From NCBI GenBank assembly GCA_003142095.1, contig PLON01000054.1, forward strand, positions 55,514-119,513: a DNA stretch of 64,000 bases, in the 5' to 3' direction. The DNA is from Acidimicrobiaceae bacterium. GTDB taxonomy: Bacteria; Actinomycetota; Acidimicrobiia; Acidimicrobiales; RAAP-2. The notes under the pieces were generated by a model, which made no database searches, was not told where the DNA came from, and worked only from the letters and a program-made list of their open reading frames with translations. Shown here one piece after another: positions 1 to 64,000 of the stretch (position 1 is its first letter; every line of letters starts with the position of its first letter). A program made the translations under genes and the position numbers.

Positions 1-165
1 CACCTCGCCCGAAGGGAGGCGAACGCGAGCGATCTCGTCCCATCCCACGCCCTCGACACCTGCGATGGCGAGCAAGGGACCGCCGACGCGTCTCGCCCCG
101 GAGTATTCGATGGGGCCGAGTGGACCTACTGACATCTCGGATCCGCTTCGCGCGTTCGTGCTCAT
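1..165 (-). CDS. atpB: V/A-type ATP synthase subunit B, N-terminal part (runs off window)
   Basis: This is the first 55 codons of the non-catalytic nucleotide-binding subunit B of a V/A-type rotary ATPase, which alternates with subunit A in the cytoplasmic head. The visible part reads IEYSGARRVGGPLLAIAGV followed by EGVGWDEIARVRLPSGEV, the usual start of the B-subunit beta barrel. The ATG at 165 overlaps the TGA of subunit A (ATGA), so the two are translationally coupled. The gene continues beyond the left edge, and subunit D would be expected after it. The family call is secure for so short a piece because of the conserved barrel motif and the operon position. Confidence 0.85.
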   Translation of the reverse strand, partial: MSTNARSGSEMSVGPLGPIEYSGARRVGGPLLAIAGVEGVGWDEIARVRLPSGEV

Positions 166-1895
166 GACGCCTCCGCGATTCGTGCGAGCACTTCGTCGCG
201 CAGACGAATCACGCCGTCGGCGTCGTCAGGTCCGGTCTCGTCGCGCGCGCGGGTAACGGCCGTGAAGTCGAACTCCTCGACCACCGCGGCGGGCAGACCG
301 CCGTCGACGAGGGCGAGGCACCGGTCGTAGACGGCGAGGACCATCTCCAGCAACGCAGTCTGCTTGGCTGGACTACAGAAGGCGTCCCGCTCGCTCATCG
401 CGCTCTGCTGGAGGACCCCTTCTCGCAGTAGGCGCCCCGTCAGCAAAACGATCCGCTCGTGTGCGGGCAGGGCGCTCACCCCCACGAGCTCGACAACCGA
501 GTCGAGTCGGTCAGCCTCGGCAAGCAGGGCAAGTGCTCGGGCACGCGCCTCAGCCCACCCCAACCGGCCCTCGCTCGCGTGCCAGTTCGCGATGGTTTCG
601 CCGTCAAGGCTGAACGAGTGGCGCCAGGTCACAGCCGGGTAGTGGCGCGCGTAGGCGAGATCACGGTCGAGCGACCACAGGCAGCGCACAAAGCGCACGG
701 TTTGGGACGTGACGGGTTCGGTCATGTCACCACCGCCGGGTGAGACCGCACCGATGAGGGTCACCGAGCCTTCGGCGCCACCGAGGGTGCGGACCCGGGC
801 GGCGCGTTCGTAGAAGGCCGCGAGAGAAGACGACAGACTGGCCGGGTAACCCTCCTCGGCCGGCAACTCCCCGCTGCGCGAAGAGAACTCTCTCAACGCT
901 TCGGCCCACCGCGACGTCGAGTCGGCGAGCACCACCACGCGATAACCCATGTCACGGAAGTACTCGGCGACCGTCATCCCGGTGTAGACGCTCGCCACCC
1001 GAGCCATCACCGGCATGTTGGACGTGTTGGCGATGACGACGGTGCGCTCGCGCAAGCTGGTGCCCGTGGTCGGATCCACTAAGGCCGAGAGGTCGGCCAT
1101 GGCGTCGGCGAGTTCGTTGCCGCGCTCGCCGCAACCGACGAAGACGACGACTTCGGCGTCGGCCCACTTGACGATCTGCTGAAGGAGCATCGACTTGCCG
1201 GTGCCAAAGCCCCCCGGCACCGCGGCGGTCGCGCCGTGGGCAATCGGAAAGAAAAGGTCGACCACCCGCTGTCCGGTGACGAGCGGTGCGACAGGTTGCA
1301 GCCGCTCACGCGCCGGTCGGGCCCGACGGACCGGCCACTCCTCACAGAGAGTGACGGGGCTACCGCCGATGATGGCGACGACGTCGTCCTCGCCCATCGT
1401 GCCCGCTGGGGCGAGTTGTGTCACTGTCCCGTGCGCGTCGGGCGGGACCAGGATTCGGTGTTCAAAGTTGCTTCCGACCGTCACCGTGCCGAGCAGCGCT
1501 CCCGGTGCGAGATCGGCTCCGAGTTCGACCAGTGCCGGACGAAACGGCCACGATGCGTTGGACTTCATTTCGCCGAATCCTCCGGGGACGAGCCAGGTCG
1601 GTCCGCCCTCGAGCCGTCGAAGCAGTCCGTCAAACACACCTCCGAGCAGACCGGGGCCCAGGCGCGCCGACAGCGGTCGGCCATGAGAAACCGCCCCATC
1701 GCCCACGCGAAGCCCACCGGTGTACTCGAAGGCCTCGGCGGTGAGACGACCGTCTTGTATCGAGACCACTTCAGCGGGGACGTGCAAGGGACCGACGTCG
1801 ATGACGTCAAGAACGGCGACACCACGAAGTCCCGCCACCTCGAGAAGTGGGCCGTTCACGCGTTCCACTCGACCGCCCTCGGAATCAGTGCTCAC
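162..1895 (-). CDS. atpA: V/A-type ATP synthase catalytic subunit A
   Basis: This is the catalytic subunit of the V1/A1 head, which hydrolyses or makes ATP coupled to ion flow through the I/K membrane sector. It is about 577 aa, the usual A-subunit length, with an N-terminal barrel, the A-specific bulge domain (about 110-190), a P-loop near residue 230 and the motif ADSTSRWAEALRE around 325. The P-loop reads GGFGTGKS where the family normally has GPFGSGKT, so Pro is replaced by Gly. The later ATPase motif also deviates (GYPASLSSSLAAFYERA). The GTG at 1895 overlaps the TGA of subunit E and has GAG upstream at good spacing; a GTG at 1901 is an alternative start. Function is clear from family and context. 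Whether the substitutions change activity is unknown. Confidence 0.93.
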   Translation of the reverse strand: MSTDSEGGRVERVNGPLLEVAGLRGVAVLDVIDVGPLHVPAEVVSIQDGRLTAEAFEYTGGLRVGDGAVSHGRPLSARLGPGLLGGVFDGLLRRLEGGPTWLVPGGFGEMKSNASWPFRPALVELGADLAPGALLGTVTVGSNFEHRILVPPDAHGTVTQLAPAGTMGEDDVVAIIGGSPVTLCEEWPVRRARPARERLQPVAPLVTGQRVVDLFFPIAHGATAAVPGGFGTGKSMLLQQIVKWADAEVVVFVGCGERGNELADAMADLSALVDPTTGTSLRERTVVIANTSNMPVMARVASVYTGMTVAEYFRDMGYRVVVLADSTSRWAEALREFSSRSGELPAEEGYPASLSSSLAAFYERAARVRTLGGAEGSVTLIGAVSPGGGDMTEPVTSQTVRFVRCLWSLDRDLAYARHYPAVTWRHSFSLDGETIANWHASEGRLGWAEARARALALLAEADRLDSVVELVGVSALPAHERIVLLTGRLLREGVLQQSAMSERDAFCSPAKQTALLEMVLAVYDRCLALVDGGLPAAVVEEFDFTAVTRARDETGPDDADGVIRLRDEVLARIAEAS

Positions 1896-2446
1896 GACCA
1901 CAGCTCGGAGATCTCCTCACCGACGGACGCCATGACGCGCTCCACTAATGCGTCAGTCTTCAGGTCGAGGCTCCGTTCGCCGCAGTGCGCGACGACACCG
2001 ATCTCCCCTTCGGGCGCCACCAACGTGGCTTCATCTCCGAGGCGCTCACGAGCGACCTCGCGAAGACGAGCGTTTAGCGCTGCCGCCTCGGGAGAGCGAG
2101 CGAGCTGGCGAAGCCGATCGAGCACTTGTGTGCGCACCTGCTCATAGACCAGGCGTTGGGCGCCGAGCACTTCCTGGCGAGCCTCGCGTCGCGCGTTGGC
2201 CACAACGGCCAGCGCGCTGCGTCGGGCAAGTGTGGCGCCACGCTCGCGCGCCGTAGCGAGCCTCGCGTCGGCCTGTTGTCGCGCCTCGGCGAGGGTGTTC
2301 TCGGCCTGCGCGGCGGCTTCGCTCACTATCTGCTCGCCACGTCGTCGCGCACTGTCGGCGAGAAAGTCGGTCACGGGACTCAGGTCGGCGATCAATCGGG
2401 ACTTCGCCGTCATGACACTTCCAGTGCCGTCTTTTCGGTTCGTCAC
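1892..2446 (-). CDS. atpE: V/A-type ATP synthase subunit E (peripheral stalk)
   Basis: This 184-aa protein matches the peripheral-stalk subunit E. It has a long alanine/arginine/glutamate-rich coiled coil (about residues 20-110, for example SEAAAQAENTLAEARQQADA) followed by a compact C-terminal domain that would contact the A/B head. It overlaps subunit F by ATGA at 2443-2446. An internal ATG at about 2413 (MTAKSR) is a possible alternative start. Sequence identity within this family is low, so the call rests on the coiled-coil architecture plus its position between F and A. Confidence 0.8.
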   Translation of the reverse strand: MTNRKDGTGSVMTAKSRLIADLSPVTDFLADSARRRGEQIVSEAAAQAENTLAEARQQADARLATARERGATLARRSALAVVANARREARQEVLGAQRLVYEQVRTQVLDRLRQLARSPEAAALNARLREVARERLGDEATLVAPEGEIGVVAHCGERSLDLKTDALVERVMASVGEEISELWS

Positions 2447-2664
2447 GTCGTCATCTCCACGGTGAGGGGCACTCGGCGCAGGCGAACACTGTCGCCGAGC
2501 GCCGCGGCGGCGGCTGGAGTGAGCACGACAAGTTCGACGTCACGAGCGAGGTTGGACCACGCTTCTTTGATCTCCTCAGGACTCTCGGCGACGATTGGCA
2601 GAGCACCGGCGAGGGCATAGCCCTGCACCCGCACAGACTCGCCCAGCACCGCAACGCGTCCCAC
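2443..2664 (-). CDS. atpF: V/A-type ATP synthase subunit F (central stalk)
   Basis: This small protein (73 aa, slightly shorter than most family members) fits the central-shaft subunit F. It begins MGRVAVLGESVRVQGYALAG, typical of the F-subunit Rossmann-like fold, and contains a VELVVLTPAAAAAL strand segment. The start is a GTG at 2664, four bases after the TGA of subunit K. Another open frame at 2451-2672 covers the same bases but gives an implausible protein. The call rests on family motif and operon order. Confidence 0.8.
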   Translation of the reverse strand: MGRVAVLGESVRVQGYALAGALPIVAESPEEIKEAWSNLARDVELVVLTPAAAAALGDSVRLRRVPLTVEMTT

Positions 2665-2668
2665 CGAC

Positions 2669-4463
<1,795 letters not shown>

Positions 4464-4482
4464 ACGCCTTGGTTCGAACGCG

Positions 4483-5406
4483 TCACGCCACGGCATCAAG
4501 CAGCTCAATTCCACGACCGGCACGGGCGGCGATTTCTAGAGCTGCGCGTATTCGCCACACGTCCGCATACATCGCCGCAACGGCCGCGACGACTGTTGCC
4601 GGCTCGGCACCGCCGCGACGAACCCCCTCTTCTCCGCTACGCCAGAGCTGATTCCACCAGCGCGCCTCGCAGGTCCACAGGTCCTCGGGTCCGGTGGCGC
4701 CCTCGAGCACAGCAGCGATCTCAATTGGCAGCGCTGCGCCGAGCTGATGCAGCGTCCTCGCGTGGAGTGCATTACGCCCAAGGACGGCTCGAGCGTTGGC
4801 GTCCGGCACCGAATCTGACGCAAGAGACGTTCCCGCGATGACGAGGCGGGCGAGAACGAGGGCACAAAAGCCCTCGGCCCACACGCTGGCCTCGGGCACG
4901 TTCTCGACCACCCGGCGCGCGAGGGAGATCTGCAGTGCGACGAGGATACCGGGGCTCTCCAGCGCTCCGGGGTCCCCCCACGGTGAACGTTTCAACGACT
5001 CGCGAAGCTCGACGATGCTTGAAGATTGACGGTGGCGCGGCACGCTCGCCAGCGAACCCAAGTCGTACGGAATGGGAACCTGGTGGCCCTCGATGCGCGC
5101 GAGCTCGCCGCGTATATTCGCCAGTTCGAAGCCACCTGCGAGTACACGAAGGCGCGACGCGCCAAGGGCCGGGCTCCAACCTGCGAGCACGCGAAGGTTC
5201 CACAGCGCCGTCTCGAACAAGGCACGCTCGGCCTCTTCGAGGCTCAGCCCGCTCTCGAGGCGCTCGCCGTAACTGGTCGTAGCAAGAACCTCCAGCGCGC
5301 TAGAGAGTGAACCGGACCGGGCAATGTCGCGCGCTCCGGCAGGCCCGACGCAGCGGCTCGTCAGGCTGCGACTACGAACCTGGGCGGCGACCCAGCCCGC
5401 ACTCAT
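4483..5406 (-). CDS. atpC: V/A-type ATP synthase subunit C (AC39 family)
   Basis: This 307-aa protein fits the V-ATPase subunit C/AC39 family, the funnel that links the central shaft to the membrane ring. It is mainly helical. Recognisable segments are SYGERLESGLSLEEAERALFE near residue 45 and FELANIRGELARIEG near 95, as in other bacterial AC39-type subunits. The ATG at 5406 overlaps the stop of the upstream stalk gene (ATGA). Primary-sequence conservation in this family is poor, so the call depends partly on its place between the stalk gene and subunit I. Confidence 0.75.
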   Translation of the reverse strand: MSAGWVAAQVRSRSLTSRCVGPAGARDIARSGSLSSALEVLATTSYGERLESGLSLEEAERALFETALWNLRVLAGWSPALGASRLRVLAGGFELANIRGELARIEGHQVPIPYDLGSLASVPRHRQSSSIVELRESLKRSPWGDPGALESPGILVALQISLARRVVENVPEASVWAEGFCALVLARLVIAGTSLASDSVPDANARAVLGRNALHARTLHQLGAALPIEIAAVLEGATGPEDLWTCEARWWNQLWRSGEEGVRRGGAEPATVVAAVAAMYADVWRIRAALEIAARAGRGIELLDAVA

Positions 5407-5846
5407 TTCGTTTCCTCGGCCGAGCTCCCCGTCGACATCACCGCTGCGACGAGTTCGCTCACCAGTGCAGGAACCCTCTTAGCCGCGAGGCGCGCGATGC
5501 GTTGGTCCTCTTCATTGGCGGAGGCCCGGATCGCGCTCGCGTCGGACCGGGCAGATGACGTCAGAGAGTCGGCGGCCGCAACACGCTCGCCCGCTTCATG
5601 GTCGCGAGCCTCTTCGAGGATCTGCTCGGCCTCGCGAGTTGCGTGGGCGCGTCGGGCGTCGCCCTCAGCGCTCGCTCGTGCAACGACATCGTTGGCGTTT
5701 TGCTCGGCTGCGCGCAGCGCCGCAAAAATCGGTGCCAACTCCTCGCGAAGCACAGCCTCGCGATTTGTGGGCACCCCGGCGATACTCGCCGCGCCGGGAA
5801 CGGCAATTAGTCGGAAGCGGCGAAGCAGGCCCCAATTCCTTGCCAC
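5403..5846 (-). CDS. V/A-type ATP synthase peripheral-stalk coiled-coil subunit (G/H-like)
   Basis: This is the first gene of the ATPase operon. It encodes 147 aa dominated by an Ala/Glu/Arg-rich coiled coil from about residue 30 to 115 (LREELAPIFAALRAAEQNAN and similar), as expected of the G or H subunit that pairs with subunit E in the peripheral stalk. The start is a GTG at 5846 with a strong GGGGGAGG ribosome site four bases away. The N-terminal 20 residues are basic and hydrophobic, and are not typical of the family. The role is inferred from coiled-coil content and operon position. Confidence 0.65.
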   Translation of the reverse strand: MARNWGLLRRFRLIAVPGAASIAGVPTNREAVLREELAPIFAALRAAEQNANDVVARASAEGDARRAHATREAEQILEEARDHEAGERVAAADSLTSSARSDASAIRASANEEDQRIARLAAKRVPALVSELVAAVMSTGSSAEETK

Positions 5847-5884
5847 GTAACCTCCCCCGATATTTGGACCAATACTGCGGACGC

Positions 5885-5909
5885 GTTGGTCATCAAAGCA
5901 CGGACCAAC
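5885..5909. repeat. Short inverted repeat before the ATPase operon
   Basis: GTTGGTC and GACCAAC form a perfect 7-bp inverted repeat separated by 11 bases. It lies between the esterase stop and the start of the ATPase operon. It has no U-tract, so it may be an operator or a weak terminator; neither can be shown from sequence. Confidence 0.35.
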
Positions 5910-5918
5910 CAGCGCGCA

Positions 5919-7247
5919 TTAGAGCCCGCTCGGATATGTTTCGGGCGGTTCTCCGGCATCCCACAACTCCGTTCGATCCAACGGTCGCACTGCTGAAGTG
6001 TGGTCGAGATGAACTAAGGCGTCGAACTGCGAGGCGAGGTGCGCCTTAAACCAATGACTGGCTCGCTCGGTGTTCGGTCGATAGATGACGCCAATTGCCC
6101 GCTCGAGCATTACTTCAGTCAGGGGTGCAGGCGCAGACGCTCCAAGACGAACGACGAAGTCGCCCACGGGACCGTTATGGAGCCGCTCTTCGAAGCTGCC
6201 CGATAGTGCCGGGCGTACTCGCTTGTGCTCCACCGGGCCGCCCCAATCCGACGCCGCGCTTACGCGACCGTGATATGTCGTGAATCCAACCAGAAAGCAG
6301 TCGTCGCTCCACGTCGTGCGCGCAAGTTGACCGAGGTTGAACTCACCGGACTGGCCCAGTTCCGTTGCCCTCGCATCGCCCACGTGCGAATTGTGCTCCC
6401 AGACAACGACCTTCGATCGACCCAGCGCCGAACCAAGGTGCCCGACCAAGGATTCGAGGGTTTCGGCCATGTGCTGGTCACGAAGGTTCCACGAGGAGAC
6501 ACGTCCTTGGTACATTGCGCGGTAGTACTGCTCCGCGTTTTGAACGAGACGCGCGTTTTGCTCTGCGAAGAAGTACTCGTCGGCAGCGACCAGTCCGTCT
6601 CGCGCGAGTAGCGCCATCGCCTGTCGACGTAGGTCCACGAGTTCGGCGACCACCTCGTTCTCGCACGAGGGATGCAGTCCCAAGTTGACGGCGTGTCCAT
6701 AGTCCGGCCCTTCACCACCGATCAGATCAAAACAGGCGTAGCGTTCGCGAGCGCGTTCGGCGGCCTCGGGGTTGTTGGCGTTCAAATAACTGACGACCGC
6801 CTCCATCGACGTGCGAAGCGAGTAGAGGTCAAGACCGTAAAACCGAGTCTTGGTCTTTGGGTCTCGGCATCCGTCATTGTGGACTCGCAACCAACCGATG
6901 AACGACGCCACATCCTCATTGCGCCACATCCATGATGGGAATCGTTTAAAGTCACCGAGCGCTACTGCGGCGTCAGCGTCGCTGGAGCCACCGGTCACGT
7001 ATCGATTGACGCGGTATGCGTCAGGCCAGTCGGCCTCGACCGCCACCGCGACGAAGCCTTTCTCTTCGATCAGTCTCTTGGTGATTCGTGAGCGCTCACG
7101 GTAAAACTCGTGAGTACCGTGACTCGCCTCTCCGAGCAACACGAGGGGCCGTTCACCAATCCACGAGAGGAGTTCGTCGTAGTCGTGTTCTCCACCTAAC
7201 GCCTGTACGTCGTTCATCGAGAGAAGGGCGCTGGTCTGTGTAAGCAC
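5919..7247 (-). CDS. Erythromycin-esterase family protein
   Basis: This 442-aa protein belongs to the erythromycin-esterase superfamily of putative hydrolases. The N-terminal motif LVLLGEASHGTHEFYRER contains the family Gly-Glu and His residues, and VAVEADWPDAYRVNRYV follows. A later His-bearing segment reads VVWEHNSHVGDARA. In most actinobacteria such genes are not resistance genes, and the substrate is unknown. It directly follows the phosphoribosyltransferase gene (6-bp gap). In M. tuberculosis Rv2030c, a DosR-regulon gene, the same two domains occur in one polypeptide. GTG at 7247 is used; an ATG at 7217 is possible. Confidence 0.85.
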   Translation of the reverse strand: MLTQTSALLSMNDVQALGGEHDYDELLSWIGERPLVLLGEASHGTHEFYRERSRITKRLIEEKGFVAVAVEADWPDAYRVNRYVTGGSSDADAAVALGDFKRFPSWMWRNEDVASFIGWLRVHNDGCRDPKTKTRFYGLDLYSLRTSMEAVVSYLNANNPEAAERARERYACFDLIGGEGPDYGHAVNLGLHPSCENEVVAELVDLRRQAMALLARDGLVAADEYFFAEQNARLVQNAEQYYRAMYQGRVSSWNLRDQHMAETLESLVGHLGSALGRSKVVVWEHNSHVGDARATELGQSGEFNLGQLARTTWSDDCFLVGFTTYHGRVSAASDWGGPVEHKRVRPALSGSFEERLHNGPVGDFVVRLGASAPAPLTEVMLERAIGVIYRPNTERASHWFKAHLASQFDALVHLDHTSAVRPLDRTELWDAGEPPETYPSGL

Positions 7248-7253
7248 GAGTTC

Positions 7254-7943
7254 TCAGACTCCTCGAAGCTCGGTCGACTTCGATGCCGCAGAGGCCAGTT
7301 GAGCGTGCTTCGCTTTGGCTAGGTCGACGATCACCTCTTCGTCCGACGTCTGTTCGAAGTTCTCGTACCACTCCCCAACCGCAAACGGCCCTCCCGTACG
7401 TACAAGGGACACAACGCGGTCTGCCACCCTTTCAACTCGCTTCGCCGCGTCAACACTGGTGACCGGCGTCGCCACGATGACTCGCGCCGCTCCTCGCGTT
7501 CGAGCCACCTCACACGCCGCGCGAGCCGTGGCTCCAGTCGCGAGACCGTCGTCAACGATGATGACAACTCTTCCTTCAAGGTTCACGGGTGATTCGCCCT
7601 GGCGATAGAGACGAATCCGTCGTTCAAGTTCGACACGCTCATCAGCCACCACGCGAGCGAACTGCGCCTCGCTCACCCCTAACGCCTCTACGGTGCCGTG
7701 CTCTACGACCAAGATTCCGTCCTCACCGATTGCTCCCATCGCGAACTCGGGGTGTGAGGGAACTCCCACCTTTCGCACCACAATCACGTCCAACGGACAG
7801 TGCAGGACACGGGCCACTTCGTACGCCACGGGCACGCCGCCACGTGGAAGACCGATCACCACCGCCCTACAGTCACCAAACGCGCCCACCAGCCGCGTAC
7901 CTAATCGACACCCCGCGTCTTTTCGATCGATGAACTGCGCCAT
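7254..7943 (-). CDS. Phosphoribosyltransferase family protein
   Basis: This 229-aa protein has a type I phosphoribosyltransferase fold. Visible motifs are VIGLPRGGVPVAYEVA near residue 30 and the PRPP-binding loop VVIIVDDGLATGATARAA near residue 130. The substrate base cannot be deduced. It starts at ATG 7943, with a DosR-type box 32-50 bp upstream, and is followed by the erythromycin-esterase gene in the same operon. The pair corresponds to the two halves of mycobacterial Rv2030c, here encoded as separate proteins. Confidence 0.88.
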   Translation of the reverse strand: MAQFIDRKDAGCRLGTRLVGAFGDCRAVVIGLPRGGVPVAYEVARVLHCPLDVIVVRKVGVPSHPEFAMGAIGEDGILVVEHGTVEALGVSEAQFARVVADERVELERRIRLYRQGESPVNLEGRVVIIVDDGLATGATARAACEVARTRGAARVIVATPVTSVDAAKRVERVADRVVSLVRTGGPFAVGEWYENFEQTSDEEVIVDLAKAKHAQLASAASKSTELRGV

Positions 7944-7974
7944 GCTCCAGGCATACTGGTCTTGAACGAGGAAT

Positions 7975-7993
7975 CACTAGGGGCCAATGTCAC
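7975..7993 (-). promoter_or_regulatory. DosR-type box upstream of the phosphoribosyltransferase operon
   Basis: On the minus strand it reads GTGACATTGGCCCCTAGTG, 32 bp from the ATG at 7943. It fits the window consensus RKGACYWWWGDCCC with a one-base shift in the right half. Confidence 0.55.
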
Positions 7994-8143
7994 TTTCTCG
8001 AGTCGCCGGCAACGACCCCATCACGCTTGACGAGCGCCGACACGGTCAGTGCAGAAGTTCTTTGAAGACGTCCCCGAATCCATGACCCAGAATTCGTAAC
8101 CGGACTCATCACGTGCGCACATGGTCGTCGTAGCCCGCAATTA

Positions 8144-8450
8144 ATGACGCCCACATCCATAATCGAAGTCGATGAGTTGACGCGCGTCTACGGTACCGGC
8201 GAAGTCAAGGTTCGGGCCCTTCACGATGTGCCGTTAAGGATGCTCCAGGGCGACATGGTGCGCATCATGGGAAAGAGTGGATCGGGAAAATCCACGCTGC
8301 TTCATCAGCTTGGTCTGCTCGACAGACCATCATCGGGCCGTGTCGTCCTTAATGGGGTGGACGTGACAGCAATAAGAGAAGGGCCAAGACGAACTCTTGG
8401 AAATGCTCGAACTTGCCGGGCGCGCTCGACACCAACCCTCTGAGCTCTCC
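8144..8450 (+). pseudogene. Decayed ABC-transporter ATPase (LolD/MacB type)
   Basis: The first 80 or so codons read as an export-type ABC ATPase: IIEVDELTRVYGTGEVKVRA, Walker A GKSGSGKST, and HQLGLLDRPSSGRVVLNGVDV. The frame then breaks. In another frame, at about 8393-8450, a downstream piece of the same family is visible (LEMLELAGRARHQPSELS, the segment just before the signature motif), after which homology stops. The Q-loop, signature and Walker B are missing. An internal deletion with frameshift plus 3' loss is the simplest explanation. Confidence 0.7.
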
Positions 8451-8667
8451 AAGTCCTCAACGTCGCGACCACGATCCACGAACTTCAACACCGCGGATAT
8501 CTTCCATTCGCCGTCGGATCATTCACGAGAAAGAATTGAACCTCGCTAAGCGCGAAAGAACGCAGATCTCGGACTTCGCTATTCAACCAAAAACGCTGAG
8601 TGTCAGACGAACTCCACTCGACACCAACGAAGTGCCAAACGGTCAGGGTCCTGACGTAGGGGCATCG

Positions 8668-9093
8668 CTACTCGGACGCGTCGTAATCCTCGTCCAGCCA
8701 GTCTCGTACGAGTGCCAGCACTTGTTTCTCTGAGAGCGCCTCGAGATCACTATCGATGGCTCCCACGACCTTCGCGCCAATATCTTGGTGCCTGCGCTCC
8801 CAGTACTGCGTGAGGCGAAGCATTTGGTTGGCCTTTCCCTTGCCGTGACCCACTAACACGATGCCAGAAGCGTTCGCCACAGCTTGGCTGATCGACTCGT
8901 AGAACGTCGCATTCTCGTGATCCGTCTCGTGGCCGTGATGATGTTGAGCTTCTCGAACATGCATGTGACGAGACTTCTCATTCGGAGCACGAAGCACATG
9001 AGGTCGTCCATTGGGATCGACCCCCGTCACCCAGACCAGCGCTCGATCACGGGTCAGTTCCACCACCACGAGTCCTTCAGGATTGTCGCTCAT
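8668..9093 (-). CDS. Conserved small protein, possible eRF1-domain-3-like stress protein
   Basis: This 141-aa soluble protein starts at ATG 9093 with a strong GAGGAG site; longer upstream reading is unsupported. It begins with strands around LVVVELTRDRALVWVTG, has a His-rich stretch (HMHVREAQHHHGHETDHEN, about residues 45-63) and a C-terminal alpha/beta part with GIVLVGHGKGKANQM and KVVGAIDSDLEALSEKQVLAL. The fold pattern resembles eRF1 domain 3-like or host-attachment proteins; M. tuberculosis Rv2629, a DosR-regulon gene, is of that kind. This assignment is tentative. A DosR-type box lies 56-72 bp upstream. Confidence 0.55.
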   Translation of the reverse strand: MSDNPEGLVVVELTRDRALVWVTGVDPNGRPHVLRAPNEKSRHMHVREAQHHHGHETDHENATFYESISQAVANASGIVLVGHGKGKANQMLRLTQYWERRHQDIGAKVVGAIDSDLEALSEKQVLALVRDWLDEDYDASE

Positions 9094-9148
9094 CGTTTCT
9101 CCTCGCTTCTCCGCCTCACAACTCTCACTGCGACACAGCTCGCATACC

Positions 9149-9165
9149 GGGACCAATCGCTCTAG
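9149..9165. promoter_or_regulatory. DosR-type box
   Basis: GGGACCAATCGCTCTAG, with an intact left half and degenerate right half, 56 bp upstream of the start at 9093 (minus strand). Confidence 0.45.
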
Positions 9166-9289
9166 TCGGCGTCCGAATATGTGCCACGGTCATGCAAACA
9201 CCGTCATTGTGGACCATCCACTGACGGGGCCATCGTATGACAGAGGTGGTGCCAAAACGTCATGCTATCGGTGGCGTCGTGGAGGTCAT

Positions 9290-9305
9290 AGAGTCATAAG
9301 TCCCT
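9290..9305. promoter_or_regulatory. Possible DosR-type box
   Basis: The reverse complement reads AGGGACTTATGACTCT. It is about 200 bp from either neighbouring start, so it may be an auxiliary site. Confidence 0.35.
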
Positions 9306-9464
9306 CCGTTGATGACTTGCGTCTTGTTTCGCGGTCGCACGACGTCGTGTTCGCTCCACAACTTTTCGACACCGTGTGCACTAGAGCGAGCACGTCTAAA
9401 AATTCATTTGGACGCTTCGTCGCCTCTTTAGTCACGTGACACTCGTTAACGAAGCCCGAACAGG

Positions 9465-9485
9465 TTAGGACTATTGACCCTATTC
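9465..9485. promoter_or_regulatory. DosR-type box upstream of the nitroreductase
   Basis: The core reads TTAGGACTATTGACCCTATT. It lies 83 bp upstream of the ATG at 9568. Confidence 0.6.
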
Positions 9486-9567
9486 ACTCGAGCCTCGAGT
9501 GTGCCACAGTCGAATCGCGTCTCTAGATGACGAACGCTACAAGTACACACGAATGCGAACGTAGGTA

Positions 9568-10206
9568 ATGCTCATGATGACATCGCTTTCCGCGCGAGCC
9601 GAGGTTCTCGAAGTTCCCCGTTTTTCCGGGCCCGAAGTGATGACGGACGTGTTTGAGGCGATTTATCGACGTCGAGCGGTTCGCAACTACTCCAACGAAC
9701 CCGTGAGCCGAGCCGAGATTGAGGGCGTCCTCGAGGCGGCAATCATGGCGCCGAGCGCCATCAATGCTCAGCCATGGGCTTTCGTCGTACTCCAAGGTCA
9801 CGAGGAGCTCGCTCGATACGCGAGAGAGGGGCGAGATCTGCTGACAAATACTGCGGGCGACGGGACTCCCCTGACGGGGTCCAATGAATTGCTCCAGATG
9901 GTATCGGCTCCGAATTTCGAGTTGTTTCACGGAGCTCCTGCAGTGATCATCATTTACGCCACCAACGCGAATGCGGTGGCCGAGTGCTTTCTCGCAGCTC
10001 AAAACCTGATGTTGGCCGCGTGGGCGATGGGGCTCGGGACCTGCCCGATTGGGCTCGCCCGATCGCTCTTTGAGCAAGAACCTGTAAAGGTGGAACTGAA
10101 AATTCCGCCGAGCTGGTCCCACGCACTTGCTATAGCCGTGGGGCACCCGTCCGGTGAGACAGCCCCGACTCCACGTCGCGCTGCGCTCGTGGTGACCTGG
10201 CGATGA
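9568..10206 (+). CDS. Nitroreductase family protein
   Basis: This 212-aa FMN-dependent nitroreductase-fold protein shows RRRAVRNYSNEPVSRAEIEG and MAPSAINAQPWAFVVL, the N-terminal FMN-phosphate and ribityl contacts, then AAQNLMLAAWAMGLGTCPIG and a C-terminal AIAVGHPSGE. The physiological substrate is not predictable. Nitroreductases (Acg and relatives) are prominent DosR-regulon members in mycobacteria, but this protein has the standard short form rather than the long Acg form. A DosR-type box lies 83 bp upstream. Start choice is uncertain among 9568, 9577 and 9640. Confidence 0.88.
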   Translation: MLMMTSLSARAEVLEVPRFSGPEVMTDVFEAIYRRRAVRNYSNEPVSRAEIEGVLEAAIMAPSAINAQPWAFVVLQGHEELARYAREGRDLLTNTAGDGTPLTGSNELLQMVSAPNFELFHGAPAVIIIYATNANAVAECFLAAQNLMLAAWAMGLGTCPIGLARSLFEQEPVKVELKIPPSWSHALAIAVGHPSGETAPTPRRAALVVTWR

Positions 10207-10543
10207 AAGTCGCACACTTAGACGTTGTGCGTGGCCCCGAATGATCGGATTCTAAATCCGCTCGTTTCGGCCGAGAACGAGGTGCGTCAATGACCCCGAC
10301 GGAGATACGGACGCGGCCCGTCCGGGCCAAGGTGAGCGGAGTTTGCCCAAATGGAGACGCGGATCAGATTTCACGGAGTTCGCTGGGAGAACGTGCGAGA
10401 GGGAGCCTTCTCGTGGGCTCTCGCTCGTGGCACAGCACGTACAAGATCGGCACATTAGGGACTAAAGCCCGTATCGAAATCGGCTCGTGTCGAGGTACGT
10501 TCACATCACGGCAGATTCTTCGCTCACGAAAGGCAACGCGACC
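10207..10543. other. Intergenic region with hairpins and a DosR-type box
   Basis: Downstream of the nitroreductase are two short inverted repeats, CGGATTCTAAATCCG (10242-10256) and CGTTTCGGCCGAGAACG shortly after. They have no U-tract. A near-perfect DosR box follows at 10456-10477. No gene was found. Confidence 0.5.
10456..10477. promoter_or_regulatory. DosR-type box upstream of the pyruvate:ferredoxin oxidoreductase operon
   Basis: The core TTAGGGACTAAAGCCCGTAT is among the best matches in the window. It ends 67 bp before the ATG at 10544. Confidence 0.65.
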
Positions 10544-11134
10544 ATGTTTCAAGTTCGTATTCATGGCAGAGGTGGTCAGGGAGTCGTCACGGCGGCCGAA
10601 ATTCTCTCAGTCGCGGCCTTTGACGAGGGGCGTCACGCTCAAGCCTTCCCGAGTTTCGGATCCGAGCGAACCGGAGCCCCCGTGGTTTCGTTTTGTCGTA
10701 TCGACGACCGCGAAATCCGAACTCACGAACCAGTCATGGAACCCGACGCCGTCATCATCCAAGATGTCACCCTGATTCATCAAGTAGATCTCTTTTCGGG
10801 ACTGTCGCCCGACGGTTATGTCCTTATTAATACGTCTCGCGGCTTTTCTGAACTCGGCTTTGGCAACTTCTTCAATGAGTATCGCTCCGAGCGGCTCATG
10901 ACGTGCCCGGCAACCGATATCGCCCTCGAACAGATCGGCCGCCCCTTTCCCAACGCCGCTCTGCTCGGCGGATTTGCTGCGCTCACTGGTGAGATTACGT
11001 TGGCCGCAATCGATAAGGCGGTGCGCGAACACTTCGTGGGCTCCGTGGGCGAACGCAACGCAGCGGCCGCAGCGACCGCCTTCGACTACGTGACGTCGAA
11101 AGCAGGGGAGGTCGCTCGTGCTTCGACAAATTGA
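10544..11134 (+). CDS. porG: 2-oxoacid (pyruvate):ferredoxin oxidoreductase gamma subunit
   Basis: This 196-aa protein has the pyruvate/ketoisovalerate oxidoreductase gamma domain. It opens FQVRIHGRGGQGVVTAAEIL and contains SFGSERTGAPVVSFCR, both typical of the POR gamma subunit that binds CoA. The ATG at 10544 is preferred over an upstream frame because homology begins exactly there. It overlaps the alpha gene by 17 bases. As first gene of a four-gene operon behind a DosR-type box, it is expected to be induced under low oxygen. Confidence 0.92.
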   Translation: MFQVRIHGRGGQGVVTAAEILSVAAFDEGRHAQAFPSFGSERTGAPVVSFCRIDDREIRTHEPVMEPDAVIIQDVTLIHQVDLFSGLSPDGYVLINTSRGFSELGFGNFFNEYRSERLMTCPATDIALEQIGRPFPNAALLGGFAALTGEITLAAIDKAVREHFVGSVGERNAAAAATAFDYVTSKAGEVARASTN

Positions 11135-12374
11135 AGGCTCGAGAGCCATCGCTGAGACAGTGGCCCTTTGTCGTCCCGAGGTCGTGTGTGCATACCCGAT
11201 CTCACCTCAAACCCACATCATCGAAGCGGTGGGCGCAATGGTGAAGGCAGGCACGCTCGCTCCCTGTGAGTTCATCAACGTCGAGTCCGAGTTCGCGGCT
11301 ATGTCCGTAGCGATCGGTGCGTCGGCGACCGGCGCTCGGGCTTACACCGCGACGGCGAGCCAGGGACTTCTCTTCATGATGGAAGCCGTGTACAACGCCG
11401 CGGGACTCGGTCTGCCGATCGTGATGACCCTTGCGAACCGGGCCATCGGGGCGCCGATCAACATCTGGAACGACCACAGCGACGCCATGGCCGTGCGCGA
11501 TTCCGGTTGGATTCAACTTTTCGCCGAGAGCAATCAAGAGGCCGCTGACCTACACGTCCAGGCGTTCCTTCTCGCCGAAGAACTCTCGGTCCCGGTCATG
11601 GTGTGCGTCGACGGCTTCATTTTGACCCACGCGGTCGAAGGAATCGACCTGCTCGAACAGTCCTTCGTCGATTCGTTCCTCCCCCCCTACGAACCCCGTC
11701 AGGTGCTCGACACGAAGGCGCCGGTATCAATTGGTGCAATGGTCGGGCCTGAGGCGTTCGAAGAGGTGCGCTACCTCGCCCACCTGCGTCAACTCGACGC
11801 ACTGGAACGAATTCCCGAGATTGCCCAAGAGTTCTTCGAGGCGACGGGACGTGAGAGCGGTGGGCTTGTACGCCCCTACCGAATAGAAGACGCCGAGGTC
11901 ATCGTCGTGGCGATGGGCTCAGTCCTCGGGACCTTGAAAGATACGGTCGATGAGCGCCGCAACGCGGGCGAGCTCGTCGGCGTACTAGGCGTGACGTCGT
12001 TTCGACCCTTTCCGAGCGAAGCGGTGCGTAATGCTCTCGCGAACGCTTCTCAGGTCGTCGTCCTCGAAAAGGCCTTCAGCATCGGCGCCGGCGGCGTGCT
12101 TTCGACGGATATCGCCATCGCGATGCACCGTGATGAGACCATTCTTCGCACCGTCGTCGCGGGTCTTGGAGGACGAGCCATCACCCGACGCTCCCTGGAA
12201 AAGGTCCTTGAAGACGCATCGCACAACCAGCTTGCGCCACTCACGTTCCTCGACCTCGATCACGAAGCCGTCGATCGAGAACGCGCCCGCATGCAGGCGA
12301 CTCGACGTTCGGGGCCGTCGGCAGAAAACCTACTCCGTGATCGCAACACGGTGTCCCAGGGGGCGAAAGAATGA
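11118..12374 (+). CDS. porA: Pyruvate:ferredoxin oxidoreductase alpha subunit
   Basis: This 418-aa alpha subunit is part of the thiamine-diphosphate enzyme that cleaves pyruvate (or a related 2-oxoacid) to acetyl-CoA, CO2 and reduced ferredoxin. Motifs are CAYPISPQTHIIEAV at the N terminus, FINVESEFAAMSVAIGASATGARAYTATASQG split over residues 50-85, and ANRAIGAPINIWNDHSD. Domain II near residue 260 starts AEVIVVAMGSVLGTLKD. It is the usual length for separate-subunit PORs. The gene overlaps both neighbours. Confidence 0.92.
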   Translation: MLRQIEGSRAIAETVALCRPEVVCAYPISPQTHIIEAVGAMVKAGTLAPCEFINVESEFAAMSVAIGASATGARAYTATASQGLLFMMEAVYNAAGLGLPIVMTLANRAIGAPINIWNDHSDAMAVRDSGWIQLFAESNQEAADLHVQAFLLAEELSVPVMVCVDGFILTHAVEGIDLLEQSFVDSFLPPYEPRQVLDTKAPVSIGAMVGPEAFEEVRYLAHLRQLDALERIPEIAQEFFEATGRESGGLVRPYRIEDAEVIVVAMGSVLGTLKDTVDERRNAGELVGVLGVTSFRPFPSEAVRNALANASQVVVLEKAFSIGAGGVLSTDIAIAMHRDETILRTVVAGLGGRAITRRSLEKVLEDASHNQLAPLTFLDLDHEAVDRERARMQATRRSGPSAENLLRDRNTVSQGAKE

Positions 12375-13384
12375 CGAGCCAACGTGTCCACTTCTACCAA
12401 ATCGGAAGTTTTGCCGTCGGCAACCGACTCCTCGACCAAGAAGAACGCACGGTCCAAGCTCAAGCGGATCGGGCAAACTCTATCGACTCCGGCCATCGCG
12501 CGTGTCAGGGTTGTGGCGAAGCGCTCGGGGCGCGCTACGCCCTCGACGCGGCGATGCGCGCCACGAACGGCCAAATCGTCGCGGTCAACGCGACTGGATG
12601 TCTCGAAGTCTTCTCGACGCCCTATCCCGAAACGTCGTGGAGAATTCCCTGGCTGCACTCGCTCTTTGGCAACGCCCCCGCCGTGGCGACCGGCGTCGCC
12701 GCCGCGCTTCGGGTCAAGGGCGTAAAAGACGTCCGCGTGGTCGCCCAGGCGGGCGACGGAGGCACAGTGGATATCGGCTTTGGATGTCTGTCAGGGATGT
12801 TCGAACGCAATGACGATGTGCTCTTTATCTGCTACGACAATCAGGGCTACATGAACACGGGCGTGCAACGCTCGGCGGCGACACCTCCGGCCGCGCGCAC
12901 CGCCACGACCGAAGCCGTGGGACCCGAGCCGGGCAACACCTTCGGTCAGGGCAAGGACCTTCCCCGCATCGCGATGGCACACAATATTCCCTACGTCGCC
13001 ACGGCGACGGTCGCCGATCTTCACGACCTCGAGCGGAAAGTTGAGCGCGCCATGGAAATCCGCGGAGCGCGCTACTTGCACATCCTCGTCCCCTGTCCGC
13101 TCGGATGGGGATCAGCGTCAGATGAAACCATCCACGTCGCCCGCCTCGCCAAGGAGTCGGGTCTCTTTCCGGTCTTTGAAGCCGAAGGCGGCGTTATTCG
13201 GTCCGTTTCACGCATTCGCCGACCGGTTCCCGTCGAGGAGTACCTGTCACTACAGCGGCGCTTCGCCCACCTCTTTGGCGCTCATCCTCGCCCCGATGTC
13301 ATCGCGCGCATTCAGTCGATGGCCGACGAGAACATTGCGCGCTACGGGCTCTTCGCGCCAGAGTCCGCCGAGGAGTCAGTATGA
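12371..13384 (+). CDS. porB: Pyruvate:ferredoxin oxidoreductase beta subunit
   Basis: This 337-aa TPP-binding beta subunit begins, after a 40-residue extension, with HRACQGCGEALGARYAL, whose CxxC plus later Cys residues ligate a 4Fe-4S cluster. VAQAGDGGTVDIGFGCLSG carries the GDG...N TPP/Mg motif, completed by CYDNQGYMNTGVQRS. The ATGA overlap with porA gives stoichiometric expression. The subunit set alpha, beta, gamma plus a ferredoxin domain fused to the next gene completes the enzyme. Confidence 0.92.
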   Translation: MTSQRVHFYQIGSFAVGNRLLDQEERTVQAQADRANSIDSGHRACQGCGEALGARYALDAAMRATNGQIVAVNATGCLEVFSTPYPETSWRIPWLHSLFGNAPAVATGVAAALRVKGVKDVRVVAQAGDGGTVDIGFGCLSGMFERNDDVLFICYDNQGYMNTGVQRSAATPPAARTATTEAVGPEPGNTFGQGKDLPRIAMAHNIPYVATATVADLHDLERKVERAMEIRGARYLHILVPCPLGWGSASDETIHVARLAKESGLFPVFEAEGGVIRSVSRIRRPVPVEEYLSLQRRFAHLFGAHPRPDVIARIQSMADENIARYGLFAPESAEESV

Positions 13385-15006
13385 CAATCCCCTTCGCGAT
13401 CACTCTGGACGTCGGCTCTAGTCGAGCGAACCACACTGGTTCCTGGCGCGTCGAACGTCCCGTCTATGTCGACCGACTGCCGCCGTGTAACGACGCGTGT
13501 CCCGCCGGCGAGAACATCCAGGGCTGGCTCTATGACGCTGAAGCTGGAAACTACGAGGCCGCGTGGCACAAGCTCGTCGAAGAGAATCCATTTCCCGCCA
13601 TCATGGGTCGAGTCTGCTTTCATCCGTGCGAGACCGCGTGCAATCGCGTCCAAGTCGACGAAGCAGTCGGCATCAATGCCGTTGAGCGCTTTCTTGGCGA
13701 CCTCGCCCTCGAAAAGGGCTGGACCTTGCCTGAACCAGGTTCTGACACCGGAAAACGCGTCCTCGTTGTTGGTGCGGGTCCAGCGGGGCTGAGTGCCACC
13801 TATCACCTACGCCGACTCGGCCATCACGTTCGCCTCGTCGATTCCGCCTCGCGTCTCGGCGGCATGATGCACTACGGCATTCCCGCCTATCGTCTCCCGC
13901 GTACAGTGCTTGACGCCGAGATCGCCCGCGTCATTGCGATGGGCGTCGAGATCCAACTCAATCACGTGGTTCACGACGTGGAACAAGAGCGACGCGACGG
14001 CAAGTTCGACGCAGTGTTTCTCGCTGTCGGCGCCCAGATTGGCAAGCGTGTAGACATCCCGGCGGGCGACTCCTCTCGCGTCATCGACGCCGTGAACTTC
14101 CTGCACCACGTCGCCAACGACGATCCACCGCTGCTCGGACGGCGTGTCGTCATCTACGGCGGCGGTGATACCGCCTTTGACGCCGCGCGTACCGCGCGCC
14201 GCCTCGGAGCGACTGACGCCGTCATCGTCTACCGCCGTAATCGAGAACGCATGGGCGCGAGCGGCGAAGAGTTAGAACAGGCACTTGGTGAAGGCGTCAC
14301 CGTACGCTGGCTCTCGACGGTCAACAAATTCGACGGCGATCACATCGTGCTCGAAAAGATGAAGCTCAACGCAGACGGCTTCCCCGAGCCGACCGGCCAG
14401 TTCGAAGAACTCGGCGCCGACTCACTCGTCCTCGCCCTCGGACAGGACACCGATCTCTCACTGCTCGAGCACGCCGACGACGTCGCCGTACGTGACGGTT
14501 CCGTTGAGGTGCTCGACTCAATGATGGCGAGCCCGTCAGGCATCTTCGCGGGGGGTGACGCCGTCCCGGCCCAGCGCACGGCGACGGTGGCCATCGGACA
14601 CGGCAAGCGTGCCGCGCACGGCATTGACGACTTCGTGACGGGGCGCGTTGCCGAACCAAAGGAGCGCCACGAACTCGCTTCGTTCGAACGACTCAACACC
14701 TGGTACTACGCGGATGCGCCGCGCACCGAACGACCGGAGCTTGAGCGAATACGACGACAGACGAACTTCGAGGAGGTCATTGGCGGCCTCAGTGAAGACA
14801 ACGCGCTCTTTGAAGCTCGTCGTTGCATGTCGTGCGGCAACTGCTTTGAGTGCGATAACTGTCTTGGCGTCTGTCCGGACAACGCCGTCATCAAGCTCGG
14901 GGACAATATGCGTTACCAGTTCGACTACGACTTCTGCAAGGGATGCGGCATCTGTGTGAAGGAGTGCCCCTGTGGCGCCATTGAAATGGTTCCCGAGCGA
15001 AACTGA
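13381..15006 (+). CDS. GltD-like FAD/NAD(P) oxidoreductase fused to a POR-delta-type 2[4Fe-4S] ferredoxin domain
   Basis: This 541-aa fusion has an N-terminal iron-sulfur segment of the glutamate-synthase small-subunit type (LPPCNDACPAGENIQGWL, then GRVCFHPCETACNR). It continues with an FAD site VLVVGAGPAGLSATYHLRRL near residue 125 and an NAD(P) site VVIYGGGDTAFDAARTARRL near 260. The C terminus (about 480-541) holds two 4Fe-4S motifs, CMSCGNCFECDNCLGVCP and CKGCGICVKECPCG, as in POR delta. As the last gene of the POR operon (ATGA overlap), it probably takes electrons from the POR and passes them to NAD(P)+. That electron route is inference; the domains are visible. Confidence 0.88.
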   Translation: MTIPFAITLDVGSSRANHTGSWRVERPVYVDRLPPCNDACPAGENIQGWLYDAEAGNYEAAWHKLVEENPFPAIMGRVCFHPCETACNRVQVDEAVGINAVERFLGDLALEKGWTLPEPGSDTGKRVLVVGAGPAGLSATYHLRRLGHHVRLVDSASRLGGMMHYGIPAYRLPRTVLDAEIARVIAMGVEIQLNHVVHDVEQERRDGKFDAVFLAVGAQIGKRVDIPAGDSSRVIDAVNFLHHVANDDPPLLGRRVVIYGGGDTAFDAARTARRLGATDAVIVYRRNRERMGASGEELEQALGEGVTVRWLSTVNKFDGDHIVLEKMKLNADGFPEPTGQFEELGADSLVLALGQDTDLSLLEHADDVAVRDGSVEVLDSMMASPSGIFAGGDAVPAQRTATVAIGHGKRAAHGIDDFVTGRVAEPKERHELASFERLNTWYYADAPRTERPELERIRRQTNFEEVIGGLSEDNALFEARRCMSCGNCFECDNCLGVCPDNAVIKLGDNMRYQFDYDFCKGCGICVKECPCGAIEMVPERN

Positions 15007-15434
15007 CGCCGGTCACATTCGCCACCAACTCGAGCGTCGTCCAATTCTCCGAAAGGATCTGAGCGAAGTGGGCGCGCTCGTTCCGCCTCAATCGACTCGA
15101 GCAACACGTTCAACGGTCGGAGCCGCGCGGTGAGCGGCACGAACTCTCCGAGGGACCGAGTGTCAGAGTGGCCCGGGGACCGCACCACGATCACCGAGCG
15201 AACGACCGGCCCCTTAACCTCGTAACCGAACTCGGACAGCCTCGTGATCAAAGTCGTGAGATCGTCGACGCGCAACACGACCACCGAACCGACACTCAGC
15301 GTCGCGGCGATGTCATGCCTGCTCGCATCGTTCGCGTCGCAGTTATCGAACACGACCGCACTCGGTAATCGCTTCTTCAGGTGAAGCCAGTCCTTGGTCC
15401 ACGGGTCGAACGCATCGGTCGTGGAACCCTTCAT
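14925..15434 (-). CDS. Hypothetical protein downstream of the GNAT/acyl-CoA synthetase
   Basis: This open frame of up to 169 codons follows the acyl-CoA synthetase fusion on the same strand and runs 82 bases into the 3' end of the convergent POR-operon gene. The middle looks protein-like (VGSVVVLRVDDLTTLITRLS, then FGYEVKGPVVRSVIVV), with alternating hydrophobic strands. No family was recognised. There is no clear ribosome site for the ATG at 15434, and the C terminus over the overlap is unlikely to be conserved. It could be a degraded or non-coding frame. Confidence 0.35.
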   Translation of the reverse strand: MKGSTTDAFDPWTKDWLHLKKRLPSAVVFDNCDANDASRHDIAATLSVGSVVVLRVDDLTTLITRLSEFGYEVKGPVVRSVIVVRSPGHSDTRSLGEFVPLTARLRPLNVLLESIEAERARPLRSDPFGELDDARVGGECDRRQFRSGTISMAPQGHSFTQMPHPLQKS

Positions 15435-15447
15435 CAATGCCGCGCGC

Positions 15448-18168
15448 TCAACCTCGTGGACGTAGCGCTCGAAACAGCGGTCCCGGGCCGAGGTGGCGTG
15501 GAGCGAGGCGCGCCTTACAGTCAACGATCAGCGCACCGTCTGCCGTCACGATCACCGGGTTCAGATCAAGTTCGACGAGCTCGGGTAGTTCCTCGGCGAT
15601 ACGCGCCACTTGTTCGACGACGGCAACCAGCGCCCGTCGATCAACTGGAGGTGCACCGCGAAAACCGTCTAAGAGTGGCGCTGCCCGCAACGAACTCACC
15701 ATCGCCTCTCCTGCACCGGGATCGAGCGGGGGTACGGCGAATGCGCGATCACCGAGCACGTCAGTCATAACGCCGCCAAGCCCGACCATCACAACCGGCC
15801 CGAAGACAGGATCAACGGTAAGCCCGACGATGGCTTCGATACCTGACTGCGCCATCGGCTGAATGACGGCACCACCCATCTGTCCTCCGAGCCGCGCCGC
15901 CATTTCTTCGTACGCGACGCGCACCGCACTCGCACTCGTGAGCGAGATTACGACGCCGCCGATGTCGGATTTGTGCACGAGTTCACCCGAGCGAGCCTTG
16001 AGCGCCACCGGGAATCCGAGGGACTCGCCAGTGGAGGCGGCCTCATCGGCACTGAACACGGCGTACGTTGGCAAGATGGGCAGTCCGCACGAACTGAGTA
16101 GGCGCGCCGCCTCGTCAAGCTCGAGCCATCCCCCCGAAGCAGCGTCGGCGAGTTCGGCGCCAACGATCTCTCGAACAACCGAGGGCTGTTCGATTGCAGT
16201 GAGGTGGTCAGTTGAGATCTTGGGGCGGTTACGCCACTCCGCGTAGCGACAGAAGTGAGCGAGCGCCGAGGCCGCGCGCTCGGGTGACGTAATGTCGGCG
16301 ACACCGGGGACTTCGCGCACTAACCCCACTGGAGTACTGCCGAGCACGCACGCGACGATCGGTTTGTTGAAGCGCGACGCCACCGCTGCGACCGTGGCTC
16401 GAGCGTCATCGCTCGTTAAAGCCAGTACGTCAGTCACCACCACGATCACCGAATCGATCGCAGCGTCGGCGAGGACGATTTCGAGGGCCTGCTCCAAAGT
16501 TGTGGATGTTCCGTCGGCGGTCAAGTCCACGGGATTGGACGTTGCTGCGGCGGCGGCGAGACCTCGCTCGAGCGCAGACCTCGTCTCCTCGGCGAGCTCA
16601 GTGACGAGTAGGCCATTAGCCTCGCACGCGTCGGCGGCGAGGATGAGCGGCCCGCCGGAGTTTCCCACCAGCGCGACGCGTCGACCCGTCGGAAGGGGCG
16701 CCGCCAGCAAGAGTGCGGAAACGTCCAGCAGCTCTTCGAGCCGATCGACCTTGATCACGCCCGCGCCTCGCAGAAGGGCCTCGATCGTCACTTCCGGGGT
16801 GGCGGCAGCTGCGGTGTGCGAGCGTGCCCCCCTGGCGCCCGCGGTGCTCCTTCCCGCTTTCAGAGCGACGATCGGCTTCTTCTCGCCAATTCGTCGAGCG
16901 ATGCGGGCGAATTTACGCGGGTTGCCGAGGGACTCGAGGTAGAGAGCGATCACCGAGGTCCGTTCGTCGCGTTCCAGAAAGCACAGCAAGTCATTCGAAC
17001 TCACGTCGAGCGTGTTGCCCACTGAAACGAAGCTGGAAAGTCCAACACCCGCGGCGCTTGCCTGCTCGGCGAGGACGATGCCGACCGCACCGGACTGTGA
17101 GATCAACGCGAGGCGACCCGGGAGAGGATCAAGACCGGTGAACGTTGCGTTCAGGCGAACTTCGGGATCAGTGTTCACGAGACCGAGGCAGTTTGGCCCG
17201 ACAATACGCATGCCGTGCTCGCGAGCCATCGAGAGCAGCTCAGTTTCGACCTCGGCCCCGGCTCGCCCGGTCTCGGCGAACCCGGCAGTGATGACCGTCA
17301 CGGCGCGCACGCCATTCAACGCGGCCTCTTCGAGAACTTTCGACACGCCCTCAGCGGGCACAGCGACTATCGCGAGATCGACGCGCTCGGGCACCGAGGA
17401 GAGGTTCGGGTACGCCGGGACACCGCAGATCGAGTGGGCCTTCGGGTTCACTGGATACACGGTGCTCGCGACGTCTCCCGCAAGAAGGGAACGCACGACC
17501 TCATGACCCGGGCTGCTCGGCCGGCGCCCCGCCCCCACTACGGCGATTACCCGCGGACGCAAGATCGCGGCCACGCTTGCCGCCTCGGCGAACGCCTCTC
17601 TTTCTTCACACGTCGCGATGTACTGCACCGTCGGGCGAAGACTGATGTCGAACGTAACGACGTCGCCTCCGGCGGACGATTCCATCTCAAGACCCAGCGC
17701 GCGAAAGACACCGACCATCTCCTGGTTGTCGACCGTCACCTCGGCGTGAAAGCGCTCTATTCCGTGTGAACGCGCGTACGCGGCGAGACTCTCAAAGAGC
17801 AGTGTTGCGACACCTTGGTGACGGTAAGGCTGCGCCACGTCGCAGACGATCTCGGCGAGAGGATCGCTGGCGTTTGCGCGATTGTATGTCGCGACGCCGA
17901 TGATCTCCTTTGAGGCGATCACGACGAAGGCCATGCTCAAGGAATAATCCGGTTTTGAGAGCTTTTCAGCTGCTTCTTCCACCGTATCGGAGCTGAGGAC
18001 AAAGTGAGGAGCGAGGACGTCGCCAAATTTGACGATGAGTGGCGCGTCGCTCGAACGGATCGGACGAACGAGCGCTGATGCACCACACGTCAGCAACCCG
18101 TCGAACGCCCACGCGAGTGGGTATTCGTCTTCCGCTGGAATCTGACCAACAACGTCGCTCCGCACCAT
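15448..18168 (-). CDS. GNAT acetyltransferase fused to ADP-forming acetate--CoA ligase
   Basis: This is a 906-aa fusion. Residues about 30-175 form a GNAT domain with the acetyl-CoA loop YRHQGVATLL. Residues about 195-330 are a CoA-binding domain (VIAVVGAGRRPSSPGHEVVR, GMRIVGPNCLGLVN). A succinyl-CoA-ligase-like domain follows, with the active-site region ARGARSHTAAA, then a C-terminal ATP-grasp domain (FPVALKARSGELVHKSDIGG). ADP-forming acetyl-CoA synthetases make ATP while releasing acetate; the GNAT domain suggests Pat-like protein acetylation or self-control. In Salmonella Pat the GNAT is C-terminal, here it is N-terminal. A DosR-type box lies 51 bp upstream, and the ATG has GAGGTGGCG before it. 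Confidence 0.88.
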   Translation of the reverse strand: MVRSDVVGQIPAEDEYPLAWAFDGLLTCGASALVRPIRSSDAPLIVKFGDVLAPHFVLSSDTVEEAAEKLSKPDYSLSMAFVVIASKEIIGVATYNRANASDPLAEIVCDVAQPYRHQGVATLLFESLAAYARSHGIERFHAEVTVDNQEMVGVFRALGLEMESSAGGDVVTFDISLRPTVQYIATCEEREAFAEAASVAAILRPRVIAVVGAGRRPSSPGHEVVRSLLAGDVASTVYPVNPKAHSICGVPAYPNLSSVPERVDLAIVAVPAEGVSKVLEEAALNGVRAVTVITAGFAETGRAGAEVETELLSMAREHGMRIVGPNCLGLVNTDPEVRLNATFTGLDPLPGRLALISQSGAVGIVLAEQASAAGVGLSSFVSVGNTLDVSSNDLLCFLERDERTSVIALYLESLGNPRKFARIARRIGEKKPIVALKAGRSTAGARGARSHTAAAATPEVTIEALLRGAGVIKVDRLEELLDVSALLLAAPLPTGRRVALVGNSGGPLILAADACEANGLLVTELAEETRSALERGLAAAAATSNPVDLTADGTSTTLEQALEIVLADAAIDSVIVVVTDVLALTSDDARATVAAVASRFNKPIVACVLGSTPVGLVREVPGVADITSPERAASALAHFCRYAEWRNRPKISTDHLTAIEQPSVVREIVGAELADAASGGWLELDEAARLLSSCGLPILPTYAVFSADEAASTGESLGFPVALKARSGELVHKSDIGGVVISLTSASAVRVAYEEMAARLGGQMGGAVIQPMAQSGIEAIVGLTVDPVFGPVVMVGLGGVMTDVLGDRAFAVPPLDPGAGEAMVSSLRAAPLLDGFRGAPPVDRRALVAVVEQVARIAEELPELVELDLNPVIVTADGALIVDCKARLAPRHLGPGPLFRALRPRG

Positions 18169-18218
18169 CTCGCCACCTCACGTTTCACTCAATGATGACG
18201 GTCAACAGCGAACGATCG

Positions 18219-18238
18219 CTAGGGACAAAAGGCCCGAA
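18219..18238. promoter_or_regulatory. DosR-type box between the acyl-CoA synthetase and phosphofructokinase genes
   Basis: CTAGGGACAAAAGGCCCGAA, 51 bp from the minus-strand ATG at 18168 and about 100 bp from the plus-strand ATG at 18339. Confidence 0.6.
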
Positions 18239-18266
18239 TGCTCCACACGAGCGCTAACACGCCGAA

Positions 18267-18285
18267 TCGGGACCTTGGTCTCTAG
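18267..18285. promoter_or_regulatory. Second DosR-type box, proximal to phosphofructokinase
   Basis: TCGGGACCTTGGTCTCTAG, a strong dyad (GGGACC/GGTCTC) that ends 54 bp before the ATG at 18339. Confidence 0.55.
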
Positions 18286-18338
18286 AGAATGTCCACCGAG
18301 CATGGGCACACTGGAGATGTTCGTTAAGAGGAGGGGTC

Positions 18339-19322
18339 ATGCGTATTGGATTGCTCACGGGCGGGGGTGACTGCCCGGGACTCAATGCCGCGATCCGAGC
18401 TGTCGTCAAGTGTGCGGAGAATGCCGGTGACGAAGTCGTCGGTTTCCACCATGGCTGGCGCGGCGTGGCCGAAGGCGAGGGCGCAACGTTGACGACGGCC
18501 GATACGAAGGGACTGCTCCAGACCGGCGGAACGATTCTGCGCACGGCTCTCTACCATCCGGACGCTCACGAAGGCGGAACCGAGGCCGTGCTCGCCACCT
18601 TTGAGCGCGAATGTCTCGACGCATTCGTGGTCATCGGGGGTGACGGGACACTCGGTGCAGCCCTCAAGCTCGCGGGTCTCGGCGTGCCGCTCGTCGGTGT
18701 CGCGAAGACGATCGACAATGACGTATCTGGGACTCAACGTTGCATCGGGTTCGATACGGCGGTGGCAACTGCGGCCGAAGCGATAGACCGCGTCCAGACC
18801 ACCGGCGAGAGTCATGACCGGTTGATGGTCGTCGAAGTCATGGGGCGAACATCGGGGTGGCTCGCCGTGTGCGCAGGAATCGCCGCCGGGGCCGACGCTC
18901 TGTGTCTGCCCGAAGAGCCGGTCGACCTTGATCAACTCGCCAAGGCGATAGGGCGGCGCCACGAGGCCGGATCGACTTCTTCGGTCGTCGTCGTCGCCGA
19001 AGGAGCACTGCGTGATCAGCCAAAGGAGGGATCAGCGGGAACTCGCATCTCGAATGGTCTCGCCGAACGCACTGGCTTCGAGACTCGACTCACCGTCCTT
19101 GGTCACATCCAGCGTGGCGGACCGCCAATCGCCTCCGATCGACTCCTCGCGTCGAACTGCGGGATCGCGGCAATGCACGCGGTGCACTCGGGAGCGTTCA
19201 ACACGCTCGTCAGCGCCAGTGACACCACGACCGAACTCGTGCCACTCAACGTTGTTGCATTAGGCCCGCGACCCGTTCCCCCGGCGCTTCTCACCGTTGC
19301 GCGCGAACTGACGGTGCACTGA
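18339..19322 (+). CDS. pfkA: 6-phosphofructokinase (PfkA family)
   Basis: This 327-aa group A phosphofructokinase phosphorylates fructose 6-phosphate. It begins MRIGLLTGGGDCPGLNAAIR; VVIGGDGTLGAAL and VAKTIDNDVSGTQRCIGFDT carry the donor-site and catalytic residues (TIDND). The donor-site pair is Gly in GGDG (ATP-type) with Lys in KTIDND (common in PPi enzymes and in some actinobacterial ATP enzymes), so the phosphoryl donor cannot be assigned. GHIQRGGPPIASDR is the substrate-binding motif. An AAGAGGAGG-like site precedes the ATG, and two DosR-type boxes lie upstream. Confidence 0.92.
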   Translation: MRIGLLTGGGDCPGLNAAIRAVVKCAENAGDEVVGFHHGWRGVAEGEGATLTTADTKGLLQTGGTILRTALYHPDAHEGGTEAVLATFERECLDAFVVIGGDGTLGAALKLAGLGVPLVGVAKTIDNDVSGTQRCIGFDTAVATAAEAIDRVQTTGESHDRLMVVEVMGRTSGWLAVCAGIAAGADALCLPEEPVDLDQLAKAIGRRHEAGSTSSVVVVAEGALRDQPKEGSAGTRISNGLAERTGFETRLTVLGHIQRGGPPIASDRLLASNCGIAAMHAVHSGAFNTLVSASDTTTELVPLNVVALGPRPVPPALLTVARELTVH

Positions 19323-19444
19323 GATTCGCGCAAGCTTGTCCCTGGCGGAAGTATCACGCCGCGATGGAATTTGGCGCACATCGTGAATCAAAAGAGACGA
19401 ATATCCTCAAGTGATGCGACGCAGTCCGTGCGAATATTCGGGCT

Positions 19445-20458
19445 CTATTCGTTGCGGGCGACAAATTCCTGCGCCGCATCAAGACGAGTGACGAGATCCT
19501 CGAGGCGAAGCAGGCCGTTTTGGGTCCCGAACTGGCGCGACACCGCCGCCGCGTTCACTGGTGACCAGCGGAGCGCGTCACGCAACGGCATTCCTCTGAT
19601 GAGAGCCACGACCATCGTCGCGGCGAACGCGTCCCCCGCCCCCGTCGTATCGAGTGCAGGATGCGGATCCGAGAACTCCTCGATAGAAAGACGCCCGGCC
19701 TCATTGGCGGCGATCGCCCCACCCGTTTCGTTGAACACGACGACGTTTCGAGGCCCAAGTTTCCTTAAGGCATCGAGCGTCTGGTTGACATCGCCACTCG
19801 GCGCGCCCGTGATCGCCTCGGCGGCCGCACGGCTGCAGAGGAGCACCTCGGCCCTCTGGTACATGCGACAGAGCCGCTTGGCGCCGGCGTCAACCTGGAA
19901 GGTGCCGGGCTGAAAGGCCAGTCGGACGTTCGGGTGAGTGTCCAGCCAGTCGGCGATTTCGTCTTGGTACGTGAGTGCGTCGGGACCTAAAGAGTTGACA
20001 TATAGCCACGCTGGCACTTCGTGATTCCTGAAGCCCGTCCAGTGGTAGTTGAACTCGGCATGTCGTACGAGGATCGTTCGCTCGCCGCCGAAGGAGAGGA
20101 CGAAGTTCCGTACCGTGTGACTAGGCGAATCGACGTGCACGAGGTCGGTCCCGACGCCCTCACCACGCATCGCCGCCAAGATGTCGAGTCCGATTTGGTC
20201 GTGGGCGAGGTAACTCGCAAGACCCACCCGAAGCCCGAGACGCGACATCGCCACAGCGGCGTTGGCAGCGCTTCCTCCCGCACTCGGAGACGAGTCATCC
20301 CCGACGACCAGTTTTGTGCCGAGCGGAATCTCGAGCCAGCGCCCCTCTTCGTCGACGCGCACTCGTACGCGCCCGTCGGGCAGGTGAATGAACTCATCGG
20401 TCACAACGTCACCCAAACTGACGACGTCGAAGTTTTGAGCCCCCGTTACGAACCCCAC
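19445..20458 (-). CDS. PfkB-family carbohydrate kinase
   Basis: This 337-aa ribokinase-fold sugar kinase shows the N-terminal FDVVSLGDVVTDEF, the GG motif SPSAGGSAANAAVAMSRLG, and the C-terminal anion-hole and catalytic motif LDTTGAGDAFAATMVVAL. The substrate is not predictable. M. tuberculosis PfkB (Rv2029c) is a DosR-regulon member, which suits the neighbourhood. The GTG at 20458 has a strong GGAGG site six bases upstream; a frame from 20494 is less likely. The nearest box (20720-20739) is 260 bp away and better placed for GAPDH. Confidence 0.85.
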   Translation of the reverse strand: MGFVTGAQNFDVVSLGDVVTDEFIHLPDGRVRVRVDEEGRWLEIPLGTKLVVGDDSSPSAGGSAANAAVAMSRLGLRVGLASYLAHDQIGLDILAAMRGEGVGTDLVHVDSPSHTVRNFVLSFGGERTILVRHAEFNYHWTGFRNHEVPAWLYVNSLGPDALTYQDEIADWLDTHPNVRLAFQPGTFQVDAGAKRLCRMYQRAEVLLCSRAAAEAITGAPSGDVNQTLDALRKLGPRNVVVFNETGGAIAANEAGRLSIEEFSDPHPALDTTGAGDAFAATMVVALIRGMPLRDALRWSPVNAAAVSRQFGTQNGLLRLEDLVTRLDAAQEFVARNE

Positions 20459-20640
20459 GGTGAACCTCCAGCTCGCAACAGCACCGCACACCAAAGAGCA
20501 GCGAATCCTTCATCAGTTTTGAGCCGCAACTGTCGGACGAGCATTCGAAGAATGCGGCGGTCGCCTAGATCGGTCATGCGAAGGAGCGGGGCGCGCGGCG
20601 GCATCAACTTCACTCTACGACGGGGATGATGACAGAACAT
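20446..20640 (-). CDS. Possible small basic protein ahead of the PfkB-family kinase
   Basis: This open frame of 64 codons has an ATG at 20640 and AAGGAG three bases upstream, and overlaps the kinase start by 13 bases, which suggests coupling. The product is basic with a possible amphipathic helix (LGDRRILRMLVRQLRLK) and a hydrophobic stretch (GFAALWCAVLLRAGG). No family was recognised. It may be a leader ORF or chance. Confidence 0.3.
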   Translation of the reverse strand: MFCHHPRRRVKLMPPRAPLLRMTDLGDRRILRMLVRQLRLKTDEGFAALWCAVLLRAGGSPWGS

Positions 20641-20719
20641 CTTCTCCTTCGTGAGTCACCAATGCGACATGCATCGAAGATTCACGAAAACTTCGCGCCT
20701 TCGGCCAAACGGCATCATT

Positions 20720-20739
20720 GTGACTTTTGGCCCTATCGA
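20720..20739. promoter_or_regulatory. DosR-type box upstream of GAPDH
   Basis: GTGACTTTTGGCCCTATCGA, 70 bp before the ATG at 20809. The trailing TATCGA is shared with the boxes at 41100 and 42172. Confidence 0.6.
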
Positions 20740-20808
20740 TGCTCGTAGCCTGACTGAGACAATGTGACGTAAGACGTGAACGATTCACTTACAGCGAAGG
20801 AGCATCGA

Positions 20809-21816
20809 ATGACGGTGCGAGTAGCGATTAACGGCTTCGGGCGAACTGGACGGTCCTTTCTTCGCGCAGCGATTGCCCTTCACCCAGAACTTGAAGTCGT
20901 GGCGATCAACGACCTCGGCGCCCCAGACGCACTCGCACGCCTCTTCGCCCGTGACTCAGTCCACGGACGCTATCCGGAACCCGTGCACATTGAGGGGGAA
21001 ACAATGTTCGTCGGGGATCGTCAAATTCGAATGTTGGCCACGCCGAGCGCGAAGGACCTACCCTGGAGGGATCTCGGGATTGACGTCGTCACCGAATCGA
21101 CCGGCAGGTATACCAAGCGTGAGAAGGCCGCCGAGCACCTCGAAGCCGGTGCGAAGCGCGTCGTTATCTCTGCGCCCGCGCAAGATCCCGATGCCACCTT
21201 CGTGATCGGGGTCAACGAGGATCAATTCGATCCCGCGCGTCATTTCATCATCTCAAACGCGTCGTGCACGACGAACTGCCTCGCCCCCCTCGCAAAGGTC
21301 CTCGATGTGGCGTTCGGCCTTGAAGATGGATTCATGACGACGGTCCACGCCTACACCGATGACCAAAACCTCGTCGACGCACTGCACAAAGACGCCCGCA
21401 GGTCACGGGCCGCAGCTATCAATATCGTTCCGACAACGACCGGCGCAGCCAAGGCGACCGGTCTCGTGATGCCGAACATCGCCGGTCACCTTGATGGCCT
21501 CGCGCTTCGCGTTCCCGTCCCCGATGCGTCGATCACCGATCTCGTCGCGATCGTCCGCGAGACTCCGAGCGTCGAAGCGATAAACGACGCTTACCGCGAC
21601 GCCGCAAAATCCGGTCGGCTCGCCGGCGTGCTCGAATACTCCGAAGAGCCACTCGTGTCGAGCGACATCATCAATTCCACGGCTTCGTGCGTGTTTGATT
21701 CGGCGCTTACGATGGCACGCGGCCGTCTCGTCAAGGTCCTCGGATGGTACGACAACGAGTCGGGTTACTCGAGCCGCCTCGCCGACCTCGCCGCGCTCGT
21801 CGGTGGCGCAGCCTGA
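20809..21816 (+). CDS. gap: Glyceraldehyde-3-phosphate dehydrogenase
   Basis: This 335-aa phosphorylating GAPDH has the NAD site VRVAINGFGRTGRSFLRAA, catalytic Cys in SNASCTTNCLAPLAKVLD, and WYDNESGYSSRLADL at the C terminus. Full length and all motifs are intact. The ATG at 20809 has AAGGAG at ideal spacing; an in-frame upstream GTG at 20776 is less likely. A DosR-type box lies 70 bp upstream. The gene is convergent with the pgk-containing operon, so this cluster covers phosphofructokinase, GAPDH, PGK, enolase and PEP synthase. Confidence 0.95.
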   Translation: MTVRVAINGFGRTGRSFLRAAIALHPELEVVAINDLGAPDALARLFARDSVHGRYPEPVHIEGETMFVGDRQIRMLATPSAKDLPWRDLGIDVVTESTGRYTKREKAAEHLEAGAKRVVISAPAQDPDATFVIGVNEDQFDPARHFIISNASCTTNCLAPLAKVLDVAFGLEDGFMTTVHAYTDDQNLVDALHKDARRSRAAAINIVPTTTGAAKATGLVMPNIAGHLDGLALRVPVPDASITDLVAIVRETPSVEAINDAYRDAAKSGRLAGVLEYSEEPLVSSDIINSTASCVFDSALTMARGRLVKVLGWYDNESGYSSRLADLAALVGGAA

Positions 21817-21891
21817 GCTTTCGCGAGGGAATATGCGCAGTCGCCGCTTCGACACGACGGAGCGAAGGCTCGTGAGCGATTGCTTTTCGTA

Positions 21892-23115
21892 TCAGCTACT
21901 GGACTGAACGACGCCTGAAGCGCCAGATCGCAGTGCGACCAAGCCGGGTAAGTCGCCCTTTTCGATCAGTTCGAGCGTTGCCCCCCCGCCACTCGACACA
22001 TGGTCAATACGGTCCTCGAGGCCGAACTTGTGCAACGCGGCCGCAGTTTCTCCGCCGCCTACGACGCTATACGCAGGGCTGGACGCAACCGCCTCGGCGA
22101 TGGAACGAGTTCCCTCGACAAATCGTGAATCTTCAAACACGCCCATGGGCCCGTTCCACAACACCGTGCGCGCCTTCGCAATCGATTCGCCAAAAGCGAT
22201 GCGCGTCGCAAGTCCGATGTCAAGTGCCCGCCATCCCGGCAACAAGTCCGAGCCGAAGTCCCGTACTGTTTCGCTCGGCGAGTCTCCGATGCCAATGGCC
22301 TCGTCGGTCGAAAGCGCGACGAAATCCGTCGGTAGTTCAATTTGCGGATGGGCGAGCACGAGTGCCTGCGCTTCCTCAAGGAACGCGGAGTCAACTGGCG
22401 ACTCGCCGACGTCGTGGCCGAGGGCTGCGAGAAACGTGAAACACATCGCGCCACCGAGCAATAAATGATCGACCTTCTCGGACAGTGACACCAACACCCC
22501 CAGTTTGTCTGCGACTTTTGCGCCACCAATCACTGCGACAAAGGGCCGCTCGGGGTTAATGAGGAGTCTCGAAAGCGCTTCCACTTCGTGCTCGAGCAGA
22601 CGTCCCGCGGCGCTCGGTAGGAGGTACGGTGGTCCGACGATGGAGGCGTGACTCCGGTGACACGCGCCAAATGCGTCATTGACGTAAAAGTCGAACCCTT
22701 CTACGAGGCGTTGCACGAACCGCGGATCGTTGGCCTCCTCACCGGGATCAAACCGAAGGTTCTCCATCACCTCGACATCCGGCACGAGGCTCGCCATCCG
22801 CTCACGAACAGGTGCCATCGAATAGCGCGGATCGACCTTGCCCTTCGGTCGACCGAGGTGGCTACACACGGTGACATGTGCACCTTGCTCAAGCAGCCAC
22901 GAAAGTGTTGGCACTGAAGCGCGCAGTCGGAAATCATCCGAGACCTCGTAGCCGCCGGCGTCTGTCGCCCGCAGTGGAACGTTGAGATCAGCGCGTACGA
23001 GGACGCGCCGTCCAGACACCGGCGCCAGATCCTCCAGCCGCGGAATATGGCGGAGCGGCGATTCGAACAGGGGTCCCTCCGTAGCGCTCATGAGATGTGG
23101 CTCGAGATTCGTCAT
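21892..23115 (-). CDS. pgk: Phosphoglycerate kinase
   Basis: This kinase of about 407 aa transfers phosphate from 1,3-bisphosphoglycerate to ADP. Motifs include RVLVRADLNVPLR, CSHLGRPKGKVD, NDAFGACHRSHAS, PFVAVIGGAKVADKLGVL, VLWNGPMGVFE and SVVGGGETAAAL. An extension of about 35 residues precedes the usual start. It is the third gene of the eno-ppsA-pgk operon, 45 bases after ppsA. The ATG at 23115 is preferred; a TTG two codons earlier is possible. Confidence 0.94.
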   Translation of the reverse strand: MTNLEPHLMSATEGPLFESPLRHIPRLEDLAPVSGRRVLVRADLNVPLRATDAGGYEVSDDFRLRASVPTLSWLLEQGAHVTVCSHLGRPKGKVDPRYSMAPVRERMASLVPDVEVMENLRFDPGEEANDPRFVQRLVEGFDFYVNDAFGACHRSHASIVGPPYLLPSAAGRLLEHEVEALSRLLINPERPFVAVIGGAKVADKLGVLVSLSEKVDHLLLGGAMCFTFLAALGHDVGESPVDSAFLEEAQALVLAHPQIELPTDFVALSTDEAIGIGDSPSETVRDFGSDLLPGWRALDIGLATRIAFGESIAKARTVLWNGPMGVFEDSRFVEGTRSIAEAVASSPAYSVVGGGETAAALHKFGLEDRIDHVSSGGGATLELIEKGDLPGLVALRSGASGVVQSSS

Positions 23116-23160
23116 CGTCAACTTCTCTCACGTAACGTCTTGTCGACTCTTTGACATGAG

Positions 23161-25569
23161 TCAGGCTCGTTGGGGCGCGACAAGCGCCAACTTCTCTTCG
23201 AGCTCAAGCACCTGTCTCGTCGTCTTTAAAACCGTGTCGGGATTCAGGCTCATCGAGTCAATTCCGAGCTCGACGAGAAAGGCTGCCATGTCCGGGTAAT
23301 CCGAAGGTGCCTGACCACACAACCCGGAGTGGATCTGGTTTCGCCGACAACCCTCAACCGCGAGCTTGATCATCGCCTTCACGCCGTCGTCGCGTTCGTC
23401 GTAATCGAATGCGACGATCTCGCTGTCACGATCGACACCCAAGGTGAGTTGCGTGAGGTCGTTCGAACCGATCGAGAATCCGTCGAAATAGGACGAGAAC
23501 TGGTCGATCAAGATGACGTTGTTTGGAATCTCACACATCGCGTAGACCTCAAGCCCGTTCTCACCGCGTCGAAGCCCGAACTGCGCCATTCGCGCTAGGA
23601 CTTGTTCGGCCTCGGCAACTCGACGAACGAAGGGCAACATGAGAACCACGTTCGTGAGCCCCATCTCCTCGCGGACCCGCTTCATGGCCTTGCATTCGAG
23701 AGCGAAGCCCTCTTCGTACGCCGGATGCGCGTAGCGCGAAGCCCCACGAAATCCGATCATCGGATTGTTCTCTAAGGGCTCGAATTCGGCTCCGCCCAGC
23801 AAACTGGCATACTCGTTCGTCTTAAAGTCCGACATTCGCACCACGACTGGCTTCGGCCAGAACGCCGCGGCGATCGTGCCGATCCCTTCGGACAGTCGTT
23901 CGACGAAGAACTCTTCGCCGTTCGCGTAGTTCTGAACCAGTCGGGCTATTGCCGCACGCGCTGTGGGGTCGCTCACCTTCTCTGGATGGATCAACGCGAG
24001 CGGGTGCGCTCGGATCGACTCGCTGATGATGAACTCCATGCGCGCGAGACCCACCCCGTCGTTCGGGAGGAATGAAGTCTTGAAGGCTAGATCGGGATTT
24101 CCGAGATTGATCATGATCTTCGTCTTCGGACGCGCGAGATCGCCGACGTCGCTGCGCTCGACGTGGAAGCTCACCGCACCGCGGTACACGCGTCCGGAGT
24201 CGCCCTCGGCACACGAGACGGTGACCGGAGTGCCGCTCGGCACCGTCGTCGTCGCGTTGCCAGTGCCCACGACGGCGGGTACGCCGAGTTCGCGGGCGAT
24301 GATCGCGGCGTGGCACGTTCGTCCACCGCGGTTGGTGACAATGGCCGAGGCGGTCTTCATGACCGGTTCCCAGTCAGGGGTCGTTAAATCGGCGATGAGC
24401 ACTTCACCAGGTAGGAACTCGGCGAGATGCGCCACGCTCTCGATGACCCGTGCGGTTCCCGAAGCGATCTTTTCGCCCACCGAGCGACCTTCGACGATGA
24501 CCTCGCCGCCACCTTCGAGGACGTAGTTCTCAAACACGTTCGCTTCGCGCTGCGACGCCACCGTCTCGGGCCGGGCCTGGACGATGTAGATCTTCCCGTC
24601 GAGGCCGTCCTTCGCCCACTCCATGTCCATCGGCTTTTGATAGTGCGTTTCAATCGCCACCGCGTTGTCGGCCAACTCGAGGACGTCGTCATCGGAGAGA
24701 CAGAATCGCTCCCTGTCAGACTTCGGCGTCGGAACATTTCGCGTAGTCGCTCTGGTCTCGCCTTCGAGGAAGATCATCTTCACGGCCTTGTCGCCGAGCA
24801 GTCGGCGAAGGACCGCCCGGTGCCCCAGCGCAAGCGTCGGCTTATGAACGTAGAACTCATCGGGATCGACCGCCCCCTGGACGACGTTTTCGCCGAGCCC
24901 GTAGGCGCCGGTGATAAACACGACGTCGCGAAATCCGGACTCCGTGTCAAGGGAGAACATGACCCCCGATGACGCGAGGTCTGAGCGAACCATCTTCATC
25001 ACGCCGATTGAGAGTGCGACTTCGTAGTGGTCGAATCCCTGGTCCACGCGGTAGTGGATAGAGCGATCCGTAAAGAGACTCGCGAAGCAACGTCGACAGG
25101 CGTCGAGCAGACTTTCTTCGCCGTGCACGTTTAGGAAGGTCTCCTGCTGACCCGCGAAGCTCGCGGTGGGCAGATCCTCAGCCGTGGCCGACGAGCGCAC
25201 CGCGAGACGAACGTCCTCGCCGTATTCCTCTTGAAGTCGGCGGTACCCTGCAATGATCTCGGCGGCGAGGTCCTCTGGAAGACCCGCTCCATAAACAATC
25301 TCGCGAGCCCGCTTCGCGCGGCGAGCGAGATCAGTGACGTCGCTTGGCACGAGATCATCAAGAACTTCGTGGAGAAGCTTTACCGCTCCGGCCTGTTCGA
25401 GGGTGTAACGATACGCGTCCGCGGTGGTGGCAAAGCCGTTGGGAACACGCACACCTTGGTCGGAGAGCTTTTGGTACATTTCGCCGAGAGACGCGTTCTT
25501 TCCGCCAACTATGGGAACGTCGTCGATGCCAAACTCATCGAAGAACTTTACGTAACTGGGACTATTCAC
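23161..25569 (-). CDS. ppsA: Phosphoenolpyruvate synthase
   Basis: This 802-aa enzyme interconverts pyruvate, ATP and water with PEP, AMP and phosphate. It has the N-terminal ATP-grasp domain (GGKNASLGEMYQKLSDQG, VRSSATAEDLPTASFAGQQE), the phospho-His swivelling domain (NRGGRTCHAAIIARELGVPA) and the C-terminal PEP-binding barrel (MIGFRGASRY, FSIGSNDLTQLTLGVDRD, CGQAPSDYP). Length and the GGRTCH motif mark PpsA rather than pyruvate phosphate dikinase. A GTG start at 25569 has AAGGAGG upstream. Set between eno and pgk, it may run in the pyruvate-forming, ATP-yielding direction, as in some archaea; that is inference. Confidence 0.93.
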   Translation of the reverse strand: MNSPSYVKFFDEFGIDDVPIVGGKNASLGEMYQKLSDQGVRVPNGFATTADAYRYTLEQAGAVKLLHEVLDDLVPSDVTDLARRAKRAREIVYGAGLPEDLAAEIIAGYRRLQEEYGEDVRLAVRSSATAEDLPTASFAGQQETFLNVHGEESLLDACRRCFASLFTDRSIHYRVDQGFDHYEVALSIGVMKMVRSDLASSGVMFSLDTESGFRDVVFITGAYGLGENVVQGAVDPDEFYVHKPTLALGHRAVLRRLLGDKAVKMIFLEGETRATTRNVPTPKSDRERFCLSDDDVLELADNAVAIETHYQKPMDMEWAKDGLDGKIYIVQARPETVASQREANVFENYVLEGGGEVIVEGRSVGEKIASGTARVIESVAHLAEFLPGEVLIADLTTPDWEPVMKTASAIVTNRGGRTCHAAIIARELGVPAVVGTGNATTTVPSGTPVTVSCAEGDSGRVYRGAVSFHVERSDVGDLARPKTKIMINLGNPDLAFKTSFLPNDGVGLARMEFIISESIRAHPLALIHPEKVSDPTARAAIARLVQNYANGEEFFVERLSEGIGTIAAAFWPKPVVVRMSDFKTNEYASLLGGAEFEPLENNPMIGFRGASRYAHPAYEEGFALECKAMKRVREEMGLTNVVLMLPFVRRVAEAEQVLARMAQFGLRRGENGLEVYAMCEIPNNVILIDQFSSYFDGFSIGSNDLTQLTLGVDRDSEIVAFDYDERDDGVKAMIKLAVEGCRRNQIHSGLCGQAPSDYPDMAAFLVELGIDSMSLNPDTVLKTTRQVLELEEKLALVAPQRA

Positions 25570-25596
25570 GGTGTACTCCTCCTTAGCAAATCTGGA

Positions 25597-26856
25597 TTAT
25601 TTCGCTCGACCATAGGGAAGCGCGTTGGTGGCTTCGATCTCGATGAGGCGGTTATATTTCGCCACCCGTTCTCCGCGCGCGGGTGCACCACTTTTGATCT
25701 GTCCGCATCCTGCGCCGACTGCGAGGTCCGCGATGAAAGAGTCGATGGTCTCTCCCGAGCGGTGCGAGACCATCTGCGACCAGCCAGCGTCTCGACAGAT
25801 TCGCATCGCTTCGAGCGTCTCGGTGACCGTACCAATCTGGTTGGGCTTTATCAGTGCCGCATTGCCCATCTTGCGCTCGATCGCCTCGGCGATGATGGTC
25901 GGGTTCGTCACGAGGAGATCGTCACCCACGAGTTGGACGTACTCACTAAGCCGGTCGGTCAAGTGCAGCCAACCGTCGCGATCATTCTCTGCGAGTCCAT
26001 CCTCGAGGCTCCAGATGGGAAACCTCTCGATCATTTCGAAGTAGCGCTCGACCATCTGGTCACTCGAAAGCTTCTCTCCGTCGACGTGGTACATGCCGTC
26101 TCGATAGAAACCATTAGCCGCAGGATCGAGGGCGATCATGACGCCGTCGAAACCGGTCTCGTACCCGGCGCTCTCGATCGCGTCCACGAGAAGCTCGAGC
26201 ACTGCTTCGGGAGAACCGATCTCGGGGGCGAAGCCACCTTCGTCACCGAGCCCGACACCCAGAGAGCGCGATTGGAGCTCTCCACGAAGGACGCGGTAGA
26301 TCTCCGCGCCGGCACGAACGGCCTCCGCAAAATTTCGTGCGCCGAGCGGCGCGATCATGAACTCCTGGAAGTCGAGGGAGTTCGGCGCGTGTGCGCCTCC
26401 GTTGACGATGTTGAAGTGAGGTACGGGCAGCCTCGGTTCGACGCCCCCGGGCGTCAGGCTGCGCCAGAGCGATCGACCTTCTGTTTCGGCGAACGCTCGA
26501 GCTGCGGCCATCGACACACCGATAATCGCGTTCGCGCCAATTCGCTCCTTGTTCGCAGTCCCGTCGAGCTTGAGGAGCGCTTCGTCGAGATCGGCAAGCG
26601 AAGCGAAATCCCTTCCGCACAGATGCCCTGCGACCTCACCATTGATGTGTTCGACAGCGCGTAAGACGCCCCTACCCGCATAACGCATGAGGTCGCCATC
26701 ACGAAGCTCGACGGCTTCTTGTGACCCCGTAGATGCCCCCGAAGGGACACCTGATCTTGCGACGACTCCGTTGGTCAACTCAAGTACCACCGAAATGGTG
26801 GGCTGCCCCCGCGAGTCCAGAATCTCGTACGCCGAGAGAGTCTTCACCTCGATCAC
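25597..26856 (-). CDS. eno: Enolase
   Basis: This 419-aa enolase converts 2-phosphoglycerate to PEP. It shows AYEILDSRGQPTISVVLEL, SGVPSGASTGSQEAVELRD, HFNIVNGGAHAPNSLDFQEF, GDEGGFAPEI, SLEDGLAENDRDGW, GDDLLVTNP, KPNQIGTVTE, and SHRSGETIDSFIADLAVG. All metal and catalytic residues are present. The GTG at 26856 starts exactly where homology begins and has AAGGGTGG upstream. It is the first gene of eno-ppsA-pgk; a DosR-type box lies about 81 bp upstream. Confidence 0.94.
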   Translation of the reverse strand: MIEVKTLSAYEILDSRGQPTISVVLELTNGVVARSGVPSGASTGSQEAVELRDGDLMRYAGRGVLRAVEHINGEVAGHLCGRDFASLADLDEALLKLDGTANKERIGANAIIGVSMAAARAFAETEGRSLWRSLTPGGVEPRLPVPHFNIVNGGAHAPNSLDFQEFMIAPLGARNFAEAVRAGAEIYRVLRGELQSRSLGVGLGDEGGFAPEIGSPEAVLELLVDAIESAGYETGFDGVMIALDPAANGFYRDGMYHVDGEKLSSDQMVERYFEMIERFPIWSLEDGLAENDRDGWLHLTDRLSEYVQLVGDDLLVTNPTIIAEAIERKMGNAALIKPNQIGTVTETLEAMRICRDAGWSQMVSHRSGETIDSFIADLAVGAGCGQIKSGAPARGERVAKYNRLIEIEATNALPYGRAK

Positions 26857-26936
26857 TGCGCACCACCCTTCGAAGCGCGACCTCACTAGTCACACCTCCT
26901 ACCTTCTCGAGTTTCCTAGAATGCGGCGCGATCTAA

Positions 26937-26954
26937 CTAGAGGCAAAGGTCCTA
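26937..26954 (-). promoter_or_regulatory. DosR-type box upstream of eno
   Basis: The minus strand reads TAGGACCTTTGCCTCTAG, 81 bp from the GTG at 26856. Confidence 0.5.
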
Positions 26955-26964
26955 TAAAGGACCA
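26949..26964. repeat. Perfect inverted repeat overlapping the eno box
   Basis: GGTCC-TATAAA-GGACC is a 5-bp dyad with a six-base AT spacer. It shares bases with the DosR-type box and could be a second operator half-site pair. Confidence 0.4.
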
Positions 26965-27210
26965 ACTCGCTATTGCTCCTTGCCAATAGACGGTAACGCT
27001 CGAGCAGCGGCCTCTATCGTCACTCACGCCATTCGACGCAAGCACCCGACACGGCAGGAGGAAAAGCACAATCAGTGCCGACGCGCCAACTACTAAGCGC
27101 TGGATTCTCGTGACGCATACCTTTGATCCGGTGAAGGTGGCTGGTCAAAAAATTCGCGGGCGCGCGAGCGCACTCCTAACTCCGACGTACGTCACTTTTC
27201 GTCGCTTCTT

Positions 27211-27873
27211 CTAAGCCGTGGTCACAGAGTATGTGGCAGGCCCACTGAACCAACGCAGGTGCACCGCGATCGCGCCGCTCACGAGCGCCGCGTAAAAACA
27301 CCAGAGTGACGTGAAGCCATCGGCGCAAAGTAAGGCCAGGGCGATGATGGCGAGCACGTTCGCGACGCCGAACCACACGAGCGCTCGACTGCCCGATACC
27401 AACAGCGAGCCACACGTCGCCAGGATGTACAGGCCGATAATTAGGATGCCGTGTCTAAGTCCAATCGAATACGCCACGTGAAACGTGCCCAGACGCGCCA
27501 CGGGGTGCCCGACGAGCATCGCTTCGAGGATCACGCCTGATACCACGAGCCCGAGCAGAAGGAAAGGTACGTAACGTCGACGTCGACGTCGCGACGGCTC
27601 AAAGATCGCTAGCAGAAACGGCACGAGAGGAGGCAACACGACGAGGGCGAACACGAGATAGATCCACATCGCCGCGTTTCCAATGTCGCGCGGCACGTGA
27701 CCTTGTAGTCCCCACCAGACGAAAGTCTCATCAATTTGGTGTAGTCCCAGCAATAGGGGGAAGGTCGCGATCGCCAAGTTCTCACTTCGGCCCTTCACGT
27801 GTCGACAAGCGTCTACGCCGATAGCAACAACTACCGCACCACCAACAAGATCGCCCAAAGGAGAAAAACACAT
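27211..27873 (-). CDS. DUF6629-like integral membrane protein
   Basis: This 220-aa membrane protein with about seven hydrophobic segments begins MCFSPLGDLVGGAVVVAIG, contains FPLLLGLHQIDETFVWWGLQG and ends in a cluster of transmembrane helices. The MCFS start and the HQ..E..WW segment fit the DUF6629 family of unknown function. The ATG at 27873 has AAAGGA upstream; the longer frame back to 28044 lacks support. A weak dyad, GTGGGATTACTGCCCAC near 27948-27964, might be a degenerate box. Confidence 0.65.
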   Translation of the reverse strand: MCFSPLGDLVGGAVVVAIGVDACRHVKGRSENLAIATFPLLLGLHQIDETFVWWGLQGHVPRDIGNAAMWIYLVFALVVLPPLVPFLLAIFEPSRRRRRRYVPFLLLGLVVSGVILEAMLVGHPVARLGTFHVAYSIGLRHGILIIGLYILATCGSLLVSGSRALVWFGVANVLAIIALALLCADGFTSLWCFYAALVSGAIAVHLRWFSGPATYSVTTA

Positions 27874-28229
27874 AGCGTTCCTTTGGGCTCGGTCATTCTG
27901 AGTTCGGCCTAGCGCCGATCTCGCTGAATCCCCTGGAAGCGACCGTGGGATTACTGCCCACCATAGATCGCCCATCCGCGCTAACTCACACGTGGCTCGC
28001 ACCACCTCGATGATTACGCATGGGGCTGCTGCACGTTCGGTCATCTTGGGTGTGTAGTTTCATGCTGCCCATTCGCGCGCCATATCTCCGAGAACTTTGG
28101 CGACTCGAGATCGCATTGTGGCGCCTTGGGGCCGGTAGTTCTCTTGGTCTCGATGACCTTTCAGTGACGCATCGTCAGTGACGAATCCGGACCTTCTCCT
28201 CACCGCGGCGAGCAGGCCGTTGCCACCGG
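27874..28229. other. Gene-free stretch between two minus-strand membrane-protein genes
   Basis: Apart from a weak box-like dyad near 27948-27964, nothing supported was seen in these 356 bp. Confidence 0.4.
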
Positions 28230-28544
28230 CTACCCAATTCGAACCGAGGGATGAGAGGTAGGAACCTTCCTCACGCGCTTAAGTGCGCTAACGCTAGATA
28301 CGACTGCCACCGACGAGACGAACATTAGCGCCAGCCCAACGAGGCTGAGGGCGAACGATGCCGTGAAGAATGTGAGGAGGCACACTGAACCGGCGACAAA
28401 GCCCGTCACGCCCCAGCGTACGATTCGCCGACTTCGAGCGTAAATCCGTTTCCCGCTCAAACTCTCTCCAAATTGGGGATCCTGCGTGAAGAGAGAATAT
28501 TCCAGTTCCGACAGAATCTTCTGTTCGTACTCAGACAATGCCAT
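28230..28544 (-). CDS. DUF3040 family small membrane protein
   Basis: This 104-aa protein begins MALSEYEQKILSELEYSLFT, the hallmark of actinobacterial DUF3040 proteins, followed by a basic segment and two transmembrane helices (VTGFVAGSVCLLTFFTASFA; LVGLALMFVSSVAVVSSVSA). Function is unknown. The ATG at 28544 has GGAGGG five bases upstream, and a DosR-type box lies 56 bp further up. Confidence 0.82.
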   Translation of the reverse strand: MALSEYEQKILSELEYSLFTQDPQFGESLSGKRIYARSRRIVRWGVTGFVAGSVCLLTFFTASFALSLVGLALMFVSSVAVVSSVSALKRVRKVPTSHPSVRIG

Positions 28545-28599
28545 CGTGTCCCTCCGGCCTCGGCTGCGACTTATTGTATTGAACGTCACGGGAGACTTG

Positions 28600-28617
28600 C
28601 TAGGGCACAAAGTCCTT
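28600..28617 (-). promoter_or_regulatory. DosR-type box upstream of the DUF3040 gene
   Basis: The minus strand reads AAGGACTTTGTGCCCTAG, 56 bp from the ATG at 28544. Confidence 0.5.
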
Positions 28618-28723
28618 CTTTTTGACATTGACCCGTACCTTCGTGGCACCAACTGAAGAAGCTTCCGGACGCTCCCGCGAGGTCACGTCACGACTACGCG
28701 ACGGTGCGCAGTGACAGATGGAA

Positions 28724-29203
28724 CTAGTGCGACTGGGCGTTCTCTCGGAACACGACGACGGGGCAAGCGGCGTGGGCGACGCAGTGCTCACTAGTCGATC
28801 CAACGAGCATGCCAACGAACTCTCCGTGCCCACGGCTGCCTACTACGAGAAGATCTGCTCCCCGAGATTCGTTGACGAGCATTGGCGCAGGATGGCCCTC
28901 AACGACCTTCCAGTTGATTACTACGTGTGGATGGGTCTCTCGCAGCGCGGCGACGAGAGACTCCAATAACCCCTGGGCGTCTTGCTCCGGGTTGTATTCA
29001 CTCGGTATCACTGACCAGCCGAAGCTATTCGGCCACTCCCACGCGGCGACGACCTCCAGAGTCGCACCTGTTAGCTCGGCTTGTCGGGCGGCCCATTCGA
29101 TGGCTCGAAGTGAGGCCGCCGAGCCATCAACTCCCGCGACGATTCGGTGATATTCCTCGGTGCTGACGTTTTGTACCTCATTTGCTCGATCTTCTGAACT
29201 CAT
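28724..29203 (-). CDS. Universal stress protein (UspA family)
   Basis: This single-domain Usp of 159 aa starts its fold at HRIVAGVDGSAASLRAIEWA and has the ATP-binding motif VVGSRGHGEFVGMLVGSTSEHC (G-2x-G-9x-G-S). It is therefore of the nucleotide-binding class. Usp proteins are the most numerous DosR-regulon class in mycobacteria. The ATG at 29203 with AGAAGG upstream is preferred to the GTG at 29224. Its promoter region faces the arginine deiminase operon; the strong box at 29408 is about 205 bp away, with only a half-site (near 29234-29250) closer. Confidence 0.9.
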   Translation of the reverse strand: MSSEDRANEVQNVSTEEYHRIVAGVDGSAASLRAIEWAARQAELTGATLEVVAAWEWPNSFGWSVIPSEYNPEQDAQGLLESLVAALRETHPHVVINWKVVEGHPAPMLVNESRGADLLVVGSRGHGEFVGMLVGSTSEHCVAHAACPVVVFRENAQSH

Positions 29204-29504
29204 GAACCTTCTTCCGCTTCCCACTGTTACCTACGACCAAACTCTCACGCTAGTGCTCACCAGCGCTTAATCGTCGTGGTCTCGTGTCGCTCAGCGAAGC
29301 TTCGGTGACGAACGCTGTCGAAAGTGACGACAGAGTCGAGTTTCACTTCTGTTCAACTCGGTCCCGAGTGCTGGCGAACTTCGTTCTCCAGAGTGATCAC
29401 ATCGATATTGGGACTATTGGCCCTAGTGAATCGAATCGCGGCCCCGTAACTTCAAATGAGAGCCGAACTGCTTCATCAGACAAACAAACTTGAGAAAAAG
29501 AAAT
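29204..29504. other. Divergent promoter region between usp and the arc operon
   Basis: The region carries the best DosR-type box of the window (29408-29430) and a degenerate half-site near 29234-29250. No gene was seen. Confidence 0.55.
29408..29430. promoter_or_regulatory. DosR-type box upstream of the arginine deiminase operon
   Basis: The core TTGGGACTATTGGCCCTAGT lies 75 bp before the permease ATG at 29505. Both half-sites are well conserved. Confidence 0.65.
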
Positions 29505-30944
29505 ATGTCGACAGTCAACCTTCCACCGAAGTCGGAGCAGACAGAAGTTTCGAATCTGTCGCCACGAAACCAGAAGAAGGCTCAGGTGATGGGCCTGCCC
29601 TCCGCCACGGCCCTCGTTATCGGCAGCATCGTCGGAACCGGAGTCTTTACGATGCCGGCGGTCTTGGCTGGCGCGGGCACGATGGGTATCGCCGTTCTCG
29701 CGGTCATCGCGGTGGGCGCGATGTTGCTCGCAGTGCTCTTCGGCCAGTTGGCCAAACGAATCCCGAATGGCGACGGTGGTCTCTATGCATACGCTCGTCA
29801 TGAGTTCGGTGACTTCGCTGGATTCTTTGTCGGCTGGTGCTACTGGGTTCAATCGTGGGCAGGAAACGCGGCGATCGTATCGTCGTGGGTCTTCTATGTT
29901 GATGCCCTACTCGGGTTCCACCACCCTTCAGGCATGGAGAACTGGAGCATTGCGATCGTGGGCCTTTGGGTACCGGCCTTGATCAACCTCGCAGGCGTAC
30001 GACAGATGTCGTGGTTCCAGAACGTGACCGTCGTCCTTAAGTTCGTGCCTCTCTTGTTTATCGCCGTCGTCGGATGGTTCTTCGTGCAGAACGCGCACTT
30101 CGGACCGTTCAACGCAAGCGGCGGCAGCCTTTACAGCGCCATCGGCCTCGCGGCAGGTGTCGCGCTGTTCTCCTTCATCGGCGTCGAGGCCGCAGCGATC
30201 ACGGCCAAACGAGTGCGCAACCCTCGCCGCAACGTCGCGCGCGCCTCGATACTGGGTACCGCGCTCAGCGCCATGTTGTACGTCTTGGTGACCGCGGCGG
30301 TGATGGGACTCGTCGCCCACCATACGCTCGTTAACACGGGTTCGCCATTCGTGAACGCGATCGACAGTATCTTCCCCCACAGCGCGTGGGCCGGCAAGAC
30401 GATTGCGGCGCTCGCTGTCGTCTCGGGCATCGGAGCCCTCAACGGTTGGACGCTGATCGTCACCGAAACCTCGCGCGCCATCGCGCAAGATGACCTCTTT
30501 CCACGGCCTTTTGCCTGGAAAGACGCCAAGGGGACAGCCTGGTTCGGCATCCTCGTTGGCACGGCGTTGCCGTCGTTGCTGATGTTGTGGAGCTACACCA
30601 CCAGTTCGGGCCTTACCGTCTTCACCTACCTCGTGGACCTTTCGGTCGTCACCGTTGCGATCCCCTACTTCTTCTCGGCACTCGCGCAACTCACTTATCT
30701 CGTGTCGCGTCGTCGTCGCGTCGAAGGATGGCGCCTTGCCCGCGACCTCGCGGTCGCCGGCACCAGCGTCCTGTTCTCGATGTGGGTGACGTTCGCCTCC
30801 GGCTACCAGGTCGTCTATCAGGCGATGGTCGTCATCCTCGCGGGACTTATCCTCTACGCCTTCATGAACGCGCGTCGCCAACGACTCGGTGTCGCGGCCG
30901 AACCCGTTGAAGCACCCGAGCTTGACTCGACGGTGGACGCATGA
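29505..30944 (+). CDS. arcD: APC-family amino acid permease, probable arginine/ornithine antiporter
   Basis: This permease of about 479 aa has about 12 transmembrane helices after a 30-residue cytoplasmic tail. [20 protein letters not shown] is the APC substrate-binding first helix (GSIVGTGVF), and [19 protein letters not shown] is the sixth-helix motif. As first gene of arcD-arcA-arcB-arcC, linked to arcA by an ATGA overlap, it is best read as the arginine:ornithine exchanger that makes the pathway electroneutral. The ATG at 29505 has only a weak purine-rich site; a GTG-type start further up is less likely. Confidence 0.87.
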
Positions 30945-32215
30945 CCGCGCGAGCCACCACCACAACGGCACGTTCTCACGGGCCGGAAACGGCAGCGACA
31001 TATCGCGTCGACTCAGAGGTTGGTCAGCTTCGCGAGGCCATCATTCATCGCCCAGGCCTGGAACTTTCGAGGCTAACGCCGGACAATATCCAAGCACTGC
31101 TCTTTGATGACGTGATGTGGGCGTCGAAGGCAAAGCAGGAGCATGACGCCTTCGCCGAAGCTCTTCGCGAGCGCGGAGTCCTCGTGCACTACTACGGCGA
31201 GCTGCTCGCCGAGACGCTCGAGTTGCCCGAGGGCCGTGCCTACATCCTCGACCGCTTGTGCACCCCCGAGTCGTTCGGCCCGTCGCTCGTTGATCCCGTG
31301 CGTCGCTTGTTCGACGACCTCGACGGCGCGCAACTCGCCGAAGTGCTCATCGGGGGCGTCTTAAAGGCAGACCTCCACCCCCAACGTGCGCATAGCCTCA
31401 AGTGGGACGTGCTGCGTCGCGACGATTTCATACTCACCCCACTGCCCAATCACCTCTTCCAGCGCGACAACTCGTGTTGGATCTACGGGGGCGTGACGAT
31501 CAACCCGATGGCCATGCCCGCGCGCCAGCGTGAGACCCTTCACACGAAGGCGATCTACACCTTTCATCCGAAGTTCGCGAACGCTGACTTCGTGGCCTAC
31601 TACGGGAACGGCGATCACGAATACCAACCAGCCTCCATCGAAGGCGGCGATGTCCACGTGATCGGCCACGGGGCCGTCTTGATCGGAATGGGCGAACGCA
31701 CGACCCCAATGGCTATCGAGATGGTCGCGCGAGCGCTCTTCGGAAGCGGCCAAGCCACCAAGGTGGTGGCGATCGAACTCCCGCACAGCCACGCCTTTAT
31801 GCATCTCGACACCGTGATGTCAATGGTCGACGTCGCGACGTTCGTGCTCTATCCGTACTTTGACCGTCACTTGGGCAGTTGGACGATCACTCAGGGTGAG
31901 GAGATCGGCGAACTCACTATCACTAAAAATCACAATCTGTGGACGACACTCGCCGAGATCCTCGAGGTAGAGGAGATCACCGTACTCACCACAGATGAGG
32001 ACGTTCGCGCCGCCGAACGCGAGCAGTGGGACGACGGCACCAACTTTCTCGCCGTTGCTCCCGGCGTCGTCATGGGTTATGAGCGAAACGTCGCGACGAA
32101 CACCATGCTCCGCAAGCACGGCATCGAAGTACTCGCTATCTCGGGCAGTGAACTCGGCCGAGGTCGCGGAGGTCCGCGATGCATGACCTGTCCCCTCGTA
32201 CGCGACCCGGCATGA
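30941..32215 (+). CDS. arcA: Arginine deiminase
   Basis: This 424-aa enzyme hydrolyses arginine to citrulline and ammonia. Diagnostic segments are [77 protein letters not shown] and the C-terminal catalytic Cys in [13 protein letters not shown]. Length and all catalytic residues are normal. The first base of its start lies within the arcD stop region. The stop overlaps a possible 36-codon ORF before arcB. Confidence 0.95.
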
Positions 32216-32322
32216 AGGCGACGATTCTCGTGCACGGATCCTTAGTCACGCTTCGCGACACCACCATCGATATCGGTGAACGAGCGTACGTAGTCAATCT
32301 AGAAAAGGAGATAGCAACATGA
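32212..32322 (+). CDS. Possible 36-aa micro-ORF between arcA and arcB
   Basis: An ATG at 32212 overlaps the arcA stop as ATGA. The frame runs 36 codons (begins [10 protein letters not shown], ends LEKEIAT) to a TGA that overlaps the arcB ATG. The arcB ribosome site AAGGAG lies inside it. Coupling at both ends makes a translated linker plausible, but no homologue is recognised and chance cannot be excluded. Confidence 0.35.
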
Positions 32323-33338
32323 GTCTCCAAAGTCCGCCTCCGGGTCTCCTGGGTCGAAACCTACTGAAAGACACGGACCTTACGAAAGACGAGTTTCTCG
32401 AAGTGCTCGACCTCGCGGTGCTGCTGCGCGAAGAGAAGCGCGCCCGCAAAGAGGCCGAGCGACTCTATGGACTCAATATCGCACTCATCTTCGAAAAGTC
32501 GTCGACGCGCACGCGTTCGGCCTTCGAGGTGGGCGCGCACGATCAAGGCGCCCACGTCACCTATCTCGGCCCGAGCGAGTCGCACCTGGGTCACAAGGAG
32601 TCCGTGAAGGACACGGCCCGCGTCCTCGGCCGCATGTTTGACGGCATCGAGTTTCGCGGCTCGGCGCAAGCCGACGTAGAGCAGCTCGGCGCGTACGCTG
32701 GCGTGCCCGTGTGGAACGGCCTGACTGACCAGTGGCACCCCACGCAACTCTTAGCCGACGTGATGACCGTTCGAGACCACACGACCAAGCCGCTCGAGAG
32801 CGTTGTGCTGTGCTACGTGGGTGACGCGCGCAACAACACCGCCAACTCGGCTCTCGTGGTGGGCGCGATGCTCGGACTCGACATACGCATCGCCGCGCCA
32901 AGTTCACTGCAGCCAAGCCCCGACGTGCGAATGATCGCGAGTGACGTGGCGGGTAAGTCCGGCGCACGGGTCACGGTGACCGATGACGTCGCGTCGGCGG
33001 TCATCGGCGCCGACTTTCTCTACACCGACGTCTGGTTGTCTATGGGCGAACCCACCGACCAGTGGGGTGAAAGAATCAAGCTCCTCTTGCCGTATCAAGT
33101 GAACACAAAGCTGCTTGAGCAAACTCAGAATCCCGAAGTCCGTTTCTTGCACTGCTTGCCCGCGTTACACAACACCGACACCGAGATCGGAAAACAGCTG
33201 TTCGCGCAGTATGGCGTAGACGCCCTCGAGGTCACCGACGAAGTCCTCGAGTCGCCCGCGTCGATCGTCTTCGATCAAGCCGAAAATCGCCTCCACACCA
33301 TCAAGGCCGTAATGGTCGCGACCCTTCGAGGTCATTGA
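32319..33338 (+). CDS. arcB: Ornithine carbamoyltransferase (catabolic)
   Basis: This 339-aa transcarbamylase phosphorolyses citrulline to ornithine and carbamoyl phosphate in this context. The carbamoyl-phosphate site is [20 protein letters not shown], with [12 protein letters not shown] and the ornithine-site [14 protein letters not shown] near residue 270. Its place between arcA and arcC, and its resemblance to long catabolic ArcB forms ([20 protein letters not shown]), support the catabolic role. AAGGAG precedes the ATG. Confidence 0.95.
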
Positions 33339-33339
33339 G

Positions 33340-34281
33340 ATGCGTATCGTCGCCGCGTTGGGCGGTAATGCTCTCTTGCAGCGAGGCGAGAGACCTGCAG
33401 CGTCAATCCAACGCCACCACGTCGACGACGCGGTGGCGCAACTGGCATCTATCGCGCGTGACCATGAGCTCATCATCACGCACGGCAACGGACCCCAAGT
33501 CGGTCTCTTGGCCGTCGAGAGCGCGAACGATCCCGAGTTGGCCCAGCCCTATCCTCTGGACGTGATCGGCGCCCAAACTCAGGGCATGATCGGATACTGG
33601 CTGCTCCAGGCCTTCACGAGCGCCTTGCCCGATCGACCGGTCGTCGCGCTCGTGACCCGCACGATCGTGCACGCAGACGACCCGTCCTTCGAGCACCCGA
33701 CCAAGTTCGTCGGCCTCGGCTACGACGAGCTGGATGCACGACGCCTCGCGGCCGCCCGTGGCTGGACGATCGCCCAAGACGGCGCGCGTTGGCGACGCGT
33801 CGTGGCTTCACCAGAGCCCTACGCGATCGTCGAGTCGTCGATGATACAAAAACTGGCCAACGACGGCGCCATCGTCATCTGCGCCGGTGGCGGCGGGATA
33901 CCGGTTGTGCGGGATGTCGACGACGGCCGGCTGAGTGGCGTCGAGGGAGTGATCGACAAGGACCTCGCGACCGCCCTCGTCGCGCACCACCTCAAGGCCG
34001 ACGTGATGCTCATCCTTACTGACGTGCCCGGGGTCTACCGCGACTACGGCACTCCCGACCAACAGCTCATCCGTATGGCGACGGCCGAAGAACTTCGCGC
34101 CATGAGTTTCAGTGACGGTTCAATGGGACCGAAGGTCGAAGCAGCGTGTCGATTCGTCGAATCAATGGGCACGCGGGCGGTGATTGGCCAGCTCGACGAC
34201 GCCGAGGACCTTCTCGAGGGAACCGCAGGGACGACCGTGGTCCTAGATGCCCAAACATGTCCTGGCAGGAAGACGCCGTGA
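33340..34281 (+). CDS. arcC: Carbamate kinase
   Basis: This 313-aa kinase makes ATP from carbamoyl phosphate and ADP, the energy-yielding step of arginine fermentation. MRIVAALGGNALLQRGE, LIITHGNGPQVGLLAVES, VICAGGGGIPVVRD and VIDKDLATALVAHHLKADV are the amino-acid-kinase and carbamate-kinase motifs. The ATG follows the arcB stop by one base. The operon ends here; the convergent transporter gene ends 22 bases downstream. Confidence 0.95.
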   Translation: MRIVAALGGNALLQRGERPAASIQRHHVDDAVAQLASIARDHELIITHGNGPQVGLLAVESANDPELAQPYPLDVIGAQTQGMIGYWLLQAFTSALPDRPVVALVTRTIVHADDPSFEHPTKFVGLGYDELDARRLAAARGWTIAQDGARWRRVVASPEPYAIVESSMIQKLANDGAIVICAGGGGIPVVRDVDDGRLSGVEGVIDKDLATALVAHHLKADVMLILTDVPGVYRDYGTPDQQLIRMATAEELRAMSFSDGSMGPKVEAACRFVESMGTRAVIGQLDDAEDLLEGTAGTTVVLDAQTCPGRKTP

Positions 34282-34303
34282 CGGCGCCGCTCTCGAGACA
34301 CGC

Positions 34304-35848
34304 TTAGACCGAACTACCTCGGCTCGGAAGAAAAAGGAACACGACAAGCGCGGCCACGGCGACTACCGCGGTAGCGATCACCAGCGCCTCATCCATCCCG
34401 GACACGAACGCTCGGCGCGCCAAGGTTGCGAGTTCATCCCCAAGGTTCTTCGGCGCTCTATGAGCCACTGTGAGCGCCGCGCCCAACGAGCTATCGATCA
34501 GACGTTGGACGGACAGCGGAACGCCCGCGCGAGCGACAATCGGCCTCATGAGATGTTCGTAACGCAGGTTGAGTGCCGTGCCGAGGACACCGACGCCGAG
34601 GGCCCCTCCCACTTGCAACGCGGTGTCGTTCGTGGCCGAACCGACTCCGGCTTGCTCCTTAGGGAGCGAACCCATCACAGATTCCGTGCATGGAGCGAGT
34701 GAGAGGGCGACGCCTATTCCCGCCATGACGAAGGGCACGAAGCAGTCGCGGTACGAGCCCGACACCGTCGTGCGCGACAAAAGTCCGAACGAGATCGCCA
34801 CCATTGCGAGTCCGACACTCACTACATATTTTGTACCAATTGATCGGGCGGCGAGCACCGAGAGCCGCGCAATGACGAGTAACGCCAACGCGACGGGCAG
34901 CATGCGGACCCCGGCTTCGAGGGGGCTATAACCGAGGTCGAACTGAAGGTATTGCGTCATGAGAAAGAACATTCCGAGGAGCGCGAAGAGCACGAGCGCG
35001 AGCGCCGCGATGGCGACGCTATAACGGCGGCGAGCGAAGAAGACCAGTGGCAGCATCGGATGATCATTTCGTCGTTCCCACATAACAAAGACTCCGACCA
35101 CGAACAGCGCCGCGACGAGCGAGCCGATAATGAAGGGCGAGGTCCAACCTCGATCGGGAGCCTCGATGATGCCCCAAAGCAACAGTCCGAGGCCGAGTAT
35201 CGACAGACCCGCGCCGACACCGTCGGGGCGCAGCGACGCGGGGTTCATCGAATTTGGCACGAACCGTGCCGCAGCTATCAGTCCCACAAAGGCGATGGGG
35301 ACATTGACCAAGAACACCGAACCCCACCAGAAGTGCGCCAGAAGCCAGCCGCCCAGTATTGGACCCAGCGCGACGCCGATCCCGGTCGTCCCCGACCAAA
35401 CCCCGATGGCTCGAACGCGATCGCGCTCTTCGGTGAACACGTTCGTCAGGATCGAGAGAGTGCAGGGCATCAGGGCGGCCGCGCCGAGACCCATCACCGC
35501 GCGCGCCGCGGTGAGAACGTCCGCAGATCCGGCCCATGCAGCGAAGGCCGATCCCCCACCGAAGACGATGAGGCCACCCATGAACACCCACTTGCGCCCG
35601 ACGCGGTCGCCGAGCGCACCGAGCGTCAGCAACAGACCAGCGAAAACGACGGCGTAGGCGTCGACCATCCATTGAAGCTGACTAGCGCTGGCGCTGAGAG
35701 AATGCGCGATCGACGGCAGCGCGACGTTCAGAACGGTGTTGTCGAGGCTAATCAGCAGTAGCGTCACGCACAGCACCGCGAGTATGACCCAGCGGCGATG
35801 CGCCACCTCTTGGGTCGGTACCGCGTTCGTCGCGAGGGAGCCGGACAC
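34304..35848 (-). CDS. DHA2-family MFS transporter (14 TM)
   Basis: This 514-aa drug:proton-antiporter-2-type major facilitator has about 14 membrane helices. Helix 1 carries LLLISLDNTVLNVALPSIAH (the DHA2 motif D1), and the helix 2-3 loop has LGDRVGRKWVF (motif A). Motif C is in GIGVALGPILGGWLL. The substrate is unknown. It diverges from the MgtA gene, and the DosR-type box at 35881-35899 lies only 33 bp from its start, so it may share that control. Confidence 0.88.
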   Translation of the reverse strand: MSGSLATNAVPTQEVAHRRWVILAVLCVTLLLISLDNTVLNVALPSIAHSLSASASQLQWMVDAYAVVFAGLLLTLGALGDRVGRKWVFMGGLIVFGGGSAFAAWAGSADVLTAARAVMGLGAAALMPCTLSILTNVFTEERDRVRAIGVWSGTTGIGVALGPILGGWLLAHFWWGSVFLVNVPIAFVGLIAAARFVPNSMNPASLRPDGVGAGLSILGLGLLLWGIIEAPDRGWTSPFIIGSLVAALFVVGVFVMWERRNDHPMLPLVFFARRRYSVAIAALALVLFALLGMFFLMTQYLQFDLGYSPLEAGVRMLPVALALLVIARLSVLAARSIGTKYVVSVGLAMVAISFGLLSRTTVSGSYRDCFVPFVMAGIGVALSLAPCTESVMGSLPKEQAGVGSATNDTALQVGGALGVGVLGTALNLRYEHLMRPIVARAGVPLSVQRLIDSSLGAALTVAHRAPKNLGDELATLARRAFVSGMDEALVIATAVVAVAALVVFLFLPSRGSSV

Positions 35849-35880
35849 CTAATAACCGTGGGAGCGACGGATACCTCGCG

Positions 35881-35899
35881 CTAGGGCAAAACGTCCCGG
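35881..35899. promoter_or_regulatory. DosR-type box between the MFS and MgtA genes
   Basis: CTAGGGCAAAACGTCCCGG; the reverse strand carries GGGACGTTTTGCCCTAG. It is 52 bp before the ATG at 35951 and 33 bp from the divergent MFS start. Confidence 0.55.
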
Positions 35900-35950
35900 G
35901 TGTCGTAGTCGCGCTGCGTGCTGGCGAATGGACTCGCAGCGACAGCGAGC

Positions 35951-38653
35951 ATGGCCGAGACCATTTTGTTTCCGGACAAAACTAAGCCCATGGCTAACAC
36001 CGCGAGTCGGCAGGTCGAGGACACTCTTGACCTCGCTCACGCAGCGACGCTCCCAGCGACGGACGTTCTCACGCGCCTCTCCAGCTCGCTCCAGGGACTC
36101 TCTTCGAGCGAAGCAGCCCGCCGATTCGATCTCTTCGGTCCGAACGCACTCTTCGTACGACAAGTTCGTCCGACCCTGGTCCTACTTCGTCAACTTCGTA
36201 ATCCCATCTTGTTGCTCTTACTCGGAGCCGCGGTGGTGTCCGGCTTCACTGGAGGAGCGACCAACGCGTACATCATCGGGGTCATCGTCGCGCTGAGCGT
36301 TGGGCTTGGCTTCTTCAACGAGTACCGCGCCGAGGTCGCAATGACCTCGCTTCGATCCAAGATCCATCACGACGCCGAAGTCACGAGAGATGGCGTGACG
36401 CGTTTGGTGCCCGTCGCGGAACTCGTACCGGGCGACGTCGTCGGGCTCAGTATCGGCAACGTAGTGCCCGCCGACTTGAGACTCTTGACGGTAGACGAAC
36501 TCGAATGCGACGAAGGAGTCCTCACTGGCGAGTCTCTCCCCTGCGCCAAGACTGCCGATGCCACCACTGATCACGACAGCGTGAGCCAACCGGGATGTGC
36601 GTTCATGGGCACGATCGTTCACCAAGGTTCGGCCCTGGGCGTCGTCGTGTCGAGTGGATCGCGCACGGCCTTCGGCCAGATCGCGGCCGGGCTCTCCGAG
36701 CGTCAGGCTCAGACCGCGTTCGAAGCGGGGCTCTCGCGGTTCTCGCGATTCCTCTTTGGGGTCGCCGGTGTGCTGACGCTGGCGATCTTCGCGATCAACG
36801 TGGCGCTCTCAAGGCCGTTAATTGACGCGCTTCTATTCTCGCTCGCCATTGCGGTGGGTATCGCGCCTGAGATGATGCCCGCCATCGTGACCGTGAGTCT
36901 CTCCGCCGGATCGAGAGCGCTCGTAGAAAAACACGTGCTGGTCAAAAGGCTCGTCGCGATCGAAGACCTCGGGAATATCGAGATCCTTTTCACCGACAAG
37001 ACCGGCACACTGACCGAAGGCGTGATCACGTTCGAACGCTCACTCGACGCCCTCGGGACTACGAGTACAACACCGTTCCTCTTTGGTTTGGTTTGCAACG
37101 AGGCCGCTCGCGGTGAGAACGGCGCCGTCGGCGGGAACTCCTTGGACCGAGCTTTGTGGGATGCAGCCGAAGTCTCGAACGATGGTGATCTCGCGGCCGC
37201 TGCAGCCAAGTATGAGCGTCACGCAATACTGCCGTTCGACCACGAACGCCAGCTGGTTTCGGTTCTCGTGAAGGATCCGTCGGGACGCGGTCTTCTGATC
37301 ACCAAGGGCGCGCCGGAAGTCCTTTTGCGCAAGTGCGTCCGGGTGCCCGACACCGCAGCCCAGATACTCGAACGGCTCTTCTCTGACGGCGCTCGGGTGA
37401 TTGCTGTGGCTAGCCGAGACGCCGCACTCACTTCAGCCGTCGCGCCCGAAAACGAGAGCGAGTTGACACTCGCCGGTTTCCTCGCCTTCGCTGATCGGCC
37501 CAAACCTGACGCGGGATCATCCATTGCGCAACTCCAAAAACTCGGGATCGAGGTGAAAATCATTACCGGCGACAATGGACTCGTCGCCGCCAAGGTCTGC
37601 GCCGACATTGGACTCGCGTGCCAGAACATTCTCGGTGGCACCGATCTAGATGGCCTCAACGACGATCAGCTTGTCGCGGCGATTCCCACGACCACGGTCT
37701 TCGCTCGGATCAGCCCCGACCAGAAGTCGCGGATCGTGAAGGTCGCACGCCGCACAGGTAAGGACGTGGCGTATCTCGGTGACGGGGTCAACGACGCCGT
37801 CGCATTGCACCACGCCGACGTGGGTATTTCCGTCGACTCGGGCACGGACGTCGCAAAGGATGCCGCAGACGTTGTGCTGCTCGACAAGGACTTGGGCGTC
37901 CTCGCAGACGGCGTCATGGAAGGTCGACGCATCTTCGCCAACACTATGAAGTACGTGCTCATGGCCACGTCGTCGAACTTCGGAAATATGTTTTCCGCCG
38001 CGGGTGCTTCGATCTTCTTGTCGTTCCTTCCGATGCTGCCGACTCAGATCCTGCTCAACAACCTCCTCTACAACGCGGGTCAACTAGTCATTCCGAGCGA
38101 TCGCGTGGACCCTGAAACGTTGGCCCGTCCGGCCCAGTGGGACATGCGTTTCATACGACGGTTCATGTCGGTATTTGGACCCGTGAGTTCGATATTCGAC
38201 TTTCTCACGTTCTGGGTGATGCTCTCGTTATTGCATGCGAGTGACGTCGAGTTTCGTTCGGGCTGGTTCGTGGAATCCATCGCCACGCAAACCTTGGTCA
38301 TCTACGTCATTCGTACAAGACGAATCCCCTTCTTCAAAAGCAAGCCGAGCACGCTCATGTTGATCGTGCCGACGGGCGCGGCTCTTGTGGGCGCGGTCCT
38401 GCCGTACACGGGACTCGCCCATCTGCTCGGGTTCTCCCCACTGCCCGGTGTCTTTTTTCTTCTTCTTTTCGCCATGGTGGCTGTCTATCTGCTGCTGGTG
38501 GAAGTGGCGAAAGCGCGCTTTTACCAGCTACCACAATCCCGACCGGTGGCCCCACCCCTGACTCACGCGCAGCGCGTGACACGGCAGATACGCCATAGGG
38601 CCGCACACTTCATCCACGTTCCTTCGCACCGCGATTCGCCCCCACGGACATAA
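35951..38653 (+). CDS. mgtA: Mg2+-importing P-type ATPase (MgtA/P3B type)
   Basis: This P-type ATPase of about 900 aa has the phosphorylation motif FTDKTGTLTEG, actuator LTGESLP, and hinge GDGVNDAVALHHADVGISVD. The C-terminal membrane part has VFGPVSSIFDFLTFWVML and GWFVESIATQTLVIYVIRTR, which are hallmarks of MgtA/MgtB magnesium importers. Ten transmembrane helices are expected. Mycobacterial DosR controls another P-type ATPase, CtpF, but that belongs to a different subgroup. The start may be 35918, 35951 or 35990. No magnesium riboswitch was seen in the short leader. Confidence 0.9.
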   Translation: MAETILFPDKTKPMANTASRQVEDTLDLAHAATLPATDVLTRLSSSLQGLSSSEAARRFDLFGPNALFVRQVRPTLVLLRQLRNPILLLLLGAAVVSGFTGGATNAYIIGVIVALSVGLGFFNEYRAEVAMTSLRSKIHHDAEVTRDGVTRLVPVAELVPGDVVGLSIGNVVPADLRLLTVDELECDEGVLTGESLPCAKTADATTDHDSVSQPGCAFMGTIVHQGSALGVVVSSGSRTAFGQIAAGLSERQAQTAFEAGLSRFSRFLFGVAGVLTLAIFAINVALSRPLIDALLFSLAIAVGIAPEMMPAIVTVSLSAGSRALVEKHVLVKRLVAIEDLGNIEILFTDKTGTLTEGVITFERSLDALGTTSTTPFLFGLVCNEAARGENGAVGGNSLDRALWDAAEVSNDGDLAAAAAKYERHAILPFDHERQLVSVLVKDPSGRGLLITKGAPEVLLRKCVRVPDTAAQILERLFSDGARVIAVASRDAALTSAVAPENESELTLAGFLAFADRPKPDAGSSIAQLQKLGIEVKIITGDNGLVAAKVCADIGLACQNILGGTDLDGLNDDQLVAAIPTTTVFARISPDQKSRIVKVARRTGKDVAYLGDGVNDAVALHHADVGISVDSGTDVAKDAADVVLLDKDLGVLADGVMEGRRIFANTMKYVLMATSSNFGNMFSAAGASIFLSFLPMLPTQILLNNLLYNAGQLVIPSDRVDPETLARPAQWDMRFIRRFMSVFGPVSSIFDFLTFWVMLSLLHASDVEFRSGWFVESIATQTLVIYVIRTRRIPFFKSKPSTLMLIVPTGAALVGAVLPYTGLAHLLGFSPLPGVFFLLLFAMVAVYLLLVEVAKARFYQLPQSRPVAPPLTHAQRVTRQIRHRAAHFIHVPSHRDSPPRT

Positions 38654-38677
38654 GGCGAGTCGGCAGTGCGTAAAAAT

Positions 38678-38697
38678 GTGACCTTCGTCCCTACTAG
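38678..38697. promoter_or_regulatory. DosR-type box upstream of the GNAT-deacetylase-usp operon
   Basis: GTGACCTTCGTCCCTACTAG, about 125 bp before the ATG at 38822; this is the longest box-to-start distance among the clear cases. Confidence 0.5.
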
Positions 38698-38821
38698 CGG
38701 TAGTTCGGCCACGTGAGAATTAGTAAATGCCGGTAACCCGATGTGACGCTAGACGGCGCGTGCGCGGAGATAAGCAGTTGGCTTCGAGACGCACCTCCAG
38801 CCAAAGACGGACCACGTGGCC

Positions 38822-39451
38822 ATGAACGAACTCTCGGACGCATACGGTGGCGAGGTCGGTACGTCGTCGAACGAAACACTCGTTCGCGGCCATTACCCGA
38901 GCGAGCTCGAATGCGACATTCAGTTGCGCACCGGTCGCATGGTGCACTTACGACCCATTCGTCCCGATGACGCCCGGAACCTTGACAACTTCCATCGTCA
39001 TCTGTCGTCGGATTCCATTTATCGCCGATATTTTTCAATTCATCCGGAACTTTCACACGAAGAGATCGGCCATCTCACTCAAGTGGATTACGTCGATCGC
39101 CTCGCGCTCGTCATCGAAGATGACGACGAGTTGATAGCTGTCGGACGCTATGAACGCTACCCAGAGACGACGGACGCCGAGGTCGCCTTCGTGGTGCGAG
39201 ACGACTACCAGCACCTGGGACTTGGCCACCACCTCCTCGAAAACCTCGCCGACGCCGCGTGGGCCCGCGGCGTCACCACCTTTTGCGCCGAAACCCTGGT
39301 CACCAATCGCGCCATGATGTCGGTGTTTCAGCACTCGGGTTATCACGTCACGTCGACCGTGTCTTCTGGCGAGATCACCGTACGATTTTCTATCGAGCCA
39401 AATCAAGACACAAAAATCTCGCGCCTTGAGCGCCACGCGGGGACTCTCTAA
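38822..39451 (+). CDS. GNAT-family N-acetyltransferase
   Basis: This 209-aa protein has one GNAT domain from about residue 45 on: VHLRPIRPDDARNLDNFHRH, then FVVRDDYQHLGLGHHLLENL carrying the acetyl-CoA pyrophosphate loop, and the C-terminal NRAMMSVFQHSGYHVTST. It resembles the GNAT part of protein lysine acetyltransferases and the N-terminal domain of the 15.4-18.2 kb fusion. It stands immediately before a class II deacetylase gene, which suggests reversible acetylation. A GTG at 38816 is an alternative start. Confidence 0.85.
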   Translation: MNELSDAYGGEVGTSSNETLVRGHYPSELECDIQLRTGRMVHLRPIRPDDARNLDNFHRHLSSDSIYRRYFSIHPELSHEEIGHLTQVDYVDRLALVIEDDDELIAVGRYERYPETTDAEVAFVVRDDYQHLGLGHHLLENLADAAWARGVTTFCAETLVTNRAMMSVFQHSGYHVTSTVSSGEITVRFSIEPNQDTKISRLERHAGTL

Positions 39452-39454
39452 CCC

Positions 39455-40498
39455 GTGGTCCTTGTTGTCAACCAGGCCTATGACGACTCCGGCCACGAAG
39501 ACTCCGGCCACCCCGAACGCCCAGAACGCGTCTCCGCCGTGCGCGCGGGCATCGACGATCTTCATCTGGGCAGCGACCTCATCGTCGTCCCGGATCGCGT
39601 CGTCACGCGCGAAGAGTTGACTCGCGTTCACGACAGCGGCTACCTAGAAGAACTAGCGGCCTACTGCTACGAAGGCGGCGGTGACCTCGATCAAGATACC
39701 TACGCGACTTTCAGCTCGTGGCCAGTCGCCAAACAAGCGGCCGGCGCGGGCCTGGCAGTTATCGAAGAACTCCACCGTCGCGGCGACGGCGTCGGCTTCG
39801 TCGTGACCCGACCGCCCGGTCACCACGCGCTCCGTGATCGCGCAATGGGCTTCTGTCTCCTGAACAACATCGCAGTCGCCGCCGCCGCACTTCGCAGTTT
39901 GGGCGAACGAGTCTTGATCGTTGACTGGGACGTCCACCACGGCAACGGCACGCAGGAGATCTTCTGGAACGACGCCGAGGTGCTCTACGTCTCAACCCAT
40001 CAGTGGCCGCTCTTTCCCGGCAGCGGCGCCGCGAGCGAGGTTGGTGGCCGACTCGCTATAGATCGCACCGTTAATATCCCCCTTTCTCCGGGGGCCACGG
40101 GCGATATTCTTCGCCAAGCCTTTGACGACATCGCCGCACCGGTCATTGACTCCTTCAGCCCGACTTGGGTCTTGGTCTCCGCGGGCTTCGACGCCCATCG
40201 AGCAGACCCAATGGGTGATCTTCACCTCACGAGCAACGACTTCGCCGCAGTGGCGAGCAGCGTCGCGAACTTCGTCCCGCGACCCGGCCGCTTGGCGATG
40301 TTTCTCGAAGGCGGCTACGACCTCGACGCTTTGCGTTCCAGCGTCCATGCGACCCTTCGCTCGGTTCTCGGCGAGGCCGTTGCCACCGAGCAATCTTCGC
40401 GTGGAGAGCCGAGAGGCGATTATGTCACCCGCGTCCAACGTGATCGCTTGGCCGCTATTGAAGCGTTGTACTCGAGCCACGACGAAGAGAGCACGTGA
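39455..40498 (+). CDS. Histone-deacetylase family protein (class II-like amidohydrolase)
   Basis: This 347-aa zinc amidohydrolase of the HDAC/acetoin-utilisation/acetylpolyamine superfamily has the family motifs HPERPERVSAVRAGID, VTRPPGHHALRDRAMGFCLL, VDWDVHHGNGTQEIFW, SAGFDAHRADPMGD and FLEGGYDLDAL. The Zn ligands (Asp, His, Asp) and the HH pair are present. It probably deacetylates protein lysines or small acetyl-amines. It sits between a GNAT gene (3-base gap) and a Usp gene (overlapping), forming an apparent operon. Confidence 0.9.
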   Translation: MVLVVNQAYDDSGHEDSGHPERPERVSAVRAGIDDLHLGSDLIVVPDRVVTREELTRVHDSGYLEELAAYCYEGGGDLDQDTYATFSSWPVAKQAAGAGLAVIEELHRRGDGVGFVVTRPPGHHALRDRAMGFCLLNNIAVAAAALRSLGERVLIVDWDVHHGNGTQEIFWNDAEVLYVSTHQWPLFPGSGAASEVGGRLAIDRTVNIPLSPGATGDILRQAFDDIAAPVIDSFSPTWVLVSAGFDAHRADPMGDLHLTSNDFAAVASSVANFVPRPGRLAMFLEGGYDLDALRSSVHATLRSVLGEAVATEQSSRGEPRGDYVTRVQRDRLAAIEALYSSHDEEST

Positions 40499-40920
40499 TG
40501 AACACGCTACGAACCATTGCGGTGGGCTACGACGGATCTTCTGGCTCCGAGGCTGCCGTTCGCTGGAGTCTTACACTCGCGAACGCGACCCATTCCACGG
40601 TCATCGTTCTGCACGCCATCGGATTGCTCGAGCATCTGTATACGGCGTACCCGCGTGACGTCACGCCACCCGCCATCGTGGCGATGGCCAAGGAGTTGGC
40701 CTTCGACGAGCAACGCCTTCACTGGCACGTCGATGACGGCGACGCGTGCTCGGTACTGTTGCGCGCTGGTTCGTCCCCTCTCGACGCGGATCTCCTCGTT
40801 GTCGGCTCACGGGGGCGAGGACAACGCACGGGAATGCTGCTCGGCAGCACGACTCTCGAAGTCGCCGAACATACCTTGACGCCCCTGGTCATTGTGCCGT
40901 CACGCTTCGAGGAAGACTGA
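40498..40920 (+). CDS. Universal stress protein (UspA family)
   Basis: This 140-aa single-domain Usp has the strand-1 motif RTIAVGYDGSSGSEAAVRWS and the ATP-binding loop VVGSRGRGQRTGMLLGSTTL, so it is nucleotide-binding. Its ATG overlaps the deacetylase stop (GTGATGA, with a GTG at 40495 as alternative). It is the last gene of the GNAT-deacetylase-usp operon. Direct juxtaposition upstream of dosR recalls the Rv3134c (Usp)-dosR order in M. tuberculosis, although a remnant and another ORF intervene here. Confidence 0.9.
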   Translation: MNTLRTIAVGYDGSSGSEAAVRWSLTLANATHSTVIVLHAIGLLEHLYTAYPRDVTPPAIVAMAKELAFDEQRLHWHVDDGDACSVLLRAGSSPLDADLLVVGSRGRGQRTGMLLGSTTLEVAEHTLTPLVIVPSRFEED

Positions 40921-40958
40921 AGCGCGAGCGAACTCGCGTCGTTCGTGAGTCGCGCAAG

Positions 40959-41036
40959 CTCGAGCAAGTGAACGAAGCCATCAGTGAGCTTGAAGAAGGT
41001 CAGGTCGAAGCGCGACTCGTGTTCGATCTCCGCTAG
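40959..41036 (+). pseudogene. C-terminal remnant of a zinc-dependent alcohol dehydrogenase
   Basis: The 25-codon stretch ending in TAG reads LEQVNEAISELEEGQVEARL then VFDLR, which matches the end of zinc alcohol dehydrogenases (NxA...L..G.v..R.V...). Nothing of the rest of the enzyme is present upstream, where the Usp gene ends. It looks like the stump of a deletion that joined the Usp operon to the dosR promoter. Confidence 0.5.
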
Positions 41037-41099
41037 ATAGTCATTTACGTACCGCGTATCGATTGGGCGCTAGGGGCGAAACTGGCATTTCGAGAAGAA

Positions 41100-41119
41100 G
41101 TGCCATAAGTCCCTATCGA
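41100..41119. promoter_or_regulatory. DosR-type box upstream of the dosR leader ORF
   Basis: GTGCCATAAGTCCCTATCGA, 66 bp before the ATG at 41185. A looser match (CTAGGGGCGAAACTGGCA) begins at 41070. Together they suggest autoregulation of dosR. Confidence 0.5.
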
Positions 41120-41184
41120 ACGTCAATACGGTCGCATTAGAACAGGTCAACAAGAGAAGTTTCGCATCAAGAAGGAGAAGTGCG

Positions 41185-41466
41185 ATGCAGCGACAACTGG
41201 TTCCATTTCAGATTGCCGAGGGGGAAAGCCGTCCTCTCGATATTCACTGCGCCGGATACGGCGAACCTGGATCGAGTGGGGCCGACGACGTCTCTACGCT
41301 CGCACCGTTCCTCAACTGCGCATCAGCGGACGAATCGGCGAAGGTCCGCACTCGTAAAGAATTGAAGTTGCTCGCTGCGATGATGGCTCATCCTTCGGGC
41401 AGAGTTGGCCGCAACATGGAGACGACACGGAAAGGAGTCAATCATGCTGAGCGTATTCCTAGTTGA
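41185..41466 (+). CDS. Small hypothetical protein coupled to dosR
   Basis: This 93-codon ORF has a strong AAGGAG ribosome site, an ATG at 41185, and a 23-base overlap with dosR. The product starts MQRQLVPFQIAEGESRPLD and contains SAKVRTRKELKLLAAMMAH; no domain or membrane segment was recognised. In M. tuberculosis the gene ahead of dosR is a Usp (Rv3134c), so this differs. It could be a genuine co-regulated protein or a leader that sets dosR translation. Confidence 0.5.
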   Translation: MQRQLVPFQIAEGESRPLDIHCAGYGEPGSSGADDVSTLAPFLNCASADESAKVRTRKELKLLAAMMAHPSGRVGRNMETTRKGVNHAERIPS

Positions 41467-42100
41467 TGATCACGAGGTCGTGCGGCGCGGCGTGCGAGAG
41501 CTGCTAGAGAACGAGGATGACATCTCAGTGATCGGTGAAGCTGGCACGCAAGCGGAAGCGCTCGCTCTCATACCCGAGGCGAACCCCGACGTCGTGCTCC
41601 TAGACGTTCGCTTGCCCGACGGTGACGGTATCGAGATATGTCGAGAGGTTCGTTCGTCGACGCCGGACATCGCCTGTTTGATGTTGACGTCCTTCGCGGA
41701 CGATGAGGCGCTTCTCGGAGCCGTCATTGCCGGTGCCTCAGGCTACGTATTGAAGCAAATCCGGGGCAACGACCTGGTCGCTTCGGTGCGCCGCGCCGCG
41801 AACGGCGAATCGTTGCTTGACCCGTTGATGGTGGCGAAGGCTCGCGCGCGACTTGGACGGAACGTTGAAGATGAGCGACTGCGGCCCCTTTCCCCGCAAG
41901 AGCGACGAATACTTGATTTGATCTCTGAAGGTATGACCAATCGAGAGATTGCCGAAACGATGTTCCTTGCAGAGAAGACGGTGAGGAACTACGTCTCGAA
42001 CCTCCTTTTGAAGATGGGCGTGAAACACCGAACAGAAGCGGCAGTCTTCGCGGTGCGCGTCGCCGAGCGACAGAGGAAATCCTTTTCGGGCCCCGAATAG
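41444..42100 (+). CDS. dosR: DosR/DevR-type response regulator (NarL/LuxR family)
   Basis: This 218-aa regulator is close to mycobacterial DosR throughout. The receiver starts MLSVFLVDDHEVVRRGVREL with acidic D8/D9 and phospho-acceptor D54 in VVLLDVRLPDGDGIEICREV, followed by AGASGYVLKQI. The LuxR-type helix-turn-helix at about 145-205 includes LSPQERRILDLISEGMTNRE and MFLAEKTVRNYVSNLLLKMG. The DNA-contact residues known in M. tuberculosis DosR (K179, K182, N183) appear as K, R, N. ATG 41444 has AAAGGAG upstream. It probably binds the repeated box of this window. Confidence 0.92.
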   Translation: MLSVFLVDDHEVVRRGVRELLENEDDISVIGEAGTQAEALALIPEANPDVVLLDVRLPDGDGIEICREVRSSTPDIACLMLTSFADDEALLGAVIAGASGYVLKQIRGNDLVASVRRAANGESLLDPLMVAKARARLGRNVEDERLRPLSPQERRILDLISEGMTNREIAETMFLAEKTVRNYVSNLLLKMGVKHRTEAAVFAVRVAERQRKSFSGPE

Positions 42101-42171
42101 AGGTCACACTGATGGCGTGATCCAAGCAACTTCGACGCCGAGGCTTAACAGTACCTTCAGAAAATCAACTT

Positions 42172-42192
42172 GTGACATATGTCCCTATCGAC
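42172..42192. promoter_or_regulatory. DosR-type box with no coding gene downstream
   Basis: The core GTGACATATGTCCCTATCGA shows very good agreement with the boxes at 20720 and 41100. The next element downstream is a terminator. Confidence 0.55.
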
Positions 42193-42376
42193 GTAGCACT
42201 CGCAACGGACGAGTCTTCAAGAACGGCGACAGGCCAGTCCACTCCGTCTACGCTGGCCGCGGCAACAAGCCCGGTCAAGGTGACGTCGACTAAGGATGAA
42301 CCGGTCGGAGTGAGTTAACTCAACGCAAGACCAACACACCCGCGGTCAGTAATGAACGCGGGTGTGTTGTTTTGTG
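42193..42376 (+). ncRNA. Candidate DosR-controlled small RNA
   Basis: A DosR-type box is followed within about 140 bp by a strong rho-independent terminator, with no convincing ORF between them. The interval holds a 6-bp hairpin (GGCCAG 42232-42237 with CTGGCC 42253-42258). The layout (box, non-coding segment, terminator) is what a small RNA gene would look like; M. tuberculosis has a DosR-regulated sRNA (DrrS), but no sequence similarity is claimed. The transcription start is unknown. Confidence 0.35.
42332..42376. terminator. Bidirectional rho-independent terminator between dosR and dosS
   Basis: CAACACACCCGCG and CGCGGGTGTGTTG (42332-42344, 42357-42369) form a perfect 13-bp stem with a 12-base loop, followed by TTTTGTG. 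On the other strand the stem is preceded by the dosS stop region. It serves both convergent genes. Confidence 0.8.
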
Positions 42377-42399
42377 TCTCGAACAACGTGTCGGCGGGG

Positions 42400-43914
42400 T
42401 CAGTTCATGCGATCAAAGGGAGAAAGGGGAACTCGCCACTCGACAATGGTTCCCTTCGGGTTCCTTCGGCGGACGGTACAGGTGCCCCCAAGATTCTCAG
42501 CCCTGGTTGCCATATTGCGCATTCCATTTCCGGCAGATGGCCCGTCGCCAATGCCGACACCGTCGTCGATCAGCGAGAAAGAGAGCCACTCCCCCTCGAT
42601 AGCAACGACGACGTCAATTTTCGACGCGTGTGCGTGTCGCCCGACATTGGAGAGGCCTTCGCCGAATACATGGAGGAGATGTTCGCTCACGATCTCTGGG
42701 ACGGCGAAGTCGACGGGGCCCAGAAACGCGATCCGCGGGAGAACGCCGAGTTCATGATGGTATCGATCGGCGAGTCTGAGCATCTCTTCGCGGAGTCCAC
42801 TCGCAGCCTCATTGCGGCCCGGAAGTCGAAAAATCGTGTTGCGAATCTGTCGAATGACATCGTCCAGGCTTTCCACCGCAGCGGAAATACGGTCCCCCAC
42901 TGAACCGGTGACCGAGGCTCCCATGGCCTGGAGTGACATGCCGAGCGCGAAGAGTTCCTGAATTACGGTGTCGTGCATGTCTCGAGCAATGCGTTCATCC
43001 TCGGCGACGATGCTGAGTCGATCGATTTCCGCGCGGACCGATCCCATCTCAATGGCCGTGGCGGCGGCACCGGCGAACACTTCAGCGAAGGCCACGTCAT
43101 GTGGTTGAAAGGGAGTTTGCCCGTGCACCCGCCCCAGCACGAGGGTACCGAGGCGTCGCTGGTCAGCGATGAAGGGCACGTACAACCCTGGTCCCAGGTC
43201 GAGGTCGACCACGCCGGGAGGTACATTGTCGGCCGTCGAGAGGTCCTCGATCACGTCGGGCTCACCAGAACGCATGACCTCCGCCGAACGGCTCGTGTCC
43301 GCTGAGAGGAGGACGCCGAGCAAGAACTCCGTTCCCTTCCCATCGACCGAGACAATTTCGAATTGATTCGTGGTTGTAGGCATCACAATCCACGCGGCGT
43401 CAGAGTGACAGAGCAGTCGAGCACGCTCGACGACGAGTGGGAGAATCTCTTGCATTTGCGCGCCGGCCAGCAATTGTTTGGTAATTTCGTTGACGGCGTT
43501 CAATCGGTCAAGCGCTCGCCGGCGCGCTCGTGCGTCACGAACGAAAGCGGCGACGTAGAGCGCGTCACCGAGTTTGACCGGGGTCAAACTGACGTCGATT
43601 GGAAACTCCGCTCCGTCGCGACGCCGTCCCGCGAGATCGAGGCCAACACCCATTTCTCGAGGGTGGGGCGCTCCAAAAAAGCGCCGAAGGTGATCACCGT
43701 GTTGGTCCCTTCGACCATCGGGCACCAAGACGTCAATCGACTGGCCAATGAGATCCTCGGGACGGTATCCAAAAAGAGTTGTCACGGACGGACTGGTCAG
43801 CACGATGCGATGAGTCGCATCAATCACGATGATCGCGTCAGGACTGGCCGAGAAGATTTCGCGGAAAAGGACTTCAGGATCCAACTTCGTCGAGGATGCC
43901 TTACTATCGCTCAC
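42400..43914 (-). CDS. dosS: DosS/DevS-like sensor histidine kinase (PAS-GAF-HisKA_3-HATPase)
   Basis: This 504-aa cytoplasmic kinase has a PAS domain (about 15-125), a GAF domain (about 145-295), dimerisation/phospho-acceptor segment EDERIARDMHDTVIQELFAL (His in RDMHDT, about residue 318) and a HATPase with GEGLSNVGRHAHAS and DDGVGIGDGPSAGNGM. The back half is very like mycobacterial DosS/DosT, but the first GAF (haem) domain is replaced by PAS. The PAS has QHGDHLRRFF, whose first His lies where FixL has its haem ligand, so an oxygen-sensing haem is possible but unproven. GTG start, convergent with dosR. Confidence 0.88.
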   Translation of the reverse strand: MSDSKASSTKLDPEVLFREIFSASPDAIIVIDATHRIVLTSPSVTTLFGYRPEDLIGQSIDVLVPDGRRDQHGDHLRRFFGAPHPREMGVGLDLAGRRRDGAEFPIDVSLTPVKLGDALYVAAFVRDARARRRALDRLNAVNEITKQLLAGAQMQEILPLVVERARLLCHSDAAWIVMPTTTNQFEIVSVDGKGTEFLLGVLLSADTSRSAEVMRSGEPDVIEDLSTADNVPPGVVDLDLGPGLYVPFIADQRRLGTLVLGRVHGQTPFQPHDVAFAEVFAGAAATAIEMGSVRAEIDRLSIVAEDERIARDMHDTVIQELFALGMSLQAMGASVTGSVGDRISAAVESLDDVIRQIRNTIFRLPGRNEAASGLREEMLRLADRYHHELGVLPRIAFLGPVDFAVPEIVSEHLLHVFGEGLSNVGRHAHASKIDVVVAIEGEWLSFSLIDDGVGIGDGPSAGNGMRNMATRAENLGGTCTVRRRNPKGTIVEWRVPLSPFDRMN

Positions 43915-44353
43915 AACGGCTCACTTCCGTTCGCTAGCTGCTCGTGTCCTCGTTCATGCGAAGGCCCGCAAACCTGCATTCCAGGCTCGACAGCGACTCT
44001 AGTTTCGCACAAGACACGTCATCGTTGAGACGGTCGCCGGGATGTAACCACTGCTTTGTTCACATTTCCAATGTGGTCCAGCGTCAATTTTGCGTTCAAT
44101 CATCAATTTTCGCACTCTGTCACAACTCCCGTGGTTGGCGCCAGTGAGGCGGGCGTCAACGCCGCAGGAACGAAGTCGCCCGCAAGGGAATTTCAATACT
44201 GGGGAAAGATCGTACCCATCGATTGGAATGTTCGAACTCGCCCTTCTTTTCGCGTTTTGGTCGCTTGATCTGCGAGAGATTGCGCCGTTGCACGTGTTTC
44301 TGACGGCTTCTATCGTCCAGCCTGGTAATACTGCGAAAAGGACCATTGTCCCT
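43915..44353. other. Gene-poor, lower-GC stretch upstream of dosS
   Basis: These 439 bp contain the dosS promoter side and a DosR-type box at the right end. No gene was recognised. GC looks lower than in flanking genes, consistent with decayed sequence. Confidence 0.4.
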
Positions 44354-44358
44354 ATGCG
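44338..44358. promoter_or_regulatory. DosR-type box overlapping a GNAT remnant
   Basis: The core AAGGACCATTGTCCCTATGC is a near-perfect dyad (GGACCATTGTCCC). It covers the first possible ATG of the remnant, so its original target is unclear. Confidence 0.5.
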
Positions 44359-44542
44359 AACGCGCGGTGGACGTGAGATGTTCGCCCAGACGCTCGTTTG
44401 CGGCGTGTTGGGCTTGGCGCGCGAACGAGGCATCGAACGGGTCGGGCTCGGCGTCTCGCACGCCAACATTCCCGCACAACGTGTGTACGGGAATGTTGGC
44501 TTCGAACTGCGGGCGAACTTTACGAACTACGTCGAGGCGTAG
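44354..44542 (+). pseudogene. C-terminal fragment of a GNAT acetyltransferase
   Basis: The 62-codon frame contains AQTLVCGVLGLARERGIERV and VSHANIPAQRVYGNVGFELR, the last helix and strand of a GNAT domain (N.a...Y...GF). The first two thirds of the domain, including the acetyl-CoA loop, are absent upstream. It is followed by the end of the convergent cytochrome gene. Probably a remnant, though expression of the fragment is possible because a DosR-type box overlaps its start. Confidence 0.55.
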
Positions 44543-44547
44543 TTCCT

Positions 44548-45507
44548 TCAGTCCTTCGTCTGGTTCTGGTAGTGCTCTCGCCAGATGATGCGGTAGACCT
44601 TGGACTTTCGTGGGATCGAGCGCAGGCCCGGGATGAAGGGCATCAAGGTGAGCCCGACGGTCAGAAGAAGCATGATGGCCAGGACCTCAACGTCGCCGTT
44701 GGAGCTGCTGTTCATCGGCGATACCTGGTACCAGAAGGTGTAGAGCCAGAGCCAAGCCTGTCCGGGCCAACTGCCCGTCTCGTTCATCATGCCCCATTGG
44801 CTGCCCGTGAGGTGATCGGCCTGAGCCACTTGACCCAGGTAGCTGCCGTCGGAGATGAACAGCAGGGAGTCGGTGTAGTCCGTGGTATAGAAGCTGTCAC
44901 CCGTGAGCAGGGCCTCGTCCAACGCTCCGCTGCGGGCCATCTGGGTCAGGTCGTTGATCATCAGTGGAACCGGTCCGGCGTCGGATGCGTTGACGACGAC
45001 CTGATTGTTGAGGAACTTCATGTTTGCCGCGGCCTTCGTGTAGTTGTTCAACCACGCGGTTTTGGCCGACGCCGAGGCGTTTTGGAACACGGCCAGATCC
45101 TTGTCGAGGGCCGGCTGTCCGGGCAGCGCCTTGAGCGGATTGATCACGAACACCTTGGCGGTGTTGATCGGGATGTGCACGCCGATCCAGTACTCGAGCT
45201 TGAGCGGCCCTAGCTGCTGGCTCGCGCTCGAGTTCTGGCTGTTGTACGGCGCTCCATACGTCGCGGTGCCAGACGTACCGTTCAACTCGCTGAGAGCCGT
45301 GGTGGCGAAGTCGACCGGCGCGGTGGTGGACCATGACTTGAGGGTGATCGCCGGGTCGTCGGGTGAGCCGAAGACCACCGCGAGGATCAAGGTCAGTATC
45401 AGGACCACCGCGATGGCAATGCTGCCTTCCTTGATGATGTCGTAAGGGCTATGGCCGCCCTTCCATTCGGGCGCGTCAACGTCTGGGCGAAATGCTTTCT
45501 TGCTCAT
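44548..45507 (-). CDS. Cytochrome b C-terminal (subunit IV-like) protein with large extracytoplasmic insertion
   Basis: This 319-aa protein forms the second half of a split cytochrome b. An N-terminal transmembrane helix (IAIAVVLILTLILAVVFGSP) is followed by about 200 residues predicted outside the membrane (LNGTSGTATYGAPYN, GPLKLEYWIGVHIPINTAKV) and C-terminal helices ending LLLTVGLTLMPFIPGLRSIP. The PEWY motif of typical Qo sites was not found. The ATGA overlap with the cytochrome b gene shows they act together. Similar split, insertion-bearing forms occur in menaquinol-oxidising complexes; the exact role is inferred. Confidence 0.65.
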   Translation of the reverse strand: MSKKAFRPDVDAPEWKGGHSPYDIIKEGSIAIAVVLILTLILAVVFGSPDDPAITLKSWSTTAPVDFATTALSELNGTSGTATYGAPYNSQNSSASQQLGPLKLEYWIGVHIPINTAKVFVINPLKALPGQPALDKDLAVFQNASASAKTAWLNNYTKAAANMKFLNNQVVVNASDAGPVPLMINDLTQMARSGALDEALLTGDSFYTTDYTDSLLFISDGSYLGQVAQADHLTGSQWGMMNETGSWPGQAWLWLYTFWYQVSPMNSSSNGDVEVLAIMLLLTVGLTLMPFIPGLRSIPRKSKVYRIIWREHYQNQTKD

Positions 45508-46130
45508 TGGACCGCTCCTGCGTTCTCTTCAATTGGTGGTACTACGCCCTTGATGCGAACCAGCACGACGTGAACGCCGACCAGCAGAACGAGGATGAGG
45601 GGCATCAGGACGATGTGCCACATGAGCATCTGGCCACCGTTCAAGAGGTTGAAGAAGGCCCCGCCGCCGCTGCCGTTGATGGCGTCCTTCGCCTGGGTGG
45701 AGATCCACTGCGAGTCGAAGTTGCTCTGGGATACATAACCGGTCAACGCCGTCACGATCGAGCAGAGGAACAGCACCATGCCCGTTATCCACGTGAGGGC
45801 CCGGCCACCACGCCACGCGGCCATGAAGTACTTGCCCCACAGGTGGATCACCATGGAGAAGAAGAAGATCTCCACGCTCCACAGGTGCATGGAGTTGACG
45901 AAGTGGCCGACGTTCGAGGTGTGCCACCACGCCGGACCGAAGATGGCCAGCACGCACCCCGTGGCGATGACCACGACGAGGGAGGAGATCGTGGCGACGC
46001 CGAAGACGTAGATCCACGACGAGACGTAACTGGGCTGGGTATCGGGCAGCATCTTCTCCGGGGGAAGCTTGCCGAAGGTGCGCTTACGAAGACGGGTCGT
46101 CCACTGACGATCGATTTCGGAGGTACTCAC
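45504..46130 (-). CDS. Cytochrome b (b6-type N-terminal subunit)
   Basis: This 208-aa diheme cytochrome b has four transmembrane helices. Helix B holds the His pair MHLWSVEIFFFSMVIHLWG (14-residue spacing) and helix D the pair WHIVLMPLILVLLVGVHVV (15-residue spacing, as in b6f rather than bc1). It should carry quinol electrons across the membrane with the downstream subunit. No Rieske protein or cytochrome c gene is in the window. GTG 46130 overlaps the stop of a 59-aa membrane protein gene (GTGA). A DosR-type box lies upstream of that small gene. Confidence 0.85.
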   Translation of the reverse strand: MSTSEIDRQWTTRLRKRTFGKLPPEKMLPDTQPSYVSSWIYVFGVATISSLVVVIATGCVLAIFGPAWWHTSNVGHFVNSMHLWSVEIFFFSMVIHLWGKYFMAAWRGGRALTWITGMVLFLCSIVTALTGYVSQSNFDSQWISTQAKDAINGSGGGAFFNLLNGGQMLMWHIVLMPLILVLLVGVHVVLVRIKGVVPPIEENAGAVQ

Positions 46131-46306
46131 TGGTTCTCCTTACGACGACGGCGACCGGGGAACGGTAGTAGCAGCGCGCCGATGAAGGTCGCGAGCATCA
46201 GGATGATGACGATTGCGTTAGCGGCGCTGATATCAAAAATATGCCACTGAAAATAGTGATCAGGGTGATTGAGATTAATCAGCGCCCCAATGAGGAATGA
46301 GCTCAT
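46127..46306 (-). CDS. 59-aa single-pass membrane protein preceding cytochrome b
   Basis: This short gene has an ATG at 46306 and a TGA overlapping the cytochrome b GTG. It begins MSSFLIGALINLNHPDHYFQ, then WHIFDIS, one transmembrane helix (ANAIVIILMLATFIGALLLP) and a basic cytoplasmic tail FPGRRRRKENQ. A diverged copy sits in inverted orientation at 46418-46585 and keeps the same helix and tail, so the sequence was once under selection. It is probably a small subunit or assembly factor of the cytochrome b complex. The DosR-type box lies 67 bp upstream. Confidence 0.7.
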   Translation of the reverse strand: MSSFLIGALINLNHPDHYFQWHIFDISAANAIVIILMLATFIGALLLPFPGRRRRKENQ

Positions 46307-46372
46307 ACCAAATATCCATTTCTCCGTGAAGGCACAGTTGAGTTGATGTTACACACACATAGGAAAAACAAC

Positions 46373-46395
46373 TAAGGACTAAAGACCCTATTAAC
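46373..46395. promoter_or_regulatory. DosR-type box between the cytochrome b operon and its inverted remnant
   Basis: The core AAGGACTAAAGACCCTATTA is 67 bp from the intact minus-strand start (46306) and 23 bp from the decayed plus-strand ATG (46418). Confidence 0.6.
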
Positions 46396-46417
46396 TAGAA
46401 GAGGCGGGAAGGCGATC

Positions 46418-46585
46418 ATGTCATTTTTACGATTTGCGGCGCTACTGCCTCTAAACACACTGGGCCATTACATCCACTGACACTGGATCGACATTAGTGT
46501 TGCCAGTTTCGTTGTCATCGTCCTCATTATCGTGACGTTCATTGTCGCGCTACTCGCGCCGTTTCCGGGCCGACGACGCCGGTAG
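46418..46585 (+). pseudogene. Decayed paralogue of the 59-aa membrane protein, with in-frame TGA
   Basis: Reading from ATG 46418 gives MSFLRFAALLPLNTLGHYIH, then TGA at 46478-46480, then HWIDISVASFVVIVLIIVTF and LLAPFPGRRRR to a TAG at 46583. The stop sits where the intact copy has Trp (TGG to TGA), and the frame is otherwise open. The gene faces away from the intact copy and is followed by a truncated cytochrome b start, so a two-gene block was duplicated in inverted orientation. Confidence 0.75.
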
Positions 46586-46593
46586 GAACAAAC

Positions 46594-46768
46594 GTGAGCA
46601 CCAAAATAGATCGACAGTGGACGACTCGCCTGCGTCACCGCGCACTCAAGTTGCTGCCGCCAGAAAAGGGAATGCCTGACACGCGGCTAACGTACGTCTC
46701 GTCGTGGATCGACGTTTTCGGCGTGGCGACGATGGCCGCGCTCGCGGTCGTCATCGCTTCAGGGTGTC
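46594..46768 (+). pseudogene. Truncated duplicate of cytochrome b (first 58 codons)
   Basis: From GTG 46594 the frame reads MSTKIDRQWTTRLRHRALKL, PPEKGMPDTRLTYVSSWIDV and FGVATMAALAVVIASGC, aligning without gaps apart from one residue to the intact cytochrome b. Similarity ends abruptly at about 46768, just before the end of an unrelated minus-strand gene. All haem-binding His residues are lost. Confidence 0.8.
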
Positions 46769-46774
46769 TTTCGA

Positions 46775-46939
46775 CTACTCGTCGATCGCCACGAAATGAT
46801 GTAGCTCCATCGAAACGTCGCAGTTCGGATCGTCCGAGCACACAGTGTCGAAGTTCGCCACGACTGCCACCCCGTGACAGTGCTCGAGATCGTCATTGCA
46901 GTACCCACACTCGGTACTGGTGCGAAGTGCGAGAACCAT
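46775..46939 (-). CDS. Small Cys/His-rich conserved hypothetical protein
   Basis: This peptide of about 54 aa contains TECGYCNDDLEHCHGVAVV and VCSDDPNCDVSMELHHFV. It resembles a widespread small actinobacterial family with the pattern CxxC..L.HCHG.lv......C.dp.C....H.fV, probably a metal-binding knuckle. Function is unknown. The start is uncertain: ATGs at 46939, 46969 and 46999 are in frame and none has a good ribosome site. Its 3' end abuts the cytochrome b truncation point. Confidence 0.55.
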   Translation of the reverse strand: MVLALRTSTECGYCNDDLEHCHGVAVVANFDTVCSDDPNCDVSMELHHFVAIDE

Positions 46940-47117
46940 GCGACACAAGATATGAGGTGCCTGCGACATCGTGGTGGACGCAGCGCGAATGAGGCGCATA
47001 CTTCTTAGCGCCATAAATTGTCGTAGCGCGCTCAATCATCGGTGCCTTTGTGGCGAGAATTGCGCCGTGGTAAATTTCGTGTGTTGATGTTTTCTCGAGA
47101 CGACGAGGAGAAACGAC

Positions 47118-48134
47118 ATGACGCGCGCGACGTGGTCTGGCTTTCTCAGTTTTGGGTTAGTGAGCGTCCCGGTAGGGATCTACACCGCGACGGCTGATCA
47201 GACGATCCACTTCAATCAACTCCACAAGGGAACATCGAATCGAGTTCGTTACAAGAAGGTCGACGAGGACACCGGCGAGGAACTGTCCACCGATGACATT
47301 GTCAATGGCTTCCCGCTCGGCGGAGGAGAGTACGTCATCGTCACGCGTGAAGAGATGGCGAACGCCGCGCCCGGGAAATCAGAACTGATCGAGATTCAGG
47401 ACTTTGTCGATCTCGACGAGATTGATCCCATTTTCTTTCGCCAGTCGTACTATCTCGCGCCGAAGGGTAGGGGCGCTGACCGTGCTTACGCGTTGCTCCT
47501 CGAAGCCATGCGCGAAACAAAGAAAGTGGGCATCGCGACCCTCGTCCTTCGCGACAAAGAACACCTCGTCGCAATTCGGCCGTCGGAGAAAGTCCTCATG
47601 CTTGAGACCATGTACTTTGAGGATGAGATCCGTGACCCTGAACAAGAGTTCGACACCTTGCCCGAGACCGGCAGCGCGGGCGCGCGGGAACTGAAAATTG
47701 CCAAGCAATTAATCGAGTCTCTAACCGATGAGTGGGATCCGTCTCGGTACCAGAACACCTATCGTCACCGCGTCGAGGAGTTGATCGAGAAGAAGCGCGG
47801 CGGTAACGCCGTCGTCTTTGGCGATGAGGAACGACCGAAGTCCAACGTGGTGGACTTAATGTCCGCGCTCCAAGCATCTATTGAACGTTCGAGCGCAAAG
47901 GTCCGGCCCCAGAAGACGGCAGCGAGGGCCACCGCCGCAACGAAGCGATCCAGCTTGAGGGTCTCGACACATCGCGAGAAGCTCGGGCTTGGCGCCATGA
48001 GCAAGGCCGACCTCATAGAGCGCGCGACCAAGTTGAAGCTCGACGTCAACTCCAAAATGACGAAGCCCCAACTCGTGAAGATCTTGAGCGACGCGACGCG
48101 TCCCGTGAAGAAATCCGCCCGCCGGGTTTCATGA
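47118..48134 (+). CDS. ku: Non-homologous end joining protein Ku
   Basis: This 338-aa bacterial Ku homodimer subunit threads onto broken DNA ends and recruits LigD. It opens MTRATWSGFLSFGLVSVPVG, with the core motifs RVRYKKVDEDTGEELSTDDI and SYYLAPKGRGADRAYALLLE. A basic linker (about 265-290) leads to a C-terminal SAP/Rho-N-like motif (LGAMSKADLIERATKLKLDV), longer than the minimal Ku. GAGGAG lies upstream of the ATG. The stop overlaps the ligase start. Confidence 0.94.
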   Translation: MTRATWSGFLSFGLVSVPVGIYTATADQTIHFNQLHKGTSNRVRYKKVDEDTGEELSTDDIVNGFPLGGGEYVIVTREEMANAAPGKSELIEIQDFVDLDEIDPIFFRQSYYLAPKGRGADRAYALLLEAMRETKKVGIATLVLRDKEHLVAIRPSEKVLMLETMYFEDEIRDPEQEFDTLPETGSAGARELKIAKQLIESLTDEWDPSRYQNTYRHRVEELIEKKRGGNAVVFGDEERPKSNVVDLMSALQASIERSSAKVRPQKTAARATAATKRSSLRVSTHREKLGLGAMSKADLIERATKLKLDVNSKMTKPQLVKILSDATRPVKKSARRVS

Positions 48135-49618
48135 GTCGCTCCGTCGGTTCCCGAGGAGATCGAAGATCCTCGGCGCCGTTGAGGCTCACGGAGTACCGCG
48201 CCAAGCGCGATCCGAAAAAGACTCCCGAGCCCATGGGTTCGAAAGCGAAGAAGAGTCGATCAGCCAAGTCAAAGAATCCAACGTTCGTCATACAAGAGCA
48301 CCACGCACGCGCACTGCACTGGGACTTTCGGCTCGAACGCGATGGCGTTCTCGTGTCGTGGGCTCTTCCCAAGGGACTGCCAATGGATCCGGGAACCAAT
48401 CATCTCGCTATTCACACCGAGGATCACCCGCTCGACTACGGATCGTTCGCGGGCGATATACCAAAGGGCGAGTACGGCGCCGGTCAAGTGACCATTTGGG
48501 ATCACGGCACGTACGAGACACAGAAATGGCGCACCAACGAAATCATGGTGGTGCTTCACGGCGAGCGAGTGTCGGGTCGATATGTGCTCTTTTCGACAGG
48601 CGAGAAAAAGTGGATGATTCATCGCATGGACTCCGCTCCAGCCAGCTTCGAGGTCATGCCCGATCACGTGAAGCCAATGCTCGCTCTCGCCGGTGACCTG
48701 CCGGATCATGACAAGGACTGGGCATACGAGTTCAAATGGGACGGCGTTCGCGCGATGGTCTACGTCGACGGTGGCCGAGTTCGCGCAGTCACGCGAAACG
48801 ACAAGACACTAATGACCACGTTCCCCGAACTGCGCGACATTGGAGAGTTCCTGGGCTCTCGCTCGGCGATCCTGGACGGTGAGATCGTCGCACTGGACAA
48901 AGACGAGCGTCCGAGTTTTGCCACTCTGTCGCATCGACTCCCTCTCACGTCGAAGACGGCGATCGAGCGTCTCGCCAAATCGAACCCCGTCAGTTTTTTC
49001 GCGTTCGACGTTCTCTACCTTGAGGGTCGTTCGCTTCTCTCCTCGCCCTACGACGAACGTCGCATTGCACTCGAAGCCTTGAAGTTACAAGGCGCATCGT
49101 TCGCCACGCCTCCCTCGGCGATCAACATCGACGGAACGACGATCGCGCGTATCGCCCAAGAAAGAGGGCTCGAGGGTGTCGTCGCGAAACGCCGAAGTTC
49201 CCCGTACGCGCCGGGTATTCGAAACGGTGACTGGATCAAGATCAAAAACTTCCGAACTCAAGAGGTGGTCATCGGCGGATGGACCGAGGGGCGCGGCGAA
49301 CGAGCGGGGAGTCTCGGCGCGTTGCTGCTCGGCGTGCCAAACGACGACGGTCTCGCCTACGTGGGCAAGGTGGGCACGGGATTTTCAGCGGCAATGCGCA
49401 AGGAGCTGCTCGACGCGCTAATGCCTCTCGCTAGAAAGACCACACCCTTCTCAGAACGTTTGAGTCCGGCCGCGACAGCCCTCGCTCACTTCGTTCGCCC
49501 CGAGCTGGTGGGCGAAGTGCGCTTTGCCGAATGGACGAGCGACGAACACCTACGACAACCGTCGTGGCGGAGGCTTCGAACCGACAAAGATCCGAGTGAG
49601 GTCGTTCGTGAGCCCTGA
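48131..49618 (+). CDS. ligD: LigD-type 3'-phosphoesterase/ATP-dependent DNA ligase
   Basis: This 495-aa protein has two domains. The phosphoesterase (about 50-170) shows HHARALHWDFRLERDGVLVS and YGAGQVTIWDHGTY. The ATP-dependent ligase follows, with catalytic Lys202 in YEFKWDGVRAMVY, ILDGEIVALD, GLEGVVAKRRSS and WIKIKNFRTQEVVIGGW plus an OB-fold C-terminus. The polymerase domain found in mycobacterial LigD is not fused here; it is encoded by the next gene. ATGA overlap with ku. Confidence 0.93.
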   Translation: MSRSVGSRGDRRSSAPLRLTEYRAKRDPKKTPEPMGSKAKKSRSAKSKNPTFVIQEHHARALHWDFRLERDGVLVSWALPKGLPMDPGTNHLAIHTEDHPLDYGSFAGDIPKGEYGAGQVTIWDHGTYETQKWRTNEIMVVLHGERVSGRYVLFSTGEKKWMIHRMDSAPASFEVMPDHVKPMLALAGDLPDHDKDWAYEFKWDGVRAMVYVDGGRVRAVTRNDKTLMTTFPELRDIGEFLGSRSAILDGEIVALDKDERPSFATLSHRLPLTSKTAIERLAKSNPVSFFAFDVLYLEGRSLLSSPYDERRIALEALKLQGASFATPPSAINIDGTTIARIAQERGLEGVVAKRRSSPYAPGIRNGDWIKIKNFRTQEVVIGGWTEGRGERAGSLGALLLGVPNDDGLAYVGKVGTGFSAAMRKELLDALMPLARKTTPFSERLSPAATALAHFVRPELVGEVRFAEWTSDEHLRQPSWRRLRTDKDPSEVVREP

Positions 49619-50525
49619 GCGCGTTCAGACGACCGTTGACGGACGCAGCTTGTCGCTGTCCAATTTGGACAAAGTGATGTATCCGCGCAGTGGCTTCACG
49701 AAGAGACATGTGCTCGACTACTACGCGCGTATTGCTGATGTCATGCTGCCCCACCTTCGTAATCGACCAACCACGTTCAAGCGTTTCCCGAATGGCGTCG
49801 ACGGCATGTCGTTTTACCAGAAGCACTCCCCGGCGAGCACGCCTGAGTGGGTGCGCACGATCAGAGTTCCGTCAAAGGACGGCTCGCACGATCCAATCGA
49901 CTACGCGGTCGTCGGCGATCGACCGACGTTGCTCTGGGCGGCGAACCTCGCCGCGCTCGAGTTCCACGTTCCGCTCTGGCGTGTGACGAAGGGAAAGACC
50001 ATTCCCGCTCCTCCCGACCAGATGGTGTTCGACCTCGACCCGGGGCCTGGTACGACGATCGTCGAGTGTTGCGAGATCGCTCAGTGGATCAGCGATCGGT
50101 GGAAGGGCGAAGTATTCGCCAAGACGAGTGGCTCAAAGGGGCTGCAGCTCTACACTCGACTCGCTCGACGAACGTGGGAGCAATCGACCGAAGAAGCTCA
50201 CGAGATTGCTCGCGCCGTCGAAACAGATCATTCGGACCTCGTCGTGTCGGTCATGCGCAAGAACCTACGTGAGAATAAGGTGCTCATTGACTGGAGTCAG
50301 AACAGCCCCTCTAAAACTACCGTGGCCGTGTACTCTCTGCGCGGCCGTGACGAGCCAACGGTTTCAACTCCAGTCACCTGGGCGGAAGTGAGCAAGTGCG
50401 CCAAACGCCGAGACCCCGATCTCATGCACTTCGAAGCGGATGATGTCTTGCGACGAATCGAGAAAATCGGCGATCTCATGGCCCCTCTCGCGAGTGGTTC
50501 GAACCAAAAGATGGCCAAGAAGTAG
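49608..50525 (+). CDS. LigD-type polymerase/primase domain protein
   Basis: This 305-aa archaeo-eukaryotic-primase-type polymerase fills ends during NHEJ. LSLSNLDKVMYPRSGFTKRH, YQKHSPASTPEWVRT, MVFDLDPGPGTTIVECCEIA (catalytic Asp pair in DLDPG) and KTSGSKGLQLYTRLA mark the family; SVMRKNLRENKVLIDWSQNS carries the third acidic residue. The GTG at 49608 has GAGG six bases upstream and overlaps the ligase stop, so the operon is ku-ligD-pol. Longer frames from 49524 are unsupported. Confidence 0.92.
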   Translation: MSPERVQTTVDGRSLSLSNLDKVMYPRSGFTKRHVLDYYARIADVMLPHLRNRPTTFKRFPNGVDGMSFYQKHSPASTPEWVRTIRVPSKDGSHDPIDYAVVGDRPTLLWAANLAALEFHVPLWRVTKGKTIPAPPDQMVFDLDPGPGTTIVECCEIAQWISDRWKGEVFAKTSGSKGLQLYTRLARRTWEQSTEEAHEIARAVETDHSDLVVSVMRKNLRENKVLIDWSQNSPSKTTVAVYSLRGRDEPTVSTPVTWAEVSKCAKRRDPDLMHFEADDVLRRIEKIGDLMAPLASGSNQKMAKK

Positions 50526-50623
50526 AACGCCTCAGCGGACAACATAGCGAAAGGGCACCCACGGATGGTTCATCGGAGCAGCACACTCAGCGCAGTGACC
50601 CTTACCGCGAGCCCAACGCGAAT

Positions 50624-51226
50624 GTGACGCCCTGGATTCGAGATTTTCACAACGACGAATACGAACTCCGTCGACTCTTCGCGGAAGTTCCCGGCACGTT
50701 CATCCTGGTACTCGTAACGGTAGGAGCCATCGTCGTCAATCTGAAAAGTCATGGAAAGATTCCCCCGAGCGCGCAAGTCGTCGCACCCGGACTCGCCATG
50801 ATGGCGATCATCTACTCCATCGGCAGCGTGGGTGGCGCTCACGTCAACCCGGCCGTCCCCTTCTCCTACGCCCTACGTCGGAAGTTTCCGTGGCGGCGTG
50901 TGCCCGGCTACTGGTTAGCTCAGTTCGTTGGAGCAGCCGCCGCCGTGGAGTTTCTGCGTCTGACCCTCGGTAATCTCGGACGACTGGGCGCGTCAACACC
51001 CGGGACGGGGATCTGCGAACTCGCGGCCTTCCTCTTCGAAATGGTCCTCATCCTAGGTCTCGTCACCGTGATCCTTGGCACCGCATCGGGTCAAAATAAC
51101 GTCGGACCCGATGCGGCTATCGCCCCGGGCGGATATGTCGCCGCGCCCACGTCAACCGCGGATCACGCTGCTCAAGGAACCGGATTTCCGGCCAGGCCCG
51201 ATACCACGCCCCACGATCGAGCCTGA
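50624..51226 (+). pseudogene. Truncated aquaporin/glycerol-facilitator (MIP family)
   Basis: The first 165 codons read as a MIP channel: EVPGTFILVLVTVGAIVVNL, first NPA motif GGAHVNPAVPFSYALRRKFP, RRVPGYWLAQFVGA and GLVTVILGTASGQNNVGPDA. After GGYVAAPTS the frame becomes Pro/Thr/Asp-rich (residues about 170-200), and the second NPA half-helix and last helices are missing in every frame. Without the second NPA a functional pore is unlikely. A downstream deletion or recombination is the probable cause. Confidence 0.65.
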
Positions 51227-51673
51227 GAACTGACGACTCACACAAGCGGGGGTCCCTTTCGCTGACCTCGTGTATCACGCGCACTCTTTCCGCGACAGAT
51301 GTGAGTTGCAACTAAAGAATCTCAGACTGCCTCGCCATCGTGAGTGATTCATGCCTTCACGGCGATCATGAGAAGAGGCTGTGAATGCTCGTCACCGACT
51401 CATCGCGGTGCGCTCACGCGTCGTGATTGCGGATCACAAATTCACCGTACGATGAATACGCATGATGTTTGCGTGAGCATCTCTTCGACGCGAGTCGTTC
51501 GTCGGTGTTGACAGGTTCGCCATCCGAGAGAATTAAAACTGATCACCGTTACTTTCATTGACGACCTGAAACGTGAACGGTACAGTGAGAAAATATTGAC
51601 GTTCTCCATCAGGTTCTTCGGACGCGCATCACGCAACCGTGGCACACGACTTCATCTAGGAGGTGGCAGCACG
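51227..51673. other. Gene-free leader of the glycogen/trehalose operon
   Basis: These 447 bp hold no supported gene or DosR-type box. A sigma-70-like promoter candidate lies at 51508-51536. Confidence 0.45.
51508..51536 (+). promoter_or_regulatory. Possible sigma-70-type promoter for glgE operon
   Basis: TTGACA at 51508-51513 is followed after 17 bases by AATTAA (51531-51536). The -35 is perfect and the -10 weak. It is about 140 bp upstream of the glgE ATG. Confidence 0.35.
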
Positions 51674-53773
51674 ATGGCGACCCCCCGCTCTCAGCACGCC
51701 GCGACAGTTGTATCGAAGAGCACCGCGGAGAGTCGCACCATCGCCGTACCGCTGCCGGGCAACATCGTTCGCGCCGTCATTACCAACGTGCGGCCCCAGG
51801 TGGACAGCGGACGTCGACCGGCGAAGGCAACCATCGGCGACGCGCTGCGAGTAGAAGCGGACGTCTTCGTCGACGGACACGATCTGATCTTTTGCGAAAT
51901 GCGGTTTCGTCACGACGCTGACGCGAAGTGGTCGGCCGTGCGCATGGAAGACACCGGAAACGATCGATGGCGCGCCACATTGCCAATCGAACAACTCGGT
52001 CGCTACCGTTTCGTGATTCGAGCTGGTGTCGACGGATACGCGACCTGGCGTCGCGATCTCCTGAAGCGCCTCGACGCCGGCCAGGATGTAAGTGAGCAGT
52101 ATCTCGTCGGCGCACAGATTCTTCACGATGTCGCGCGTCGTGCGAAAGCGAGTGATCGTCAGTGGCTCACGGATCTCGTGGAACAGCTGCGCTCTGGTCA
52201 CGTCACACTCGACGACGCGGTCTCTGAAGTCGTAACGCAAGAATCCTCCGCACGCACCTTGGGCGAAGCCCTCGCGGCGGCTCGCATCGCACATCTCATT
52301 GGTCTCGGAGATCCGGAGATGAGTACCTCCTCTGAGACGTTCTTCGTTAACTCAGATCCCACGCGCGCCCGTTTCAGCTCGTGGTACGAACTGTTTCCAC
52401 GTTCCGCCGCCCCGACGCCACTGCGACACGGTACTTTTGCCGACGTTGTCGCGAGACTTGACTATGTCGAGTCAATGGGATTCGACGTCTTGTACCTGCC
52501 GCCCATTCACCCCATCGGTCGTACGGGTCGCAAAGGGAGAAACGGTACAACCTCGTGCGAAGGTGACGATCCCGGCAGTCCGTGGGCCATCGGCGCGGCT
52601 GAGGGCGGGCACACTTCAGTTCATCCCGAACTCGGCACGCTCGACGACTTTCGCCATCTCGTCGCCGAAGCGAAAAATCGCGGTCTCGACGTCGCCATCG
52701 ATCTCGCGTTTCAAGCGTCACCTGACCATCCCTGGGTTCAACAGCATCCTGATTGGTTCCATCACCTTCCCAACGGCACCATCCGCTACGCGGAGAATCC
52801 TCCGAAGCGGTACGAAGATATCTATCCGCTGCACTTCGAAGGGCTCGACTGGCGCGCTCTGTGGCACGAGCTCCTCGAGGTGGTGCAGTTCTGGATTGCG
52901 CAGGGCGTCACGATCTTTCGTGTGGATAATCCCCACACGAAGCCATTCGCCTTTTGGGAGTGGCTACTCGCGTCGATAAAGTCGGAGCACCCCGAGACAA
53001 TCTTTCTCTCCGAAGCGTTCACCAGGCCGCGCGTCATGGAGCAACTCGCCAAGATCGGCTTTACCCAGTCATATACCTATTTCACATGGCGAACGACAAA
53101 ATGGGAGATTGAGATGTACATGAACGAGCTCACCCGCTCGCCCGTGGCCGACTATTTCAGACCCAACTTCTGGCCGAACACTCCCGACATCTTGACCGAC
53201 GAGCTGCAGCGCGGCGGTCGAGCCGGCTTCCTCTCGCGTTTCGTGTTGGCCGCCACACTGAGTTCGAACTACGGCATCTATGGGCCACCTTTCGAACTCC
53301 AAGAACACCTCCCACGAACCATCGGTTCAGAGGAGTATCTTCTGTCGGAGAAATACGAGTTGCGCTCGTGGGACCTTCGTAGTTCGCGCAGCTTGTCGGC
53401 ATTCATCGGTGTCGTCAACAAAATTCGGCGCGAACACGTGGCACTACAGTTCAACGATGCGCTGACGTTTCATCCCGTCGACAACGACCAGATCGTCGCA
53501 TACTCCAAATCGCGAGCAACGACCGAGCGCCCGGACGTCGTACTCATCGTCGTGAGTCTCGACCACGGCTTTCCCCAAGCGGGCTGGGTCTCACTCGACA
53601 CGACTGCGCTCGGAGTTGACCCAACGATCCCGTTCGTTGTTCACGACCTCTTGACGGACGCTCGCTACACGTGGAGCGGATCACAAAACTTTGTCAAGCT
53701 CGATCCCGAGGGCGTGCCGTGTCACATCTTCTCGGTCGAACAAAGCGCCGAGCGAGCGACCGTGCCGCAGTGA
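51674..53773 (+). CDS. glgE: Maltose-1-phosphate maltosyltransferase GlgE
   Basis: This 699-aa GH13_3 enzyme transfers maltosyl units from maltose 1-phosphate to alpha-glucan ends. The N-terminal DUF3416 domain (about 50-160) is followed by the catalytic barrel with LYLPPIHPIGRTGRKGRNGT split over two turns, nucleophile Asp in TIFRVDNPHTKPFAFWEWL, acid Glu in IFLSEAFTRPRVME, and YGIYGPPFELQEH. ATG 51674 has AGGAGG upstream; the frame back to 51596 is unsupported. It is first in an operon whose genes overlap by GTGA. Confidence 0.95.
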   Translation: MATPRSQHAATVVSKSTAESRTIAVPLPGNIVRAVITNVRPQVDSGRRPAKATIGDALRVEADVFVDGHDLIFCEMRFRHDADAKWSAVRMEDTGNDRWRATLPIEQLGRYRFVIRAGVDGYATWRRDLLKRLDAGQDVSEQYLVGAQILHDVARRAKASDRQWLTDLVEQLRSGHVTLDDAVSEVVTQESSARTLGEALAAARIAHLIGLGDPEMSTSSETFFVNSDPTRARFSSWYELFPRSAAPTPLRHGTFADVVARLDYVESMGFDVLYLPPIHPIGRTGRKGRNGTTSCEGDDPGSPWAIGAAEGGHTSVHPELGTLDDFRHLVAEAKNRGLDVAIDLAFQASPDHPWVQQHPDWFHHLPNGTIRYAENPPKRYEDIYPLHFEGLDWRALWHELLEVVQFWIAQGVTIFRVDNPHTKPFAFWEWLLASIKSEHPETIFLSEAFTRPRVMEQLAKIGFTQSYTYFTWRTTKWEIEMYMNELTRSPVADYFRPNFWPNTPDILTDELQRGGRAGFLSRFVLAATLSSNYGIYGPPFELQEHLPRTIGSEEYLLSEKYELRSWDLRSSRSLSAFIGVVNKIRREHVALQFNDALTFHPVDNDQIVAYSKSRATTERPDVVLIVVSLDHGFPQAGWVSLDTTALGVDPTIPFVVHDLLTDARYTWSGSQNFVKLDPEGVPCHIFSVEQSAERATVPQ

Positions 53774-56700
53774 CCCTCCACGTACGTGATGACGCGGCCG
53801 CGAACAACGACGGAATCCGTCACGACGTGGATCCCCAGCGCGAAAACGAGCGCACCGACGACACGCTCGACGCCCAGCCGAGCGATGAGTGGTACAAGGA
53901 CGCGGTCATCTACGAGATTCACGTACGCGCCTTTCACGACGGCAACAGTGATGGAGTAGGCGACTTCAAGGGGCTCATCGAAAAGCTGGACTATCTCCAG
54001 GCGCTCGGCGTGACGGCCCTCTGGCTCTTGCCGTTCTATCCCTCACCGCTGCGTGACGACGGCTACGACATCTCTGACTACCGCCAGATCCACCCGTCGT
54101 ACGGAACGCTTCGCGATTTTCGTACGTTCCTTCGTGAAGCGCACCGCCGCGGTATGCGCGTCATCACCGAGTTAGTCCTCGCCCACACCTCCGACGAACA
54201 TCCATGGTTTCAACGGGCCCGTCGCGCGAAGCCCGGGACGAATCACCGTGACTTCTACGTCTGGAGCGACACGCCCGAGAAGTTTTCCGGGGCGCGTGTC
54301 ATCTTCAAAGACTTTGAAACCTCCAACTGGTCCTACGACCAGGAGGCGCAGGCCTACTTCTGGCACCGTTTCTACTCACATCAGCCCAGCCTCAATTACG
54401 ACAACCCTTCGGTGCGCCAGTCGATGCTCGACGTGGTGGATTTCTGGCTCTCCATGGGCGTCGACGGTCTTCGTCTCGATGCCGTTCCCTATCTGTACGC
54501 GCGAGAGGGCACGACCTCGGAGAACTTGCCCGAGACGTTCGCCTTTTTGCGCCAGTTGCGTGCTCACGTCGACAAACGCTTCGACGATCGGATGATTCTC
54601 GCCGAGGCCAACCAGTGGCCCGAGGATGCGGTGAAGTACATGGGAAATGGCGACATGTGCCACATGGCCTTTCACTTCCCGCTCATGCCGCGCATGTTCA
54701 TGGCGGCGCGCCAAGAGGACCGCTTTCCGATGGTGGACATCCTGGCCGAGACCCCGACGACCCCGCCCGAGTGCCAGTGGGCTCTGTTTCTTCGCAACCA
54801 CGACGAGCTCACTCTGGAAATGGTGACCGACGAAGAGCGTGACTATATGTATCGGGTCTACGCCCAAGATCCCCAGGCCCGCATCAACGTGGGTATTCGC
54901 CGCCGGCTCGCTCCCCTGCTGGGCCACGACCGGACCCTCATCGAGATGATGAACGGGCTCCTCTTTTCCATGCCCGGGACGCCCATCATCTACTACGGCG
55001 ACGAAATCGGCATGGGAGACAACATTTACTTGGGTGACCGCAACGCGGTGCGCACGCCCATGCAGTGGGACGGCGATCGCAACGCCGGATTCTCCGACGC
55101 CAATCCCCAGCGCCTCTATCTCCCGATCATTATCGATCCGGAGTATCACTATCAGGCCGTCAACGTCGAAGCCCAGCAGCAAAATCCCAATTCATTGCTC
55201 TGGTGGATGCGCCGCCTGGTGGCCCTACGCCAGCGCTATCGGGCCTTTGGTCGAGGGACCCTCGAGATCCTGCGACCCGAGAACCGCAAGATCTTTAGCT
55301 TCATCCGTAGCTATAAGAACCAAAAGATTCTCTGCGTCTTTAATCTCTCTCGGTTCGTTCAGTGCGCCGAGTTGGATCTCTCGGCGTTTCGCGGAGCGGT
55401 GCCGGTCGAGCTCTTCGGGAACCAGGAATTCCCGCCCGTCGGGGAGCTCCCGTACTTCATCACACTGGGACCGCACGGCTTCTACTGGTTCGTGCTCGAA
55501 TCCGAGTCCGCCGACTCCACGCCGCCACGAACCAAGTTCGAAGTGGCTGGCGAGTGGGACGACCTCTTCAACGGGGCCGCACGTCGACGGTTTGAGCACT
55601 TCTTGCCCACGTATCTCGCTAAACGTCGCTGGTTCGCTCAGAAGGCCCGAACGATAACCTCGGTGTCGCTGGTGGACCACATTCCCGTGCCTCCCGTGGG
55701 GGCCAGCGTGGCTGCACGACGAAACGCCCCTCCCCTCGCGCAGTTACTCATCGTCAACGTCGAGCTCGATCACGGGAGTCCGGAGCGATACGCCCTGCCG
55801 GTCGCCTACCTCAGTGGCGACGAGGCGAAAGAGTTCACTAAATGGCACGCGGAGGGCGTTGTCGCCGATCTGCGTTCGGCCGGTCGAGACGGCATTCTTC
55901 TCGACGCCACGTACTCTCCCGACTTCGTTCACGCCATGGCCGATCTCTTGGCGCGGCGGCGCACGCTCAGCGGCACGAACGGTCGACTGGTCGGTCTCTC
56001 CACGCCAGCCCTTCGTGACTTTGACGACTGCATCGCGGAAGACTGCCCCATCACCACGTTGTCCGCCGAGCAATCCAACAGTTCGGTACTGCTCGGTGAC
56101 ACCGCGATCTTCAAATTCATTCGACGTTTTGAAGAAGGCATAAACCCGGAAGTTGAAATTGGACGCTTCCTTACGGAGCAGGCCGAGTATCCATACTCGC
56201 CGCGCGTGGGGGGCAACATCGAATACCACGGCAACGCGTACACCTCGGCGCCGGCGACGGTCGCGATTCTTGAAGAGTTCATTCCCCACGAGGAAGACGG
56301 TTGGCGCTATGTCGTGGACGCACTCGTGCACGGCCTCGAGGAGGCAATCGCTCACCGCAGCGACCCCGACTTGAACGTGACTCCCCCGCAGAGCATTCTT
56401 CACCTCAACCGGGAAGAACTCGGACCGGGTAACCCTCTGGTGGGCGCCCACCTCGAGTGGGCGACGCTGCTGGGTCAGCGCACCGCGGAACTTCACGCGC
56501 AACTCACGTCAGACCCGCGCGATCCTGATTTCGCGCCTGAGCCTTTGACGGCACTGGATCGCCAGTCGCTCTATCACGGCGCGCGAAGTCTCACGCGACA
56601 GGTTTTTCACGAGGTGCGCTCACTCAACTTCGCATCGCCGAATGTCGTCAAGGTGCTCGCTCGCGAACAAGAAGTACTGGAGCGGCTTCGTCGACTGACG

Positions 56701-57198
56701 ACCCTAAGCAGTGAGGCGTCCAAGATTCGCTGTCACGGCGACTTTCATCTCGGACAGGTGCTCTGGACTGGTAAGGACTTCGTCATCATCGACTTCGAAG
56801 GGGAACCCTTTCGCTCGCTCAGTCGCCGCCGCTTGAAGCGGCCGGCCGTGGTCGATCTCGCGGGGATGATTCGTTCTCTGCACTACGCGAGCCGCGCGGC
56901 CGCATTGCGATTGACCCGCGACCTCGGCATGGTCATGCAAGACAGCGAGCTTGAACAACTCGATACCTGGTTGACCTTTTGGCATCGCTGGGTGTCGGGC
57001 ACGTTCCTCACTTCGTATCTCGAGACCGCGGGCAACGCCAGTTACTTGCCCTCAAACCCTGACGATCTCGCCGCCTTATTGGATTTCTTCCTTCTCGAGA
57101 AGGCCGTCTACGAATTGAGTTACGAAGCCAACGCGCGCCCCACCTGGGTCGATATCCCCGCTCGAGGACTCCTCGACATGCTCGAGGCTGCACCGTGA
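53770..57198 (+). CDS. treS: Trehalose synthase-maltokinase fusion (TreS-Mak)
   Basis: This is a 1142-aa fusion. Residues about 45-590 are GH13 TreS, which isomerises trehalose and maltose (WYKDAVIYEIHVRAFHDGNS, nucleophile in DGLRLDAVPYLYAREG, acid in ILAEANQWPEDAV, LRNHDELTLEM). Residues about 620-1140 are maltokinase, which makes maltose 1-phosphate for GlgE; its kinase core has KIRCHGDFHLGQVLWTGKDF and VIIDFEGEP. Together with GlgE and GlgB this forms the complete trehalose-to-glucan pathway. GTG 53770 overlaps the glgE stop. In mycobacteria these two proteins are separate. Confidence 0.94.
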   Translation: MTLHVRDDAAANNDGIRHDVDPQRENERTDDTLDAQPSDEWYKDAVIYEIHVRAFHDGNSDGVGDFKGLIEKLDYLQALGVTALWLLPFYPSPLRDDGYDISDYRQIHPSYGTLRDFRTFLREAHRRGMRVITELVLAHTSDEHPWFQRARRAKPGTNHRDFYVWSDTPEKFSGARVIFKDFETSNWSYDQEAQAYFWHRFYSHQPSLNYDNPSVRQSMLDVVDFWLSMGVDGLRLDAVPYLYAREGTTSENLPETFAFLRQLRAHVDKRFDDRMILAEANQWPEDAVKYMGNGDMCHMAFHFPLMPRMFMAARQEDRFPMVDILAETPTTPPECQWALFLRNHDELTLEMVTDEERDYMYRVYAQDPQARINVGIRRRLAPLLGHDRTLIEMMNGLLFSMPGTPIIYYGDEIGMGDNIYLGDRNAVRTPMQWDGDRNAGFSDANPQRLYLPIIIDPEYHYQAVNVEAQQQNPNSLLWWMRRLVALRQRYRAFGRGTLEILRPENRKIFSFIRSYKNQKILCVFNLSRFVQCAELDLSAFRGAVPVELFGNQEFPPVGELPYFITLGPHGFYWFVLESESADSTPPRTKFEVAGEWDDLFNGAARRRFEHFLPTYLAKRRWFAQKARTITSVSLVDHIPVPPVGASVAARRNAPPLAQLLIVNVELDHGSPERYALPVAYLSGDEAKEFTKWHAEGVVADLRSAGRDGILLDATYSPDFVHAMADLLARRRTLSGTNGRLVGLSTPALRDFDDCIAEDCPITTLSAEQSNSSVLLGDTAIFKFIRRFEEGINPEVEIGRFLTEQAEYPYSPRVGGNIEYHGNAYTSAPATVAILEEFIPHEEDGWRYVVDALVHGLEEAIAHRSDPDLNVTPPQSILHLNREELGPGNPLVGAHLEWATLLGQRTAELHAQLTSDPRDPDFAPEPLTALDRQSLYHGARSLTRQVFHEVRSLNFASPNVVKVLAREQEVLERLRRLTTLSSEASKIRCHGDFHLGQVLWTGKDFVIIDFEGEPFRSLSRRRLKRPAVVDLAGMIRSLHYASRAAALRLTRDLGMVMQDSELEQLDTWLTFWHRWVSGTFLTSYLETAGNASYLPSNPDDLAALLDFFLLEKAVYELSYEANARPTWVDIPARGLLDMLEAAP

Positions 57199-59282
57199 GA
57201 CGAGGACGCCAGGTCGAGCAGGAACTTCTCGAGTTGGCAATGGCGTGTGGCGTGGAGTCGGCCTACGTCGGTGCCGACGATGAGGTACACGAGGCAGACC
57301 CTCAGGTTGTTCTCTCGATCCTACGCGCCCTCGGCGTCGCGATCGATCGCACGAAAGACGCGGGACCGGCCCTTCGAGCTCGTCGTCGCGGCGCCGCCGA
57401 GCGGATGGTCGAACCGGTCATTGCGCTGCGTGACAACGAATCCAGTGAGTTCGTCATCACTGTCCCAGAACACATTGAAGTGGAAACACTCTGGCTCACG
57501 ATCGAATTCGAAGATGGCTCGACGCGCCATGATCGACTCGTCGAGAACTCCTGCGTTTTGAGCTCAACGATCGACGTTGACGGCCGGAGATTGCTTCACT
57601 ATCGCGTTGACTTCAAGAAGAACGGCGTGAATGTTCCGCTCGGCTACCACTCCCTCCGAGTGGAAGCGGTCACGGCCAACCATTCGAACTCGTCGTGGCA
57701 TTCGCTCTTGATATGCGCACCGCGCTGTCCCCAACCCTCGCGCGGGTGGGGCGTCTTCATGCCGCTGCACGCGCTTCGATCGGATTGCGACTGGGGCGTT
57801 GGCAGTTACCCCGATATGGCCAACCTCGGCGTTTGGGCTCGAAGCCACGGCGCATCGATGATGGGTGGCCTGCCTCTTTATCCCACGTATTTGGATCCGC
57901 CAATCGATCCCAGCCCCTACCGACCGGTGAGTCGGCTCGCCTACAACGAGATCTACATCGACCCCGAGTCGCTGCCCGAACTTGAACAGTCGAGTACCGC
58001 GCGCGAGCTCATGAACTCCCCCGCCTTTCGCACTCGGGTCGGGGCCGCGCGCGCGAGTTCGATCGTCGATTACGAAGAGGTTGCCCGACTTCGTCGACAA
58101 GTCCTCGAACCGATGGCCGAGGCTCTGCTTCACGCCGACTCGCGACGGCGCGACGAATTCAGTCTCTTCATTGATCAACGCCCAGAACTAGTGGCGTACG
58201 GTCAGTTTCGAGCGGTCGTGGAACGCGAGGGGCGCCGTGACATCGTTCGTGGTTCCGAGTCACCCGACAGGTCGCTCGCGAACGATCCGATCGCGAACTA
58301 TTACGTCTACTGCCAGTGGGTCGCATCGCAACAGCTAGGCGCCGCCGCAAACTCACTTCCCCTCTACGCCGACCTTCCAGTCGGAGTGCATCCCGAGGGA
58401 TTCGACCCCTACTGGTCGCCGACGTCGTTCGTGTCGGGCATTTCTGGGGGCGCACCGCCCGACCTCTTCCACGCGGGCGGCCAGGACTGGGCGTTTTCGC
58501 CTCTTCACCCTCAAGCCATGCGCGACGATCACTACCAGTATCTGCGGGCGGTGTTCGCGCGCGCCTTTCGCCACGCGTCGTACGTACGAATAGATCACGT
58601 GATGGGGCTGCAACACCTCTACGTCATACCCGACGGCAACGACGCCGTTGACGGCGCGTACCTTTCGTATCAGGCCGACGAACTTCACGCTCTTGTAGCG
58701 CTAGAGGCGTACCGCGCTGGAGCGAGCGTCATCGGCGAAGACCTCGGCACCGTGTCCGAAGGAGTACGCGAGCGAATGGCTCGCGACGGAATGCTGCGCT
58801 CGTGGGTTTTCGAGTTCGAGTCCACACTGGAAGACCCTCTCCCCGAAGCGCCCCGCGACGTCCTCGCCTCCCTCGCGACCCACGACCTGTCCCGGTTCGA
58901 GGCGTTCCTGTGGGGCTACGACATTGACGAGTCCGAAAAGATCGGCTGGCTGTCCTCGCCGGAGGCCGACGCACGACGCGCGGAACGTGCTCTCTACCGA
59001 GAGGCCCTCTTCGAGGCCTTGGACGTACCCGTGCTGAGCGACGCACAGCTCACCGACGCCGCACGCGAAGGGTGCTTGGCTCACGTGAGCGCGAGTGCGG
59101 CCCTCCTCGTCCTCGTCGATCTCGAAGAGCTCTGGGGTGAAAGTGAGCCCCAAAATCGTCCAGGTACGACCGACGGAAACTGGCGACAGCGCGCGGCGCT
59201 TACTCTCGAAGAGATTCGTGTTGCGCCGAAGATCTCTGCGGAACTTGACACCATTAACCGACTGCGACGAGGTGCGGCGTGA
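57195..59282 (+). CDS. malQ: 4-alpha-glucanotransferase (amylomaltase)
   Basis: This 695-aa GH77 disproportionating enzyme has a non-catalytic N-terminal part (about 1-175) and then RGWGVFMPLHALRSDCDWGV, the start of the GH77 barrel. The nucleophile is in YVRIDHVMGLQHLYVIPDG, the acid/base in VIGEDLGTVSEGVRERM, and SLATHDLSRFEAFLWGYD carries the third acidic residue. It rearranges maltodextrins from glycogen turnover. GTG start overlaps the treS-mak stop. Confidence 0.93.
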   Translation: MRRGRQVEQELLELAMACGVESAYVGADDEVHEADPQVVLSILRALGVAIDRTKDAGPALRARRRGAAERMVEPVIALRDNESSEFVITVPEHIEVETLWLTIEFEDGSTRHDRLVENSCVLSSTIDVDGRRLLHYRVDFKKNGVNVPLGYHSLRVEAVTANHSNSSWHSLLICAPRCPQPSRGWGVFMPLHALRSDCDWGVGSYPDMANLGVWARSHGASMMGGLPLYPTYLDPPIDPSPYRPVSRLAYNEIYIDPESLPELEQSSTARELMNSPAFRTRVGAARASSIVDYEEVARLRRQVLEPMAEALLHADSRRRDEFSLFIDQRPELVAYGQFRAVVEREGRRDIVRGSESPDRSLANDPIANYYVYCQWVASQQLGAAANSLPLYADLPVGVHPEGFDPYWSPTSFVSGISGGAPPDLFHAGGQDWAFSPLHPQAMRDDHYQYLRAVFARAFRHASYVRIDHVMGLQHLYVIPDGNDAVDGAYLSYQADELHALVALEAYRAGASVIGEDLGTVSEGVRERMARDGMLRSWVFEFESTLEDPLPEAPRDVLASLATHDLSRFEAFLWGYDIDESEKIGWLSSPEADARRAERALYREALFEALDVPVLSDAQLTDAAREGCLAHVSASAALLVLVDLEELWGESEPQNRPGTTDGNWRQRAALTLEEIRVAPKISAELDTINRLRRGAA

Positions 59283-61174
59283 CGAGAGAACACTACGACT
59301 TCACCCGTCTCAGTGACGACGACCTGTATTGGTTCAATGAAGGAACCCACCGAACGCTGGCGACCAAGTTAGGTGCCCATTTCCTTCCTGACGTCGGCAC
59401 GTCGTTCGCGGTCTGGGCCCCGAACGCACGGTCCGTTTCGGTCATGGGAGACTTCAACTTCTGGAACCCCACGAACCAACCGCTCTCGCCGCGGGCCTCC
59501 TCGGGGATTTGGGAAGGGGTGGTTCCCGAAAGCAAACTCGGCGATGTCTACAAATATGTCATCACCGCCGCTAATGGCACGCCACTCGAAAAGGCCGACC
59601 CGTTCGCCCTCTGTAGTGAAACTCCCCCGCGCACGGGCTCGGTCGTGTGGGATCTCCACTACGAATGGCGCGATCAGGAGTGGATGAGCCAGCGTGGGCG
59701 GCATATTTCCCTCGATGCACCGGTCTCGGTCTACGAAATGCACCTCGGCAGTTGGCGACGCGATCCAGCCGACCCCGGTCGGCTCCTTGGATATCGCGAA
59801 ATCGCGGCACCGCTCATTGAGCACATAACGCGCTGCGGATTCACGCACGTTGAGTTTCTACCCCTCATGGAGCACCCTTTCTATGGATCGTGGGGCTATC
59901 AGACGACAGGGTTTTTCGCGCCGACGCGTCGCTACGGCGATCCCCAAGACCTCATGGCGCTGGTCGACGAACTGCACCAAGCCGGAATCGGTGTGATTAT
60001 GGACTGGGTGCCCTCGCACTTTCCGGCGGACGCCTTCGCGCTCGCGTCCTTCGACGGTACTCACCTCTTCGAGCACGAAGACCTTCGACTGGGCTTTCAT
60101 CCCGACTGGAAGAGCCTGATCTTTAATTACGGACGCCACGAAGTACGCAGTTTTCTCGCCTCCTCGGCCGAGCACTGGCTGAGCGCGTATCACGTCGACG
60201 GGATACGAGTCGATGCCGTGGCCTCAATGCTCTATCGCGACTACTCGCGTCGTCCCGGTGAATGGCTTCCGAACGCCTTCGGCGGCCGCGAAAATCTTGA
60301 GGCCATTGAGTTTCTTCGCCAGCTGAACGTCGGCATCTACGAAGACCACCCCGACGTACAGGTCATCGCCGAAGAGTCGACAGCCTTTCCGGGAATCTCC
60401 CGGCCCGTTCATCTGGGCGGGATTGGCTTTGGCATGAAGTGGGATATGGGTTGGATGCATGACACGCTGGACTATCTGGCCCGAGACCCGCTGTACCGAC
60501 GCCACCACCACGGCGAACTCACGTTTCGAAGCGTCTACGCCTTCAGCGAGAACTTCATGCTCCCCCTCTCGCACGACGAGGTCGTTTACGGAAAAGGGTC
60601 CTTGCTCACGAAGATGCCGGGCGACGAGTGGCAACGCTTTGCGAACCTTCGCCTGCTCTTCGGGTACCAGTTTGCTCAGCCTGGAAAAAAATTAATATTT
60701 ATGGGTGGCGAGTTCGCTCAGGCTCGCGAATGGGAACACGATTCATCTCTCGAGTGGTCGTCACTCGAGAACGCGAACAACGCCGGAATTCAGCGCTGGG
60801 TTGGCGACCTCAACCGGCTCTACCGCGAGGTTCCGGCTCTGCACGAACTCGACTGCGACCCGCGTGGCTTTACCTGGACCCAGCCCAACGAGGCGGACGC
60901 CAGCATCCTTAGTTTCTTGCGATTCGCTCACGACGGCTCGCCGGTACTCGTCGTGTGCAACTTCACCCCCGTACCGCGAAACAACTGCCTCGCTGGAGTT
61001 CCGGTTGGCGGCTACTGGAAGGAGCTTCTCAACAGCGACGCACTGGACTACGGCGGCAGCGGCGTAGGGAACCTCGGCGGCGCCGAGGCTCACTCCGTCC
61101 CGACGCACGGCATGCCGCGCACGCTCACGCTGACGGTGCCACCACTGGGCTGTCTCTTTTTGGCGCCGCAGTGA
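59279..61174 (+). CDS. glgB: 1,4-alpha-glucan branching enzyme
   Basis: This 631-aa GH13_9 enzyme makes alpha-1,6 branches in the glucan extended by GlgE. It has a CBM48 module (FAVWAPNARSVSVMGDFNFW), then the barrel: VYEMHLGSWRRDP, THVEFLPLMEHPFYGSWGYQ, nucleophile in DGIRVDAVASMLYRDYSR, acid in VIAEESTAFPGISRP, and LPLSHDEVVYGKGSLLTKMP. Only one N-terminal module is present (some GlgB have two), which fits the shorter length. GTGA overlap on both sides. Confidence 0.95.
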   Translation: MTREHYDFTRLSDDDLYWFNEGTHRTLATKLGAHFLPDVGTSFAVWAPNARSVSVMGDFNFWNPTNQPLSPRASSGIWEGVVPESKLGDVYKYVITAANGTPLEKADPFALCSETPPRTGSVVWDLHYEWRDQEWMSQRGRHISLDAPVSVYEMHLGSWRRDPADPGRLLGYREIAAPLIEHITRCGFTHVEFLPLMEHPFYGSWGYQTTGFFAPTRRYGDPQDLMALVDELHQAGIGVIMDWVPSHFPADAFALASFDGTHLFEHEDLRLGFHPDWKSLIFNYGRHEVRSFLASSAEHWLSAYHVDGIRVDAVASMLYRDYSRRPGEWLPNAFGGRENLEAIEFLRQLNVGIYEDHPDVQVIAEESTAFPGISRPVHLGGIGFGMKWDMGWMHDTLDYLARDPLYRRHHHGELTFRSVYAFSENFMLPLSHDEVVYGKGSLLTKMPGDEWQRFANLRLLFGYQFAQPGKKLIFMGGEFAQAREWEHDSSLEWSSLENANNAGIQRWVGDLNRLYREVPALHELDCDPRGFTWTQPNEADASILSFLRFAHDGSPVLVVCNFTPVPRNNCLAGVPVGGYWKELLNSDALDYGGSGVGNLGGAEAHSVPTHGMPRTLTLTVPPLGCLFLAPQ

Positions 61175-62964
61175 GGGGTGCGCAGGAACGGTTCGTGGGG
61201 TCGCGATTCCACGGCTCCTCGAGCACGGAATTCTGTGTGTGGGCGCCTGGTCACGAGCGCGTTGCACTTCACTTGGTCGACCGCGACACCACGCTCGCGC
61301 TGGAAGACATCGGCGACGGCTACTTCGCGTCCACGTTCGAGGAGGCGCCCGTGGGATCGACGTATCGCTTCGTCATCGATGGCGAACACTTCGCGGACCC
61401 GGCATCGCGATCCCAGCCCGAGGGGGTTCACGGCCCCTCTGAAGTTGTGGACCTCGCCGCGTTTCACTGGAGCGATGACGACTACCACCAGCGTCCCCTG
61501 TGGGACCACGTCATCTATGAGTTGCACGTCGGTACGTTCAGCCACGCGAGCACGTTCGACGGCGCGATCGAACACCTGGATTCACTGGCCGAGCTCGGCG
61601 TCAGCGCCATTGAGGTGATGCCCGTCGCACAGTTTCCCGGTACTCGCAACTGGGGCTACGACGGTGTGTTTCCCTACGCCGTGCAGAACTCGTACGGGGG
61701 GCCGCTGGCGTTTCAACGCTTCGTCGACGCCTGCCACCGGCGCGGACTCGCCGTTGTCCTCGACGTCGTCTACAACCACTTGGGTCCCGAGGGAAACATT
61801 CTCGGACACTTCGGACCGTACTTCAGCGATCGCTACCGTACGCCGTGGGGTGACGCGATCAACTTTGATGGCGAGGACTCGAACGAGGTTCGTGAGTACT
61901 ACTGGGGCAACGCGCGTCAGTGGTTCGTAGACTTTCACGTCGACGCCCTGCGTCTCGACGCAATACACGCCATCGTTGATCGGTCAGCCATTCCGTTTCT
62001 GGCCGAACTCGCTCGACGTAGTCACGAACTCGGCGATGAGCTCGACCGACGATGTGACCTGATTGCCGAGAGCGCCGCCAACGATCCGCGCGTCGTCACA
62101 CCTCTTTCGAGTAGTGGCCTCGGGATGGACGTTCAGTGGAACGACGACTTTCATAACGCTCTACACGTCGCCGTCACTGGCGAGCACTCGGGCTACTACG
62201 TCGATTACTCCGGGGTCGACGACCTCGCCCGAGCGCTCGACGAGGGGTTCGTCCTCCAGGGCACGCAGTCAGTGTTTCGCGGACGCCGTCACGGTGCACC
62301 GTCCGGCCACCTCGCGCCCGAGCGGTTCGTCGTTTTCGCCCAGAACCATGACCACATTGGTAATCGACCGCTCGGCGATCGATTGAGCACCACGTTGTCA
62401 CCTGAGCAGGCTCGCCTGGTCGCCGCCCTCGTCGTGCTCGGACCAAATGTTCCTCTGCTTTTTATGGGCGAAGAGTACGGCGAGCGAGCGCCCTTTCCCT
62501 ACTTCGTCGATCACGGCGACCCCGCGCTGATAGAGGCCGTACGCGTCGGTCGCGCCCGGGAGTTCGAGAATCTCGCCACCGCCAGCGAGCTCTTTGATCC
62601 CGCGGACGCGACCACGTTCACCGTCGCTCGACTCGATCACTCGTTGCGCGACCGGCCCGGGCATCGCGAGCTGTTCGACCACTACCAACGGCTCATTGCG
62701 CTCCGTCGCTCGACGCCCGCTCTTCGCCGGTCGGCCCGCTCGCGCGCGCGAGCGTGGTCCGACGGGAACGTCGTCTGTCTCGTACGCTCACACGATGACG
62801 GCGACGTGGTTGGCCTTTTCAACGTAGGTCCGGCGAGCGCGAATGCGACGCTGCCCGCGAGCGGGTGCTGGCGAGATCTCCTCGCGGGCACCGCGGTGGG
62901 AGAGCGCCTTATCACTCTGGACCCCTGGTGCTTTAGGGTCTTTCAATCAGGGAGCGTCACGTGA
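61171..62964 (+). CDS. treZ: Malto-oligosyltrehalose trehalohydrolase
   Basis: This 597-aa GH13_10 enzyme releases trehalose from malto-oligosyltrehalose. The CBM48-like N terminus has SSTEFCVWAPGHERVALHLV. The barrel shows HVIYELHVGTFSHASTFDGA, NWGYDGVFPYAVQNSYGGP, nucleophile in DALRLDAIHAIVD, acid in CDLIAESAANDPR, and VVFAQNHDHIGNRPLGDRL. Its usual partner TreY is not in the window and may lie beyond the right edge. GTG 61171 overlaps the glgB stop; the open frame back to 60955 is a read-through artefact. Confidence 0.93.
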   Translation: MRGAQERFVGSRFHGSSSTEFCVWAPGHERVALHLVDRDTTLALEDIGDGYFASTFEEAPVGSTYRFVIDGEHFADPASRSQPEGVHGPSEVVDLAAFHWSDDDYHQRPLWDHVIYELHVGTFSHASTFDGAIEHLDSLAELGVSAIEVMPVAQFPGTRNWGYDGVFPYAVQNSYGGPLAFQRFVDACHRRGLAVVLDVVYNHLGPEGNILGHFGPYFSDRYRTPWGDAINFDGEDSNEVREYYWGNARQWFVDFHVDALRLDAIHAIVDRSAIPFLAELARRSHELGDELDRRCDLIAESAANDPRVVTPLSSSGLGMDVQWNDDFHNALHVAVTGEHSGYYVDYSGVDDLARALDEGFVLQGTQSVFRGRRHGAPSGHLAPERFVVFAQNHDHIGNRPLGDRLSTTLSPEQARLVAALVVLGPNVPLLFMGEEYGERAPFPYFVDHGDPALIEAVRVGRAREFENLATASELFDPADATTFTVARLDHSLRDRPGHRELFDHYQRLIALRRSTPALRRSARSRARAWSDGNVVCLVRSHDDGDVVGLFNVGPASANATLPASGCWRDLLAGTAVGERLITLDPWCFRVFQSGSVT

Positions 62965-64000
62965 GAGTCTGGCCGGGCGGTCCTCATCCCCTTGGCGCGA
63001 CGTGGGACGGCGAAGGAGTCAACTTCGCGCTCTTCTCCGAGCACGCGACCGGCGTGCAGCTCTTGCTCTTCGACGACGACGTTTCGGGTGAGCCGAACGC
63101 CACCATCACGCTGAGCGAGCGCACCGATTACGTCTGGCACACGTATCTGCCCGACGCGCGCCCCGGCACGCTGTACGGGTACAAGGTGAACGGTCCCTAC
63201 GAACCGAGTCAGGGCCACCGATTCAACGCGAGCAAGTTGCTCATCGACCCGTACGCCAAGGCGGTGAGTGGACCCATCCGCTGGAGCGACGACCTTTATG
63301 GCTACGTCGTGGGCGACGAAAGCCAAGACCTCAGCTTCGACACTCGCGATTCGGCCGGTGCCATGCCGAAGTCAATTGTCGTTGACCCGGCGTTCACGTG
63401 GCAGGACGATTCGCCGCCCAACACTCCCTGGAACAAGACCGTCATCTACGAGACGCACGTGCGCGGTATGACCGCGCGTCATCCCGCCGTGGCGCCCCAC
63501 CTACGTGGAACGTATCTCGGTCTCGCCTCTGACCCCATCATTGACCACCTCCTCAGTCTCGGCGTGACGGCCGTCGAGATAATGCCGGTGCACCACTTCG
63601 CGTCCGACCGACACCTCATCGAGCAGGGACTGAGCAACTACTGGGGGTACAACTCGATCGGCTTTTTCGCTCCGCACGTTGGATTCACGAGTGGCGCCGA
63701 TAAGCAGGTGAGCGAATTCAAATCCATGGTGCGCACGTTTCACCGCGCGGGTATCGAGGTAATCCTTGACGTGGTGTACAACCACACCGCCGAGGGAAAC
63801 CAACTCGGACCGACCCTGTCGCTGCGTGGCGTCGACAACTCGGTCTACTACCGCCTCATGCCCGACGATCGCCGACACTACCTTGACTACACCGGCACCG
63901 GCAATAGCCTCAACACCCTGCACCCTCGCGCCATGGGACTCGTTACTGACAGTCTGCGCTACTGGGTCACCGATATGCACGTCGACGGCTTCCGCTTCGA
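62961..64000 (+). CDS. glgX: Glycogen debranching enzyme GlgX/TreX, N-terminal part (runs off window)
   Basis: The first 346 codons of a GH13_11 isoamylase-type debranching enzyme are visible. VRVWPGGPHPLGATWDGEGV starts the CBM48 module, RPGTLYGYKVNGPYEPSQGH follows, then barrel motifs WNKTVIYETHVRGMTARHPA, VEIMPVHHFASDRHL, NYWGYNSIGFFAPHVGF and VILDVVYNHTAEGNQLGP. The frame is open to the window end at DMHVDGFRF, just before the nucleophile. GTG 62961 overlaps the treZ stop. Confidence 0.93.
   Translation, partial: MRVWPGGPHPLGATWDGEGVNFALFSEHATGVQLLLFDDDVSGEPNATITLSERTDYVWHTYLPDARPGTLYGYKVNGPYEPSQGHRFNASKLLIDPYAKAVSGPIRWSDDLYGYVVGDESQDLSFDTRDSAGAMPKSIVVDPAFTWQDDSPPNTPWNKTVIYETHVRGMTARHPAVAPHLRGTYLGLASDPIIDHLLSLGVTAVEIMPVHHFASDRHLIEQGLSNYWGYNSIGFFAPHVGFTSGADKQVSEFKSMVRTFHRAGIEVILDVVYNHTAEGNQLGPTLSLRGVDNSVYYRLMPDDRRHYLDYTGTGNSLNTLHPRAMGLVTDSLRYWVTDMHVDGFRF

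What the first reader, a model, noticed from the sequence alone, without database searches (positions are those of the whole stretch)
7254..46395. A DosR-like dormancy regulon packed into one ~40-kb region
At least 16 copies of a near-palindrome RKGACYWWWGDCCCTA occur in this region. Most lie 30-90 bp upstream of a start: the PRTase/esterase pair, eRF1-like protein, nitroreductase, POR operon, GNAT-ACD fusion, pfkA, gap, eno operon, DUF3040, arc operon, mgtA, dosR and the cytochrome b operon. The mycobacterial DosR box is TTSGGGACTWWAGTCCCSAA, and a close DosR homologue is encoded in the middle. The gene content parallels the M. tuberculosis regulon (Usp, nitroreductase, Rv2030c-like pair, PfkB, P-type ATPase) but adds complete fermentation routes. 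Such clustering of a whole regulon with its regulator is striking.
Basis: partly seen in the sequence, partly recalled or inferred. Interest (0 to 1): 0.95.

Follow-up and report, generated by a model that had tools for sequence, protein, structure and literature searches.

The report
Clustered DosR-type anaerobic energy regulon
A 40-kb stretch of an Acidimicrobiaceae-like actinobacterium carries sixteen DNA sites matching the binding element of DosR, the low-oxygen regulator known from tuberculosis bacteria, around a DosR-like gene; the sites likely let one predicted oxygen-sensing pair switch on fermentation, ATP-supply and stress genes together.

Summary
The motif is real and DosR-type. Blind palindromic EM on the region's promoters returns TAGGGACtATaGTCCCTA. 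Sixteen sites of 11.8 bits or more lie in 7.9-46.4 kb; fourteen stand before 17 of 19 operons. Held-out tests agree: a matrix of published Streptomyces OsdR sites, orthologous promoters in two relatives, cydA promoters of other genomes (8 of 14), and deacetylase (6 of 8) and cytochrome b (7 of 9) promoters near other dosR genes. "Whole regulon in one place" is too strong: 16 of 25 strong genome-wide sites lie elsewhere, some before hsp20 and cydAB, and a second DosR exists. Clustering is known from S. coelicolor OsdR. New here: near-complete packing of anaerobic ATP supply (glycolysis, POR plus ADP-forming ligase, arginine deiminase); a PAS-GAF kinase with a FixL-like PAS; acetyltransferase and deacetylase genes under boxes; a natural Arg at DosR position 182, whose acetylation silences M. 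tuberculosis DosR. Binding, heme and hypoxic induction are untested predictions.

The parts
7978..7995 (.). DosR-type box 17.0 bits, 43 bp before PRTase/erythromycin-esterase pair
5919..7943 (-). PRTase (7254-7943) and erythromycin-esterase-like (5919-7247) pair
   Evidence: Pfam PF00156, PF05139
8668..9093 (-).
9289..9306 (.). DosR-type box 15.3 bits between the 8668- gene and nitroreductase
9465..9482 (.). DosR-type box 17.5 bits before nitroreductase
9568..10206 (+). nitroreductase-family protein
   Evidence: Pfam PF00881 9e-31
10456..10473 (.). DosR-type box 18.4 bits before POR operon
10544..15006 (+). pyruvate:ferredoxin oxidoreductase gamma, alpha, beta plus GltD-like flavoprotein with ferredoxin domains
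15448..18168 (-). GNAT + ADP-forming acyl-CoA ligase fusion, catalytic-type His451 conserved 70 of 70 aligned
18220..18237 (.). DosR-type box 19.8 bits, shared ACD / pfkA
18267..18284 (.). DosR-type box 18.1 bits, shared ACD / pfkA
18339..19322 (+). 6-phosphofructokinase (PfkA)
19445..20458 (-). PfkB-family kinase (box 20718 is 268 bp upstream, shared with gap)
20718..20735 (.). DosR-type box 18.7 bits before gap
20809..21816 (+). glyceraldehyde-3-phosphate dehydrogenase
21892..26856 (-). enolase, pyruvate phosphate dikinase, phosphoglycerate kinase operon
26938..26955 (.). DosR-type box 13.5 bits before eno
28230..28544 (-). DUF3040 protein
28601..28618 (.). DosR-type box 12.8 bits, 65 bp before DUF3040 (also 65 bp in fen_803)
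28724..29203 (-). universal stress protein (box 29408 is 213 bp upstream, shared with arc operon)
29408..29425 (.). DosR-type box 20.8 bits before arc operon
29589..34281 (+). arginine deiminase operon: amino acid permease, arginine deiminase, ornithine carbamoyltransferase, carbamate kinase
34304..35848 (-). MFS transporter
35882..35899 (.). DosR-type box 11.8 bits, shared MFS / mgtA; not seen at these genes in fen_803
35951..38653 (+). MgtA-type magnesium-translocating P-type ATPase
38676..38693 (.). DosR-type box 16.8 bits before GNAT-deacetylase-Usp operon
38822..40920 (+). GNAT acetyltransferase, HDAC6-like (class-II-type) deacetylase, universal stress protein
41098..41115 (.). DosR-type box 18.1 bits, 338 bp before dosR (a 93-codon ORF lies between)
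41447..42100 (+). DosR (DosR1): response regulator, Asp54/Thr82/Lys104, Lys179, Asn183 kept; Lys182 is Arg
42170..42187 (.). DosR-type box 19.7 bits with no gene called downstream; hairpin and T-run follow at about 42332-42376
42400..43914 (-). DosS-like histidine kinase: FixL-like PAS, GAF, HisKA_3, DosT-like ATPase; no box of its own
44337..44354 (.). DosR-type box 19.1 bits just before a short GNAT-like fragment
44548..46130 (-). split cytochrome b pair
   Evidence: second subunit without Pfam match
46373..46390 (.). DosR-type box 18.5 bits before the cytochrome b operon (59-aa ORF from 46306 on - strand between)

Best explanation
A DosR-family response regulator encoded in the middle of the region is predicted to bind sixteen palindromic boxes (TAGGGAC-N4-GTCCCTA), fourteen of which lie before 17 of the cluster's 19 operons, and would switch these operons on when oxygen is low. 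Shown here: the boxes, their positions, the conservation of many of them in relatives and the DosR-type recognition helix. Inferred: the PAS-GAF histidine kinase beside it senses oxygen or redox state through its FixL-like PAS, probably with heme, and phosphorylates the regulator, which activates transcription from boxes mostly 40-180 bp upstream of starts. The induced set would replace respiration with substrate-level ATP: glycolysis down to pyruvate, POR plus the ADP-forming ligase domain of the GNAT fusion to acetate, and the arginine deiminase route. Universal stress proteins and a nitroreductase come with it, and off-cluster targets (cydAB, HSP20) would add high-affinity respiration and a chaperone. 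The co-regulated acetyltransferases and deacetylase would set protein acetylation in the same state.
For: Blind EM recovers the DosR box. Promoter bias: 15 hits in 7.7 kb intergenic against 3 in 56 kb coding (in-sample). Genome-wide 26 hits against 2 for the reversed pattern; 16 distinct sites lie outside the window. A matrix of published OsdR half-sites puts 11 of its top 25 window hits in intergenic DNA, 0 of 500 permuted matrices reach that. fen_803 keeps boxes before the orthologous nitroreductase, POR, ACD/pfkA, gap, eno, arcD, DUF3040, GNAT and dosR genes, most within 15 bp of the window's spacing; palsa_652 keeps them before the esterase, arcD and GNAT genes, and its cytochrome b genes, on another contig, have a box about 245 bp upstream. 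cydA promoters: 9 of 15 at 12 bits or more (8 of 14 without the own genome), those nine at -43 to -63, permuted mean 0.10, maximum 2. Promoters of HDAC (6 of 8) and cytochrome b (7 of 9) near other dosR genes. DosR: receiver residues, Lys179 and Asn183 kept in all 110 rows. Off-cluster boxes precede HSP20 and cydAB.
Against: No expression or binding data. A second DosR (61% identical) in the same genome could own some or all sites. The kinase gene has no box. The MFS/mgtA box is missing at both genes in fen_803 (best 3.1 and 0.9 bits), and in palsa_652 the 8668-type gene has none (5.9) and dosR none within 400 bp (0.7; boxes lie before the gene upstream of it). dosR promoters of other loci are not clearly boxed: 11 of 78, permuted maximum 24. 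The HDAC and cytochrome b loci include close relatives and are not independent. Four same-genus genomes without a close DosR still have 15 box hits against 4 control hits. Boxes 42170 and 44337 lead to no clear gene. FixL's distal Arg220 position is Leu in 61 of 71 kinases, so heme and O2 sensing are unproven. A blind dyad count did not single the motif out from shuffles.
Confidence: 0.78

Rival explanations
1. The boxes are read mainly by the second DosR (DosR2, contig C67), which has its own relatives in several same-genus genomes, and DosR1 is a minor or specialised copy.
For: DosR2 is encoded in the same genome and its clade holds rows from G004, G008, G012, G014, G042 and L080. A 20.2-bit box lies 102 bp before the gene convergent with it.
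Against: DosR1 lies inside the cluster beside a kinase; regulator and kinase stay linked to GNAT2-HDAC-usp2 in palsa_652, and the regulator also in fen_803, where the contig ends before a kinase could be seen. No kinase was recognised among the neighbours of DosR2 listed; of these only three were family-scanned.
Confidence: 0.25
2. The cluster is a set of genes kept together by co-inheritance, and the palindromes are sites of another NarL/LuxR-type regulator or structural repeats, not a hypoxia regulon.
For: Four other LuxR-type (GerE) genes exist in the genome besides the two DosR genes. No binding data.
Against: The box has the half-site and 4-bp spacing of the DosR/OsdR element. It goes with the cytochrome b genes to another contig in palsa_652 and recurs before cydA in other families. 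dosR lies within 0.7 kb of cydA, with a box before cydA, in G005, G006 and G026.
Confidence: 0.06
3. The regulon is DosR-type but the signal is NO, CO or cell redox rather than O2, so it is a general respiration-arrest response.
For: The PAS has Leu in place of FixL's distal Arg in 61 of 71 homologues. Mycobacterial DosRS also answers CO and NO (PMC10034137, abstract passage).
Against: cydAB and fermentation genes under the boxes fit low oxygen.
Confidence: 0.3

Closest known systems
Streptomyces coelicolor OsdR/OsdK regulon (SCO0167-SCO0219 region), PMC5069765
   Same: DosR-type regulator, the same type of 16-bp palindrome (AGGGCCGATCGGCCCT), many sites at -36 to -158, clustered targets around the regulator including Usp, nitroreductase, PPDK and alcohol dehydrogenase
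   Different: There 8 sites cover 20 of 22 genes and include nitrate reductase. Here 13 sites cover 27 of 29 genes and a 14th the PRTase/esterase operon, with glycolysis, POR, ADP-forming ligase, arginine deiminase, deacetylase and cytochrome b; A/T-rich spacer; PAS-GAF kinase
Mycobacterium tuberculosis DosR/DevR-DosS/DosT regulon
   Same: Regulator (1.7e-68), box (EMSA primer TTGGGGACTAAAGTCCCTAA in PMC5999986), Usp, nitroreductase, HSP20, PRTase/esterase, PfkB and P-type ATPase parallels (gene list partly recalled)
   Different: Kinase sensor is PAS-GAF, not GAF-GAF (recalled for DosS/DosT); Arg at 182 in place of the acetylatable Lys; fermentation routes under the boxes
FixL (heme-PAS oxygen sensor kinase)
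   Same: PAS matches FixL heme-PAS structures (5.7e-19); His aligned to the proximal ligand (ligand role recalled) in 70 of 71
   Different: Position of FixL's distal Arg220 (recalled) is Leu; followed by GAF and a HisKA_3/DosT-like catalytic part
Pat/PatZ-type GNAT-acyl-CoA-ligase protein acetyltransferases
   Same: GNAT plus NDP-forming acyl-CoA ligase domains; solved protein acetyltransferases 9it0/9isq match the ligase part at 2e-93 and 3e-92
   Different: GNAT at the N end and the ligase's SHT histidine conserved in 70 of 70 aligned, consistent with an active ADP-forming ligase; a common family, 6,040 homologues at 1e-50 among the candidates scored

Membership tests
DosR/DevR response regulator | Receiver plus GerE/LuxR HTH with closest match to DevR | tested here: met
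   Pfam PF00072, PF00196; best PDB hit 3c3w DevR 1.7e-68, next VraR 2.7e-42
DosR/DevR response regulator | Phospho-acceptor Asp54 and switch residues Thr82, Lys104 (roles recalled) | tested here: met
   Kept in all 110 rows, window included
DosR/DevR response regulator | Base-contact residues Lys179, Lys182, Asn183 (set recalled; Lys182 also in PMC5999986) | tested here: inconclusive
   Lys179 and Asn183 kept; 182 is Arg in 3 of 110 rows (window, its own copy L081, fen_803). In M. tuberculosis DosR, K182R still binds DNA (PMC5861037, PMC5999986, passages)
DosR regulon | Palindrome GGGAC-N4-GTCCC upstream of target operons | tested here: met
DosR regulon | Regulator binds the boxes in vitro | not testable with these tools
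   no binding data
DosR regulon | Induction under hypoxia, NO or CO | not testable with these tools
   no expression data
DosR regulon | Hallmark targets HSP20 and universal stress proteins | tested here: met
   Box 101 bp before HSP20 on C13 and 96 bp in fen_803; both Usp genes of the region in a boxed operon or divergent from one
DosS/DosT sensor kinase | Two GAF domains, first binding heme (recalled) | tested here: not met
   PAS + one GAF + HisKA_3 + ATPase; ATPase matches DosT (2.6e-13). May work like DosS, but the sensor layout differs
FixL-type heme PAS | Proximal heme His | tested here: met
   His72, 70 of 71; heme itself not tested
FixL-type heme PAS | Distal Arg220 | tested here: not met
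   Leu in window; Leu 61, Arg 5 of 71

The most novel reading that the evidence does not exclude
This lineage has turned the DosR dormancy regulon into a compact anaerobic power module: one two-component pair with a FixL-like PAS sensor commands every substrate-level ATP route in the cluster, and the module carries its own acetyl-CoA-to-acetate ligase, lysine acetyltransferases and deacetylase. DosR1 bears Arg at position 182, the site whose acetylation silences M. tuberculosis DosR, so the module would stay on however much acetyl-CoA the fermentation makes: an acetylation-proof DosR that escapes feedback from its own pathway.
Probability: 0.25. Interest if true: 0.8.

Novelty: new variant of a known kind. 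Interest (0 to 1): 0.6.

Why it matters
DosR is best known from mycobacterial latency. Here a regulator and box of the same type sit outside mycobacteria and streptomycetes, before a self-contained fermentation and ATP-supply set. If confirmed, this would suggest that anaerobic energy supply is a wider, perhaps older, role of DosR in Actinobacteria, with host latency a special use. The compact cluster makes the whole circuit, sensor to targets, easy to clone and test. The natural Arg182 variant and the co-regulated acetyltransferase/deacetylase genes make acetylation control of DosR testable across species.

Tried and rejected
Blind enumeration of all 5-mer dyads in the region did not separate GGGAC-N4-GTCCC from shuffles: TAGGG-N8-CCCTA ranked fourth at z 6.9, and the ten shuffles printed reached 7.5. 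The sites are imperfect palindromes, so the promoter-restricted EM was the better test.

DosR presence against box count in the genus gave no clean contrast: 20 genomes with a close DosR, 156 box hits and 43 control hits; 4 without (two no match, two only weak matches), 15 and 4. Among the 41 genomes the three with most boxes (own 26, G015 17, G008 16) are those with the GNAT-ACD protein at 80% identity or more.

Foldseek on the kinase model (mean pLDDT 85, pTM 0.50) listed mostly bacteriophytochromes and LOV kinases at low TM-scores and says nothing on heme.

A DosR-controlled small RNA from the 42170 box (box, then hairpin with T-run; fold z -4.9) was considered, since M. tuberculosis has the DosR-regulated DrrS (PMC5360333, search listing only). 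A blastn of the spacer against the fetched loci found only the own genome, palsa_652 included in the search; left open.

V/A-type ATPase genes follow the PRTase/esterase pair on the same strand after a 72-bp gap and could belong to the same transcript. The subunits sought were not found beside the pair in palsa_652 or in the other stretches read of fen_803 (only weak 26-32% matches elsewhere); not claimed.

GNAT-ACD promoters in other genomes are weakly boxed: 2 of 8 and 3 of 10 with enough upstream sequence, one of the 3 being fen_803. Rfam: 0 matches at gathering scores. Sigma-70 scan of 40.8-46.7 kb: none.

Rows dropped: kinase alignment A1 used 71 sequences: the window's kinase, 67 of the 120 listed (318 found) and 3 from loci; kinases scanned with Pfam 10 of 59 found; ACD alignment 70 of 120 listed; DosR tree 110 rows after dropping hits under 50% identity, under 180 aa, with stops or duplicated; one search leaves out L001 and L002 and upstream pieces under 200 bases.

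Literature: the searches held no paper with all terms; the listings of 48, 50, 86 and 87 (not every paper found is listed) showed no title or abstract start on a DosR regulon with these fermentation routes. Read: PMC5069765 outline, passages, sections 6, 7 and 12; PMC10034137, PMC13284343, PMC5999986 and PMC5861037 passages only.

Full report
Setting. The window is the right part (55514-119513) of a 119.5-kb contig of a 2.64-Mb, 77-contig genome. The nearest named DosR matches are Acidimicrobiaceae MAGs isolate fen_803 (88%) and palsa_652 (83%). L001 and L002 lie in G041 and G042; G008 shows the same box places as G041, so I take G008 as fen_803 and G042 as palsa_652.

Observation. A palindrome-constrained EM given only the promoters of 5.9-46.7 kb returned TAGGGACtATaGTCCCTA with log-likelihood 54.2 against 32.7-41.0 in 12 shuffled sets. 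This has the half-site and spacing of the DosR/OsdR element: M. tuberculosis EMSA primer TTGGGGACTAAAGTCCCTAA (PMC5999986), S. coelicolor AGGGCCGATCGGCCCT (PMC5069765). At 10 bits, 15 hits fall in 7,671 bp intergenic and 3 in 56,312 bp coding. With my gene calls, 16 of 18 operons (27 of 29 genes) inside the region have a box within 360 bp, shared divergent sites included; the DUF6629 gene (a 9.6-bit site) and the kinase do not. I left out one doubtful ORF at 44228. The PRTase/esterase pair is counted apart, because it merges with downstream ATPase genes, and has a box 43 bp before it: 17 of 19 in all, by fourteen boxes. These counts are in-sample for the matrix.

Held-out tests. (a) A half-site matrix from published S. 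coelicolor sites puts 11 of its top 25 window hits in intergenic DNA, permuted mean 1.93, 0 of 500 reach it; the full matrix 9 of 25, 2 of 500. (b) Genome-wide, 26 hits against 2 for the reversed pattern; 16 distinct sites lie outside the window. Among genes behind them are HSP20, cydAB, a DoxX-type gene and a second nitroreductase; further matrix hits stand before a zinc alcohol dehydrogenase and a GH65 protein, and several hits have no gene called behind them. (c) In fen_803 the orthologous POR, gap and DUF3040 boxes stand at the same spacing as in the window (79, 82, 65 bp); in palsa_652 the cytochrome b genes lie on another contig and have a box at a similar distance. Not kept: the MFS/mgtA box in fen_803; boxes at the 8668-type gene and directly before dosR in palsa_652, where two boxes stand before a histidine decarboxylase gene upstream of dosR. 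(d) cydA promoters: 9 of 15 at 12 bits or more, 8 of 14 without the own genome, permuted mean 0.10, maximum 2. (e) Near other dosR genes, HDAC promoters 6 of 8 and cytochrome b promoters 7 of 9 carry a box of 10 bits or more, permuted means 0.29 and 0.34, maxima 3 and 4; some of these loci are close relatives of each other. Against: dosR promoters 11 of 78 with a permuted maximum of 24, GNAT-ACD promoters 2 of 8 and 3 of 10.

Linkage. Among 80 dosR loci with up to 10-kb flanks, relatives of window genes recur: HDAC in 10, cytochrome b in 9, GNAT-ACD in 8, usp1 in 6, GNAT2 in 5 (L001 and L002 included).

Regulator. DosR1 keeps the receiver residues and Lys179/Asn183; position 182 is Arg in the window and fen_803, Lys in the other 107 of 110 rows, palsa_652 included (the window counts twice, as L081). 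In M. tuberculosis, acetylation of Lys182 abolishes DNA binding and K182R still binds (PMC5999986, PMC5861037; passages). DosR1 with its fen_803 and palsa_652 orthologues forms one clade; DosR2 lies in another. No sequence evidence decides which paralogue reads which box.

Sensor. The kinase is PAS-GAF-HisKA_3-ATPase. Its PAS matches FixL heme-PAS structures best (5.7e-19) and its ATPase matches DosT (2.6e-13). His72, aligned to FixL's proximal ligand, is kept in 70 of 71; FixL Arg220 is Leu in 61 and Arg in 5. Of ten kinases near other dosR genes that I scanned, one (palsa_652) is PAS-GAF, four have PAS without a GAF match, four a single GAF and one two GAFs. Heme binding is a prediction.

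Metabolic reading (inference from families). Glycolysis from PfkA to pyruvate with PPDK; POR; a GNAT-ADP-forming ligase fusion whose SHT histidine is kept in 70 of 70 and whose best match among solved structures is an ADP-forming 4-hydroxybutyrate-CoA ligase; an arginine deiminase operon with deiminase, ornithine carbamoyltransferase and carbamate kinase. Together these would give ATP without respiration. The GNAT-deacetylase-Usp operon adds likely control of protein acetylation.

Verdict. A real DosR-type regulon by sequence, unusually dense around its regulator, but extending beyond it. It is a new variant of a known kind. Confidence is high for the box regulon, moderate for low-oxygen control, low for the acetylation-escape idea.

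Noticed in passing
46373-46992: An inverted, decayed partial copy of the cytochrome b operon (59-codon-type ORF with an in-frame stop from 46418+, truncated cytochrome b start at 46594+) faces the intact operon across the same box.
   Followed up: partly
42170-42385: Strong box (19.7 bits) followed by a hairpin and T-run with no gene called: possible DosR-controlled small RNA; not found in the fetched loci of relatives.
   Followed up: partly
162-5846 and L113:13120-15600: V/A-type ATPase genes and a further gene run on directly after the boxed PRTase/esterase pair on the same strand.
   Followed up: partly
L132:7133-8946: In palsa_652 dosR follows a histidine decarboxylase (PF02329) gene headed by two boxes (16.7 and 20.2 bits).
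   Followed up: partly
L123:14249-16023: Box (18.8 bits) about 390 bp before a pyridoxal-dependent decarboxylase gene on C66, with a PRTase-hydrolase fusion near by.
   Followed up: partly
G005:C73:94248-96355; G006:C43:33455-35140; G026:C1:3984456-3987107: dosR lies within 0.7 kb of cydA in three other genomes, with a box before cydA.
   Followed up: yes
47118-50525: Ku gene followed by LigD phosphoesterase-ligase and LigD primase-polymerase genes just right of the cluster: a non-homologous end joining set without boxes.
   Followed up: partly
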